47,276 nucleotides of DNA from Catenovulum agarivorans DS-2. Its GTDB lineage: Bacteria; Pseudomonadota; Gammaproteobacteria; Enterobacterales; Alteromonadaceae. Each line of letters starts with the position of its first letter. The stretch's first letter is position 1. The translations under genes and the position numbers were made by a program. The stretch lies in contig NZ_ARZY01000035.1 of the NCBI RefSeq assembly GCF_000568405.1, forward strand, positions 1 through 47,276, in the 5' to 3' direction. Positions 1 to 47,276 of this stretch are shown here, piece after piece. A model generated the notes under the pieces. It saw nothing but the letters and a program-made list of their open reading frames with translations, was not told the DNA's origin and did no database searches.

Positions 1-1
1 G

Positions 2-430
2 ATACTCGCAATTTATATTGATTTAGCTCTAGCTCAGCACACAATAGAAAAACGCGTAGATATGTGGCAGCGCATTATTGGCCGCGAGTTAGCGCAGGTG
101 TTGGTTGCTGTTGAGAATAATCAAATTGTCGGTTTTATTTGTTTCGGCCAACCGAAAAATTATAAAAATACACAATTCTACGAGCTAAGTTCTATCTACC
201 TAAAACCGAGTCATTTTAACTTGGGTGTCGGCAGTCAACTTTATGCGGAATGCGAAAAAATAATGACGTTAGCAAAAGCCAAACGCATCACTTTGTGGGT
301 GTTAGATGGCAATCAACAAGCGTTAAACTTCTACCAGAAAATGGGGTTTGTCGCCACAGGCGAGATCAATAAAGAACGAGCTGATGATATTGTGCTGCAA
401 GATTTGCAGTTGGCTAAACAACTTTGTTAA
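2..430 (+). CDS. GNAT-family N-acetyltransferase, 5' end outside window
   Basis: The reading frame is open from the left edge (frame starting at base 2, beginning ILAIYIDLALAQHTIEKRVD), so the ATG at 62 is probably internal and the true start lies outside. The visible 142 residues have the GNAT layout: a strand motif ILVAVE-like region, FELSSIYLKP-type strand with acceptor side, then LGVGSQLYAECEKIM, which fits the acetyl-CoA pyrophosphate loop (Q/RxxGxG/A, here LGVGSQL), and the closing ALNFYQKMGFVATGE motif typical of these enzymes. It would transfer an acetyl group from acetyl-CoA to an amine; the substrate cannot be told. It has no obvious link to the polysaccharide genes. A perfect hairpin follows the stop. 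Confidence 0.85.
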   Translation: MLAIYIDLALAQHTIEKRVDMWQRIIGRELAQVLVAVENNQIVGFICFGQPKNYKNTQFYELSSIYLKPSHFNLGVGSQLYAECEKIMTLAKAKRITLWVLDGNQQALNFYQKMGFVATGEINKERADDIVLQDLQLAKQLC

Positions 431-438
431 CTTTTATA

Positions 439-460
439 GAGGCCTATAGTTATAGGCCTC
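439..460. terminator. Perfect hairpin between convergent genes
   Basis: GAGGCCTATA and TATAGGCCTC form a perfect 10-bp stem with a 2-base loop, 9 bases after the GNAT stop and 30 bases before the end of the convergent lipoprotein gene. T-runs on either strand are short, so it is a likely bidirectional but weak intrinsic terminator. Confidence 0.6.
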
Positions 461-489
461 AAAACATTGTTAATAAGCACTGCCGCTAG

Positions 490-2199
490 CTACACACCCC
501 GTAACGCACCGTCTTGCCATAAATACAAACGTTGTGCCGCACCGCGTTTAATGCTTAATATAACGCCAACTGTATTGTCACTTTTATCTTTAACCGCTTC
601 CATCATAATGCGCGCTTTGCTCAAGCTAAACTGCTCTTTGTCCACCCGCCAATCTTGACCATTGGTACTTGTAGCAGTTGCAAACACACTATTTCCTTTA
701 GCATCTTTGTAAACAACAACAGCATTATTGCTTTGTTTAGAGTCACCCAAAGTTTCTAGGCTTACAATTTTGTTAATTTCCTTGTTGTTAGCGTCACGCA
801 AAGTCCGTTTACTCGTACCAGGCATTGGCTGACTATGCACCCACTGGCCATTGTTGTAAGACACCATACGCATTTCACGATAGTCTTTAGTGCGTGCTTG
901 ATACGCCACAGCAGGCCTACCATCTTCTAAGATAAGTGGGTCTGTACCAAATGGCGTTTCTTCTCTTTGGGTTGAATCAAACGCAAGCGTTTTTGCATTC
1001 GCAATATCTAGCGTGATAGGTATAGGTAACTTTTCCCCTTGCGCGTTATAAAAATCACCGGTTGTAGTATCTAGCTTCATGTAATACACGTTCACGCGCG
1101 AATAAGTAGTTTTGTCGTGATATTCAAGGAAGTTACATTCATGCCATAAAGAGCTAATGGCAATTTCAGTGTCTGAAACACGCAGAGGTTTAATGTAAAA
1201 GGTGTCTACATTAATTGGATTGTGTGGCTGGGGTACTGGCCAAGTAAAAATCACAGGCGCTTCAAACTTGCTCTGTCCTGCTGGCATTTTGTAATAAACC
1301 CAAGGTGATTTATGCGTGCCAGCACGGGTGAATAAATAAATATCACCATTGGCCATTTTTTCACTGGCTGTGTACGAAGCATATGGAGTAATGTCATTCA
1401 CATACACAAACTTGCTAATGTCATATGGCTTTTCTGACATTACATGCAACATTCGGCCGCCGGCATGCGGGGTATCAATAGACATTGGGTTTAAACCGTC
1501 TTCACGCTCTCCCCCATGGCCACCATAAATAAGATGCAAATGCCCTTTGCTGTCTATTTCGATAATTGGTCGACCATGACTATCAATTTTTCTGTCACCC
1601 TTAGATAAGGTACTTTCAGCCGCTTTATATGGACCCTCCCACTGCTTGGTCACCATATCAAAGCTAGCAATATAAGGGTCAGTTAACTTACCTTGGTAAG
1701 TTATATAAATTTTATTGCCAACCACATCGTGCCAACCTGCGTGCGGATTACCCGGTAAATTTTCAGAAAAATAGTCCGCTGGTAATGCAGGTAATCTATC
1801 TGGTACAGGCTTTTTCGGCCCGAGTTGCTCTGGCGGCATTTCATAAATATCGTGAAAGCCTTTACCTTTTTTGTAAGCATCGTAAATTGGTTGATACTCA
1901 GGATATTGTCCATACAAGTATTGGTCGATGCGCCAGCGCCAGTATTCGGCACTTTCACTATCACCAGGTTTAACCTGAGCTTGTAAGGTCGCAAAAACTT
2001 TATCTTTGACCGAATGTTTAGCAATTAATGCGCTGCGTTTAGCCAAAAACTCTTGTTCGCTTAAATCTGCTGAAGTCATTTCAGAATTAGAAGATGAGCA
2101 TGCGTTTAAAAGTAAAGCTGAACTGCCAATCACAACAGCCAATGCCGTTTTCTTAAGCACTAACATTGAGTTGACTGTATTTCGTTTTATCAATTTCAT
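490..2199 (-). CDS. Divergent PL25-like ulvan lyase lipoprotein (BNR_4-type beta-propeller)
   Basis: Probable secreted lyase or propeller protein anchored in the outer membrane. I place the start at the ATG at 2199 (MKLIKRNTVNS), with AGGT just upstream; an upstream GTG at 2223 is less likely. A lipobox (LLNAC) ends the signal peptide. An extra N-terminal region of about 110 residues precedes a seven-bladed-propeller domain like the PL25 enzymes nearby. The two lyase histidines are present in DSHGRP and GGHGG, 20 residues apart, exactly as in PL25. A Tyr followed by an Arg 16 residues later (YTASEKMANGDIYLFTR) also matches. The third region differs (INVDTFYIKP in place of HDSWY), so a Tyr is near but the surroundings are changed. 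Its place beside a rhamnosidase supports a role in ulvan breakdown; specificity may differ from true PL25. Confidence 0.75.
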   Translation of the reverse strand: MKLIKRNTVNSMLVLKKTALAVVIGSSALLLNACSSSNSEMTSADLSEQEFLAKRSALIAKHSVKDKVFATLQAQVKPGDSESAEYWRWRIDQYLYGQYPEYQPIYDAYKKGKGFHDIYEMPPEQLGPKKPVPDRLPALPADYFSENLPGNPHAGWHDVVGNKIYITYQGKLTDPYIASFDMVTKQWEGPYKAAESTLSKGDRKIDSHGRPIIEIDSKGHLHLIYGGHGGEREDGLNPMSIDTPHAGGRMLHVMSEKPYDISKFVYVNDITPYASYTASEKMANGDIYLFTRAGTHKSPWVYYKMPAGQSKFEAPVIFTWPVPQPHNPINVDTFYIKPLRVSDTEIAISSLWHECNFLEYHDKTTYSRVNVYYMKLDTTTGDFYNAQGEKLPIPITLDIANAKTLAFDSTQREETPFGTDPLILEDGRPAVAYQARTKDYREMRMVSYNNGQWVHSQPMPGTSKRTLRDANNKEINKIVSLETLGDSKQSNNAVVVYKDAKGNSVFATATSTNGQDWRVDKEQFSLSKARIMMEAVKDKSDNTVGVILSIKRGAAQRLYLWQDGALRGV

Positions 2200-2465
2200 A
2201 AAGATACCTATGGTGTAAACCACTTAAACCGATTCTTGATATGTCAATAATGGTTATTTACATAATAGCTAATTTTAGCTGATAATTTTCATTTTCCACT
2301 ATAAAATGTCAAAATCAATCAAATTAATACCAAAAAAACATAGCCGACCATAAAAAACTAGTACAAATACCAACAATTAGGCTGGTATCAACGTCAACAG
2401 AATATGCATTTAGTTGGTAAAGGTACTTAAGGTATAGCAACAAAAATCTACCACTGAGGTCTAAA
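2200..2465. promoter_or_regulatory. Divergent promoter region, PL25-like gene / GH106 gene
   Basis: AT-rich 266-bp gap between divergent start codons. It holds two weak relatives of the locus promoter motif: TGGTATCAACG near 2383 followed by TGCATTTAG, pointing to the GH106 gene about 60 bp from its start, and TTGGTATTAATTTG on the minus strand near 2330 pointing to the lipoprotein gene. Neither has the exact 25-bp register of the six good copies. GAGG before the GH106 ATG is its ribosome-binding site. Confidence 0.35.
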
Positions 2466-5400
2466 ATGAGCTTAAAACGAACAACGAAATGTGCTTGGCT
2501 GGTGCTATTGGCAGGTGTTACTTCAAGCAGCCTAGCAACACAACTTTCACCAGAGGCATTCAAGCAACCTGCAAAAAATTACCTTCCTAAAACTTGGATG
2601 CATGCGATGAACGGCAATATGAGCAAACCAGGTTTTAGTGGCGACTTTAAAGCGATGAAAGATGCAGGTATTGGCGGTGCTATTTTCTTTCATGTGCATC
2701 GTCGCAATAAACCTTACTCTTCGCGTGGACCTGTGCGTTTTGGTACAGATGAGTTTTTTGACCATTTGGTGCATGCGGCGGCTGCAGCAGACAAAAACGA
2801 TATTGAATTTGGTGTACACAATGCCGATGGCTGGACATCAAGTGGTGGCCCTTGGATTACACCTGAAATGTCAATGAAGCGTATTACTTGGTCAGAATTA
2901 GCAGTTGAAGGCGGTAAAAATGTTATTCCACCACAACCCGGTTATTATGAGGGCTTTTATCGCGACGTTGCTGTCATTGCTCTACCTGCCAATAAATACA
3001 ACCAGAGTAATGCGTTTGCTAATGCAAAAATTACCAGCTCAAACCCAAACTTAGATACTTCCGTATTAACCGATAACGACTGGGACACAGAGTTTAAATT
3101 TACAGACCAACAAGATTCAAGTAGCTGGGATAGCAAACCAACTTCCGACAACAATAAAGCACACCCGTATTGGTTACAAATAGAAGTTGAACACGCAACA
3201 ACACTACGCAGTTTGCATATTGAAACGCCAAACCGTCACGGTGATGCATTGCTGCAAATATCAGACGATGGTGTTAATTTTAAAACGGTTGTAAATAAGC
3301 TCAGACGCCCTCGCCCAGGCGCTAGGTTATGGGCGTTTAGTCCTCAGTTGGTGAGCGCTCAACAAGACGGTTTTACCGCAAAATATTTCCGCTTAGTATT
3401 CGATAACCCCATCACAATTAAGCGCTTCGATTTATGGTCAATTCCTCGATTTGACAACTGGTTTTCAATGAACTCAATGGAGCGCGGTAAATTGAGTTTA
3501 ACCCCAACTTTAGCAGCAGATGCCATTACCAAAGCGAGCGATGTTATCGTTTTAAACCGCGGCGAATTACCAAAAGAAGGAGTTGCATTACCCGAAGGCA
3601 ACTGGCGAGTATTACGTTTTGGTTATACCAGTACCGGCGCCTATAACGTGCCTGCAACAGTGGAAGGTGAAGGTTTAGAAGTGGATAAATTTGATGCCAA
3701 AGCATTACGTTTTCACTTTGAGCAGTACGTTGGCAAGCTAGTGGATAAAGCTAAGGCTAAAGGCATTAAATCATTGAAGACAACTGAAATCGACAGTTAT
3801 GAAGTTGGTGGTCAAAACTGGACGCAAAACATTGACCAAAGTTTTAAAGCCAAATTCGACTACGACTTTATCCCTTGGTTACCCCTAATGACAGGTCGGG
3901 TAATTGAATCGCCAGAACATACTGGCGGTATTTTGCAAGAATTTCGCCAGCACCTATCTGACTTAATGGTGGAAAACTATTTTGGTGAGTTTACTCGTAT
4001 CTCAAACGAATATGGCTTAGAGGCTTATATCGAACCTTATGGTTGGGGGCCATTTGATGAATTGGCATCAGGTGGTAAAGCAGACAGGTTAATGGGTGAA
4101 TTTTGGGTTAAATCGCCATTTGGCAAGAATAAAAAATATCACGGCCGCACCAGTGCTGCGATTTCATCTGGCCATATCTATGGTAAAAAAATTATCTCAG
4201 CCGAGTCCTTCACCTCAATCAATGTCGTTCATTGGTCTGGACACCCCTATTATTATAAACACCATGGCGACCACATGTGGACACGCGGCATCAATGAAAC
4301 CATGTTCCACCGCTTTGCCCATCAGCCAAACAACCATATAAAACCTGGCATGACTATGGATTCGATTGGTTCACACTTCGATCGAACCCAAACTTGGTGG
4401 TACAACGGTGGTGCAGAATGGTTTAAATATTTAGCACGCGGTTCATATTTATTGCAGCAAGGCGTGCCAGATGCCGACCTTTTGGTACATGTGGGCGATG
4501 CAGCACCGGTACGAGGCGGTAGCTCTGTTCAAGTACCTGCTGGTTTTAAATATGACTTAGTCAATAGCGATGTATTACTGAATCGCATGAGCGTTAGAGA
4601 TGGTTATTTGGTTTTACCTGAGGGTACTCGCTATCGTGCTTTGTATCTAAACAAAACCGACTATATGCATTTTAAAACGCTAGAACGCATCGCAGAGTTA
4701 GTCGCTGCTGGCGCAACTGTAATTGGGGAAAAGCCGCAAAAAGTGATTGGTTATAGCGAGTGGCCGCAACAAGCAGAATTTAGCCGCATAGCCAATCAGC
4801 TTTGGGGCAATGAAAGCGACTCGATTATTACTTATGAAAAGGGTGTAGTGAGTAGTTATAACCTAGTTAATTCTATTAATAAGCTTGGTTTTCAGCCAGA
4901 TCTCATCATAGATGGGCAGCCGATGGAACACTTTGCCAAACGACGTATTGGCGAAAATACCTTGTATTTTTTCCACAACGAATTTCCAGAGTTAAAACAA
5001 GTTAATCTTGATGTTCGAGATGGTGATGGTCAGCCCGAAATTTGGAATATAGATGATGGGAGCATTGAAAAAATCAGTCAATTTAGCCGTGAAGGTACTA
5101 GGTTAAAAACTTCACTGACACTCGAGCCACACGCAAGCCGTTTTGTTCTTATTCGCCGCGACAACAGTAAAGTGGATTATACGAGTACACATTCAACCTT
5201 AGTTAATCACATATATAGCCAAACGGCTAACAAATCACAAACTTTAACGGGCAATTGGGCTGTTGAATTTGATAGGCAATGGGCAGGGCCAGGCAAAACT
5301 ATATTTACTGGTTTGACTGATTGGGTAAATCATAGTGATGAAGGCATCAAGTATTATTCTGGCACAGCTGTGTATAGCAAACCTTTTAATGTCTCGGCTG

Positions 5401-5786
5401 ACGATATCGCTTCGTCCAGGCACATCTATTTAGATTTAGGCGACGTGCAACAAATTGCCGAAGTCAGTATTAATGGTATAGTCTTAAAAACCTTGTGGAA
5501 GCCACCGTTTGCGCTGGATATAAAACCGGCTGTTCAAGCTGGTTTTAATGAGCTACAAGTAAAAGTTACCAATACTTGGGTCAATCGCTTAATTGGTGAT
5601 GAGGCTCTACCAGATACCAGTGGCTATAAGATGACAGGTGATACTGTGCCATGGCTAAATGCCAATCAAAAACCGCCCAAAAGCCAAAGAGTCACCTTTA
5701 CTGGCTACAACTTCTTTAAAAAAGAATCAGCCAAGAAATTACAAAGTTCAGGTTTGCTCGGCCCTGTTCGACTGATTAACTTTTAA
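2466..5786 (+). CDS. GH106 family alpha-L-rhamnosidase, secreted
   Basis: Large glycoside hydrolase expected to remove alpha-L-rhamnose from oligosaccharides, a main sugar of ulvan. A Sec signal peptide (MSLKRTTKCAWLVLL...SSLA) precedes the GH106 N-terminal signature WMHAMNGNMSKPGFSGDFKA and MKDAGIGGAIFF. The central catalytic region has EIDSYEVGGQNWT (about residues 441-453) and the run IEPYGWGPFDELASGGKADR, then SAESFTS, all typical of the family. The C-terminal part (about 900-1106) is a beta-sandwich domain ending WVNRLIGDEALPD and TGYNFF, as in the sugar-binding-like domain of family members. The 1106-residue length is normal for GH106. The start is set by GAGG 7 bases before the ATG. 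It is monocistronic, with a hairpin following. Family assignment is strong; action on ulvan is inferred from neighbours. Confidence 0.88.
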   Translation: MSLKRTTKCAWLVLLAGVTSSSLATQLSPEAFKQPAKNYLPKTWMHAMNGNMSKPGFSGDFKAMKDAGIGGAIFFHVHRRNKPYSSRGPVRFGTDEFFDHLVHAAAAADKNDIEFGVHNADGWTSSGGPWITPEMSMKRITWSELAVEGGKNVIPPQPGYYEGFYRDVAVIALPANKYNQSNAFANAKITSSNPNLDTSVLTDNDWDTEFKFTDQQDSSSWDSKPTSDNNKAHPYWLQIEVEHATTLRSLHIETPNRHGDALLQISDDGVNFKTVVNKLRRPRPGARLWAFSPQLVSAQQDGFTAKYFRLVFDNPITIKRFDLWSIPRFDNWFSMNSMERGKLSLTPTLAADAITKASDVIVLNRGELPKEGVALPEGNWRVLRFGYTSTGAYNVPATVEGEGLEVDKFDAKALRFHFEQYVGKLVDKAKAKGIKSLKTTEIDSYEVGGQNWTQNIDQSFKAKFDYDFIPWLPLMTGRVIESPEHTGGILQEFRQHLSDLMVENYFGEFTRISNEYGLEAYIEPYGWGPFDELASGGKADRLMGEFWVKSPFGKNKKYHGRTSAAISSGHIYGKKIISAESFTSINVVHWSGHPYYYKHHGDHMWTRGINETMFHRFAHQPNNHIKPGMTMDSIGSHFDRTQTWWYNGGAEWFKYLARGSYLLQQGVPDADLLVHVGDAAPVRGGSSVQVPAGFKYDLVNSDVLLNRMSVRDGYLVLPEGTRYRALYLNKTDYMHFKTLERIAELVAAGATVIGEKPQKVIGYSEWPQQAEFSRIANQLWGNESDSIITYEKGVVSSYNLVNSINKLGFQPDLIIDGQPMEHFAKRRIGENTLYFFHNEFPELKQVNLDVRDGDGQPEIWNIDDGSIEKISQFSREGTRLKTSLTLEPHASRFVLIRRDNSKVDYTSTHSTLVNHIYSQTANKSQTLTGNWAVEFDRQWAGPGKTIFTGLTDWVNHSDEGIKYYSGTAVYSKPFNVSADDIASSRHIYLDLGDVQQIAEVSINGIVLKTLWKPPFALDIKPAVQAGFNELQVKVTNTWVNRLIGDEALPDTSGYKMTGDTVPWLNANQKPPKSQRVTFTGYNFFKKESAKKLQSSGLLGPVRLINF

Positions 5787-5799
5787 GCCTAGTCCCCTT

Positions 5800-5834
5800 C
5801 GAATAACTACCGTTGTTTCTGCGGTAGTTATTCG
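5800..5834 (+). terminator. Hairpin after GH106 gene
   Basis: CGAATAACTACCG pairs perfectly with CGGTAGTTATTCG across a 9-base loop, 13 bases after the stop codon. There is no strong T-run after it, so termination strength is uncertain, but it separates the rhamnosidase from the sigma-factor operon. Confidence 0.6.
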
Positions 5835-5989
5835 GTATATTGAATAAACGTTATCGAATTTGAACTTTTTTGTTTTAATATGGTATTTAAAGCTGTTTAA
5901 GTGACGTTTATTTGCCATGAATTATCAACATAGGTTAGCCCTTGCGTTCAACTAAACCATTAAACACTCAGCGGATCGAGCCTAACACT

Positions 5990-6520
5990 ATGGAAGCGTT
6001 TCGATCTTCTCAATTTGGTCAATTATTTGAAGCAGATAAAAACCGCCTATACGCTTATATTTATGCTTTTGTTTCTAGTCAAAGTGTAGCCGACGACATC
6101 TTTCAAGAAACCTGTTTAACCCTTTGGCAAGAGTTTGACAAGTTTGAGTTGGGCAGCAACTTTTCAAAATGGGCCAATGTAATTGCATTTAATCGCGTGC
6201 GGCATTATCGGCAATCGCAAAAAAAGTATCAGCTGGGTTTAAGTGATGACTTTTTACAGGAATTTAGCCAAAACGTCGCAATTATCGAAAGCCAAGTGGG
6301 TTCACAAGAACAAAAATGGCGGATGCTAGAACACTGTTGTTCATTGTTGCCCGAACCATTAAAAAACATTTATCATAAATTCTATGTCGAAAATTTAACA
6401 GCACAAGAGTTAGCCGACATAACGGGCAGGTCAATTCACGCCATTCGAAAGTCTGTATTTAAACTGCGTAAAAAATTGTTTGATTGTGTGGAGAACAAAA
6501 GTCGAGAGGCCTCATCATGA
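5990..6520 (+). CDS. ECF sigma factor, Rhodopirellula/Verrucomicrobium type
   Basis: RNA polymerase sigma factor with only regions 2 and 4. Region 2 shows LYAYIYAFVSSQSVADDIFQ, LTLWQEFDKFELGSNFSKWA and the DNA-melting IAFNRVRHYRQ; region 4 shows LPEPLKNIYHKFYVENLTAQ and ELADITGRSIHAIRKSVFKL. The pattern of ADDIxQExxLxLW and G(T/S)NFxxWA is that of the sigma family best known from Planctomycetes and Verrucomicrobia (TIGR02989-like, from memory). I prefer the ATG at 5990 as start; a TTG at 5942 would add 16 residues. Its stop overlaps the next start in ATGA, so the two proteins should be made together. The partner is a membrane FecR-LamG protein, so the sigma is probably held inactive until a sugar signal. 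Likely targets are the six promoter motifs listed below. Confidence 0.88.
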   Translation: MEAFRSSQFGQLFEADKNRLYAYIYAFVSSQSVADDIFQETCLTLWQEFDKFELGSNFSKWANVIAFNRVRHYRQSQKKYQLGLSDDFLQEFSQNVAIIESQVGSQEQKWRMLEHCCSLLPEPLKNIYHKFYVENLTAQELADITGRSIHAIRKSVFKLRKKLFDCVENKSREASS

Positions 6521-8136
6521 ACCGTACCGATCAATTTTCCGAGGTCAGAGAAATAGCAGATGCTGTTTGTTCCGATGTTGCAACACAAGAACAGCTAGAA
6601 AAACTCGAGCGACTGCTGTCGGGTGACTTTGCTGCGCAAGAATTTTATTACGATTACATAAACATGCATGCGCAACTAAAAAAGCCAACGGCAAATAATA
6701 TGGAAATTATTTATCGACGCATGACCGAAGAATTTGTTATACGCCAGCAAAGCGACTCAGCAAACGATAAAAATGATTACCTAGACCAGCCAACCGATTA
6801 CAAACGACCTCGAATAACTCAAAAAGTTATTGTGATCGCACTATTAGTTTTGACCTGTGTAATATTGAGTATTTGGTGGTTTACTACCCGAACAGGGCCT
6901 ACTCATATTGCCCAAGTGATAAAAGGGACAATAGCGCCGCAGGGAACTCAAGCAAAGTTAGATGGAGAATACTTATTTACCGGTGATTACAAAACAGAGC
7001 ACGGCGCAACCCTCCAGCTAGAAGATGGTAGTTTAATTAAACTAGCACCTCACTCAATCATAAAATTGTTTAATCACAATGAGGTACGACTCAAACGCGG
7101 AAAACTTGAACTTGAACCTGGTTCGGCCAAGAATATTATCGTCCACAGTAAAAAAACCATAATGACACCAAATGGTAGTCGCCTGACCTACGATTTAACC
7201 CATAATCTGCCACGACTGATCACAGGCAAAGAAACCCGAATTATGCCGTTGCGCTGGCGCCCTACGCATTATTGGGGATTTAACGGGACAGGTGATCGAG
7301 TGACTGATTTAACCGGTAATTCACACGGTATCCCAACTGAAGGTGCCGATAGAATTGTCGGTGAAGTCGGTAATGGTGCTTTTAGGTTTAACTCAGGGAG
7401 CAATGCTAGAATTGAAGTTGGCAGCGGTGGGGGTACTGTGCTTGGCACTGGTTCGTTTGCAGTAACCGATGGTGTTACTATTGAAGCGCTGATCAAACCG
7501 AGTTTTTCTGGCCAAATAGGTGATATAGATACTATCTTTCGAAAAGATCATGATGATGGCGAACATAAAATATTACTAAGCTTTCAACATGGTGTGGGCA
7601 AAAGTTCTCTCAAACCACAAGGAGATTTGAAGCAAAACCTGAGTTTTGGTTTATTCATTCTGGGTCAGGGTTACCATGAACTAAATGTAGCTCTAGATGG
7701 GGAAAATGGCCGCCCAAGCCTAGCGGATTTAACCGATGGCCAATATCATCACATAGCAGCTACTTACAATACGTACACTGGTTTAAAAGCAATTTACATT
7801 GACGGAAAACGACATGCTTTTTATCAATACCCAGCAGGCTCAAAGGTATTATCTGGTGGGCCAGGAACCGCAACTATAGGTAATAATCCGTCTAAGGATA
7901 AATGGCACAAAGAAGTGTTTTCTGGCGCAATTGATGAGGTAGCCTTTTACGATTTTGCTCTGCCTGAATTTATGGTGCAACAGCACTTTCAAACCAGCCA
8001 GCAAGGTCTAAACTATTATGGCTTGCCTGCAAACGATCAACCATTGCCGTTTAGACCTAAACTCCAATTGCCAGAATATATAACGCTTGAGTTAGACTAC
8101 ATAACTGGTTTACCCAAAAGGGTTATTGAGGATTGA
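6517..8136 (+). CDS. FecR-LamG membrane anti-sigma factor / sugar sensor
   Basis: Start at the ATG in ATGA (6517), 539 residues, preceded by GAGAGG. Layout: a cytoplasmic N-terminus (about 1-100) with LERLLSGDFAAQEFYYDYIN, the sigma-binding segment type seen in Planctomycete proteins; one membrane helix (about 103-123, VIVIALLVLTCVILSIWW); a periplasmic FecR domain (about 125-205, GATLQLEDGSLIKLAPHS, VRLKRGKLEL); and a LamG/concanavalin-like domain (about 245-500, HYWGFNGTGDRVTDLTGNSH, YHHIAATYN, GAIDEVAFYDFALPE). The LamG domain could bind a glycan in the periplasm and pass the signal to the sigma factor. The 3' end overlaps the convergent PL25 gene by 14 bp. This architecture is unusual in a gammaproteobacterium and suggests transfer between phyla. 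Anti-sigma function is inferred from operon and domains. Confidence 0.82.
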   Translation: MNRTDQFSEVREIADAVCSDVATQEQLEKLERLLSGDFAAQEFYYDYINMHAQLKKPTANNMEIIYRRMTEEFVIRQQSDSANDKNDYLDQPTDYKRPRITQKVIVIALLVLTCVILSIWWFTTRTGPTHIAQVIKGTIAPQGTQAKLDGEYLFTGDYKTEHGATLQLEDGSLIKLAPHSIIKLFNHNEVRLKRGKLELEPGSAKNIIVHSKKTIMTPNGSRLTYDLTHNLPRLITGKETRIMPLRWRPTHYWGFNGTGDRVTDLTGNSHGIPTEGADRIVGEVGNGAFRFNSGSNARIEVGSGGGTVLGTGSFAVTDGVTIEALIKPSFSGQIGDIDTIFRKDHDDGEHKILLSFQHGVGKSSLKPQGDLKQNLSFGLFILGQGYHELNVALDGENGRPSLADLTDGQYHHIAATYNTYTGLKAIYIDGKRHAFYQYPAGSKVLSGGPGTATIGNNPSKDKWHKEVFSGAIDEVAFYDFALPEFMVQQHFQTSQQGLNYYGLPANDQPLPFRPKLQLPEYITLELDYITGLPKRVIED

Positions 8137-9559
8137 GGACTAAAGCTTCTGACTTAACCCGCTTTATTGGGCCGTTATCCCCTAACAAATACACTTTCTG
8201 CCATTGTGTGCCTTTTTCTCGCGCGGCCACCAATATACGTGCATCTGGATGAGCATCCTGAATAAGCGAGCTCACTGACCAACTGACGCCATTTATGCGC
8301 AATAGCTCGTGTCCTTTGCTAAAACTTTGTCCACCATTTTGGCTATGAAAATCAGCGACAACCGCATCGTTATTTTTTTCTTGGTAAGCAAGGGTGAACT
8401 TAACTTTGTTGTTCGACTCAATCACAAAGTCACCTTCTGAACCACGGTTTTGGGATAACTGGTTGTTTACTTGATGACCGCCAATCCAGGCTTTGCCAGT
8501 CCAACTATAATAACGAGTTTGTTTTGCCCCACCCCAAGGTTGACCAGTATCTTTACCTACATTTATCGACAAGTGCGGATAACCATTAGGCGCTAAATGC
8601 GCTGTGCCATTGAATGTCCACATATCATCACCACCAGTACGCGCCACTAAGGTTTTTTCATCTGCAATTTGCCGGGTAACTGGTATGCTCAAAGGTTCTG
8701 ATTTGACGTTACGCCATGAATTGTTTTTAGTATCAAAAACCATGTAATACAAATCATGTCGCTCTGGAATATGCCCACGTGGATGGCCATTCCAACAATA
8801 GTGATAATCGTACCCCATGATAATGTCGTCGTTTTGCCCACGCGTTGCCCAAACATACCAGCTATCGTGCATATCTCTTTCTTCATGAGGTTTATGCTTT
8901 AAAAACGAAACAGGCTCGGCAAACGTGCGGCCATGATCAGTCGATTTTTGGTAAACCCAATCACTACGATGCGCACCATGACGGTAGATTAAGTAGATAT
9001 CGCCATTGTCCATCTTTAGCGCTTGATTGTATGTGCCAAATACTGAAATATTTTTCAACTCTTGCCATTCACTGATGTCACCGGGGCGCTTAGACACCAC
9101 ATGTTTGTTTCGGCCTGAATTGTAATTTCCCAGCAAATTTTCGCCATGCTCTCGACTACCGCCATGGCCTCCGAAAAACACATGAATATAACCTAGGTCG
9201 TCAATTAACATGGTTGGTTTACCGTGACTATCAGGCTTTTTCCGCTTTGACTTTAATCGCCCCAGATCGCTTTCTCCAGCTTGATACGGGCCTTGCCATT
9301 GCTTAGTGTTATGGTTGTAAGCCGCAACATACGGGTCTGTTAAAGGTCCTTGATAGGAGACATAGGTAATACCATCTTTGTGTATACCAGCTGGGTGCTG
9401 AACTACCGCAACAGGTGTGCCAAGTGCATTGTCGGCAAAATACTCAACCATCTCCACTTCTTCGATTACCGGCGCCTGTTGGATGCTTTTGCAGCCGATT
9501 AACATGGAAAATATAGCAACCGTGAATAATGGAACAACGTGTTTGATTAGCTTTTTCAT
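8123..9559 (-). CDS. PL25 ulvan lyase, lipoprotein
   Basis: Endo-lyase expected to cut ulvan at rhamnose-3-sulfate/uronic-acid links by beta-elimination. A lipoprotein signal (MKKLIKHVVPLFTVAIFSMLIGC) puts it on the cell surface or outer membrane. The propeller domain contains H112 (DSHGKP), H132 (GGHGG), Y177 (GTYNQ), R193 (IYRHGAHRSDWVY) and Y235 (DSWY). All five match the active-site residues I recall for the PL25 enzyme PLSV_3936 (H123, H143, Y188, R204, Y246) with one constant offset of 11. Length of 478 is normal. AAGG lies before the ATG. A copy of the locus promoter motif sits upstream at 9594-9632. It is a close paralogue of the enzyme at 26382-27821. Confidence 0.92.
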   Translation of the reverse strand: MKKLIKHVVPLFTVAIFSMLIGCKSIQQAPVIEEVEMVEYFADNALGTPVAVVQHPAGIHKDGITYVSYQGPLTDPYVAAYNHNTKQWQGPYQAGESDLGRLKSKRKKPDSHGKPTMLIDDLGYIHVFFGGHGGSREHGENLLGNYNSGRNKHVVSKRPGDISEWQELKNISVFGTYNQALKMDNGDIYLIYRHGAHRSDWVYQKSTDHGRTFAEPVSFLKHKPHEERDMHDSWYVWATRGQNDDIIMGYDYHYCWNGHPRGHIPERHDLYYMVFDTKNNSWRNVKSEPLSIPVTRQIADEKTLVARTGGDDMWTFNGTAHLAPNGYPHLSINVGKDTGQPWGGAKQTRYYSWTGKAWIGGHQVNNQLSQNRGSEGDFVIESNNKVKFTLAYQEKNNDAVVADFHSQNGGQSFSKGHELLRINGVSWSVSSLIQDAHPDARILVAAREKGTQWQKVYLLGDNGPIKRVKSEALVLNPQ

Positions 9560-9593
9560 ATCAGAGCCTTGTTGACGTGAATAATTAACTACT

Positions 9594-9632
9594 TTTATAA
9601 GAAAAGCCTTAATGCTGCCAAGTTGCTACCCA
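9594..9632 (-). promoter_or_regulatory. Locus promoter motif, copy 1 (PL25 gene)
   Basis: On the minus strand TGGGTAGCAACTT begins at 9632 and GCTTTTCTTATAAA begins exactly 25 bp later at 9607, 48 bp before the start codon of the PL25 gene. It shares both boxes and their register with five other upstream regions in the window. Confidence 0.7.
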
Positions 9633-9640
9633 AAACAAAT

Positions 9641-9670
9641 AAAAAAAGCTCGCTAGTTACAGCGAGCTTT
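9641..9670 (-). terminator. Intrinsic terminator of PL24 transcript
   Basis: Read on the minus strand, AAGCTCGCT pairs with AGCGAGCTT over a 6-base loop and is followed by a run of seven T. It ends transcription from the PL24 gene, whose stop is about 100 bases upstream; a small inverted-repeat element lies between gene end and terminator. Confidence 0.8.
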
Positions 9671-9674
9671 ATAT

Positions 9675-9751
9675 TAGAGCGTGTTGAACTTTTTGGTATA
9701 AATTTTGTTCAAATTGCTGCAAAAATATACCACAAAGATCAACACGCTCTA
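9675..9751. mobile_element. 77-bp MITE-like element with near-perfect terminal inverted repeats
   Basis: TAGAGCGTGTTGA at the left end and TCAACACGCTCTA at the right end are perfect inverted repeats, and similarity continues inward (GGTATA / TATACC, TTTTG / CAAAA) to give arms of about 32 bases around a 12-base centre. It has no coding capacity. The form is that of a non-autonomous insertion element ended by TA; no matching transposase is in the window. It sits between the PL24 stop codon and the terminator. Confidence 0.65.
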
Positions 9752-9773
9752 GGCTATCAAAAGTCTTTTTAGG

Positions 9774-11360
9774 TTAATTAATGCCTAAATCGATAATTTG
9801 CAAATACAATGGTAATGAGCTGCCTTCGCCTCTTTCCATTAAATAATAATACGCCTTACCGTTTTTAATATGAATTGTACCGTGGTCAAATTGGGTACCG
9901 CCTTTTTGCTGATACATAGGTACAAAATCATTGGTACCGCCTTTGGCTTTTTCTACGTATGGATAACCGTTTTTCAAACCAATGATAAAAATATCATCGC
10001 CAGCTGTATATATTGAGTCACCACCGGTGAAGTCGGTCGAAATTTTAAACTCACTCGCACCAGCGGGTTTGTAGGCATGAATAGCGACTTCTTCATAATC
10101 AGGGCGCTTTCTGTCAGTCGAACGAGCTTTACTAATAATGTGAATGTCTTCGTTTTCCGTGACAGTCCAGTCAAACCCACCAACAATATACACAGAATTC
10201 GGCTCTTGGTGCGTCATATAATCGCCTGGCTCAAACACTTTTATTTCATCAGAGTTCACCAAAGGCCAAGTCATAGGTTCACCTTTATGGTTTTTCCACT
10301 CGCCCATGCCATCAGGATGATCAGAGTATGCGTAATACACACCGTTTTGATATTTGTACCTGTCGTTATTGTCGGCACTACGCTGTTGAAAGCTCACTCT
10401 AAGTTTGCCATTTAGGTACTTCATGTAGCCGTACAAGCCCCAGTTATATGGGTGCCCATGAGTTTTTTGATCTTTGTGATTAAACGGAGTAAAGCGAGTC
10501 CATTTTTGCTTTTCTGCATCGTATTTATTGAAATAATAAGCGCCGTTATTATTGCCCCCCCAGCGCATATAGTGGATTAATGTGCCATCAGTTGTGGTAT
10601 AAAATTTTGGATAAGTTAAAGCGACAAAATTATCTTTATCGGCTAAATCACCCGTCATGGTTAGGTGTTTATAGTCGTCAGGCCCTTCGCTCACTTCGCT
10701 GGTATCTTTTACAAATTGCGCTAATGTGAATTCTTCGTCACTCACGTCTGCAGCGCCTGGAACTGAATATGAATAACGGAAAAAGTCGTTAACAAAACGT
10801 CCTTTAAAACGGCCATTTTCATCATCATCCCGATAGGCGTGCATATCGTAAACCATATGAATAGTGCCATTTAACGGGCTAACGGCTAACCCTATCGTAT
10901 TGTGCGATTCTCCAACTAGAGGGTCTCCACGAAACCCGGTATGTTGATGCGGAAACTCAATGGTTTTAACCTTGCCTGTTTTAGTATTTAAACGCGACAA
11001 CATCACATTACGATTGTCTTTGCCGCCTTTATACCAAGTCATAAATACATAGTGCTTGTATGGTTTTACCGCATCGCCATGCGCCGAAATATTTTTACCA
11101 AAGAAGTAATCATACTCTGGGCCTTTTGATGGATTTTCAAACGTTTTATGATTCAGCTTTTTACCATCAAAATGCAAAGCACCATCGGTAATTTTAGTTT
11201 GGCTTTCTAAAACGACCAAGCCCGCTTGATTGTTTTCAAGAGTAGCAGTTGGTGGCGTATTGTTGGTTGCAGAGCAAGCAGTTAATACAGTAATTGCAAC
11301 CAAACTCTTGAGTGATGATAAGCATGCTACTTTGAGCTTGGATTGTTTAAATTTTTGCAT
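9774..11360 (-). CDS. PL24 ulvan lyase, lipoprotein
   Basis: Endo-acting ulvan lyase. The N-terminus is a lipoprotein signal ending in LTAC. H153 (GESHNT) and H174 (MVYDMHAY) are 21 residues apart, Y250 is in VALTYPKF and R266 in HYMRWGG. These match with one constant offset (7) the catalytic set I recall for the PL24 enzyme LOR_107 (H146, H167, Y243, R259). The propeller runs over the whole mature protein, and 528 residues is the usual length. GGAAG lies before the ATG. Unlike the PL25 and PL38-like genes, its upstream region shows no clear copy of the shared promoter motif, so it may be controlled differently. It ends at the terminator at 9641-9670. Confidence 0.92.
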
Positions 11361-11725
11361 CGAGTTTTGCTTCCAGTTTTATCAAATAGGGACAATGACA
11401 TGCTTACTCACGCAAACACGCATAAGTAAGCAAATTCAATCATCCGTTTAATATAGACGAAAATATTAATTATTCAACTAAGCTGGTCGCATCAAGCTGA
11501 TAATGGTAATCAGCTTGACCGGTAAAAAAACACTACTCAATTACAACTAACTGATAGTGAGACCATCACGTTGCGCCGTAGTTAAGGCTTTTTACCTCAC
11601 CATTGGAAATACTTGGCATAGAACCAAAACCAAAATCTCCTTTTCTAGAAAACCAAGGGGAAAGCAACAAAGCAATGGAATTACTCGTGTGCAATAGGAA
11701 CAAACTCAGCTCTAAATGTCTAATC
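11361..11725. other. Intergenic 365 bp with a perfect hairpin and a possible gene remnant
   Basis: Positions 11361-11460 are the PL24 leader. TCAAGCTGAT (11493-11502) and ATCAGCTTGA (11510-11519) form a perfect 10-bp stem with a 7-base loop, a possible terminator for the PL38-like gene although no T-run follows. On the minus strand, one frame just past the PL38 stop stays open to 11566 and would encode SPWFSRKGDFGFGS then MPSISNGEVKSLNYGAT; it has no start of its own and could be the tail of a lost gene. Confidence 0.3.
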
Positions 11726-13192
11726 TCAGAACTGTGGTGCATAGGTTAAAATCTCGACAGGTGTCAATTTATCATTGCCATGTAAGCCACTTGGGAGGAT
11801 TTTCACCCCCAACATCAACTGAGCTATAGTGAATTTTGGTAAAGCCAAATTAGCAAATGATGGCTCAACTCCACCGCCAGTAATTTGCTTCCATTTCCAT
11901 GCCTTTGGGTTGGAGAAATAGGGCACTACAAAGTCAAAAGCAGTTCTTAAACTAACGCCGTCAGGGCGCGTGTAATTCCACAAATCATTGCTGGTATGAC
12001 GACGACTTAAGTCAGTAATGCGAGCAAAGGCCCAAAGGTTATTCACTGTGTAATTCACGGATTTGGTCCGAGATAATTCTGCAGGCTGGCGGCCATTAGA
12101 GTCAATTTGTGAATCTATGCGCGATTTTGCAACATTGATTTGTGCATTTGCATCGTTCAATTTACCCAAATATAACTGCAGGCTAAGAGCTTGATAGTCG
12201 TAGTTAGTCCCATGGTTATTACCCCGAGTACTTTCTCTGATGCCTAATTCACTGGTGGTTAACCAAGTATAATAATCACTAAACCAATCTTGCATGCGTT
12301 GTTTGGCCCGTTCATCCCACATATTGTGCTTTTCTATTAATTGCACAGCGGTAATCACTTGGCCAATATCTGTAAAATCTATCACAGCAAAGTTAGAGCC
12401 ATCACTTTTGCCAGGTATTGCTTTGCCGTAGTTTAAATTGGGATTCATTCTAGTCGCTTTATCAACAAACCAAGTTTGGACAATTTCTCGTACCTTTTGC
12501 AAATAATCAGTTTTGCCAGACATATAAAAGGCAAGATTTAGTATTTCGAGTGACTTGAGCATGTTTTTTCTGCGTGACCAGTCGGTTGCAGGTCCAGAGC
12601 TATCTCGATTGAACTCTCCGTCTCGGTAAACCCAAGGCAAGCCATCAGGTTTAGTTGGATCAGGCCAATAATAGGCTCCAATAGTATGGTAGTCATGAAT
12701 ATCACCACTTGCAGCAATTAAGGTTTTGTTGGTGACTGGATCAACCGCTTTAACCAACTCAATATCTGCGAGCTTAATTAGCGCATTATATGCAGCAACA
12801 TATAGAGGGTTTCCGGCTTCAATTGCGGTTTTAGCTATATTGAGTCGTTCTTCATCTATACAAATTAAACTATCAGCGCCGCTATTTGGACTATCGGATT
12901 CGCTTACCTTGTATTGAACAGCACTGTTTTTATACGTCGACAAATTAGTGCCTGTTATGGTTTTAACAGAACCGAGGTCATTCACCACGCTAGCATTAGA
13001 GCCCTCAGCGCTCCAACGCGAAGTATCGCGTGTATCTCGGTCTAATAAATTTTTTGCAATGTTTAGAGTCTGCTGCGGTTGAATGAATTCAATAGTATAA
13101 GGAGTTGCTTGTTGTGTGCTAGCACTAGTAGAAAGCAAAACGCCAGTGGCAAGTAAGTTTAAAGTAAAAGTGTTGTACTTTTGTTTGGTCAT
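11726..13192 (-). CDS. Alginate-lyase-superfamily polysaccharide lyase (PL38-like)
   Basis: Secreted lyase of the PF05426 (alpha/alpha toroid) type, closest in motif content to PL38 glucuronan lyases. I start it at the ATG at 13192 (MTKQKYNTF), which has a strong GGGGGG ribosome-binding site and a Sec signal ending near STSAS; the frame runs on upstream to 13279 without a better start. Motifs: SGDIHDYHTIGAYYWPDP, GLPWVYRDGEFNRDS, ESTRGNNHGTNYDYQAL (Asn-His pair near residue 326, the neutraliser/base region in this superfamily), and NLWAFARITDLSRRH. It is a paralogue of the protein at 23547-25175 but lacks the lipobox, Thr-Pro linker and VCBS domain of that one. A glucuronic-acid-rich substrate, possibly within ulvan, is inferred. 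A good promoter-motif copy lies 75 bp upstream. Confidence 0.8.
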   Translation of the reverse strand: MTKQKYNTFTLNLLATGVLLSTSASTQQATPYTIEFIQPQQTLNIAKNLLDRDTRDTSRWSAEGSNASVVNDLGSVKTITGTNLSTYKNSAVQYKVSESDSPNSGADSLICIDEERLNIAKTAIEAGNPLYVAAYNALIKLADIELVKAVDPVTNKTLIAASGDIHDYHTIGAYYWPDPTKPDGLPWVYRDGEFNRDSSGPATDWSRRKNMLKSLEILNLAFYMSGKTDYLQKVREIVQTWFVDKATRMNPNLNYGKAIPGKSDGSNFAVIDFTDIGQVITAVQLIEKHNMWDERAKQRMQDWFSDYYTWLTTSELGIRESTRGNNHGTNYDYQALSLQLYLGKLNDANAQINVAKSRIDSQIDSNGRQPAELSRTKSVNYTVNNLWAFARITDLSRRHTSNDLWNYTRPDGVSLRTAFDFVVPYFSNPKAWKWKQITGGGVEPSFANLALPKFTIAQLMLGVKILPSGLHGNDKLTPVEILTYAPQF

Positions 13193-13253
13193 AAACCCCC
13201 CAGAAAATCTAGTTTTGTATATTTGTAGTGGATAAGGGCATGTTTTTACTTGC

Positions 13254-13292
13254 CTATTGGGAATAGCGAGCAAATGCAAAAAGTGCTACCCC
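13254..13292 (-). promoter_or_regulatory. Locus promoter motif, copy 2 (PL38-like gene)
   Basis: Minus-strand GGGGTAGCACTTTTTG begins at 13292; GCTATTCCCAATAG begins 25 bp later at 13267, 75 bp before the start codon. Both boxes agree with the other copies. Confidence 0.7.
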
Positions 13293-13318
13293 TTGTTAAA
13301 CAAAATACGACTTAGTTA

Positions 13319-13514
13319 ACCTGAACTCTGGATAACAAGTTAGCTACCTCATTGTTATTATTAGTTAAGTTTGTCTATGGTCATTCTAGAGAGATAGTTA
13401 TTCTTAGAACAAGGCGAATTTGCGTACGTAATAGCTGGCTATTACTAGCGAATGCAACGCAGTTATAAGGATAAATAGCCTCTAGAAAGCAAGTTGTTAT
13501 CCAGAGTTGAGGTT
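13319..13514. repeat. Nested palindromic repeat element, copy 1 (about 196 bp)
   Basis: Outer inverted repeats AACCTGAACTCTGGATAACA (left) and its near-complement (GTTATCCAGAGTTGAGGTT, right) agree at about 22 of 24 positions. Inside is a second long palindrome from TCTAGAG near 13386 to CTCTAGA near 13486, centred on GTAATAGC-TG-GCTATTAC (about 13427-13444). A degenerate second copy lies near 38.1-38.3 kb, sharing the exact 19-mer GGATAAATAGCCTCTAGAA. There is no coding capacity; it looks like a dispersed non-autonomous element able to form a cruciform. It separates two outward-facing promoter motifs. Confidence 0.75.
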
Positions 13515-13559
13515 AGTTACACAGCTAAAACTCGTTCAGATGCGTTTTTAGCGCTATTT

Positions 13560-13598
13560 GGGGTAGCAATTATTTAACTAACTCGCTTTTGTTAATAG
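13560..13598 (+). promoter_or_regulatory. Locus promoter motif, copy 3 (GH88 gene)
   Basis: GGGGTAGCAATTATTT starts at 13560 and GCTTTTGTTAATAG starts 25 bp later at 13585, 54 bp before the GH88 start codon. It is the closest copy to the consensus. Confidence 0.72.
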
Positions 13599-13638
13599 TT
13601 ATCGTTTTTCAACACATCGTATTAAAAGTGGAAGTATT

Positions 13639-15300
13639 ATGAAAAAACAAAGTTTAGTTCAGATGCTCGTTTCAACCATATTGATTGCAGGCTGTTCGCA
13701 GCAGCAACCAACTGAAATACAGCCAAAACAACCATCGTCTGTGAGCACTTTTTCTGTAGAGCAAGCACGCGAAAATTTAACTTTTGCTAAAGATCAATAT
13801 TTGAAAATGATCGAGCACGTCGAAAATAAACGGCATCAGTACAACCGCCCTGCATGCGAACAAGATCCAACTATGATTTGTATCCCTAGGTCGCAAGAGC
13901 ACGGCGGTATATTTATGGAAAAATACGCTAAATGGACCAATGGCTTTTTTCCAGGATTAATGTGGAAGCTATTGGCGAATAAACAAGAGATAGAATGGAA
14001 CGAAGGAGAAGAGCAAAAGCTATATCAAAGTGCTAAGTATTTTCAGCAAGCGTTGGAAAACGATGCGAGTCTCGCCTCAACTCATGATCTAGGTTTTATG
14101 CTATATGATTCATACGGTGAAGCGCTACATTACGAAGGTTTAGACTCAACTACTCGGCAAAAATATATTCAATTACTTGATACTGGCCGTGCGACCTTAG
14201 CAACACGATTCAGCGATCAAGAAGGTGTGATTAAGTCGTGGGACTTTGAGCCGCATATGAAGCTAACCACCATGGAAAACGGTGAGCAAAAAGTCGGCTT
14301 TTATTCACTGTCTGACCCATGGACTTTCCCTGTTATTATCGACAATATGATGAACCTGGAGTACTTATTCGATAGTGATGTTGAAAGATATCACCACATT
14401 GGATTTAGCCATGCTGAGCAAACCATGGTGAACCATTATTTTTATGATGAAGCCGACACAGCGAAACAATACCCATTGTCATACCATGTTTTTGACTATG
14501 GCGAAAACAAACCAGGCAACTGGCAAGGTTTAGGTAATGTATCGGCTTGGGCGCGCGGTCAAGGTTGGTCGTTATATGGATATTTAACTGTAGTTGAAGC
14601 TATGCAGCGCGCTAGAACCGATTTAAGCAACTATCCCGATTTTACCGCCCACTTGCATAGATTATTAGCATCGGTTGAACATTTGCTCGGTGATCAATAT
14701 GTCCCTTATTGGGATTTTTGGGCAGCCCGCGATAACGCTTATGAATACGCAGAAAATAAATCTCCAGAAACAGCCGTTTATTCAGGTATTTTAGAGTTAT
14801 GTGCTAAACGTTTAGAGGAGCATATCACCCCCTATAAAGGTTATCGACCACAGGTGCTGGAAGCTTCAATGTTATCTGAAGAATCACGCAATCGCCTAGC
14901 AGGTAAGAAAAACTGGTACGGTGAAGAGGTAATACAAGGTGATAAATTGGTACCTTGCGGCTCAAAACCTTATCCAGCTAGCCATCAAAAAATACCTAGA
15001 GATACCTCGGCATCAGCATTGTTTGCTTCAGCGTTCTACCGCTTTGCAACTATCACTAAGGACGTTGAATTACGTCAAAGATACGCAAAGTTAGCAGACA
15101 ATATTATGTTGGAGCTCACGCAAAACTACCGAACTGACCGCAATACAAACCGAGAAATCAGCCAAGATCTAGGTTTTGTTTTAGCCGAAGCAACCGGCAA
15201 TATGGGCAGCGCAGGTGAAATTGATACGCCAATTGTTTATGGTGATTTCTATTTTGTCGAAGCCAACATTCGCAAAATAGCGTACGAATTAAGCCGATAA
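13639..15300 (+). CDS. GH88 unsaturated glucuronyl hydrolase, lipoprotein
   Basis: Removes the unsaturated uronic acid that lyases leave at the non-reducing end of oligosaccharides. Lipoprotein signal MKKQSLVQMLVSTILIAGC. The family core follows: WTNGFFPGLMWKL, HDLGFMLYDSYGEALHYEGL with the first candidate catalytic Asp (D150), IIDNMMNLEYLF with the second (D235), GNWQGLGNVSAWARGQGWSL, PYWDFWAARD and IPRDTSASALFASAFYR. At 553 residues it is longer than classical GH88 enzymes because of an N-terminal extension and insertions. The enzyme at 28919-30601 is a close paralogue. GAAG lies before the ATG. It has its own promoter-motif copy and stands directly upstream of the TonB-dependent receptor, on the same strand. 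Which lyase products it takes is not visible; PL24, PL25 and PL38-like products all fit. Confidence 0.9.
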   Translation: MKKQSLVQMLVSTILIAGCSQQQPTEIQPKQPSSVSTFSVEQARENLTFAKDQYLKMIEHVENKRHQYNRPACEQDPTMICIPRSQEHGGIFMEKYAKWTNGFFPGLMWKLLANKQEIEWNEGEEQKLYQSAKYFQQALENDASLASTHDLGFMLYDSYGEALHYEGLDSTTRQKYIQLLDTGRATLATRFSDQEGVIKSWDFEPHMKLTTMENGEQKVGFYSLSDPWTFPVIIDNMMNLEYLFDSDVERYHHIGFSHAEQTMVNHYFYDEADTAKQYPLSYHVFDYGENKPGNWQGLGNVSAWARGQGWSLYGYLTVVEAMQRARTDLSNYPDFTAHLHRLLASVEHLLGDQYVPYWDFWAARDNAYEYAENKSPETAVYSGILELCAKRLEEHITPYKGYRPQVLEASMLSEESRNRLAGKKNWYGEEVIQGDKLVPCGSKPYPASHQKIPRDTSASALFASAFYRFATITKDVELRQRYAKLADNIMLELTQNYRTDRNTNREISQDLGFVLAEATGNMGSAGEIDTPIVYGDFYFVEANIRKIAYELSR

Positions 15301-15308
15301 ACCCAAAT

Positions 15309-15327
15309 AGCGCCACGTCGTGGCGCT
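15309..15327 (+). terminator. Short hairpin after GH88 gene
   Basis: AGCGCCAC and GTGGCGCT form a perfect 8-bp stem with a 3-base loop, 9 bases after the stop. No T-run follows, so it may be only a partial terminator before the receptor promoter. Confidence 0.45.
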
Positions 15328-15420
15328 AATGATTCCACACTAGCAACAACCAACTAACGCAGTTCCCTCCGACCACAATTTAACAAAAAAAACCATTTTA
15401 AATCACATTTTGTCAAAAAA

Positions 15421-15459
15421 GGGGTACTAATTTGCATTTCGTCTTGCTGTTCTTATTGA
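15421..15459 (+). promoter_or_regulatory. Locus promoter motif, copy 4 (TonB receptor operon)
   Basis: GGGGTACTAATTTGC starts at 15421 and GCTGTTCTTATTG starts 25 bp later at 15446, 66 bp before the receptor ATG. The first box differs from consensus at two positions (ACTAA for AGCAA). Confidence 0.68.
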
Positions 15460-15511
15460 AGCACTTGCTTCTTAGTACAGAAAAATTCCATATATGGGGA
15501 AATAACTTGTA

Positions 15512-18500
15512 ATGAATAAGAACACAAACAATCAAAAACAACATAGCGTTGGCAAATCGCTATTAGTTGGAGGGTCGGCTAGCTTGCTGATGTCGCTTTT
15601 CACGCCATCAGTATTGGCGGCAGAAGTCAGTTCAGTACTAAATGCCAACAACAATGAAAGTGAAGAAGTAGAAACAATTGAAGTGACTGGTGTACGTGGC
15701 TCTTTAGAATCGGCATTGCTAGAAAAACGCGAAGCACTATCAATTGTGGATGCTATTTCAGCTAAAGATATGGACTCCTTGCCAGCACTTGATTTAGGTG
15801 AAGCAATGCAATCTATCCCGGGTGTGCAGTTAAATACGGATGACTCAGGTCGCAATTCACATATCACTTTGCGTGGTCTACCGGGCGGTTATGCAAAAGT
15901 CATTGCTGAAGGGCAATCTTTTGCAATACCCAGCCGTAGCCGCGGTGTGGTTGGCGCATCTAATCCATTTGGTGCATTTGAAGCCAGCGTATTTGATGGA
16001 GTCACCGTCATTAAAGCAACTACGGCTGATTTACAAGAAGGTGGTATGGCCGGTGTGGTAAATAAAAAGCTACAACGTGCGCTGGGTTCAAAAGACGGTA
16101 AATATTCAGTTGGCATTGGTGGCCGCTATGAAGAGTTGACAGATGACTGGAACACAACCTTTAAGCTATCCGCATCAAAGCACATTATTAAAGACAAACT
16201 CGCAGTTGCGATAAAAATGGCTGGTTCAAAGCAAGTTTTCCGTAGCGACACCGCCAACTTTACCGAATATGTCGCGTTAAATTCATTAAGCAACAATCAA
16301 ACTGTCTACAATGGATTAATTTCACCAGAAGACCTAGAAGCCTATAAAGCAGAACATGGCATTAACGAGCCACTTTCTGTTGTCAAAGCAATTGGTAAAG
16401 CGCATCAGGTCACAGTCAATAACCGAGGCAGACGGTTTTCAACAACAGGCAACATTGAGTGGAAGCCAACGGATGAGCTAAAGCTAGGTGCGAACTTTCT
16501 TTATACAATAAAGAACATGGACGACAGCAATATGGAAGATGTGTTGTTTCAAGTAGATAGAGGCTCACAGCTAGATACACAAAGGCTAACGCCATTAAGT
16601 GCACCTATTCGCTTAGACGATATTGCCAACCCAGATTACAATTCCGAAACAGATAATCCGGATATGGCTACGATTCCTGTCTATGCGGTTACTCACTCAA
16701 AAATGACCAATGTGTCTTATAAACCATCTAACCGATTACAAACATCAAAAGATGAAGCCAAAGGGATATTTTTATACGCTGACTATGTCAAAGATGATTG
16801 GAAACTAGATGCAACTGTCACCAGATCAAGTTCTGTGAGTGAAGCGTCACAAGAAGGCATAGATCTGCGCTTATCCAACAAAACCAATAATAGATATCAA
16901 GACTTAGATGACGGTCAGAGATATACCTATGCAGTGACTGGTATTAATGGGGAAGTCAATACTGGACGCGGCAATTTAAAAAATGCATTTGCAACCGTTG
17001 AGGGATTTGAAGACTATCACTACGCCGATGTAAATGGCATTTTTCAACAAACGGACCCTGCAACTGGCGAACTGATTTATGATCTGGGCGACAATGCGTG
17101 GAAGCGCTTTGACAACGGTTGGACGCCCGTTCGGGTGACACGGTTTGGTAGCAACCTAGATCCAAAAATTAATCCTGTTGATTATGATGACTACCCGCAA
17201 GATTATTTCTACAACAAAGCTGTTGAAGCACTTCAAAAAGCTAAAGACCCACTGACTGAAGAAAACATAGCCGCTGAATTGGCAGAGCAAAAAGCCGAAA
17301 TTGGCGGTAAATCACTCGATTTTTACGTCAATGGCCGATACGAGCGTCCTGAACGTGATATGAAATCCTTTGAATTTAATGCTGAACGCTACACTGATAT
17401 CGGCGGCGATTCATTCTTGCTCACCAGTGTTAAGAGTGGTTTTCGTCATTCACGTGAAACCTTAGAAGCTTATGACCGGAGACTGGGTAGTGGCGGTATC
17501 AGTGTAGGTTTGCTCGATGGCAGTGAGTTTTATAAAGATCAGTTAACCTCAGATAGCCAAAATGAATTTTTTAATGGTGACTACCCCAATCACTTTGGTT
17601 CAGATGCTGGCTGGCAAGTACTTGACTCTAAAAACCTCAAAGAGATTATTCAAACGGACATGGTCGCTCTAGACGAAAACGGTGAGGTTGATGACAGGTT
17701 CAAAAAAATACCTGGACTTGGATTTGCCGAAAAGTTAACCACCTTTGAAGATGGGGCTGTCGTCAATGCAAATTTCCGCCAAAACTTCAGCGCGGACCAA
17801 GCAATAAATGCTGTATATTTAATGGGTAAATTTGAAGGTTACCTTGGCGATTTCAGTTATACAGGTAATGCGGGTGTACGTTACGTTGAAACATCAAATG
17901 ACGTGGTTGGACAAGGCTTTAACATAGATGGTAATGCGGTTGCTATATTAACAGAAACCAATTATACCAACACCTTACCTTCATTTAATCTTGCAGTAGA
18001 TTTAACCGATGATGTGGTGTTTAGATCGGCGTATTCAAAAGCACTTGTGCGTCCTAACCTGTTGTCGCAAACCCCTAGCCCAGTTAATACCAGTAATGAT
18101 AATCGAGTCAGACTCGAAAACTCAAAAGCAGAAGTATTACCCTATACGTCAGATAACTACGACCTTTCATTAGCTTGGTACAACCGCGACGGTTCATCTA
18201 TTTCTGCCGGTTTTTTCTATAAAGAAATTGAAGGAAAAATTGTCAGTGAATCGATTTGTCCTATCGGCAACCATGAACAATGGGGTACGGGCGAACTAGG
18301 ACGAGACACTGAAGGCAACTGCATTGAGGTAGGCGAATATCAAGCCGAAAATGGTGAAGTCTATTTCAACCGAGACGTCAGTATTAAACATACTTACAAC
18401 AGTGACATTCCAGTTAAGGTTTATGGTTACGAGCTATCAATTCAACAAAAATTGGATTTCTTAGCATATCCATGGAACGGTTTTGGCGGCAAGCTCAACT

Positions 18501-18886
18501 TCACCAAAATCGATTTAGATGAAGGTGGCGGCATTCCTATGACCAAAATCGCACCTCATACAGCTAACTTAATCGCCTATTGGGAAAACCATGGTGCCAG
18601 CATTCAATTTATCTATAACTGGCAAGACGAAAAGCTCCTGAGTACAGGTACTGAGTCGGGCACATTCTTAGGTACCGAAGCGCGTACACAAACATCAGGG
18701 GGGCGTCTTGATATGGCTGCTCGCTACCGATTTAAAGGTAGCCTAAAAGGCCTTTCGCTCAACCTTAAAGCAATCAACCTAAACAACCGTCAAGAATATG
18801 AGTTCATAGGTGGTAATGACAAAGCGATTAACCGTATTCGTTACCAGGGGCGCATTATTCAGGCAGGCATAGGTTACAGCTTTTAA
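15512..18886 (+). CDS. TonB-dependent outer-membrane receptor for oligosaccharides
   Basis: Imports oligosaccharides across the outer membrane using TonB energy. The signal peptide ends at SVLA (about residue 36). A TonB box lies at about 52-60 (EVETIEVTG), followed by VRGSLESALLEKREALSIVD, a start typical of carbohydrate receptors in Alteromonadales and their relatives (TIGR01782 style). The plug shows AMQSIPGVQL and ITLRGLPGGY; the barrel runs to the C-terminal QAGIGYSF with the terminal Phe needed for barrel assembly. At 1124 residues it is in the size range of large glycan receptors. Two lipoprotein genes follow after 58 and 33 bases and end at one strong terminator, so the three form an operon. 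That operon likely captures and imports lyase products. The exact ligand is inferred from the locus. Confidence 0.92.
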   Translation: MNKNTNNQKQHSVGKSLLVGGSASLLMSLFTPSVLAAEVSSVLNANNNESEEVETIEVTGVRGSLESALLEKREALSIVDAISAKDMDSLPALDLGEAMQSIPGVQLNTDDSGRNSHITLRGLPGGYAKVIAEGQSFAIPSRSRGVVGASNPFGAFEASVFDGVTVIKATTADLQEGGMAGVVNKKLQRALGSKDGKYSVGIGGRYEELTDDWNTTFKLSASKHIIKDKLAVAIKMAGSKQVFRSDTANFTEYVALNSLSNNQTVYNGLISPEDLEAYKAEHGINEPLSVVKAIGKAHQVTVNNRGRRFSTTGNIEWKPTDELKLGANFLYTIKNMDDSNMEDVLFQVDRGSQLDTQRLTPLSAPIRLDDIANPDYNSETDNPDMATIPVYAVTHSKMTNVSYKPSNRLQTSKDEAKGIFLYADYVKDDWKLDATVTRSSSVSEASQEGIDLRLSNKTNNRYQDLDDGQRYTYAVTGINGEVNTGRGNLKNAFATVEGFEDYHYADVNGIFQQTDPATGELIYDLGDNAWKRFDNGWTPVRVTRFGSNLDPKINPVDYDDYPQDYFYNKAVEALQKAKDPLTEENIAAELAEQKAEIGGKSLDFYVNGRYERPERDMKSFEFNAERYTDIGGDSFLLTSVKSGFRHSRETLEAYDRRLGSGGISVGLLDGSEFYKDQLTSDSQNEFFNGDYPNHFGSDAGWQVLDSKNLKEIIQTDMVALDENGEVDDRFKKIPGLGFAEKLTTFEDGAVVNANFRQNFSADQAINAVYLMGKFEGYLGDFSYTGNAGVRYVETSNDVVGQGFNIDGNAVAILTETNYTNTLPSFNLAVDLTDDVVFRSAYSKALVRPNLLSQTPSPVNTSNDNRVRLENSKAEVLPYTSDNYDLSLAWYNRDGSSISAGFFYKEIEGKIVSESICPIGNHEQWGTGELGRDTEGNCIEVGEYQAENGEVYFNRDVSIKHTYNSDIPVKVYGYELSIQQKLDFLAYPWNGFGGKLNFTKIDLDEGGGIPMTKIAPHTANLIAYWENHGASIQFIYNWQDEKLLSTGTESGTFLGTEARTQTSGGRLDMAARYRFKGSLKGLSLNLKAINLNNRQEYEFIGGNDKAINRIRYQGRIIQAGIGYSF

Positions 18887-18944
18887 CTAAAAGGTTTAGC
18901 GCTTTGAACAGTTTTAGAAGAATAGAATTAACAGGAAAGACCCA

Positions 18945-20528
18945 ATGAAAAAACAAATATTAGCTATGTCGGTCGCCGCGGCACTAACCGGATGTGACCT
19001 TGACAATATGGATGACTTACAAGTCTCAGCTACATTCGCCAATAACTTTACCACTGAAGTTGGTTTTTACGGTACTGAAGGTTATGGTTTTGATGTTGAA
19101 TTAACCACAGGCCATGGTCAAGCTGAAGGTGAACTTGGCGTATTCGACGTCAACTTTGGCGAAGCTGAACCCAACTACGATATGATCCCTGAAGCCATGT
19201 ACGGAACTTTCACATTAGAGTATGTTGAATCAGGCTTAGCTAAATGGACATATGACTTAGATGAAACCCACCCAGAAGTGGCGGCGATATTAGATGTTGC
19301 CAATGCCTCAATTACTGACAAACTGACCATTACAACATTGGATGGTACAACCCAAGATCTCAACTTTATCATCAAGGGCGTTGACCCAAGTCTACCCGCT
19401 GAAATAAAAGGCGCGTTGACCGCGAATGCTTCAATTCGAGAAACCTCAGCATTCGGCGCTGTTACCGTTTATGACCCGAATTTTGGTGAATCAAAATTTC
19501 AAATAGGTCCAGTGGATGATGACGGTAATCCAATTGGTATTTTATCTGACAACGGCTATGGCTCTCTCTTTATTGACGAAAATGGTACTTGGGAATTTAA
19601 AGTCAATCGCATTGCCAAAAACCCAGAAGATGAAACCCAAACACTTAAAGATATGTTACCTGAAGCTGATAGCCCACCAGTGACAGACACTGTCACCTTA
19701 ACAACATTAGATGGTACAACCCAAACCATTGACGTTAATATATATGGTGCGGTCCCCAACTTTGCCCCCGAGCTACTCAGTACCACAACTGAAGAAAGTT
19801 GGTTTGATATCAATATGGATTTAGCTGGTCTAGAACCACATAAAACCCGTAACGGCAAAATAGTATTTAAAGCCAAAATTACTCAAGATTTATCTAGACA
19901 AGCGAGCTTTTCTATTGGTTGTAGCTCTAATTTCCACAACGATGAAAAAAGACGGGTCGCCACTTTCTATATTCAGCCTGATGGTCAATTTGAAATGTGG
20001 TCTGGCGAACTTAAAGCTGGCAAAACCTATGACGATAGGGGTATCCCAGGTATTTTTATCACCCCACCCAAATATAAAAAGGTCATTTTTGATCAACGCT
20101 TTGTTCCAGGTGAGTGGTCTGAATTTATCATCACATGGGAAGGCGCGAGTTTAACGCAAAAGCCTTTATTAAAAGCCACCCTTGATGGTGAAAGCTTAAC
20201 CTCGGTACACCCTGCTATCCCGACTGATCCGGATCAAGGTTTTGTTGGCTCAACCCTTGGCGGAAAGCTGCCTGTGCAGTGTGTCAATCAAATGCGCTTT
20301 TATGTCAATGCCGATGAAGATGAAGGCGGTTATGGCGCCATGATGGTAGATGATATTCAGTACTACACAGATATAGATGCCGACCCAATATTTGAAGCAG
20401 ACACTAAAGCCCTTTTAAACGAAAAGTTTGCTAACAGCCAAGCTGGGGATGTCGTGCAAGAAATGACTGTTGAAGGCGCAAATGTCTATGAGGGCTCTAC
20501 AGAAAATGTGCTAATTGCACGGGATTAA
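18945..20528 (+). CDS. Surface lipoprotein with VCBS-type repeats and jelly-roll domain
   Basis: Lipoprotein (MKKQILAMSVAAALTGC) of 527 residues, second gene of the receptor operon, with AGGAAAG before the ATG. About residues 25-270 hold two VCBS/cadherin-like repeats, each ending in a strand pair such as DKLTITTLDGTTQDLNFIIK and DTVTLTTLDGTTQTIDVNIY. About 280-490 look like a concanavalin-type jelly roll (GKIVFKAKITQDLS, WSEFIITWEGASL, MMVDDIQYYTD). No catalytic motif is recognised. A surface glycan-binding partner of the TonB receptor is the most likely role, by position and fold. It could also be an unrecognised lyase of the jelly-roll type. I know no gene name for it. Confidence 0.72.
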   Translation: MKKQILAMSVAAALTGCDLDNMDDLQVSATFANNFTTEVGFYGTEGYGFDVELTTGHGQAEGELGVFDVNFGEAEPNYDMIPEAMYGTFTLEYVESGLAKWTYDLDETHPEVAAILDVANASITDKLTITTLDGTTQDLNFIIKGVDPSLPAEIKGALTANASIRETSAFGAVTVYDPNFGESKFQIGPVDDDGNPIGILSDNGYGSLFIDENGTWEFKVNRIAKNPEDETQTLKDMLPEADSPPVTDTVTLTTLDGTTQTIDVNIYGAVPNFAPELLSTTTEESWFDINMDLAGLEPHKTRNGKIVFKAKITQDLSRQASFSIGCSSNFHNDEKRRVATFYIQPDGQFEMWSGELKAGKTYDDRGIPGIFITPPKYKKVIFDQRFVPGEWSEFIITWEGASLTQKPLLKATLDGESLTSVHPAIPTDPDQGFVGSTLGGKLPVQCVNQMRFYVNADEDEGGYGAMMVDDIQYYTDIDADPIFEADTKALLNEKFANSQAGDVVQEMTVEGANVYEGSTENVLIARD

Positions 20529-20561
20529 AGCACTGACTTAAAAAGAATTAAAGGTAATACA

Positions 20562-23429
20562 ATGAAATATAAATTATTAACCCTATCGATTGTTGCCGCT
20601 CTCACTGGTTGTGGTAGCGATGATCAAAGACCTATTGGTTTTAAAGCAAATACAGCTACGGTTCCAACTTTTACCGGTGAATTTGCAGCAGTCGCAACCA
20701 AACATGCTGAAACAGGTAACCCCAGTGGACAGATTATCATTTCGGATGAAACCAAAAATGAATCTCAATTCTATCCATTTAAAGCAACTGGTACTTATGG
20801 TGAGTTTTCATTTAGTGCCAGTGGCGAATGGAGCTATACGCTTTGGCAAGGCCATGAATATTCAGCAACACCTGAGCACCCAGCCGTCACAGCATTGGTA
20901 AAAGCAGGTTTACCTGACTTGTTTGATTCATTTACTGTAAAAACGGCCGACGGTACAGAAAAACAATTTACCGTTACCATTCGTGGTATTGACGAACCGG
21001 CCACCTTTGGTGGTGATATAGCCACCAGATTGGTCCAAAGAGATACAGACCAAGGCAATGCAGAGGGCACTATTACAGTCAATGATGCCAATCCAGCTGA
21101 AGCCTATTTTAAGCCCATTCTTGAGCAGCCTAATACAGTGGCAACAGAAATGGCCGATACGGCTAAAATTGTGACCAGTTATGGCGAAGTCATGATTAAA
21201 GTACTAGCACCTGTCGAAGCGACCGAAACAGACAAAGCGGAACCAGGCAAAGTTGAATGGACATATGATTTAGATGAAATGAATCAAGAGGTCATCGCAT
21301 TAGCCGATGCCAGTGAGTCTTTGAATGATACTTTTACGCTAGTCTCAGCCGATGGCACAGAGCAAGAAGTCACTGTGTTAGTTAAGGGCTCTGATCCTGT
21401 ACCTGCTACCTTTGTTGCAAACAGTCCACTCACCACCAACGAAGATGGGACTTTTTCAACTGTATTAAGCGTCAATGATGCAAACTTGGCTGGTTCATTA
21501 AGCATAACAGATCCTAACTACCAAGAAGCAGCATTTAAACCACTAACCGATGCTGAAACAACTTATGGTCGAGTATCAATCGACGCATCCGGTAATTTCG
21601 CCTATAACATAGATTACACCAATGATGACGTTAAAAGCATTTTGCTTGATACAGCACAGGATCCACTGCCGACCTTAAATGAGTCGCTCACTTTTGAAGC
21701 AATTGACGGGACCTTAGCAAACGTCACTGTCAGCCTTGAAGCTGCACTACTAGAACCTGCGGTCATTAGTGGCTTGCCAGCAGTAGAGGACGGCGTATCA
21801 ACCTCAGCGGTTAATGCTAACTTGCTTGCAACAGCAGGCAACTTGAACTTAACCGATGCAAATACTTGGCAAGCTTCGTTCATAGCTGACTCCTTTGCAA
21901 CCACTTACGGTTCGTTTTCGATTAACGAAGCCGGTAGTTGGAGTTACACACTCAGCGATGAATCGGTTGGCCTAATTAACGACGGCACCTTGGTATTACC
22001 ATTTACGGAGCAAATTAGGGTTTCAGCAAAAGATGGCACTGAAGTTAATTTACCCATTAGCATTACCTCCGTGGAAGGCTTGAACTTTGGTGCACAAATA
22101 GCGGGCACAGGATCAGGTACTAAAGTATGGGTGATGAAAATGCCCGATGGAACAGGCGCCGTAGGTAAGGCTGAATTTACCTTGAGAGTACCTGAAAGCA
22201 ATACTAAAGATGTCAAAGTCCAGTTCCACGGGTCAGAATGGCAAGGGGGCGATGTTAGAAAACATATGCTGTCCATGGCGCTGCAACCTAGATCAAATTC
22301 CATCTTTATTTTGGATGGCACTGGCACGAGCACAACTGGCAATAGTGTCAAGCTTGATCAGCCATTAACCATGGGTGAATTGTTGAAGTTTGAATTTAGC
22401 TGGGATGGCTCAGTCGATACCTTAGCAGCTAATGGGGATAAGCCTTTAATCACCCTTAAGCTCAATGGCAAACCTGTATCTGGCAGCGAATCTGCTAGCG
22501 GCTCTAGCATTGTCGATGGTGTTTTCCCTTCATTCTCAACGGTTGATGTCTCTAAGTTAGATAAAGGGCCAAGATTTTTTGCCATCTGGACTAAAGACGC
22601 GCTGCCGGTTGATCTCGATGATTTAATTATTTATTCAGATCTGGCTGGTACAACGGAAATCTTTAGCGAACGTTTTGATGAAGATGGCATTGCTGAAGGT
22701 GTTGAAATCACACGCGACTATGTGCATGGTGGATTAACCAAGTCTAACACTGTCGGCGTTGAGTTCCCGCCAGCGGATAAGTTCCTGCGTTTATCGAATA
22801 ATGAGGAACACTTTGGTGGCACCACACTCGAATTTGCTAAGCAAGAGAAAGGCAGTGTCAGTTTTGATGTCAGAATGAATACAAGCGCGCATTCAGGCTA
22901 TACAAGCCTATTTGGGGGGACAAGCGGCGGTCAGGGCGACGCTCTGGTCGACTTTGACCTTAACAAGTTCGGCGCTTTTAAAGTCAGAGGCACCACACAA
23001 AAACCAGGCTATATCCCTGTTATTCGATACCCTATGGGTGAGTGGTTCCCAATTGAGTTATCTTGGGATGCAACAGGTGACAGCACACCGACCGTAACCA
23101 TGAAACTTAATGGCAGCTTAGTCACTGAAATTCCAGATTTCACCCTTGATGCTGATGGCGCTTTTGAGTCTAAAAGTACAGCGCCTAATGACATCGCAGA
23201 AGGTGTGCATAGAATCGCCTTTAAGTGTGGTTACAATGTTAATGCAGATAAACCTAGTGTCTGTGATTTTGATAATGTCGTTGTAAAAGCAGCCGATGGC
23301 TCAACCATTGCGACTGAAGACTTTAATAGTCTTGACGCTGGTGAAGATGTGATTGTTAAAGATGACGTTTTACAAAGTGGTATGAAAACACTGGGGACAA
23401 TTCGTAACGCAGATATTGTTGAAAAATAA
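20562..23429 (+). CDS. Large surface lipoprotein with four VCBS-type repeats and two jelly-roll domains
   Basis: Lipoprotein (MKYKLLTLSIVAALTGC) of 955 residues, third gene of the receptor operon, with AAAGG before the ATG. Four repeats cover about residues 30-515, each with a YGxFSxxxxGxWSYxL strand and a DGTxxxVTVxxKG ending (for example TYGEFSFSASGEWSYTL and DGTEQEVTVLVKG). Two related beta-sandwich domains follow at about 515-720 and 720-950; both end with a calcium- or metal-like strand set such as DLDDLIIYSDL and CDFDNVVVKAADGS. No active site is recognised. It shares repeat type with the preceding protein and with the lyase at 23547-25175, so the module has been shuffled within the locus. 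A glycan-binding role next to the receptor is inferred. Confidence 0.72.
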   Translation: MKYKLLTLSIVAALTGCGSDDQRPIGFKANTATVPTFTGEFAAVATKHAETGNPSGQIIISDETKNESQFYPFKATGTYGEFSFSASGEWSYTLWQGHEYSATPEHPAVTALVKAGLPDLFDSFTVKTADGTEKQFTVTIRGIDEPATFGGDIATRLVQRDTDQGNAEGTITVNDANPAEAYFKPILEQPNTVATEMADTAKIVTSYGEVMIKVLAPVEATETDKAEPGKVEWTYDLDEMNQEVIALADASESLNDTFTLVSADGTEQEVTVLVKGSDPVPATFVANSPLTTNEDGTFSTVLSVNDANLAGSLSITDPNYQEAAFKPLTDAETTYGRVSIDASGNFAYNIDYTNDDVKSILLDTAQDPLPTLNESLTFEAIDGTLANVTVSLEAALLEPAVISGLPAVEDGVSTSAVNANLLATAGNLNLTDANTWQASFIADSFATTYGSFSINEAGSWSYTLSDESVGLINDGTLVLPFTEQIRVSAKDGTEVNLPISITSVEGLNFGAQIAGTGSGTKVWVMKMPDGTGAVGKAEFTLRVPESNTKDVKVQFHGSEWQGGDVRKHMLSMALQPRSNSIFILDGTGTSTTGNSVKLDQPLTMGELLKFEFSWDGSVDTLAANGDKPLITLKLNGKPVSGSESASGSSIVDGVFPSFSTVDVSKLDKGPRFFAIWTKDALPVDLDDLIIYSDLAGTTEIFSERFDEDGIAEGVEITRDYVHGGLTKSNTVGVEFPPADKFLRLSNNEEHFGGTTLEFAKQEKGSVSFDVRMNTSAHSGYTSLFGGTSGGQGDALVDFDLNKFGAFKVRGTTQKPGYIPVIRYPMGEWFPIELSWDATGDSTPTVTMKLNGSLVTEIPDFTLDADGAFESKSTAPNDIAEGVHRIAFKCGYNVNADKPSVCDFDNVVVKAADGSTIATEDFNSLDAGEDVIVKDDVLQSGMKTLGTIRNADIVEK

Positions 23430-23451
23430 CCTTTCCAATACCGCAAAAAAG

Positions 23452-23520
23452 CAACCTAGCGCGACTTGCTCGCGTTAGGTTAGCAATAAACCCCATGACT
23501 TATGCATGGGGTTTATTTTT
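23452..23520 (+). terminator. Terminator of receptor operon
   Basis: A first hairpin (AACCTAGCGCGA / TCGCGTTAGGTT, one mismatch) is followed by a strong one (AATAAACCCCATG / CATGGGGTTTATT, 23485-23517) and a T-run. The same stem, read on the minus strand, lies outside the convergent PL38-like gene and could stop that transcript as well. Confidence 0.85.
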
Positions 23521-23546
23521 TGCTTAATTATTTAGCCAAGATTAAA

Positions 23547-25175
23547 TTAAGGCGCATACGTCAGTATTTCGATGGCAGTAAACTTATCCGAGCCATCTAA
23601 ACTGTCTGGTAAAATATCTTCACCTAACATAAGTTCTGCTTTGCTAAACATCGGCAATGCTAAGTCTTGTAATGATGGTTCAACCCCACCACCGGTAATT
23701 TGTTTCCATGACCAAGCATCAGGGTTATTAAAATAAGGCACCACAAAATCAAAAACTTTTTTTACGCTAACCCCATCTTTGCCAGTATAAGCCCATAAGT
23801 CATTGTTAGTGTGGCGGCGACCAAGATCCACTATTCGCGTTAAAGCCCATAAGTTATTTACCGTATAATTGACTGACTTAGAGCGCTTTAACTCTTCAGG
23901 CAGGCTGCCGTCAGCAGCAACTTGTGAGTCGATTCGTGTTTTTGTGACATCAATTTGTGCTTCTGCGTCAGCAATTTTACCCAAGTAAATTTGCAGACCC
24001 AGTGCTTGATGGTCATAGTTGGTGCCATGATTATTACTGCGGGTACTTTCGAAAATACCTAACTCGCTAGTGGTTAGCCAGGTGTAATAATCAGCAAACC
24101 ATTGTTGCATGGTTTGACTATCCGAGTCTGTCCATAGGTTATTTTTTTCAATCAGTTGTACTGATGTCATCACATGACCAATACTATTCCATTGTAAAAT
24201 ACCAAATCCACTGCCGTCTGATTTGCCAGGGACAGCACTACCATGGTTTACATTCGGGTTCATTTTAGTAGCTTCATCTACAAACCAAGTTTTGACAATC
24301 TCTTTGGCTTTTTCTAAATAAACCATGTCTTCGGAGAAATAGAACGCAAGATTCAGAATCTCCAACGCATTGAGCATATCTCTGCGGCGTTTATAATCAG
24401 CTGTAGGGCCATTAGAAGTATCTCGATTGTACTCACCATCTCGATAAACCCATGGTAATCCGTCGTCTGTGTCTGGGTTTGGCCAGTAATAAGGACCTAT
24501 TGAATAATAATCGTGAATATCACCACTTGCTGGAATTAACGTCTTGTTGGTAACAGGATCTACCGCTTTATCTAATTCTTTATCCGCAAGGGTCATAAGC
24601 GCTTGGTAAGCGTCGACATATTCAGTTTTATTGGCTTCAAGTAAAGTTTTAGCCTGAGTCAGTTTGTCTTCATTTAAAAAAATCAGCTCATCAGGTCGCT
24701 GGTTATCTGCTTTATCAACCCCTTTAATTGTGATGACAAGTTTAGTTGTCGTGCCATCCACAGATTCGAGTGTGATGGATTCAACCGCTCTGTCTGATTC
24801 ACTCGTCCAAGCAGTAAATTTTTCGTGCGCAGGGTTTAAGTTATATGTCCAACCGCCCTGCTCTGTAATTGAGAAGTTGCCATATTGAGCGGTCGCCGAA
24901 GTATTCAAACCAGCTTCACCTGGGTCAACGTCAGAAACCACAACTAAACCCGTTAAGCTGGTATCGTTCAAGCTGACTTCGCCAGCTAAATCCCCCGAAA
25001 ATTTAGCGGCTGAATTTGGCGAGGGTGTTGGAGTAGGTGTTGGAGTAGGTGTTGGTGTGGGCGTTTGGGTTTGGGGCGGTGGATTACTCGTATCCTGCCC
25101 GCCACTACTTGAACCGCCGCCGCAAGCAGCCAAACCAAATATGATAGCTGGGGTTATTAATAATGCTTTTTTCAT
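23547..25175 (-). CDS. PL38-like lyase lipoprotein with Thr-Pro linker and VCBS-type domain
   Basis: Surface-anchored lyase of the alginate-lyase superfamily. I start it at the ATG at 25175 (MKKALLITPAIIFGLAAC), which opens a clear lipobox; the frame runs upstream to 25310 but that part does not look like a signal. After GGGSSSGG comes a (TP)n linker encoded by GTTGGAGTAGGT-type repeats at about 25021-25070. Next is one VCBS-type domain (YGNFSITEQGGWTYNLNPAH, DGTTTKLVITIKG) and then the catalytic domain with SGDIHDYYSIGPYYWPNP, ESTRSNNHGTNYDHQALGLQ and NLWALTRIVDLGRRH. The catalytic part is closely similar to the lyase at 11726-13192. The shared VCBS module suggests it works at the cell surface together with the receptor lipoproteins. 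Its promoter-motif copy lies about 197 bp upstream. Confidence 0.82.
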   Translation of the reverse strand: MKKALLITPAIIFGLAACGGGSSSGGQDTSNPPPQTQTPTPTPTPTPTPTPSPNSAAKFSGDLAGEVSLNDTSLTGLVVVSDVDPGEAGLNTSATAQYGNFSITEQGGWTYNLNPAHEKFTAWTSESDRAVESITLESVDGTTTKLVITIKGVDKADNQRPDELIFLNEDKLTQAKTLLEANKTEYVDAYQALMTLADKELDKAVDPVTNKTLIPASGDIHDYYSIGPYYWPNPDTDDGLPWVYRDGEYNRDTSNGPTADYKRRRDMLNALEILNLAFYFSEDMVYLEKAKEIVKTWFVDEATKMNPNVNHGSAVPGKSDGSGFGILQWNSIGHVMTSVQLIEKNNLWTDSDSQTMQQWFADYYTWLTTSELGIFESTRSNNHGTNYDHQALGLQIYLGKIADAEAQIDVTKTRIDSQVAADGSLPEELKRSKSVNYTVNNLWALTRIVDLGRRHTNNDLWAYTGKDGVSVKKVFDFVVPYFNNPDAWSWKQITGGGVEPSLQDLALPMFSKAELMLGEDILPDSLDGSDKFTAIEILTYAP

Positions 25176-25358
25176 GTTAGTAGCCTTATTGTTATATAGT
25201 CGTAATACGACTGGTTTCATATTAAATTCGGCAAACACGCTTGTTAGCTCAGCTAACTTCAACAGAGCCCTTGGCGCAAGGAAGATATCGCTTTGAACTT
25301 GCCATGGCATCTTGTTAAAAAATATTGGCGCGTGGTGCCGGGATCGGAAACTTTGTCT

Positions 25359-25397
25359 TTATTAAGAAGAGCTACTAACGAATGAGATTACTACCCC
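25359..25397 (-). promoter_or_regulatory. Locus promoter motif, copy 5 (PL38-like lipoprotein gene)
   Basis: Minus-strand GGGGTAGTAATCTC begins at 25397 and GCTCTTCTTAATAA begins 25 bp later at 25372. It is farther from the ATG (197 bp to 25175) than the other copies, so the transcript would have a long leader, or an upstream start such as 25310 is used. The rest of the gap 25176-25546 shows no gene. Confidence 0.62.
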
Positions 25398-25546
25398 TAA
25401 AGGTCAATTTTTATTAGCTCATTGCTTTTACTAATTAGAGGTGAAAGCGCCTATTGCTGCTGTCTAGGCGCATAAGTTAATATTTTTTGGCAGAGCATTA
25501 AGCTTGCCTTTTATGTGGCTTTGTCGCGTTTCATTTGCATATTAAA

Positions 25547-26371
25547 TTAATTCGCTGGTGCTAATGTTGAAACGCTGAAATTTTTATAACGAGCACTGCG
25601 AGTATACATGTGGCGTAAGCCAATGCGACCTTCTGTAATATCTGGGTGGCTAGTCAAATCCCAATGATAAATTTGGCTTTGCGTTTGATTAACAACTCTC
25701 ATCCATAAATTTTGTCCTTTTTTAATCACAGTAATGCGATGTGGAACACCCGTCTTAAACAAGCCAGTGTTCATATTATCACCTTCTAATGCTGTACCTT
25801 TTAAACCTCTGTTTTCAAGCGGTAGATAACGGCGCGCTCGAACATAATCTTTATCAGCATCATTATTTTCTATCCCAAATGCTGCATAACTAATGTGGTA
25901 AGTATTCATGTTGTCGAAATAGTGCCGCATATAAGGCGCTTGTCGATAATCAGCCCAGCGCATAATATCTTTATCAAATTGAGCCGTGCCCTCACCGTTG
26001 GCCAACAGATAAAGAATGTTAACGTAGCGAATAGCTGAGTCGGTACGGGTGTATTCATACTCGACTTTAATATCGCCTGTAAAAATTTGCTTGCTCCAAA
26101 CGACAAAATGATGCGCGTGATTATTTGCTTCAGGTCCAGCTTTTACATGCATACCTTTTGGAGAATTTTCCACCGAGCCAACAAGGCCGTCGACAAACCA
26201 ATGCTCACGCCAGTTTTTATCACCAGAATCAAACATAACTTGTTGCCAAGCTGAGTTGTTAATTTGATTAAATTCAATTTGTTTAGCTTGCGTACTGGTT
26301 AACTCTTGTGCTTGCGCGGCACAGCTAACGGCCCATAATAAATTTAAGGCTATTTTCAATTTTTTATACAT
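25547..26371 (-). CDS. DUF1961-type secreted protein
   Basis: Exported protein of about 274 residues, started at the ATG at 26371 (MYKKLKIALNLLWAVSCAAQA, Sec signal). It follows the PL25 gene by 10 bases on the same strand, with its ribosome-binding site inside the end of that gene, so the two are co-transcribed and coupled. The body is a beta-sandwich protein with WREHWFVDGLVGSVENSPKG, HAHHFVVWSKQIFTGDIKVE, YEYTRTDSAIRYVNILYL and EGRIGLRHMYTRSARYKNF, which I recognise as the DUF1961 family (concanavalin-like). I cannot name a proven reaction. Coupling to an ulvan lyase makes a role in processing or binding its products likely. Confidence 0.72.
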   Translation of the reverse strand: MYKKLKIALNLLWAVSCAAQAQELTSTQAKQIEFNQINNSAWQQVMFDSGDKNWREHWFVDGLVGSVENSPKGMHVKAGPEANNHAHHFVVWSKQIFTGDIKVEYEYTRTDSAIRYVNILYLLANGEGTAQFDKDIMRWADYRQAPYMRHYFDNMNTYHISYAAFGIENNDADKDYVRARRYLPLENRGLKGTALEGDNMNTGLFKTGVPHRITVIKKGQNLWMRVVNQTQSQIYHWDLTSHPDITEGRIGLRHMYTRSARYKNFSVSTLAPAN

Positions 26372-26381
26372 AACTAACCAC

Positions 26382-27821
26382 TTATTGCTTGTTAATTTGG
26401 TATTGACGTTTAAATGCAGCTGACACATTGTTTGCTTGAGCCAAGTCTCTAAGTACAGGCCCTTTTTCACCAACCAGATACATTCTTCTTAAATGTGAAT
26501 TCTCGATTTTTTCTGAAACCAACATCAAAGCATCAGGATGGGCGTTGCGAATAAATGAAGATACTTGCACACCAAAGGTTTTATTTGCCAGTACCACATC
26601 ACCTTTTTTGAAGGTTTTACCGCCATTAACACTATGGTGCCACGAAATCATATGAGATTTATCTTGTGCCCTGCTGGTTAATAAAGCACTTATTTTTAAA
26701 GGCGAGTACACAATATGATCACCATTAGAAATAGGCAGATGGCCAATTTTGCTTGCAATCCATTGAGCACCATCCCAACGATAATAAACCGCCTTTTTCG
26801 GACCACCTTGGTGACGGTTTTTATGGTGCCCGCGGGCAAAACGAATATGCGGGTAACCATTATCGTCTAAATGAACCGTACTTATACCTGTCCAGTCATC
26901 GGTATGCTCGGTTTTAAATACTAAGGTTTTTTGATTAGCCGTTTCGCGGTCAATCGGAGTGGCCAGAGCTTCACCTTGAACATTAGACCATTGGCCGGTT
27001 TTAGTATTCATTTGCATATAATAACCATTAGAGCGCTCACCTAAATGCTTACCATTGGCATGGCTGTTACCGCAGCGATGATAAATATAAGCCAGCGCTA
27101 TAGTATCCTGGGCTTCTTCAGAAAAATAACCATACCAAGAATCAACCCCTAAACCATCGCTGCGTGTTTTCGGTTGCATAACTGAGACTCTTTTGCCAAA
27201 AGTTCGGCCATGATCAGTCGATTTTTGGTAAACCCAGTGACTTTGATGTGCGCCATGGCGATAAAATAAGTAGAGATCGCCATTACTGGTTTTAACCCAC
27301 TGATTATAAGTACCAAAAGGCGAAACATTATCCAGCTCTTGCCATTCTGTTATGTCGTAAGGGCGCTTGGAAACAACATGCTTTAACTTGCCATAATTGT
27401 AGTTACCCATATCATTTTCACCCATGTCCGGCGTCCCGCCATGGCCACCAAAAGCAATGTGGATGTAACCCAAGTCGTCAATAATTAAAGCAGGTTTACC
27501 ATGATTATCAATTTTTCGTGTTGGATCTTTGCCCATCGCGCTGGTGCCAGCCTTGAACGGTCCAAGCCATTCTTGGGTATTGTGGTTGTAAGCAGCAACA
27601 TAGGGGTCTTCTAGTGGCCCTTGGTAAGTTACATAAGTTATGCCATTAGCATGTTCGCCAGCTGGATGCTGTAAAGTGGCAACCGGATTACTCAAGCCTG
27701 AATCGGTAAAATAATCGACCTGGATATTTTTACGCTTGCTATTAGAATGACCATTGCCAGTCATTTGGCAACCCACTAAAGCAAACAGGCTAACTAAAAT
27801 TAGGCAATTAAGTTTTATCAT
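26382..27821 (-). CDS. PL25 ulvan lyase, lipoprotein (second copy)
   Basis: Lipoprotein (MIKLNCLILVSLFALVGC) and clear paralogue of the PL25 enzyme at 8123-9559. The five active-site residues are H107 (DNHGKP), H127 (GGHGG), Y172 (GTYNQ), R188 (FYRHGAHQSHWVY) and Y230 (DSWYGYF), all at one constant offset (16) from the residues I recall for PLSV_3936. Length of 479 is normal. First gene of a two-gene operon with the DUF1961 protein. The upstream region carries one of the best promoter-motif copies. Two PL25 enzymes in one locus suggest different preferred sites (for example iduronate versus glucuronate, or sulfation pattern) or dosage; the sequence does not say which. Confidence 0.92.
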   Translation of the reverse strand: MIKLNCLILVSLFALVGCQMTGNGHSNSKRKNIQVDYFTDSGLSNPVATLQHPAGEHANGITYVTYQGPLEDPYVAAYNHNTQEWLGPFKAGTSAMGKDPTRKIDNHGKPALIIDDLGYIHIAFGGHGGTPDMGENDMGNYNYGKLKHVVSKRPYDITEWQELDNVSPFGTYNQWVKTSNGDLYLFYRHGAHQSHWVYQKSTDHGRTFGKRVSVMQPKTRSDGLGVDSWYGYFSEEAQDTIALAYIYHRCGNSHANGKHLGERSNGYYMQMNTKTGQWSNVQGEALATPIDRETANQKTLVFKTEHTDDWTGISTVHLDDNGYPHIRFARGHHKNRHQGGPKKAVYYRWDGAQWIASKIGHLPISNGDHIVYSPLKISALLTSRAQDKSHMISWHHSVNGGKTFKKGDVVLANKTFGVQVSSFIRNAHPDALMLVSEKIENSHLRRMYLVGEKGPVLRDLAQANNVSAAFKRQYQINKQ

Positions 27822-27853
27822 TTTTATTTGTTTCCAATTTAAACGTCAGGGGT

Positions 27854-27892
27854 CATATAAAATAAGCAGCCCACTTCGCCAATTGCTACCCT
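27854..27892 (-). promoter_or_regulatory. Locus promoter motif, copy 6 (PL25-DUF1961 operon)
   Basis: Minus-strand AGGGTAGCAATTGGCG begins at 27892 and GCTTATTTTATATG begins 25 bp later at 27867, 46 bp before the start codon. Confidence 0.7.
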
Positions 27893-28036
27893 TAAATACA
27901 GCAAAATTTATTGCAACTTGCTATCAAACCATCAATCTTTACTAAATCTTGGCAAATCGAACCATTCGTATCTAAGCTTTATAAGGTCTACGATAAATTG
28001 CTCAGCTCTACAAACTGCGTAACAAGGTAATCTGAT

Positions 28037-28918
28037 ATGCTGCTGCACAAACTTGCTGTTTTATTATTAACATTGTTCGTTGCGGCCAACGCAGTGGCAG
28101 AAATTACCTTGACTGCTGCCAAAGGGACGAGTGATGACCGCAAAGCATACACAAATCGCTTATTAACAGCGGCGCTCAACGCCAACACAGCACACAATCA
28201 TTTCGAAAGCGTTAAACAAGTATCAGTCAGTTATGGTTATGATGCTCGAGCGTATTTAGTATCTAAAGGCCAAGCAGATGTCACTTACTTCCCAGCAGAA
28301 AAGAAGATAGAAAGGCACTTAATACCAATCAGAGTGCCATTATACAAAGGATTAATGGGGTACAGGTTTTTACTTATACAGGCAAAAGACCAAACCAAGT
28401 TTGATAGTATTTCTAACTTACAGCAGTTAAAAAGATTGCTTAAAGGGACCGGAACGCGATGGCGAATGACACAAGTTTATCAATATCATAACTTTGCGCA
28501 TGTCAAAGCAGATACCAACCACAGTTTATATAAAATGCTGAATGTTGGCAGATTCGACTACACAACACGAGGGGTCATAGAAGCAAGCGAAACTCAGCGT
28601 ATTATTCAAAAAAGGTTTGGTAATCTCGCCATTGAGAACAATATTCTTTTATATACAGAGCTGCCAATTTACTTTTTTGTCGGCGCAGATAATCCAGCTC
28701 TGGCCAAACGAATTGAGAGTGGTTTACACAGCCTAATTAAAACTGGAAAATTCGATAAGATTTTTGCCCAGTTTTTTGCAACTGTACCTACAGACTTAGC
28801 GTTAGAAACAAGAAGGGTTCTCTATGTAGAGAACCCTTTTTTAAGTGCTGAGAGCAAACACAATGCTCAAACTTTTTGGCAGCAATCTTCAAGCCCACTG
28901 CCATTTACATTAGAATGA
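28037..28918 (+). CDS. Periplasmic solute-binding-like protein (SBP_bac_3 type)
   Basis: Secreted protein of 293 residues with a Sec signal (MLLHKLAVLLLTLFVAANAVA). The body resembles the type-II periplasmic binding fold of family-3 solute-binding proteins: ADVTYFPAEKKIERHLIPIR, SISNLQQLKRLLKGTG, SLYKMLNVGRFDYTTRG and IESGLHSLIKTGKFDKIFAQ. No ABC permease or ATPase gene is nearby, so it is an orphan, possibly a sensor or signalling protein. AAGG lies before the ATG. The 3' part contains a perfect terminator-like hairpin, and its stop touches the stop of the convergent GH88 gene with no gap. The link to polysaccharide use is unclear. Confidence 0.72.
   Translation: MLLHKLAVLLLTLFVAANAVAEITLTAAKGTSDDRKAYTNRLLTAALNANTAHNHFESVKQVSVSYGYDARAYLVSKGQADVTYFPAEKKIERHLIPIRVPLYKGLMGYRFLLIQAKDQTKFDSISNLQQLKRLLKGTGTRWRMTQVYQYHNFAHVKADTNHSLYKMLNVGRFDYTTRGVIEASETQRIIQKRFGNLAIENNILLYTELPIYFFVGADNPALAKRIESGLHSLIKTGKFDKIFAQFFATVPTDLALETRRVLYVENPFLSAESKHNAQTFWQQSSSPLPFTLE
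28813..28842 (+). terminator. Intrinsic terminator inside the end of a coding region
   Basis: AAGGGTTCTCTA pairs perfectly with TAGAGAACCCTT across a 2-base loop and is followed by T residues to 28842. It lies about 77 bases before the stop of the solute-binding-like gene. On the minus strand the same stem lies about 80 bases past the GH88 stop and is followed by a T-rich stretch, so its main job may be to end the GH88 transcript. Confidence 0.6.
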
Positions 28919-30601
28919 TTATTGGCGCGATTCTAATTCTAGTTTGCGCATATTCGCTTCAATAAAGTAGAAGTCACCGTAGATAATCGGCGTATCTATT
29001 TCTCCTCCGTTGCCAAAGTCACCTGTAGCTTCTGATAATACAAACCCTAGCTCGTAACTGCTTTCACGACCTGTTGCTTGGCGATCAGTGCGATACTCTT
29101 GCGTTAGCTTAGCCATGATTTTATCAGCAAGCCCTGCATATTGTTCTCGCTCATTTTTATCCTTAGTGTAGTTTGCGTAACGATATAAAGCAGCGGCATA
29201 AATCGCGGCAGCAGAGGTATCACGCGGTATTTTCACATGAGTATCTGGGTAATCTTTGGTACCACATGGTAGCAATTTGTCACCCTGAATAATCTTTTCG
29301 CCATACCAATTTACCTTGCCTTCTAAGCGTTCTAATGACTCTTCAGACAACATTGACGCTTCTAATTCCATAGGGCGATAGCCAACATATGGTAATATAT
29401 GTGGCTCAAGTAACTTGCTACATAAACTCAAAATACCATGGAACACAGCAGTATCGTCGGAAAGGTTTTCGGCATATTCGTAAGCATTTTCTCTTGCAGC
29501 AAAAAAATCCCAGTAAGGTACTTTGTCGTCTTTTAATAAATGCTCGATACTTCCGTATAAACGGCTTAAATGGGCTTTGAAGTCAGGGTATGACGACAAA
29601 TCAATTTCGGCCTGTTCCATCGCCTCAACCACGGTTACAAAGCCATATAAAGACCAAGCTTGTCCTCTCGCCCATGCAGATACATTACCTACGCCCTGCC
29701 AGTTTCCGGGCTTATTCGCGCCATAGTCAAACACATGATACGACAACGGATATTGCTTGTCGGTGTCAGACTCATCATAAAAATAGTGGTTTTCACTAGT
29801 ATGCTTGGCATGATTAAAAGCGATCTCATGATAGCGAGCATTATCGCTGGCAAACAGATATTCGAGATTCATCATGTTGTCAACAATTACAGGGTAAGTC
29901 CAAGGGTTTGCTATGGTATACCTATCAACCACTTGCTCACCGTCTTCAAGCGTCAACACTCGCATTCGAGGCGTCCAATCCCATGAACGAATTAAACCTA
30001 CATCGTCAGTATAGCGAGTGGCAAGTGTTGCACGACCAACGTCTAGTGCAGTTACATATTCAGCACGTGTTTTTGCGTCTAGCCCGTCATAATGTAAGGC
30101 TTCACCAAAAGAGTCATACAAGATAAAACCTAAATCATGGGTGGAACCACGCTTGCTCTCTGAAAACAATGTTTTTTGATAATACAAGGCAGTTTCATAT
30201 AACTTTTGTTCTTCACCACCTTGCCAATTAGCGATATTGTCTTTAGCGGATAACAACTTCCATAATACGCCGGGATAGAAGCCATTTGTCCACTTTTCGG
30301 GGATCTCCATATGGATTTCATCACCCTCTTGCGAACGTGGCACACAAACGGTTTCTGGTGTCGCATTACACCCCTCTTTAACATCTAGGTGACGCGAACT
30401 TTCAACATGCTCAATCAATTTTAAATACTGATTTTTAGCAAAGGTTAAATTGTCTTTCGCCGCTTTTGCAGAAAAGACCTCAGCGGAAGCCTGCTCTGTT
30501 GGCACTGCTGTAGCTGAATTAGTTGATTCCGGAGACTTGCTACACCCCAAGCTTGCTAAAATGCAACTAGAAACAACCGATAACATGAGAATACGTTTCA
30601 T
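28919..30601 (-). CDS. GH88 unsaturated glucuronyl hydrolase, lipoprotein (second copy)
   Basis: Start set at the ATG at 30601 (MKRILMLSVVSSCILASLGC), which has AGAGGAAG 5 bases upstream and opens a lipobox; the frame is open upstream to 30682 without signal character. It has the same motif series as the GH88 at 13639-15300: WTNGFYPGVLWKLLS, THDLGFILYDSFGEALHYDG, VIVDNMMNLEYLF, GNWQGVGNVSAWARGQAWSL, PYWDFFAARENAYEYAENLS and IPRDTSAAAIYAAALYRYAN. Both candidate catalytic Asp residues (in HDLGF and VDNMMN) are kept. The predicted role is removal of unsaturated uronic acid from lyase products. Unlike its paralogue, it has only a weak TGGTATTA element upstream, so the two copies may respond differently. 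It converges with the solute-binding-like gene. Confidence 0.9.
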   Translation of the reverse strand: MKRILMLSVVSSCILASLGCSKSPESTNSATAVPTEQASAEVFSAKAAKDNLTFAKNQYLKLIEHVESSRHLDVKEGCNATPETVCVPRSQEGDEIHMEIPEKWTNGFYPGVLWKLLSAKDNIANWQGGEEQKLYETALYYQKTLFSESKRGSTHDLGFILYDSFGEALHYDGLDAKTRAEYVTALDVGRATLATRYTDDVGLIRSWDWTPRMRVLTLEDGEQVVDRYTIANPWTYPVIVDNMMNLEYLFASDNARYHEIAFNHAKHTSENHYFYDESDTDKQYPLSYHVFDYGANKPGNWQGVGNVSAWARGQAWSLYGFVTVVEAMEQAEIDLSSYPDFKAHLSRLYGSIEHLLKDDKVPYWDFFAARENAYEYAENLSDDTAVFHGILSLCSKLLEPHILPYVGYRPMELEASMLSEESLERLEGKVNWYGEKIIQGDKLLPCGTKDYPDTHVKIPRDTSAAAIYAAALYRYANYTKDKNEREQYAGLADKIMAKLTQEYRTDRQATGRESSYELGFVLSEATGDFGNGGEIDTPIIYGDFYFIEANMRKLELESRQ

Positions 30602-30807
30602 CGACTTCCTCTTGTAATTATAAATTTGTGAACAAACGTGACCAATTTTGATTTTTAGCTTAGCACATTTTCCGCAAAACAAAGTGTATCATGGCTAATA
30701 CCATCAACCGCAACAATTGGCCTTACCACCTTACTGAACAGCAGTATAGTTCAAACTTACTAAAAAAAACAACCTAAATGCGAACTAACGAGTGGACTTA
30801 TGCATAC

Positions 30808-30838
30808 AAAAAGCCCCTAGCTGGTAGCTAAGGGCTTT
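30808..30838 (-). terminator. Intrinsic terminator of sulfatase transcript
   Basis: Minus strand: AAAGCCCTTAGCT and AGCTAGGGGCTTT form a stem with a short loop and one bulge, followed by TTTTTG, 26 bases past the sulfatase stop. Confidence 0.75.
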
Positions 30839-30863
30839 GATATTGTTCAAAAAATTTAACTAA

Positions 30864-32267
30864 TTATTCGATCATTTTTCGTTCGTTTAGCGGGTACCAC
30901 TCCTCGAGCTTGCGTTTAAGTTTAGCGACTATTTGCGGATGTTGGGCAGCTAAATTGTTTTGCTCGTAAGGATCATTCGTTACATTAAATAATCTCGGAG
31001 GTTGATTGATTTGATCGTGGTATTTTTGATAACTAACGTTTTTGCCATCATAACTGACGATAAGCTTCCAATCTCCATCGATAACCCAACGATACATTAA
31101 CGTTGACTCAGGTTTGTTAAGATCATCCATATCATGAGCAAACCCTTCACCGAATATGGTATCGCGCCAAATTGGAGTTTTATTTTTTAACTGGCTAAAC
31201 AAATTTAAACCAGGTAGATCTTTAGGCACAGGTAACCCGGCAGCGCCTAAAACAGTTGGTACAATGTCGATACTGCTCGTCATTTCTTCACGCATTTGAG
31301 CTGGAAATTGACTTGGCAGTGAGTAAATTATAGGCGTACGCACACCACTTTCATTTGGGCTTTGTTTTGATTTTGGTAAAAAGCGGTCCGTTTGCTGTGG
31401 ATTAGAAATCCATCCGTTATCAGAAACATATACAATTAGGGTATTGTCCTTAAGACCTTTTTCTTCCAGGTAATTAAATAGCTGCCCGTTTGTTTCGTCA
31501 AACCACTCTATCATCGCGTAGTATTTAGCAACCGATTCAGCCAAACCTAAATTTTGATATTTTTTGTAAATGCGCTGCGGCGGTGTATGCGGTGTATGCG
31601 GCATAAACGGCGCATACCAAACAAAGAATGGCTTTTCTTGTTCAACCGTGCGGTCGATAAAGTCAGTGATTGGCTTCACCCCGCTACGACCAATCTTGAG
31701 TCCATCATCACCATGACGACCCCCTTTTTGTGGAAACCCTCGGGTCATGCCTTCATCAAAACCACCGCGGCTATAGTTACCTTCCCACCATTTGCCGGTT
31801 TGCAAAGATACATACCCTTTGGGTTTTAACAATTCAGCTAATGTGTCAACTTGGTCAATTTTGGCTATGATTTCAGCTCTTTGCTGTGCATACAATTCAC
31901 CTTTCTTACCACCAGGTAAGAGTCTTGAAGGATCATTGCCTGTTATCCCGTGTTGGTAGGCATATAATCCGGTTGCTATGGTTGCAAGTGAAGGTCGACA
32001 TAACGACGTTGGTACATATCCTCGTTTGAAGGTGACGCCCTCATTCGCCAGCTTGTCTATATTTGGTGTCTTAACAATCTCGTGTCCCATGAAGCTATAA
32101 TCATTCCAGGCGTGATCGTCTGACAAAATGAGTAATATATTCGGTGGTCGTTTATTTTGATTTTCCGCAGCAATGTCAGTGTCTGTTTTACCACCAATAT
32201 GGCTGCAAGCTGCAACAGCAACAAGCGTAATCGCCAAACAGGTTCTTTGTATGATTAATTTGATCAT
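30864..32267 (-). CDS. S1-family sulfatase, lipoprotein
   Basis: Formylglycine-type sulfatase, expected to remove sulfate from algal sugar, for ulvan probably rhamnose-3-sulfate. Lipobox at VAAC (about residue 21). The metal site opens with NILLILSDDHAW; the active-site loop is C90-R-P-S-L, where the nucleophile Cys must be turned into formylglycine. The usual C-x-P-x-R pattern has Leu in place of Arg here. TPNIDKLANEGVTFKRGYVP, MPHTPHTPP, YVSDNGW and SIDIVPTVLGAAGLPVPKDL confirm the fold. Length of 467 is normal. The ribosome-binding site (GGAG) is next to a perfect palindrome CCAATTTAAATTGG at 32275-32288, a possible operator. No sulfatase-maturing enzyme is in the window. Confidence 0.9.
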   Translation of the reverse strand: MIKLIIQRTCLAITLVAVAACSHIGGKTDTDIAAENQNKRPPNILLILSDDHAWNDYSFMGHEIVKTPNIDKLANEGVTFKRGYVPTSLCRPSLATIATGLYAYQHGITGNDPSRLLPGGKKGELYAQQRAEIIAKIDQVDTLAELLKPKGYVSLQTGKWWEGNYSRGGFDEGMTRGFPQKGGRHGDDGLKIGRSGVKPITDFIDRTVEQEKPFFVWYAPFMPHTPHTPPQRIYKKYQNLGLAESVAKYYAMIEWFDETNGQLFNYLEEKGLKDNTLIVYVSDNGWISNPQQTDRFLPKSKQSPNESGVRTPIIYSLPSQFPAQMREEMTSSIDIVPTVLGAAGLPVPKDLPGLNLFSQLKNKTPIWRDTIFGEGFAHDMDDLNKPESTLMYRWVIDGDWKLIVSYDGKNVSYQKYHDQINQPPRLFNVTNDPYEQNNLAAQHPQIVAKLKRKLEEWYPLNERKMIE

Positions 32268-32464
32268 GCAATCTCCAATTTAAATTGGTTGAATTTATAG
32301 TCATTATATTTCAGTTTAAATTAGTGTAAATCATTCTTGTAAATTTAATTGAACAATTGTGAGCATTCATGATTATTTAGGTATCATTTTTTCTTGTTCT
32401 CACATAACATTTATGCGTAGACGAGTCAGTCTATAAATAAAACGAGGAAATCGAGTAGATAATT

Positions 32465-33934
32465 ATGGAACAAAAATTAACAACAAGCCTTGTGGGTTTA
32501 GCGCTTATGCTATCAACCCCTTTTAACAGCTATTCGGCCAATTTGTTAAAGGCCAACAGTCTATATAAACAACAACAATACCAGCAAGCAGCACTTGAAT
32601 ACAAACGCGGTGTAGAACTAAATAGCGCTCATGCGCATTATCAGCTAGGCCTTATGTACGCAAAGGGATTAGGCGTAAAGCAAGATCAGCTAAATGCACT
32701 CATGTATATAAATGCTGCAGCAAAACAAAACTATCATATAGCACAGCAATTGTTGGATAAAATGATGGCCGTTGTCCCTGTAGAAAAACACTTAGAGATA
32801 AAAAACCTACTCGACGAAACAGCAGCACAACTAACAAAAGGCGCACAACGCTATTTGCCACAGATAGATAGCAACAACTTAAGCAAAAAATTTACCTTTG
32901 ATGGCGCCCCCAAGCTTGATCACAAAGTTTACTTAGACGAATTGCAAGATGAATTCGGTATTGGGTTTGAAATGGAAACAAGTGGCGCTTTTTTTGATGA
33001 AGATGACGAGTTTTCTGATAGTTCTGACGTATCTATGATTACAACAGCTCCACCTTTACTGGTGTTGGACCACGACGTCGCGCCAGACGGCTCTATACGC
33101 TATGTAAACCAAATACAGAAGCTAGGGTCGGTCAATAGGTACATAGACGCTTACAAGCTGTTTCCGTTGCCTAAACCGACTTTCAACGGCCAAGCTGCCG
33201 AGTTTGTTCATAGAGCATATCTTGGCGCAGCAACTTATGATCAATTTGACTTAGTTGAAGAACGCCCTCGCCTTTATCGTGAATACAGAAGTGTCGCCAA
33301 ACGTGGAACAAGCAACCACAGTTTGACCGACCAATATCAAGCAGCCATGGCAATGTTAAATTTTCCCTGGCTCGAAGATCAACCTAATCAGGCAGAGAAA
33401 ATACTCCTTTCCTTAGCAAAACAAGGCCATCCATCTGCGATGTATGAATATGGTTTGAAGCTTTATCGAGAGCAAAAAGAAATTCCAACCGCAATTCATT
33501 GGATCACCGAAGCAAGTAAATATGGCTTATCGCGAGCAGAATATCGTTTAGCGCGTTTTTTTCAAACGAGCCCTTGGATATTACACGATGAAGAAAAAGC
33601 ACTGTTTTGGTATCAATCAGCTATCGAGAAGGGGCATGAAGCTTCGAGTATCCGTGTAGCTGAAATCAAATTGCTGTCACAAGATCAAGGTATTCGCAAT
33701 GTTAATCATGCTATTGAGCTTTTAGATAAGGTAAAAGATTCACAATCTCGTAATCCAGAGTATTACTATCTATTAGCACTTAGTTATAAAGACAGGCAAG
33801 CGCGTGACTTTAAAAAGGTTGTCGATAATTTAGAAAAAGCAATTAGAATGGCTGATCGTGCCAATTGGGACGTTAGTGACTGGGAAGACTTATTGGCAGA
33901 GTTAACCACTGGCCGAGTATTCATAGTTGAATAA
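32465..33934 (+). CDS. Exported Sel1/TPR repeat protein
   Basis: Signal peptide (MEQKLTTSLVGLALMLSTPFNSYSA) followed by Sel1-like helical repeats: AHYQLGLMYAKGLGVKQDQL with ALMYINAAAKQ near residues 57-90, and SAMYEYGLKLYREQKEIPTA, AEYRLARFFQ and ALFWYQSAIEKGHEASSI near 325-400. The middle (about 130-290) has an acidic stretch (FFDEDDEFSDSSD) and a region resembling nothing I recognise. The last part returns to TPR-like helices. Such proteins usually hold other proteins together in the periplasm or near the outer membrane; partners are not visible. It is divergent from the sulfatase and is the last gene before the plasmid backbone. Hairpin after the stop. Confidence 0.75.
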   Translation: MEQKLTTSLVGLALMLSTPFNSYSANLLKANSLYKQQQYQQAALEYKRGVELNSAHAHYQLGLMYAKGLGVKQDQLNALMYINAAAKQNYHIAQQLLDKMMAVVPVEKHLEIKNLLDETAAQLTKGAQRYLPQIDSNNLSKKFTFDGAPKLDHKVYLDELQDEFGIGFEMETSGAFFDEDDEFSDSSDVSMITTAPPLLVLDHDVAPDGSIRYVNQIQKLGSVNRYIDAYKLFPLPKPTFNGQAAEFVHRAYLGAATYDQFDLVEERPRLYREYRSVAKRGTSNHSLTDQYQAAMAMLNFPWLEDQPNQAEKILLSLAKQGHPSAMYEYGLKLYREQKEIPTAIHWITEASKYGLSRAEYRLARFFQTSPWILHDEEKALFWYQSAIEKGHEASSIRVAEIKLLSQDQGIRNVNHAIELLDKVKDSQSRNPEYYYLLALSYKDRQARDFKKVVDNLEKAIRMADRANWDVSDWEDLLAELTTGRVFIVE

Positions 33935-33945
33935 CAAAGTAAATC

Positions 33946-33968
33946 GGCAGTGGTCATTTACCACTGCC
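33946..33968 (+). terminator. Hairpin after Sel1/TPR gene
   Basis: GGCAGTGGT and ACCACTGCC form a perfect 9-bp stem with a 5-base loop, 12 bases after the stop. T-run absent. Confidence 0.55.
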
Positions 33969-34151
33969 CTACCCGTTAAAACATCAATCAACAGGCTGTG
34001 ATAGTTTTGGCTTTAAAGTCGTCTAGCATCCAATTTGTCAATCAACTTGCTATCTAAAGTATTAACTAAGTGACAAATATTACGCCAGCCCACCCCACCA
34101 AATATCAATATAGTATTATTTTTTAAATATAGTTATATTTACGAACTTTTA

Positions 34152-34165
34152 TGTTACCTGTAACA
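34152..34165. promoter_or_regulatory. Palindrome TGTTACCTGTAACA, copy 1
   Basis: TGTTAC-CT-GTAACA lies in the gap between the Sel1/TPR gene and the end of parB. An identical 14-mer is directly in front of the ribosome-binding site of the ribbon-helix-helix gene at 43496-43509. I saw no third copy. The half sites GTTAC/GTAAC resemble matS (GTGAC/GTCAC). The rest of the gap 33935-34234 is AT-rich without a gene. Confidence 0.55.
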
Positions 34166-34234
34166 TTTTATTATTTTGGTTTTTTCAGAACTGAACTAAA
34201 GATAGGCGCAATTAATTTTTGCGCCTTGAACAAG

Positions 34235-35467
34235 TTATGACTTTGTGATCAATGATTCTAGTTTTGAGCGCAACATTTCATGTTGTTGTTCTTGCGACAA
34301 AGTTGATGCATTTTCATTTGGAAAGATCAGTTCAAATAACGCACTAAATGAAGTTTGTTCCTTCAACACTTTACTAAATAATTGATTGGTCTTTTTTACT
34401 GACTTTTCAATTGTAGCTTTAGAAGCGGATGGTTTTGCAGTAGAAGTCTCGTACGAGACTTCTACTGTCTCTTCTCTCACTGGCGCTCTAAAATCACTCA
34501 GTGATTGTTCTAAAGCTTGGGTAAATTTAGCTTCATCATGTTCTAATTCGCTTAAGCTATCAATAATTTTTGAAATGCTTTCTAAACCAACAGAATCTAA
34601 TATGCTTGGATTCTTTTTAATTAATTCTATTACTACTGGACGCTTAAGGATCTTTATTAATTTGAAATACCAAGAACGAGAAAGCTGGAGTTTTGCGCGC
34701 ATTTCATCTGCCGTCGCTCCTTTAGCTTTAAGGAAACTATATAATCTGTGCTGCGCTAATAAACGCTCAAATTTTGATTCAGACTCTTTACTATTGTTTT
34801 CAGTGTATAGGTCTAATAAAGATGTTTCAGCTGTCGCTTCTACTTCAATATCTTGCGACGATTGCCAGCCATCAACATATGCTAAGGCGACTGCCCTTCT
34901 GTGACCACCACCTGTAATCAAATATTTTTGACCACGTATGTGCATTGTTTTTATTTTATCTTGTAATAGTGAACCCGCTTTAACATTTTCACAGACTCGT
35001 ATAACTGAATCTAAAAACGCATTAGCGATTTCATTGAGCTTCTCATCTTTTATATTTATTAGCGAAAAGTCTTTGCCGATAAATAAACCTTCATCGCTAC
35101 CTAATGGGTACAATTCTCTAATATCTTGAACCAAAGATTTGTCTACGCCAAACGATGTGAAGTCTTCAGTTGTATCACCATCGATAAAACTAAATACTTC
35201 ATTTGCAGGTACCTCTCCAACCCAGTTGTCAATACATTTTAATGCGGCAGTTTCGGACAATTCATTTAACTTAAATTTGTTTATAACTGAATCATTAACT
35301 CGACGTAATAGTGAGGTGGCGATTCGACTATTCAATGGGTTGAACAGCACGTTATTAAGAACAGTGGTAGTTGACTTATTACTTTTAAAACGTCTACGCG
35401 TTGTATCAGCAACAGTTGGCTCTTTGCCAATTGAATCAAATGAACGCCGGGTGATTTGTCTTTTCAC
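34235..35467 (-). CDS. parB: Plasmid partition protein ParB
   Basis: Centromere-binding CTPase-type ParB, 410 residues, acting with the ParA encoded just upstream. The GGGHRRAVA motif (about 186-193) corresponds to the GERRxxA nucleotide-binding box; a helix-turn-helix follows at about 251-275 (ATADEMRAKLQLSRSWYFKL). The C-terminal part carries a dimer-like helical end. The start is GTG at 35467, sharing one base with the ParA stop (TAGTG), so translation is coupled. A 30-bp perfect palindrome whose core is the likely parS lies inside the coding sequence near codons 334-343 (residues VEVSYETS). That places a binding site within the gene that encodes its own binder. Confidence 0.88.
   Translation of the reverse strand: MKRQITRRSFDSIGKEPTVADTTRRRFKSNKSTTTVLNNVLFNPLNSRIATSLLRRVNDSVINKFKLNELSETAALKCIDNWVGEVPANEVFSFIDGDTTEDFTSFGVDKSLVQDIRELYPLGSDEGLFIGKDFSLINIKDEKLNEIANAFLDSVIRVCENVKAGSLLQDKIKTMHIRGQKYLITGGGHRRAVALAYVDGWQSSQDIEVEATAETSLLDLYTENNSKESESKFERLLAQHRLYSFLKAKGATADEMRAKLQLSRSWYFKLIKILKRPVVIELIKKNPSILDSVGLESISKIIDSLSELEHDEAKFTQALEQSLSDFRAPVREETVEVSYETSTAKPSASKATIEKSVKKTNQLFSKVLKEQTSFSALFELIFPNENASTLSQEQQHEMLRSKLESLITKS
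34438..34467. promoter_or_regulatory. parS: parS-like palindrome inside parB (copy 1)
   Basis: A 30-bp perfect palindrome with core AGTCTCGTACGAGACT, extended on both sides by CAGTAGA / TCTACTG. Three other copies of the core lie near parA and in the gene-poor region beyond it. Confidence 0.7.
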
Positions 35468-36351
35468 TAGACCACCTCTTGTATATCTAATTTATGATAA
35501 ATTTTAGCAACGAAATCCTTGACCATTTTGAAGGTATCGGGCTGTCTCATGTATTCAAAGTTTTCAGGATCGTCTGGTAAAGATTCCAATTCAAAAGCTG
35601 TGCGCTTAGTAAAGGCTTCCTCTTGAATTAACGGAGCAGCACCAGGGATACCTTTAAGCAAGTCGTAACAAGTACTTTCTTTTTTGTTAAAACGTTTACT
35701 GACTTTATTCAGGAATAAACCGACAAAATCATGGTCTTCATTTCTGTATTGACGAGCTATGTTTTGAATATCACCCAATACAGCAGGCACACCTTGTTCT
35801 ACATTCCAAATATCTAAATTGACTGGAACGATAACTTGATCAGCAATAGCAATGGCGGCGTGAGCAGCATAAGTGCGCGAAGGTGGCGTGTCTATAATCA
35901 TTACGTCATAGTCTTGTTCGACCAATCGCACGAGACCTCGGAATTGGTGTATAACAGCAGTTAAAGGTTCCTCTGCAATTTCATCTGCTTTGAACATACC
36001 ATTGAAGGTATCTATCCCGCCATCTGAAGGTACAACATTGAGATTTTCGATTATGGTTGGATATTCTATAAAGTCTTGACCAGCAAAAATATCAGAAATA
36101 CTGTAGGTGCCACCGTGTTCACATAATGGATTTGAGGGCAGAGGCCATTGCTCAGCCGTCTGATATTTTGTTTCTGGTGCTAGATATTTAAGGAAATAGT
36201 AAGTGGAATTTTGTTGGCTATCACCGTCAACATATAACACCCTAAGAGGCGGTAAGTTATCGATCCCTCGAGCTAAATGAACCGCTAATGTAGTAGCAGA
36301 AAATGTTTTTCCAACGCCACCTTTACGGGCAGCGACTGCGATTACCTTCAT
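35467..36351 (-). CDS. parA: Plasmid partition ATPase ParA
   Basis: P-loop ATPase that moves plasmid copies apart. Start at the ATG at 36351 (MKVIAVAARKGGVGKT), with GAGGAAG upstream; the frame extends five codons further to a GTG with no such site. Deviant Walker A KGGVGKT with the signature Lys, Walker A' VLYVDGDSQQNSTYYF, and Walker B VMIIDTPPSRTYAAHA followed by IADQVIVPVNLDIWN. It has no N-terminal DNA-binding extension, so any autoregulation probably falls to ParB on the parS-like palindrome 115 bp upstream (36465-36480). It overlaps parB by one base. Confidence 0.92.
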   Translation of the reverse strand: MKVIAVAARKGGVGKTFSATTLAVHLARGIDNLPPLRVLYVDGDSQQNSTYYFLKYLAPETKYQTAEQWPLPSNPLCEHGGTYSISDIFAGQDFIEYPTIIENLNVVPSDGGIDTFNGMFKADEIAEEPLTAVIHQFRGLVRLVEQDYDVMIIDTPPSRTYAAHAAIAIADQVIVPVNLDIWNVEQGVPAVLGDIQNIARQYRNEDHDFVGLFLNKVSKRFNKKESTCYDLLKGIPGAAPLIQEEAFTKRTAFELESLPDDPENFEYMRQPDTFKMVKDFVAKIYHKLDIQEVV

Positions 36352-36464
36352 GATTTTCTTCCTCACTATAGTTCTATTTTTAAATGATAACGTCTATTTA
36401 TAACTGTGTATAGGGCATTATTTAATATTTTTATCAATAGTGATTCGACTAGTTGGAATCATAA

Positions 36465-36480
36465 AGTCTCGTACGAGACT
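36465..36480. promoter_or_regulatory. parS: parS-like palindrome, copy 2 (upstream of parA)
   Basis: AGTCTCGTACGAGACT, a perfect 16-bp palindrome located 114 bp upstream of the parA start. Confidence 0.7.
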
Positions 36481-37312
36481 AATATAGAATAGGTTAAACT
36501 AAAGTTTGCATTGGAACTTTGAAGTTTAAACAATAAAAGTTTCTAGGCCATGGGTATACATGAATGTAAGGTATCGAAATTAATCTATATCGTTCGACTG
36601 TCTGTAGCTGCGGATATAATCGGCAACCAAGTATGTTAAGGCTCAAAAGATTAATATATCATTGTTGTATTTGATTAGTCTCTAATCTATTCAAACTAGC
36701 GATTATCACGCAAAATATACTTTAGTGAACCCATATCACACTGCAGTTTATCAATTTCAGGAATTGCCAATGACGTTTGTCGCTATACTGAACTATCTAT
36801 CTCGAGTCAAACTTGCATCAATTATCCGCTTTGAAAGGTCACTATTACCACTGTTATGAACAGTTAGCCGTTTAAAATTGAATAAAAAAGAACTGCAAAT
36901 TTTTAAGTATAATCACAAAGCTAGCGTTAATATTGGCTCAACCCTTATTAATGCGACGCAGTAAACGTGAATCACACTTTGTTTAATCACATATTGTTTG
37001 AGCAACTGAAAGTAACAACCAGGTATTTAAATGCTCAGTGTAACTACAATAGTACCAGTCGCAAGTGTAACATTGCTCACAATTTTTACGCTCACATATT
37101 AATAACGCGTATTTTTTGCCGTTAACTAATGCTGTGTATATATTTTTAATTGATTACTAAACTAGTTTTTAATAGCTTGAACTTACTGGCTATAATTTAA
37201 TATTTGGCATTTCAACTAGATTCGCGCCTGACTATATTAAAGCTGGGGTAGGGGCCAACAAAAAGGCGTGTTGACTTTCTCAATCTTTAGTCGCTTTTTT
37301 ACTTTTGAAAAT

Positions 37313-37332
37313 AGAGTCTCGCACGAGACTCT
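37313..37332. promoter_or_regulatory. parS: parS-like palindrome, copy 3 (one centre mismatch)
   Basis: AGAGTCTCGCACGAGACTCT: arms are perfect, with the centre TA changed to CA compared with the other copies. Confidence 0.65.
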
Positions 37333-38111
37333 TGTGAATTTAAGCAGGAACTAATTTCTATTAGTTGCTTGTACCAATTGTAAGTAAACCTATTAACGAC
37401 TATCAAGGTATCAATTATTTGTTCTAACATAATGCAAATGAGGGATACAAAAACAAGCGCTACAAAACGGCCTAGAAAAATAAAGATAATTCTATTTAAA
37501 TTGGTATGGCCTGTAGTGCGTTTGAGTCTGATTTTGTACCGCTTTGCTTGGTGTCTATACAAGGCATAGTGATTATTGTGTAATTTGCGATATAAATGCG
37601 ATATTTCACAGATAGCAATACCCTAACATAGACAGTCATTGGCTCAATTCGAAGTGGTTCGCATCAATCTATAACTATTTTAATCTATTAGGTCTTCAAT
37701 GATGAGATTCAATTAAAAATTGTGTATTAACAGAATATATTTGAGCACAAAACCTCAACAGGAACTACACGCTATTTGTCTTAATTGTAGTGTTAGCCAA
37801 TTTCAGAAATTGCACCAGACAAGAATATAGTCACTAAATTCTTACCGGCCATGTTTTAGTGTTCTAAGTATATAAAGCGAAATTTGCCGCTAGCCCATGG
37901 ATATAATACCTAATAACAGTTTATGAAATCGAACATTTAGTCCACTAAATTTATCTCGCTCTCTCTTATTAATTGTTAAACTGCCAAATAATTGGAATAT
38001 TAATGCAAACAAAAAGAGTCGATAGTCTATCAGTGGAAAACAGTTCAAACGTTTTTATACATATTCAACCTTAATTCTCGATGACTAATAAGCTAATACA
38101 TTGAAATTATG

Positions 38112-38264
38112 ACTAAGTTAATTAATGCCTATCGTAGGGAAATATTTATCCTTAGAACAAAGGTATCTGCATCAGTAATAGCAAAATATTACTATCGATT
38201 ACAAAGCCGTTATATGGATAAATAGCCTCTAGAATACAAATTGCAATCGGGAATTCAGGCTACC
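38112..38264. repeat. Nested palindromic repeat element, copy 2 (degenerate)
   Basis: Aligns with the element at 13319-13514: shared TTATCCTTAGAACAA-like left arm, GTAATAGC...ATTACT centre, and the exact 19-mer GGATAAATAGCCTCTAGAA at 38217-38235, then a diverged outer arm. Boundaries are approximate. Confidence 0.6.
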
Positions 38265-38509
38265 TAAATCTATTTTAAATTAGCTGAATACATGATTTAT
38301 TTATAAAAATGTTCTTCTATTTCTAAGTTTGGTCAGATGTAAACTAATAAAAACATGCAACTGACAAGTGGTACGGCAAAAACCAATTAAGAAAAAAAAT
38401 AACTCATAATGAGATATTGGCATGAAAGGTATCTACATAATTGTGTCATCTTAAAACTCATTTATCTCGCACTTTAAACTTATTAGTGAATAATTAAGTT
38501 CTACAAAGC

Positions 38510-38523
38510 GTCTCGTACGAGAC
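38510..38523. promoter_or_regulatory. parS: parS-like palindrome, copy 4
   Basis: GTCTCGTACGAGAC, perfect 14-bp palindrome, 74 bp before the start of the unrecognised plasmid gene at 38598. Confidence 0.7.
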
Positions 38524-38597
38524 TTTATATACATTGAGAGAAAGTTAGATTTGGGCTATTCTATTTATAATTTTTCAACCCTATTTTTAATTTTTAT

Positions 38598-39713
38598 ATG
38601 GAAAATACCAAACTAGTTGGCACATACAACATACCTGATTCAGGCAAACCGCCTTATTTTTTGATGAGCAAATTTGACATAAGCGGGCTAGATAATGTTC
38701 TAACTATGTCACAAATATCATTTATGAGTGCACTGAGCTTGCAGCCAAAACAATCACCAACATTGGTGAGTTGTGAAGTTATAGCAGAAAAAATATCAAG
38801 AAAACCTGTAACTATAAGACATATAGCAAATAAGCTATGTGCAATGGGAATTCTAAATCGAGTAAAAGGAAAGGGTAGGGGTAATAAACCTGTAGACATT
38901 TTTTTCTGTAATCAGCTGAGTATCAGAGAATCTAACCCACAACATGAAGAATCGACCAGGCATTTATATGCTTCGAACTGGTTCGCCCTTATGCTAATGG
39001 TTGAAAGTCAGTTAAAAACAGAACGAAATGAATTTAGTACAAACAAACTTGTACCAAATGAAGCCATAGATTTTTATGTTCAAATAATCTCGAGCTTATA
39101 TAAGCACAAGCTTACCCAAGCCGAATTAATGTCTAAAAGAGAGTTGCCTTCTTCAGAACTCTACAACAACAAACTCACTATAAGAAGTAGTGACTATCCT
39201 AATTACTCTGTCATTGAATTCGAACAAAAAGTTGAACAATTAAGTGAGTTTAATTTTAAGGTAGCCGAAGGCCAAAACGTTAATTACTCGTATTTTTATA
39301 AATTAGTAACTAAAAGAAATAAACATCCCCTCATAGAATACGATTTAGAATTTCCTATCGAACTGATCAACAAATTATTAGAATCATCTTTGATGATATT
39401 TTTTCCAAAGATTTTAGAACGTATAAATTTGTCTACACATAGGTGTTTAACCAACCTTCACATATTTGTGTTGTTAAACATTTGTATTAACGATATCCAA
39501 GCATTGACAATTCAAGAGACAATGTTAGATAGGTTATTAACCACCAACAAACAAGCAGATCTAATAGAAACTAAACAAAAATTAGCTTCTACAATTGAAT
39601 ACACATTAGAAGATAGTGATGTCTCTTCATCAATTATTAGTGAGCTAAATATAAAACCTATTCAGAGTATTAGAATTAAACTAGAAAAAGACGTGATTTT
39701 TTGGTGTTCTTAA
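38598..39713 (+). CDS. Unrecognised plasmid protein with winged-helix-like N-terminus
   Basis: 371 residues, not recognised as a named family. Residues about 35-110 look like a winged helix: MSQISFMSALSLQPKQSPTL, SCEVIAEKISRKPVTIRHIA, NKLCAMGILNRVKGKGRGNK, then a beta wing VDIFFCNQL. The rest is mostly helical with many Leu/Ile and no membrane segment. No Shine-Dalgarno-like sequence precedes the ATG. Its stop codon TAA is the first part of the leftmost iteron (TAACGTGGCA). Position between the partition region and the origin suggests a plasmid replication or control protein. Initiator-like proteins with a helix-turn-helix are one possibility. Confidence 0.6.
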   Translation: MENTKLVGTYNIPDSGKPPYFLMSKFDISGLDNVLTMSQISFMSALSLQPKQSPTLVSCEVIAEKISRKPVTIRHIANKLCAMGILNRVKGKGRGNKPVDIFFCNQLSIRESNPQHEESTRHLYASNWFALMLMVESQLKTERNEFSTNKLVPNEAIDFYVQIISSLYKHKLTQAELMSKRELPSSELYNNKLTIRSSDYPNYSVIEFEQKVEQLSEFNFKVAEGQNVNYSYFYKLVTKRNKHPLIEYDLEFPIELINKLLESSLMIFFPKILERINLSTHRCLTNLHIFVLLNICINDIQALTIQETMLDRLLTTNKQADLIETKQKLASTIEYTLEDSDVSSSIISELNIKPIQSIRIKLEKDVIFWCS

Positions 39714-40092
39714 CGTGGCAACAAATGCGACTTTACTAAAATATAGCAAGAGAAAATCCCATAACATAAGACACATAGCTCAATTTCTAGACTAACGTGG
39801 CCGAAAATAATTCGTTAGAAACAACAGGTAGTAAATTGTGCCACTTTAAACCATTCTGTTAGTAAAAAAGTGGCAGGAAATACGATTTACGCTAAATTTA
39901 ACTCGTAAATATGGCCACAATAAAGCGTCTAGGCCAAAAAATAATCTAATAAGGCGTCTTTTTTATCTTCAAAGCTATTCACTGATCGTAAAATTGGCCA
40001 CATTGAAACATTTAAGCGACGAAAATTACTACAAAAGTGGCACTATTTACGACATTAACTAATCAAACACGTAAACTATGCCACGTTACTGT
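39711..40092. repeat. Origin, dispersed iteron cluster A
   Basis: GTGGC cores in alternating orientation. Plus-strand cores are at 39715, 39797, 39870 and 40037; minus-strand cores are at 39840, 39914, 39997 and 40080. A plus core is followed by a minus core about 43 bp later in three pairs. The minus copies share CGTAAA-n-GCCAC. These match the iterons next to the rep gene and so are probably Rep-binding sites, perhaps for copy control. Confidence 0.65.
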
Positions 40093-40140
40093 TGATTAAC
40101 CCTTTGAAAATCCGAATTCCTAACATATTAAAATCCTTAA

Positions 40141-40213
40141 AAATTAAATTTGGATCAATATATAAGATCGATAGATCTATATTTATATATATAAATATTA
40201 GATCTGATCGATC
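40141..40213. other. AT-rich dyad with six GATC sites, likely DNA unwinding region
   Basis: GATCGATAGATCTATATTTA and, inverted, GATCGATCAGATCTAATATT form a long near-perfect dyad (40166-40213) around TATATATA. GATC occurs at 40153, 40166, 40174, 40201, 40206 and 40210. AT-richness beside iterons and Dam-type sites fits the opening region of a plasmid origin. Confidence 0.65.
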
Positions 40214-40247
40214 CAGCCGGGACTAATAAAATCAGTAACTTACATTA

Positions 40248-40520
40248 CCAATGTGGCCTAAAATAATATAATGAGGCATTAAATACGACTTAAAGTGGCT
40301 AATTATACGAGCACTGTGGCCGTCTTTACGACTAACCGTGGCTTAATATACGACTAAATGTGGCCTTATTTACGAATCGGATTATTTTGAAGACGTAAAT
40401 AATGCCACGTTATACGTAAACAAGGCCTCTTAACACGTAAAAATAGCCACTTTATAAATAGCCTGTGGATAACTAACAGTTGAAACTAATGTGGCCATAG
40501 TGTATTTTCTTAGCCACTTT
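40248..40520. repeat. Origin, tandem iteron cluster B upstream of rep
   Basis: Four direct iterons with TACGA at 40284, 40306, 40327 and 40349 (a fifth TACGA at 40371), period 21-22 bp, each carrying a GTGGC core (consensus about TACGACTAAnnGTGGCnTnn). They are followed by three inverted copies starting CGTAAA at 40394, 40415 and 40436 (period 21 bp; the middle one has GCCTC). Single cores lie at 40253, 40491 and 40513. The last ones overlap the rep promoter region, which suggests autorepression. Confidence 0.85.
40464..40472 (-). other. Perfect DnaA box
   Basis: TTATCCACA on the minus strand (TGTGGATAA on plus), the strict consensus, between the inverted iterons and the rep gene, as in other iteron origins. 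Confidence 0.75.
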
Positions 40521-40540
40521 ATAACGCTCTAAAAGCAAAA

Positions 40541-41998
40541 ATGACAAAACAGCATCTCGCACAAAAAGAAAAAAACGAAATTTATAAAAGTGACCGCGTG
40601 TCTTTGATGACATCGGAAGGCGGCGTTATGACCGCAACTATGCTGAAATGTTTTAATGCTATTCAAGTAAGTTTACAAAACTTTGTTATTGAACATTACA
40701 CATCGGTTGATACTGCCGAAGATGTTCTTGGTGAGAGTGTATTAGAATTCGAAGTACCCTGGGTTGAGTTTTGCCAAACTATGGGTTGGAAATCAACAAA
40801 CCGTGATAGTGCAAAAAAAACCGTTAAAACTCTGCGTCAAGTGCAAGTCGAGTGGGGGTTAGGCGAATACGATACTGGTAGTGCTGGTTACTTACATATA
40901 ATTAGTGGTGCAAAAATTGACAATGGTGTGCTATCTGTACGCATAGACCCGCTAGTGAGACGGGAACTCCTGAATTTAAGAGGATTGGCAAGCATAGCTT
41001 ATGATGTCAGTTTGATTAACTCTGCATGGAGTGACAAATATACTCCTCGTTTCTACGAGTTGTGTTTGAGGAATTGGCGTGATGGGAAAAACTCTACTCG
41101 TTATTCTGTAGACGGTATTCGTGAAGCGGTGGATTGTCCATACGAAATTGTAAACGGTGAAAAAGTCTGGGCAAATGCAGAGTTTAGAGATTTCAACAAA
41201 CGTGTACTTTCTAAAGCGGTTAAAAATATTAATGAATCAAATTTTATTGATTTTAATGTTCAAGTTAAAACGGTTGGCAAGCCTGTTCACACAATATTTG
41301 TTGGTTTAAGTTTAAAAGAATCATTTGATAATTCACTGAATGACCGTGTCGCTAAACAAGTTCTAAACCTGCTTATTGAGCATGGTTTAAAACAGGCTGC
41401 TGAAAATTTTTATGACCGTAAACTTGGACAAACAAATTCATTACATAAATTAACTTCCAAAGAATATCATTACTTACAATACTGTATTGAAAAGTATATT
41501 GAGAAGATAGGTTCTATTAGACCTGGTAATGAGTCTAGGTATTTAACAACTTGTTTAGAAAGGAACGAAGAAGCGTTTGAACCAATATGGGCTAAAATCC
41601 AAGACTCTTTAGAACAAGAGCGCAAAAAACAAAGACAAGAAAAGATTGTCTATGAACAACAACTTAATGAAGCTAAAAAAGCTAAACGAGCTGAAGTGAA
41701 GGGCGCTTATAATGCTAGCGTTGTCGCTGAGTATATGAGTGAACTTTCACAAGTACAAAAAGATGCTCTCATTGAGCAAGCCGCTAAATCGCAAAACAAA
41801 ACCAATCCATCCCGTTTGTTTGATAAATTACCGCAAGCTGCTAAGGATGCGATCGTTCGCCAGTACGTGATTAATAGCGGTTTGGTTGACGACATGATTG
41901 ACCAAGCAAAATTGAAGCGATTATTAAAGAATGCTGATGAAACGATTGAACAAGAATTCAAAGCAAACAAAAATCGGTTACCTTTGATTCAACAATAG
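40541..41998 (+). CDS. repB: Rep_3-family plasmid replication initiator
   Basis: Binds the upstream iterons and opens the origin. The N-terminal half has the Rep_3 double winged-helix pattern: VMTATMLKCFNAIQVSL, ISGAKIDNGVLSVRIDPLVR, DKYTPRFYELCLRNWRDGKN, STRYSVDGIREAVDCPYEIV, FRDFNKRVLSKAVKNINESN and KTVGKPVHTIFVGLSL. At 485 residues it is longer than typical Rep_3 proteins because of a charged, coiled-coil-like C-terminal part (about 350-430). It is preceded by 0.8 kb of iterons, an AT-rich dyad and a DnaA box. Nine bases after its stop a Tus-like gene begins, so the two are probably one operon. The gene symbol is generic. Confidence 0.88.
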   Translation: MTKQHLAQKEKNEIYKSDRVSLMTSEGGVMTATMLKCFNAIQVSLQNFVIEHYTSVDTAEDVLGESVLEFEVPWVEFCQTMGWKSTNRDSAKKTVKTLRQVQVEWGLGEYDTGSAGYLHIISGAKIDNGVLSVRIDPLVRRELLNLRGLASIAYDVSLINSAWSDKYTPRFYELCLRNWRDGKNSTRYSVDGIREAVDCPYEIVNGEKVWANAEFRDFNKRVLSKAVKNINESNFIDFNVQVKTVGKPVHTIFVGLSLKESFDNSLNDRVAKQVLNLLIEHGLKQAAENFYDRKLGQTNSLHKLTSKEYHYLQYCIEKYIEKIGSIRPGNESRYLTTCLERNEEAFEPIWAKIQDSLEQERKKQRQEKIVYEQQLNEAKKAKRAEVKGAYNASVVAEYMSELSQVQKDALIEQAAKSQNKTNPSRLFDKLPQAAKDAIVRQYVINSGLVDDMIDQAKLKRLLKNADETIEQEFKANKNRLPLIQQ

Positions 41999-42007
41999 GA
42001 AATTTTA

Positions 42008-42901
42008 TTGGAACACATTATAGTCGTACAGCGGTTGTATGCAGAGCTAGTTCAATTAATCGTCGAGTTCAAAAACATTCTGCTTAAAAACAGAAAAAAT
42101 ATTAGGTCTATAGCCTATAAACTCGGCCCAGTCTGTTCACTATCAAAATCACCTTCCTCTTACGAACTAAAAGATAATCTAGAAGATATTCTGAGTGCGT
42201 TTGAACATTTTGAAATTGAAGCCGGGGCTAATGCTAAGTTGGTTATTCGTTATCCCGGCATTATCGCTATTAACTGCGAGGCTACCTTTAATAAGGTAAT
42301 TCGGTTTGTTAACCGTATTAACGAACATAAAAAGTTATTGCACAACTATATTGCAGACAACGGTAAACCGACTTATGTGAGCGATGGTGTTGGTCAATCT
42401 AATTATGTTAAAAATGATCTTTTATTTAATGCATTACCAATGAAAAATCATTTAATGATGACTCGTCATATCGACCACGAGATTGACTCACACAGTTGCG
42501 CGAGTTTTACCTGGAATGTGGATTTCATCCATAGAAAAATTACTGATGTAGAGGGATTAATTGCAAAATTGAACAATAAAATGTTTGAACCGAAAATGGA
42601 TTTGACCAACAAACAGTGGCAACAAGAAATTGAAAAGACTATTGCAAAAATAGAGTCGTATGCCAATAACAATACTGAACTTAGGACGATTGACCCAAAA
42701 CCTGTAGAACCTATGGTATTTTTTGCCGGCTCAAAAAAGCGCATAAAGTGTAAATTGCCTGTCATCGTAAAGACGGACGGAGAATTTAAATTTAGAAAGC
42801 TACTCGCGCCACCTCCGAAACATCCGTTGGTCATAAAAGAGGGCAGGGCTCGCAATTATAAAAGATTATCCGAACACTTCTATCTATACGCTTGTACCTA
42901 A
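42008..42901 (+). CDS. Tus-like replication terminus-binding protein
   Basis: 297 residues with TTG start (AGGAAA 5 bases before), beginning 9 bases after the rep stop. By eye it follows E. coli Tus along the length: [10 protein letters not shown] against [29 protein letters not shown] against [39 protein letters not shown] against [34 protein letters not shown] against WTREEWQRKLEREY, and the end [11 protein letters not shown] against IPRLHLYVAD. Family length is about 300. Tus binds Ter sites and stops DnaB in one direction. On a plasmid with an iteron origin it could fix where or how forks meet. Assignment is by remembered sequence, so moderate. The protein next to it may be MatP-like. Confidence 0.68.
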   Translation: [297 protein letters not shown]

Positions 42902-42906
42902 ACGAT

Positions 42907-43482
42907 TTACAAGTTAACGATGTTGTATTGAAATTTATCTATATGCTCTTCGCAAGCTTGTTCTAGATCCTGTAAGCGACCGGACGTTTTCGCTGATAGC
43001 GCCCCTTGCATAAAGGTTAACTCCAAAACTTTCTTAATCAGACTTTGGTGTTCTGGATAAAGCTGTTTTAATAAATGACTAAAATCAGACTCAATGTTCT
43101 GTGTGTTCAATCTGTGTTGCTGGTTGTTAGTATGAAATGTATCAAGTTCTTTCTTATATGCTCCATCTGGTTTTAACAAATACTCGAGTAAATCCGAATA
43201 ATCGTCTGCACCAATATTATTTTTCATCGCATCTAATTTTCGCAGAAGATAGCCATCAACAGTGAGAGTAGACTTACCGACTTTTGCTCTGTGTAATTGT
43301 GCACGGAAGCGGCCATTCAACTTTTTAAAGGTATTGTCATCCAAAGTCTGTTTTAACAATGATTGAGCTTGTCGATAACTCATTTGTCTAAGGTTATTTT
43401 GTATGTTTAGATCGAGCCGTTCAAATTCTTTGTCTTTAGTGACAAAAGCCAACCAATGCTCGTCTTTGCTTGTATGATCCAT
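42907..43482 (-). CDS. Ribbon-helix-helix DNA-binding protein, possibly MatP-like
   Basis: 191 residues, convergent with the Tus-like gene (5-bp gap). AAGGAGG lies 6 bases before the ATG. A helical N-terminus (about 1-60, SYRQAQSLLKQTLDD) leads into a basic FKKLNGRFRAQLHRAKVGK and then a ribbon-helix-helix-like segment KSTLTVDGYLLRKLDAMKNN with DYSDLLEYLL (about 70-103), and a helical C-terminal part. This order (helical bundle, RHH, helical tail) and the run RFRAxxxR...KS resemble MatP, the terminus macrodomain protein of Enterobacteria and Vibrio. A palindrome of matS form stands between its ribosome-binding site and upstream DNA, so it probably represses itself. MatP homology is tentative; other plasmid RHH regulators are possible. 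Confidence 0.5.
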   Translation of the reverse strand: MDHTSKDEHWLAFVTKDKEFERLDLNIQNNLRQMSYRQAQSLLKQTLDDNTFKKLNGRFRAQLHRAKVGKSTLTVDGYLLRKLDAMKNNIGADDYSDLLEYLLKPDGAYKKELDTFHTNNQQHRLNTQNIESDFSHLLKQLYPEHQSLIKKVLELTFMQGALSAKTSGRLQDLEQACEEHIDKFQYNIVNL

Positions 43483-43495
43483 AAATGCCTCCTTT

Positions 43496-43509
43496 TGTTA
43501 CCTGTAACA
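43496..43509. promoter_or_regulatory. Palindrome TGTTACCTGTAACA, copy 2 (likely operator)
   Basis: Identical to the 14-mer at 34152-34165. On the minus strand it is followed at once by AAAAGGAGG and the ATG at 43482, so a bound protein would block the start region of the RHH gene. Confidence 0.6.
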
Positions 43510-43590
43510 TTATCAGGTAAAAACATTCCAGCTGCAATGAATAAAGACATCCAAAGAAAGATTTTTTATAGTCGCGCTATTCCCATGAAA

Positions 43591-43703
43591 GTTCCCAACA
43601 TGCTCTTTTGTTATGTTGGTGATATGCATAATGCAAGATATTGAGTTGCTGTCGACGTTGAATATTACGCCGTAACAATTATATGGTATTGCATGTTGGG
43701 AAC
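43591..43703. repeat. 113-bp segment with perfect 13-bp terminal inverted repeats
   Basis: GTTCCCAACATGC at 43591-43603 and GCATGTTGGGAAC at 43691-43703 are perfect inverted repeats. The right one overlaps the palindrome GGGAACCCGGTTCCC (43698-43712). There is no gene inside. It may be a small insertion element or recombination remnant at the backbone/cargo border. The surrounding 43510-44078 is otherwise without a clear gene apart from the short ORF below. Confidence 0.45.
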
Positions 43704-43804
43704 CCGGTTCCCTTCTTAGCAAAAATTAGGCTAATTCCTTTAGCTTTTATTGTTGTCACGAACAAGGTTAAGAGTCTAACTAGCAGGAATATTACTTTAA
43801 TAAT

Positions 43805-43951
43805 TTAAACCATGGTTGGGCTGTAAGTGTGATATTTTGAATTTTGCAAATAACCTTGGGGCGCAGAGCCGTTAGGAATGCGTTTTTCAGCTTTTAAGGC
43901 TGGACGTAGTAGCAAGAGAACTAAACCAAAGCTCACATTGAACTTATACAT
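43805..43951 (-). CDS. 48-residue ORF with signal peptide, possible gene remnant
   Basis: ATG at 43951 with AAAGG 8 bases upstream encodes MYKFNVSFGLVLLLLRPALK and then AEKRIPNGSAPQGYL to a stop at 43805. The first 21 residues look like a Sec signal with cleavage after LKA. It follows the GH43 gene on the same strand by 127 bases. The mature part is too short for an enzyme. It may be the truncated start of a secreted enzyme cut off at the border with the backbone, or a genuine small exported peptide. Confidence 0.35.
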   Translation of the reverse strand: MYKFNVSFGLVLLLLRPALKAEKRIPNGSAPQGYLQNSKYHTYSPTMV

Positions 43952-44078
43952 ATTTATGCCTTTGGAATAAATTTGAGATTAAATGAGTTGCCTAAAATCA
44001 GTACAACTCACCTTACAAATTAATTAAATACAAAGAATTTGGTAATGCTCATATGTGTTGGAAAAATTATAACCGAGC

Positions 44079-45719
44079 TTATTGGCCATTTTTGTCGTCT
44101 AAGCCTTTGTATTCAAACCAATCAAAATAAGCTTTTTTGTTACTTACTTGATTGTGGCTTGTTGCATACATGCCAACATATGGGCCGTTAAAGCCTAGCG
44201 CGATATTATCAGATGTAGCATCAGCATTTACCGAACCACCAATACTTCTTAACTGTTTTTCTGATTCACCATAGCTGAAATACAGCTTGATATCTTTGCT
44301 GGCTACAATTTTCAATACAGCGGAATCAGCTATATAAGGTTCGCTTGCAACTTCGATGAGTTTGCCTTTACGGTAGTATGACAATTCCACCTTGTCACCT
44401 TTTAAAACAAACTGGTACCAGTTGTCTTTATTGCGGTAAACCACCAAACCAGCAGCTTCGTTATCTTTTCTATTTTTTAAGCTAACTTGGGTACTTGCAA
44501 CATATTGCAGGTCACGTGTTCTATGCAATACCATTGACGGGCTAACCTTATTCATATCACCTGTTTCAGGGCGCACATCAATGGCTAGCTGACCTTTTGT
44601 CAACGCATACCATTTACTAGCAGGGTTGCGTAAAAAGTTGAATTCGAGCTCTAAGTTTTTATCATCAAAATGATAGCGAGTCGGTTTTGCAGGAAATGGG
44701 CTCCAAGGTAGGTTAGGGCGTTTATCTACTTCCAAAACTCGATTTACGGGCCCGTTAAATATCGGCCAGCCATTGTGCCATTCAACTTTGGTTAAAAATG
44801 ATTCACGTGCAAGCATGGTTTTGCCACCAAAATTACGCTTGGCCAACATAACAGACCACCATTCACCATTTTGTGTTTCAATTAAATCTGCATGGCCTGT
44901 AGTATGAATAAACGCTTTATAACCCATATTTCTGTGAGTCATCACAGGGTTGTTTTGGAAAGGTTCGTATGGGCCTTTTACTTTATCGCTTCTAAAAACA
45001 GAAACAGCGTGGCTTGAGCCAGTTCCACCTTCAGCGACAATTAGATAGTACTTACCTTTAATTTTATAAATATGTGGTCCTTCGGTGTAATGCGCTTCCG
45101 CTGCATGACCGAATGTAAGTTGTGTTTTTTTACCGAGCAACTTTCCTGTTTTTAAATCTATTTGTTGGATCCAAATACCATTTGCTTGTTTCCACGGCGC
45201 TTTCGACTTGTCTAAAATACCTGTGCCAGAGTAATAAACTTTGCCGTCATCATCCCAGAAAAGGTCAGGATCTATACCACGATCACCTTCAACCCAAACG
45301 GGTTCACTCCAAGGGCCTCTCGGGTCTTTCGCAGTTACATAAAAATTATCACCACAACGTACGCACGTAGTGATCATATAAAACAAACCGTCGTGGTATC
45401 TCAATGTTGGCGCGTAAATACCACGATTAGGGTCAACCTGACGCAATTCAGGCAGATAGTCTGAATTAGACACAGCGTAACTAATCAATTGCCAATTGAC
45501 TAAGTCTTTACTGTGATAAATTGGCACAGCTGGAAAAAACTCAAAGCTTGAGTTCGCTAAATAGTAATCCTCACCCACTTTTGTAATCGTTGGATCCGGT
45601 GCAAAACCAGGAATAATTGGGTTTTTAAAGTTTTTCGGTCCAGGTTGAGCATGGGCACCTAAGCCAAGTGCCATGACACCAACAAAGATATAAAGCCATT
45701 GTACAAATTTTTTATTCAT
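44079..45719 (-). CDS. GH43 beta-xylosidase-type glycoside hydrolase, secreted
   Basis: Five-bladed-propeller hydrolase expected to release xylose, a side sugar in ulvan. Start at the ATG at 45719 (MNKKFVQWLYIFVGVMALGL, signal ending AHA); the frame is open upstream only to a TTG at 45752. The three GH43 acids are visible: Asp in FAPDPTI (base), Asp in GIDPDLFWDDDGKVYYSG (pKa setter) and Glu in YTEGPHIYKI (acid). After the propeller, about residues 345-540 form the beta-sandwich common in xylosidases (ELEFNFLRNPASKWYALTKG, EAAGLVVYRNKDNWYQFVLK). It shows no copy of the locus promoter motif upstream. It is divergent from the broken sensor gene, with which it shares a 230-bp promoter region. 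Confidence 0.88.
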   Translation of the reverse strand: MNKKFVQWLYIFVGVMALGLGAHAQPGPKNFKNPIIPGFAPDPTITKVGEDYYLANSSFEFFPAVPIYHSKDLVNWQLISYAVSNSDYLPELRQVDPNRGIYAPTLRYHDGLFYMITTCVRCGDNFYVTAKDPRGPWSEPVWVEGDRGIDPDLFWDDDGKVYYSGTGILDKSKAPWKQANGIWIQQIDLKTGKLLGKKTQLTFGHAAEAHYTEGPHIYKIKGKYYLIVAEGGTGSSHAVSVFRSDKVKGPYEPFQNNPVMTHRNMGYKAFIHTTGHADLIETQNGEWWSVMLAKRNFGGKTMLARESFLTKVEWHNGWPIFNGPVNRVLEVDKRPNLPWSPFPAKPTRYHFDDKNLELEFNFLRNPASKWYALTKGQLAIDVRPETGDMNKVSPSMVLHRTRDLQYVASTQVSLKNRKDNEAAGLVVYRNKDNWYQFVLKGDKVELSYYRKGKLIEVASEPYIADSAVLKIVASKDIKLYFSYGESEKQLRSIGGSVNADATSDNIALGFNGPYVGMYATSHNQVSNKKAYFDWFEYKGLDDKNGQ

Positions 45720-45949
45720 CTTAGCCTGCTTATTACTTAAATTTATTAACAAGGTAATTCACCAATTAATATGGAAAACACCCACTTGAGCAGAAAGCTG
45801 CTAAAATGATGTTAACAAGATGAAAAATATCTAAACTGACTAATAATCTCTTATACAAGGCATATTGTTTAACAAGAGCATTTTTATTGATATATTATTA
45901 CAAATATTCACCCAACATTTACAAGTTCATAGTTCACGAAGACAAATAC

Positions 45950-47276
45950 ATGATAAAACCCAAACTAACCGTATTTCATTTTTGCTGCTGTATTTTTACT
46001 TTTATGATGATATGTATGCTCAATGTACTGACAAGTAAGAGTGTACATGCGCTAGAACACTATCAACCAAAATTAACGGTAAATCTTAACAATCAAAAGC
46101 TGTGGCGTCGCCTAGACTGGTTAGATAGCAGCCGCTTATTCAGTATGAGTGTTAACAACGAAGGCCATTTATGGCTCGGGCTTGATAATGAAATTGCCTT
46201 CTACGATGGTAGTGAGGTGAAGTACTATGGAACTGAAGACGGAATCAAGCTAAACAAAATTACCGCAATTCATGCACTCGAAAACGGCAATGTGTTGGCA
46301 GCAGACAACAAACGCATATATCAATTCAAAGACAACAAATGGACATTAGTACAAACGGGTTTAAACATTCCGTATTCAGCGCAATTTCGAACCGGTCATG
46401 ATGGTGCTACTTGGCTACCAGCAGCGAATAAACTCATCGTCTTTAAAGACTAACAGATCACCATTTTCAACTCAGTTGGCCAATTTATTAGTGACATTTT
46501 AATAGATACACAGCAAAACGTTTGGACCTTAGATTTAGAAACGGGCGATATATCCAAATTCAATTACACAGGTGAACAGTTACTACCCATAAATAGCTTC
46601 AAAAAGCGTGTTTTTTCTAACGAACGTCGAGAAATGACCTACCAAGCTGGTCAATTGCTTGAAACGGATACAGGCACTATTTGGGTTGTTACCTCTTTGT
46701 CAGATGTTCCACCAATGTCTTATGAACCTTCCATAGATGCCTGGCGCAAACATCAATTGCCATCCAATGTAAATAGTGCCATTTTACAACTCCCAGAAGG
46801 ACATATTGTTGTAACCGGTCAATCATCGCTGCATATATTGGATAATGGATTGTGGTACACAGTAAACAACGAGAAAATTGATTTAACCACTTCTTTCAAC
46901 CAACTACACATGAGCGCTCAAGGCTACGTATGGTTGATGCAACGTCGTTCAGCGGTACTACGTTATGATCACGCTGGAAAGCGCAACAAAATTTATGACG
47001 AGTTATTCTTTCAATGTGAAGATGTTAGCGGTCGTCAGTATTTTTTCAACCCAGAAGGCGAAATCGTCGTTCACGATAAACACGAACGAAATTGGTTGCG
47101 CTACACGTCGCACGATGGCGTGTTACACAATACAAATCAATTAATATGTACAGATTCCGGTGATGTAATTGTGCTTGGTGGGCATAATAATTATTTGGCT
47201 TTTAGTGTTTTTGAACCTGAGAATAACTATTGGCGAACCCATCAAAGAGGGCGTTCGAAAATCTGTGTCAGCCTAG
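45950..47276 (+). pseudogene. Two-component-propeller sensor gene with an in-frame stop, 3' end outside window
   Basis: Start at the ATG at 45950 (MIKPKLTVFHFCCCIFTFMM, signal or membrane helix); a TTG at 45887 is less likely. Propeller repeats of the Reg_prop type follow (FSMSVNNEGHLWLGLDN, ITAIHALENGNVLAADN). At 46451-46453 a TAA stops the frame, yet the same frame then continues open to the window end with more repeats: QQNVWTLDLETGD, TGTIWVVTSL, QGYVWLMQRRSAVLRYDH and GDVIVLGGHNNYL. So one substitution (for example CAA or GAA to TAA) interrupts one gene; no frameshift is needed. Intact relatives have a membrane segment and an output domain such as a kinase or HTH, which would lie outside. 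It may be a recent pseudogene, or read-through. Confidence 0.75.

Follow-up and report, generated by a model that had tools for sequence, protein, structure and literature searches.

The window, by which we mean the whole 47,276-nt stretch of Catenovulum agarivorans DS-2 contig NZ_ARZY01000035.1 that was analyzed, contains a polysaccharide locus with its own candidate regulators. The contig is plasmid-like. Among the enzyme genes, 8123-9559 matches PDB 5UAM/5UAS ("Ulvan Lyase-PL25"), and a second PL25-type gene, 26382-27821, is assigned by Pfam only, through a BNR_4 match. Both PL38-like genes match Alginate_lyase PF05426 in Pfam, and the first of them also matches PDB 3NFV and 8BDQ. Gene 13639-15300 has no Pfam match, yet it matches the GH88 structure 3WIW. 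The two regulatory genes are:

5942 to 6520, plus strand: ECF sigma factor, gvs1-like (TIGR02937, TIGR02989, Sigma70_r2, Sigma70_r4_2)
6517 to 8136, plus strand: presumed membrane anti-sigma factor and sensor (Pfam LamG, weak FecR, hydrophobic segment, AlphaFold2 model)

A preliminary description of this DNA had placed an ECF sigma gene in the locus, and 5942-6520 bears this out. Its product belongs to the ECF superfamily, with 72.9 bits against TIGR02937 (cut-off 42.9) and sigma2 and sigma4 regions only. Sigma70_r2 was matched at 44.8 bits (cut-off 24) and Sigma70_r4_2 at 22.8 bits, below its cut-off of 25.7; the PDB relatives are ECF sigmas, e.g., SigW 5WUQ. An ATG at 5990 is as likely to be the start codon as the TTG at 5942. 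Because the score against TIGR02989 (Sig-70_gvs1) was 122.5 bits, 2 bits under the curated cut-off of 124.55, we call the protein gvs1-like.

Six copies of a two-part element share the pattern GGGGTAGCAAT-N14-GCTnTTCTTAwt, in one register and all aimed at genes. They are listed with scores from a matrix built on 22 regions of other genomes and with the distance from GCT to the first plausible ATG:

9596 to 9632, minus strand: candidate promoter element of PL25-type gene 8123-9559; TGGGTAGCAAC-N14-GCTTTTCTTATA; 25.8 bits; 48 bp (box to ATG 73 bp)
13256 to 13292, minus strand: candidate promoter element of PL38-like gene 11726-13192; GGGGTAGCACT-N14-GCTATTCCCAAT; 23.1 bits; 75 bp (box to ATG 100 bp)
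13560 to 13596, plus strand: candidate promoter element of GH88-like gene 13639-15300; GGGGTAGCAAT-N14-GCTTTTGTTAAT; 29.3 bits; 54 bp
15421 to 15457, plus strand: candidate promoter element of TonB-dependent receptor gene 15512-18886 and the two VCBS genes behind it; GGGGTACTAAT-N14-GCTGTTCTTATT; 19.4 bits; 66 bp
25361 to 25397, minus strand: candidate promoter element of second PL38-like gene 23547-25310; GGGGTAGTAAT-N14-GCTCTTCTTAAT; 29.0 bits; 62 bp
27856 to 27892, minus strand: candidate promoter element of second PL25-type gene 26382-27821 and the DUF1961 gene 25547-26473 behind it; AGGGTAGCAAT-N14-GCTTATTTTATA; 25.6 bits; 46 bp

The boxes that had been described at 9632 (-), 13292 (-), 13560 (+), 15421 (+), 25397 (-) and 27892 (-) are all present. 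In each, the distance from the first base of the box to the start of GCT is exactly 25 bases, and nTTcTTA-like letters follow, as had been claimed. The orientation toward the gene holds in 6/6, and GCT lies 46-75 bp before the ATG. Gene 23547-25310 has an alternative signal-peptide-like start 45 codons further in (read by eye), so that five of six within this range, the number first given, is a safer count than six of six. Sites also recur before counterparts of these genes elsewhere. For example, the 90%-identical counterpart of the GH88-like gene in genome G177 has a site at an equal 79-bp distance, and four orthologues of the second PL25-type gene (70-80% identity) have one 68-91 bp upstream. 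That such a register is unlikely to arise by chance agrees with leave-one-out scans, in which each held-out site scored 15.7-26.3 bits and, together with the five training sites, outranked all other positions of the window on both strands. The best non-site position reached 13.2 bits with the six-site matrix; with the matrix from other genomes, the sites scored 19.4-29.3 bits and the best other place 14.1. A whole-genome scan had been proposed, and we ran it as the loose pattern GGGTANYANYN{13,15}GCTNNTN. It found 11 matches in 4.57 Mb, six of them the window sites, and 9 for the reversed-pattern control. The binomial p for 6/11 in the window's contig is about 5e-10, for a pattern derived from those six sites.

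Other genes of the locus lack a good copy, as the preliminary description had noted. The best scores were 7.7 bits for the PL24-like gene, 5.9 for GH43, 0.0 for the sulfatase and -1.3 for the second GH88, all below the random 99th percentile of 10.5 (95th percentile 6.8). The GH106 and PL24-like genes have a common divergent region that holds weak, sub-threshold relics of the element:

2382 to 2418, plus strand: weak relic before GH106 rhamnosidase gene 2466-5786; CTGGTATCAAC...CATTTAGTTGGT; 7.4 bits at -84
2298 to 2333, minus strand: weak relic before PL24-like gene 490-2223; TTGGTATTAAT; 13-bp spacer, 7.7 bits at -110

In G177, a 90%-identical GH106 orthologue has a site of 19.8 bits at -73.

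The six elements are real, and the earlier idea of a six-gene regulon has to be widened in that the element also occurs outside this one locus and its six genes. An element of at least 18 bits is nearest to 36 of the 38 ECF genes of the clade to which the window sigma belongs (35 gammaproteobacterial, 2 Lentisphaerales, 1 Phycisphaeraceae). The family consensus is GGGGTATCAAT-N14-nCTnTTCTTAAT; the element usually stands some 90 bp upstream of a gene for a rhamnosidase, lyase, TonB receptor or sulfatase. Placement was promoter-like for 69/77 sites vs. 3.9% of 13,200 random positions. The family matrix gave 67 matches in 783 kb, a count that includes training loci and is to that extent self-fulfilling, and none at 16 bits or more in 398 kb of controls. 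As a second check, the six-site matrix gave 31 matches of at least 18 bits in 696 kb of other genomes' ECF loci vs. 1 in the same controls. The window, contig C11 of the same genome, the hold-out loci, the Lentisphaerales genomes and the control stretches were all outside the training of the family matrix. A site of at least 20 bits was found in 8/13 hold-out loci. Three of these (L103, L104 and L106) nearly duplicate one another or a promoter in the training set, which leaves five independent ones (L088, L093, L095, L100 and L101). In L108-L111, no site was placed. An unbiased count of GGGTATCAAT gave 27 occurrences vs. 2.0 expected, in 16/22 regions.

The same concentration is seen across 395 genomes of the family. 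Strict matches number 55 in the 13 genomes with such an ECF (3 for the reversed pattern) and 117 in the 382 without one (both summed by hand), which means that the pattern arises by chance too; four or more strict matches occur in 7/13 ECF genomes vs. 0/382 others. In the complete genome G049, 10/12 matches are no more than 53 kb away from its two ECF genes, under a 55-kb limit set after seeing the positions. Sites precede GH106 genes in 10/23 loci of ECF genomes vs. 0/6 of others (p 0.057), which is suggestive only; the scan covered 29 of the 30 loci on the list, the remaining entry being the second half of a G049 gene. In each of the Lentisphaerales genomes, the strict pattern matches 3 times and its reverse 2 times, so near the control that the counts alone are no proof of use and the weight falls on matrix scores and placement. 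The Phycisphaeraceae locus has one 16.5-bit site by its ECF, in a genome with 0 strict matches vs. 2 reversed. In Catenovulum adriaticum L081, which has the nearest annotated TonB-VCBS-VCBS operon (receptor 54%), 49 kb held no site of at least 17 bits and no annotated sigma gene. Searches for the ECF in viral contigs, and in plasmids for DNA similar to one promoter region, gave no match.

Next after the ECF gene, members of the clade have a gene for a single-pass membrane protein that combines helical, FecR-like and lectin-like LamG parts; this gene adjoined the ECF gene in 29/29 cases examined. In the window protein, the order is N-terminal helices (residues 3-55), a transmembrane helix (102-124), FecR-like strands and a C-terminal LamG domain (AlphaFold2 pLDDT 83.0, pTM 0.71). 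By a simple hydropathy scan, 38/38 partners have a single segment of strong hydrophobicity, located around residues 102-152. This layout, with a predicted N-terminal cytoplasmic domain, one transmembrane helix and an outer domain, is that of FecR-type proteins. The FecR domain itself scored 22.6 bits, under the Pfam cut-off of 24 for membership, and only 8/24 partners matched FecR at E 0.001; LamG (Laminin_G_3) was found in 24/24 aligned partners. In Foldseek, the LamG domain matched domain 4 of the arabinanase AbnA (5HON; TM-score 0.72 by target length, 19% identity), as well as pentraxins and neurotoxin receptor-binding jelly rolls, a likeness of fold only. The domain has a jelly-roll fold like known sugar-binding modules and, judged from the model, is a putative sugar binder.

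From what the sequence shows, namely the elements, their register and placement, their recurrence with the ECF clade and the order of domains in the partner, we infer that the six elements are very probably the cognate -35/-10 promoters of a polysaccharide-sensing ECF/FecR-LamG switch, with sigma binding, anti-sigma action, sensing and proteolysis as its presumed steps. The proposal that the boxes are an ECF -35/-10 pair and that the sigma encoded in the locus reads them gains support from the independent loci, the recurrence with ECF genes, the promoter-like placement and the concentration in ECF genomes. RNA polymerase with the 5942-6520 sigma would read the six elements. The 6517-8136 protein would be the anti-sigma, its cytoplasmic helices holding the sigma, its one transmembrane helix spanning the inner membrane, and its FecR-like and LamG domains in the periplasm. 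Ulvan fragments imported by the TonB receptor may bind the LamG/FecR part; the anti-sigma would then let go of the sigma, and the probable route is regulated proteolysis like that of FecR and RsgI. The freed sigma would jointly induce the genes for the lyases, GH88-type hydrolase and TonB receptor, the last of these making a positive loop on uptake.

The promoters may be real and be read by several ECF paralogues, or by another paralogue such as that of contig C11, which we consider unlikely. Between paralogues, the -35 half hardly varies (8.6/11 letters between loci), and both GCT and GTAGTAAT forms occur among the C11 sites. The closest relative that the window sigma has in G177 (77%) is surrounded by sites with C/T/C/G/C as the first -10 base, and the GCT sites, which would fit it, adjoin a 62% paralogue; neighborhood pairing is thus not always right. 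However, agreement in the first -10 base is more frequent among sites near the same ECF than among sites of one genome near different ECFs (0.70 vs. 0.22, p 0.0005; 0.54 vs. 0.24 in a larger site set, p 0.0005), and this base is G in all six window sites. As a marker of clades, the base was rejected, since G vs. other needs 8 changes on the ECF tree, counted with no shuffle baseline. We also dropped a Mantel correlation of ECF distance with site distance (r 0.266, p 0.0005) as a sign of a sigma-promoter code; the spacer, where no code is expected, gave r 0.295, and shared descent accounts for the result.

We give little credence to the reading in which the element is the operator of an unlinked regulator of LacI, AraC or response-regulator type and the ECF is a bystander. 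ECF genomes are also polysaccharide degraders (GH106 in 13/13 vs. 4/382 others), so another shared regulator is formally possible. Some sites are as much as 71 kb from the nearest ECF, and others had no ECF of the clade in the DNA examined (G085 C10; G250 C2, C11 and C21; G000 C19; G113 C2:153 kb). However, the element is non-palindromic and fixed in orientation toward the gene, and of 100 sites, 85 have a gap of 14 bp between the halves, 7 one of 15 bp and 8 a different one. Among the ORFs of 490-32267 that were tested by Pfam, no clear regulator other than the ECF/FecR pair came up, and sites track individual ECF genes into distant genomes, including two Lentisphaerales MAGs.

It is highly improbable that these are ordinary sigma-70 promoters with upstream sequence kept by duplication of enzyme genes. 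Some targets are paralogous (two PL25-type, two PL38-like), and the larger set shows a slight excess of spacer similarity within loci (p 0.0255), but the conserved downstream block nCTnTTCTTAAT is not TATAAT, the spacers differ, and the elements stand before unrelated families (GH106, GH78, BNR_4, TonB receptors and sulfatases, annotated with no background set). Chance or a repeat artefact, for which the 9 reversed-control matches and the 117 matches in ECF-less genomes might speak, is contradicted by the clustering, leave-one-out ranks, hold-out loci and controls to the point of being negligible.

If the ECF/FecR-LamG switch is as proposed, its element allows prediction from DNA alone of the genes answering to each sigma, even where they lie away from the visible locus, and it points to a likely sensor protein for every locus. 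More tentatively, and at somewhat less than even likelihood, ECF sigma, lectin-type membrane anti-sigma and promoter code may form a transferable module common to marine Gammaproteobacteria and Lentisphaerota (perhaps Phycisphaerae). Several copies per cell would act as separate channels, split mainly by the first -10 base, each LamG reading a different rhamnose-rich algal polysaccharide. It would be a case of a control code common to different phyla, and a readable one for algal-sugar digestion. Genomes G085 and G177 have seven such ECFs each (one in G085 a distant match), natural sets of paralogous sigma/promoter pairs for studying how cross-talk is avoided.

To our knowledge, the switching of marine gammaproteobacterial polysaccharide loci is poorly known compared with Bacteroidota. 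A literature search with limited coverage of subscription journals found no description of an ECF/FecR-LamG promoter system, and the accessible portions of PMC7953866, on Catenovulum ulvan genes, and PMC5943477 do not mention FecR or LamG. Several known systems offer comparisons. The Rhodopirellula/Verrucomicrobium ECF subfamily Sig-70_gvs1 (TIGR02989) is matched by 13/13 aligned ECFs of the clade at E 1e-25 or better, whereas the present clade, linked to algal polysaccharide genes, has mainly gammaproteobacterial members. As in FecI/FecR, the gene after the ECF sigma encodes a single-pass membrane regulator that has a FecR-like part, the operon adjoins a TonB receptor, and the ECF gene is mostly without its own site (1/38 points at the ECF). 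Unlike FecR, the window partner ends in a LamG domain. The window TonB receptor shows no N-terminal signaling domain in Pfam, with only Plug and beta-barrel at E 0.001, so that FecA-type signaling through a plug extension is not supported.

A further parallel is the clostridial biomass-sensing system SigI/RsgI, whose anti-sigmas carry a carbohydrate-type outer domain. Neither the window sigma nor its partner has a Pfam match to SigI or RsgI domains. As far as the available part of one study goes, Clostridium thermocellum has several paralogous alternative sigmas, each with a membrane anti-sigma, and polysaccharide-degrading enzymes under slightly differing promoters; specificity is there assigned chiefly to the upstream portion of the -35 element, next to small changes in the -10 (PMC6056542). 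To that extent the two systems are alike in their paralogous sigmas, membrane anti-sigmas, polysaccharide enzymes and promoters that differ slightly between paralogues. They differ in that the present system has other protein families, gram-negative hosts and LamG in place of CBM-type sensors, and in that the -35 here is nearly constant and it is the first -10 base that varies by locus.

Six copies of a two-part element were recovered at the positions and in the orientations given in the preliminary description, which had read them as ECF -35/-10 promoters. In each of the six, GCT starts 25 bases past the first base of the G-rich box and is followed by nTTcTTA-type letters. The features needed here are:
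5942-6520 (+), ECF sigma gene, gvs1-like
6517-8136 (+), FecR-LamG partner gene, presumed anti-sigma
9632 (-), element copy
13292 (-), element copy
13560 (+), element copy
15421 (+), element copy
25397 (-), element copy
27892 (-), element copy

When each site was held out, a matrix from the remaining five scored it above every other position on both strands. A refined matrix (consensus GGGGTATCAAT-N14-nCTnTTCTTAAT) was trained on 22 regions, none of them from the window's genome; it gave the window sites 19.4-29.3 bits and the next best window position, in a coding region, 14.1. In the 4.57-Mb genome, a loose pattern matched at 11 places, six of which are the window copies, and the reversed pattern matched at nine. 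The loose pattern is thus not rare in itself, and the weight rests on the clustering of the sites.

Recurrence beside related sigma genes supports a link between the element and the ECF. Among 395 family genomes, 12 others carry close relatives of the window's ECF (42-79% identity), and a profile search of the 13 ECF genomes returned 31 ECF genes with strong matches and one with a weak match. DNA was fetched around 28 ECF genes besides the window's, and a FecR-LamG gene adjoins the ECF in all 29. The six-site matrix found 31 places of at least 18 bits in 696 kb of the other ECF loci; control stretches totalling 398 kb, taken from a subset of those genomes, had one. With the refined matrix, for which a shuffled null gave 0.00 places per 20-kb locus at 18 bits, a site of at least 20 bits was present in 8 of 13 loci from named genomes outside training; five of these eight are independent of the training promoters, and two Lentisphaerales MAGs (20.3 and 22.4 bits) are among the non-training loci with a site. 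For 36 of 38 ECF genes, at least one site of 18 bits or more has that gene as its nearest ECF, the exceptions being one Neiella paralogue and a Phycisphaeraceae gene (16.5 bits).

At the genome level, a strict pattern matched 55 times in the 13 ECF genomes (three times when reversed) and 117 times in the other 382, totals added by hand from a table. At least four matches occurred in 7/13 genomes with the ECF versus 0/382 without. In the complete genome G049, one ECF has six matches no more than 34 kb away, the other has four no more than 53 kb away, and two matches are elsewhere. The strict pattern is absent from another ECF genome, G164, but a 23.3-bit site lies beside its ECF. A GH106 close to the window's is encoded in 13/13 ECF genomes versus 4/382 without. 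In the window's own genome, contig C11 carries a second clade ECF (54%) with sites across about 95 kb, and contig C19 has two sites; a clade ECF was looked for on C19 and not found.

Placement is promoter-like: of 77 sites of at least 18 bits, 73 fall between genes and 69 are followed within 300 bp by a gene on the same strand, compared with 12.6% and 3.9% of 13,200 random positions. The median box-to-ATG distance is 89 bp (middle half 73-164). A survey of 73 first target proteins, which has no background set for comparison, found GH106 in 14, GH78-type rhamnosidase domains in 12, BNR_4 in 12, TonB plugs in seven, polysaccharide lyases in four and sulfatases in three. Ten sites are divergent to the ECF gene and ten directly behind the FecR-LamG gene. 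Within 900 bp, only a single site faces an ECF gene, so self-activation of the ECF is not the rule.

The first -10 base, G in all six window sites, could distinguish paralogues. Within a genome it agreed in 0.70 of same-ECF pairs versus 0.22 between loci (66 sites), and in 0.54 versus 0.24 with outlying stretches added (permutation p 0.0005 in both sets). For the -35 box, the difference was small (8.94 versus 8.61 of 11; p 0.15 in the first set, 0.0135 in the larger). The spacer control gave p 0.19 and, in the larger set, 0.0255, which indicates a little shared descent. Counting against a simple first-base code, this letter changes often on the ECF tree, and in genome G177 it is mixed near the ECF most closely related to the window's, GCT sites there lying near another paralogue.

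In a short-search tree, the two ECFs from Lentisphaerales (51-53% identity) branch among gammaproteobacterial ones, in a poorly resolved part, which suggests exchange between phyla, without direction. In the genomes of these two ECFs, the gammaproteobacterial matrix gives 5/6 pattern places a score of 21.0-29.6, and a long open frame lies 65-104 bp downstream of four of these five (L164, L165, L158, L169); named by eye, two frames are sulfatase-like and one PSCyt1-like cytochrome.

Gene content supports a locus for ulvan, a polysaccharide with rhamnose and uronic acids: it comprises PL25-type and PL38-like lyases (Pfam and PDB searches), a GH88-type hydrolase (PDB search), GH106, a sulfatase, a TonB receptor and two proteins with VCBS repeats, from which we infer the substrate. 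No good copy precedes PL24, GH43, the sulfatase or the second GH88, as had been described. Between the divergent PL24-like and GH106 genes (2223-2466) are two weak element relics (7.7 and 7.4 bits). Since G177 has a site of 19.8 bits at its GH106 gene, which is 90% identical, the element in the window may have weakened. The window is the entire contig (C35, 47,276 bp), which is probably a plasmid, from its Rep3-, ParA- and Ter (Tus)-like genes (34235-43482). Alteromonas sp. 76-1 plasmid pAlt76 likewise has a Ter-like gene together with ulvan-type genes; on it, a 22.1-bit site (L083:30724) lies 72 bp before an annotated alpha-L-rhamnosidase, and no sigma factor is annotated in that stretch.

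On the simplest reading, the six elements would be -35/-10 promoters read by the locus's own ECF, which the FecR-LamG partner would hold until the polysaccharide, or fragments of it, reach the partner's LamG part. The partner has a LamG match and a weak FecR match (Pfam). An AlphaFold2 model made with 24 relatives (pLDDT 83.0, pTM 0.71) runs from N-terminal helices (3-55) through a helix at 102-124, coinciding with a hydrophobic segment, to strands and the LamG part. Its best single-domain Foldseek match is domain 4 of AbnA arabinanase (5HON; TM-score 0.72 by target length), a carbohydrate-enzyme module. No signalling domain is present in the window's TonB receptor, which speaks for direct sensing by the partner. 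In genome G238 (contig C48, joined region about 17165-19557, L050), ECF (34 aa) and FecR-LamG (126 aa) fragments adjoin an intact pair and look like a decayed duplicate.

Our literature search found no description of the ECF/FecR-LamG clade or of the promoter proposed for it. In clostridia, a sigma/anti-sigma system, SigI/RsgI, is known to control biomass enzymes (PMC6056542), and the proposed ECF/FecR-LamG switch resembles it in this respect. Consequently, we report the ECF/FecR-LamG version, with its putative promoter, as a new form of a known type of control.
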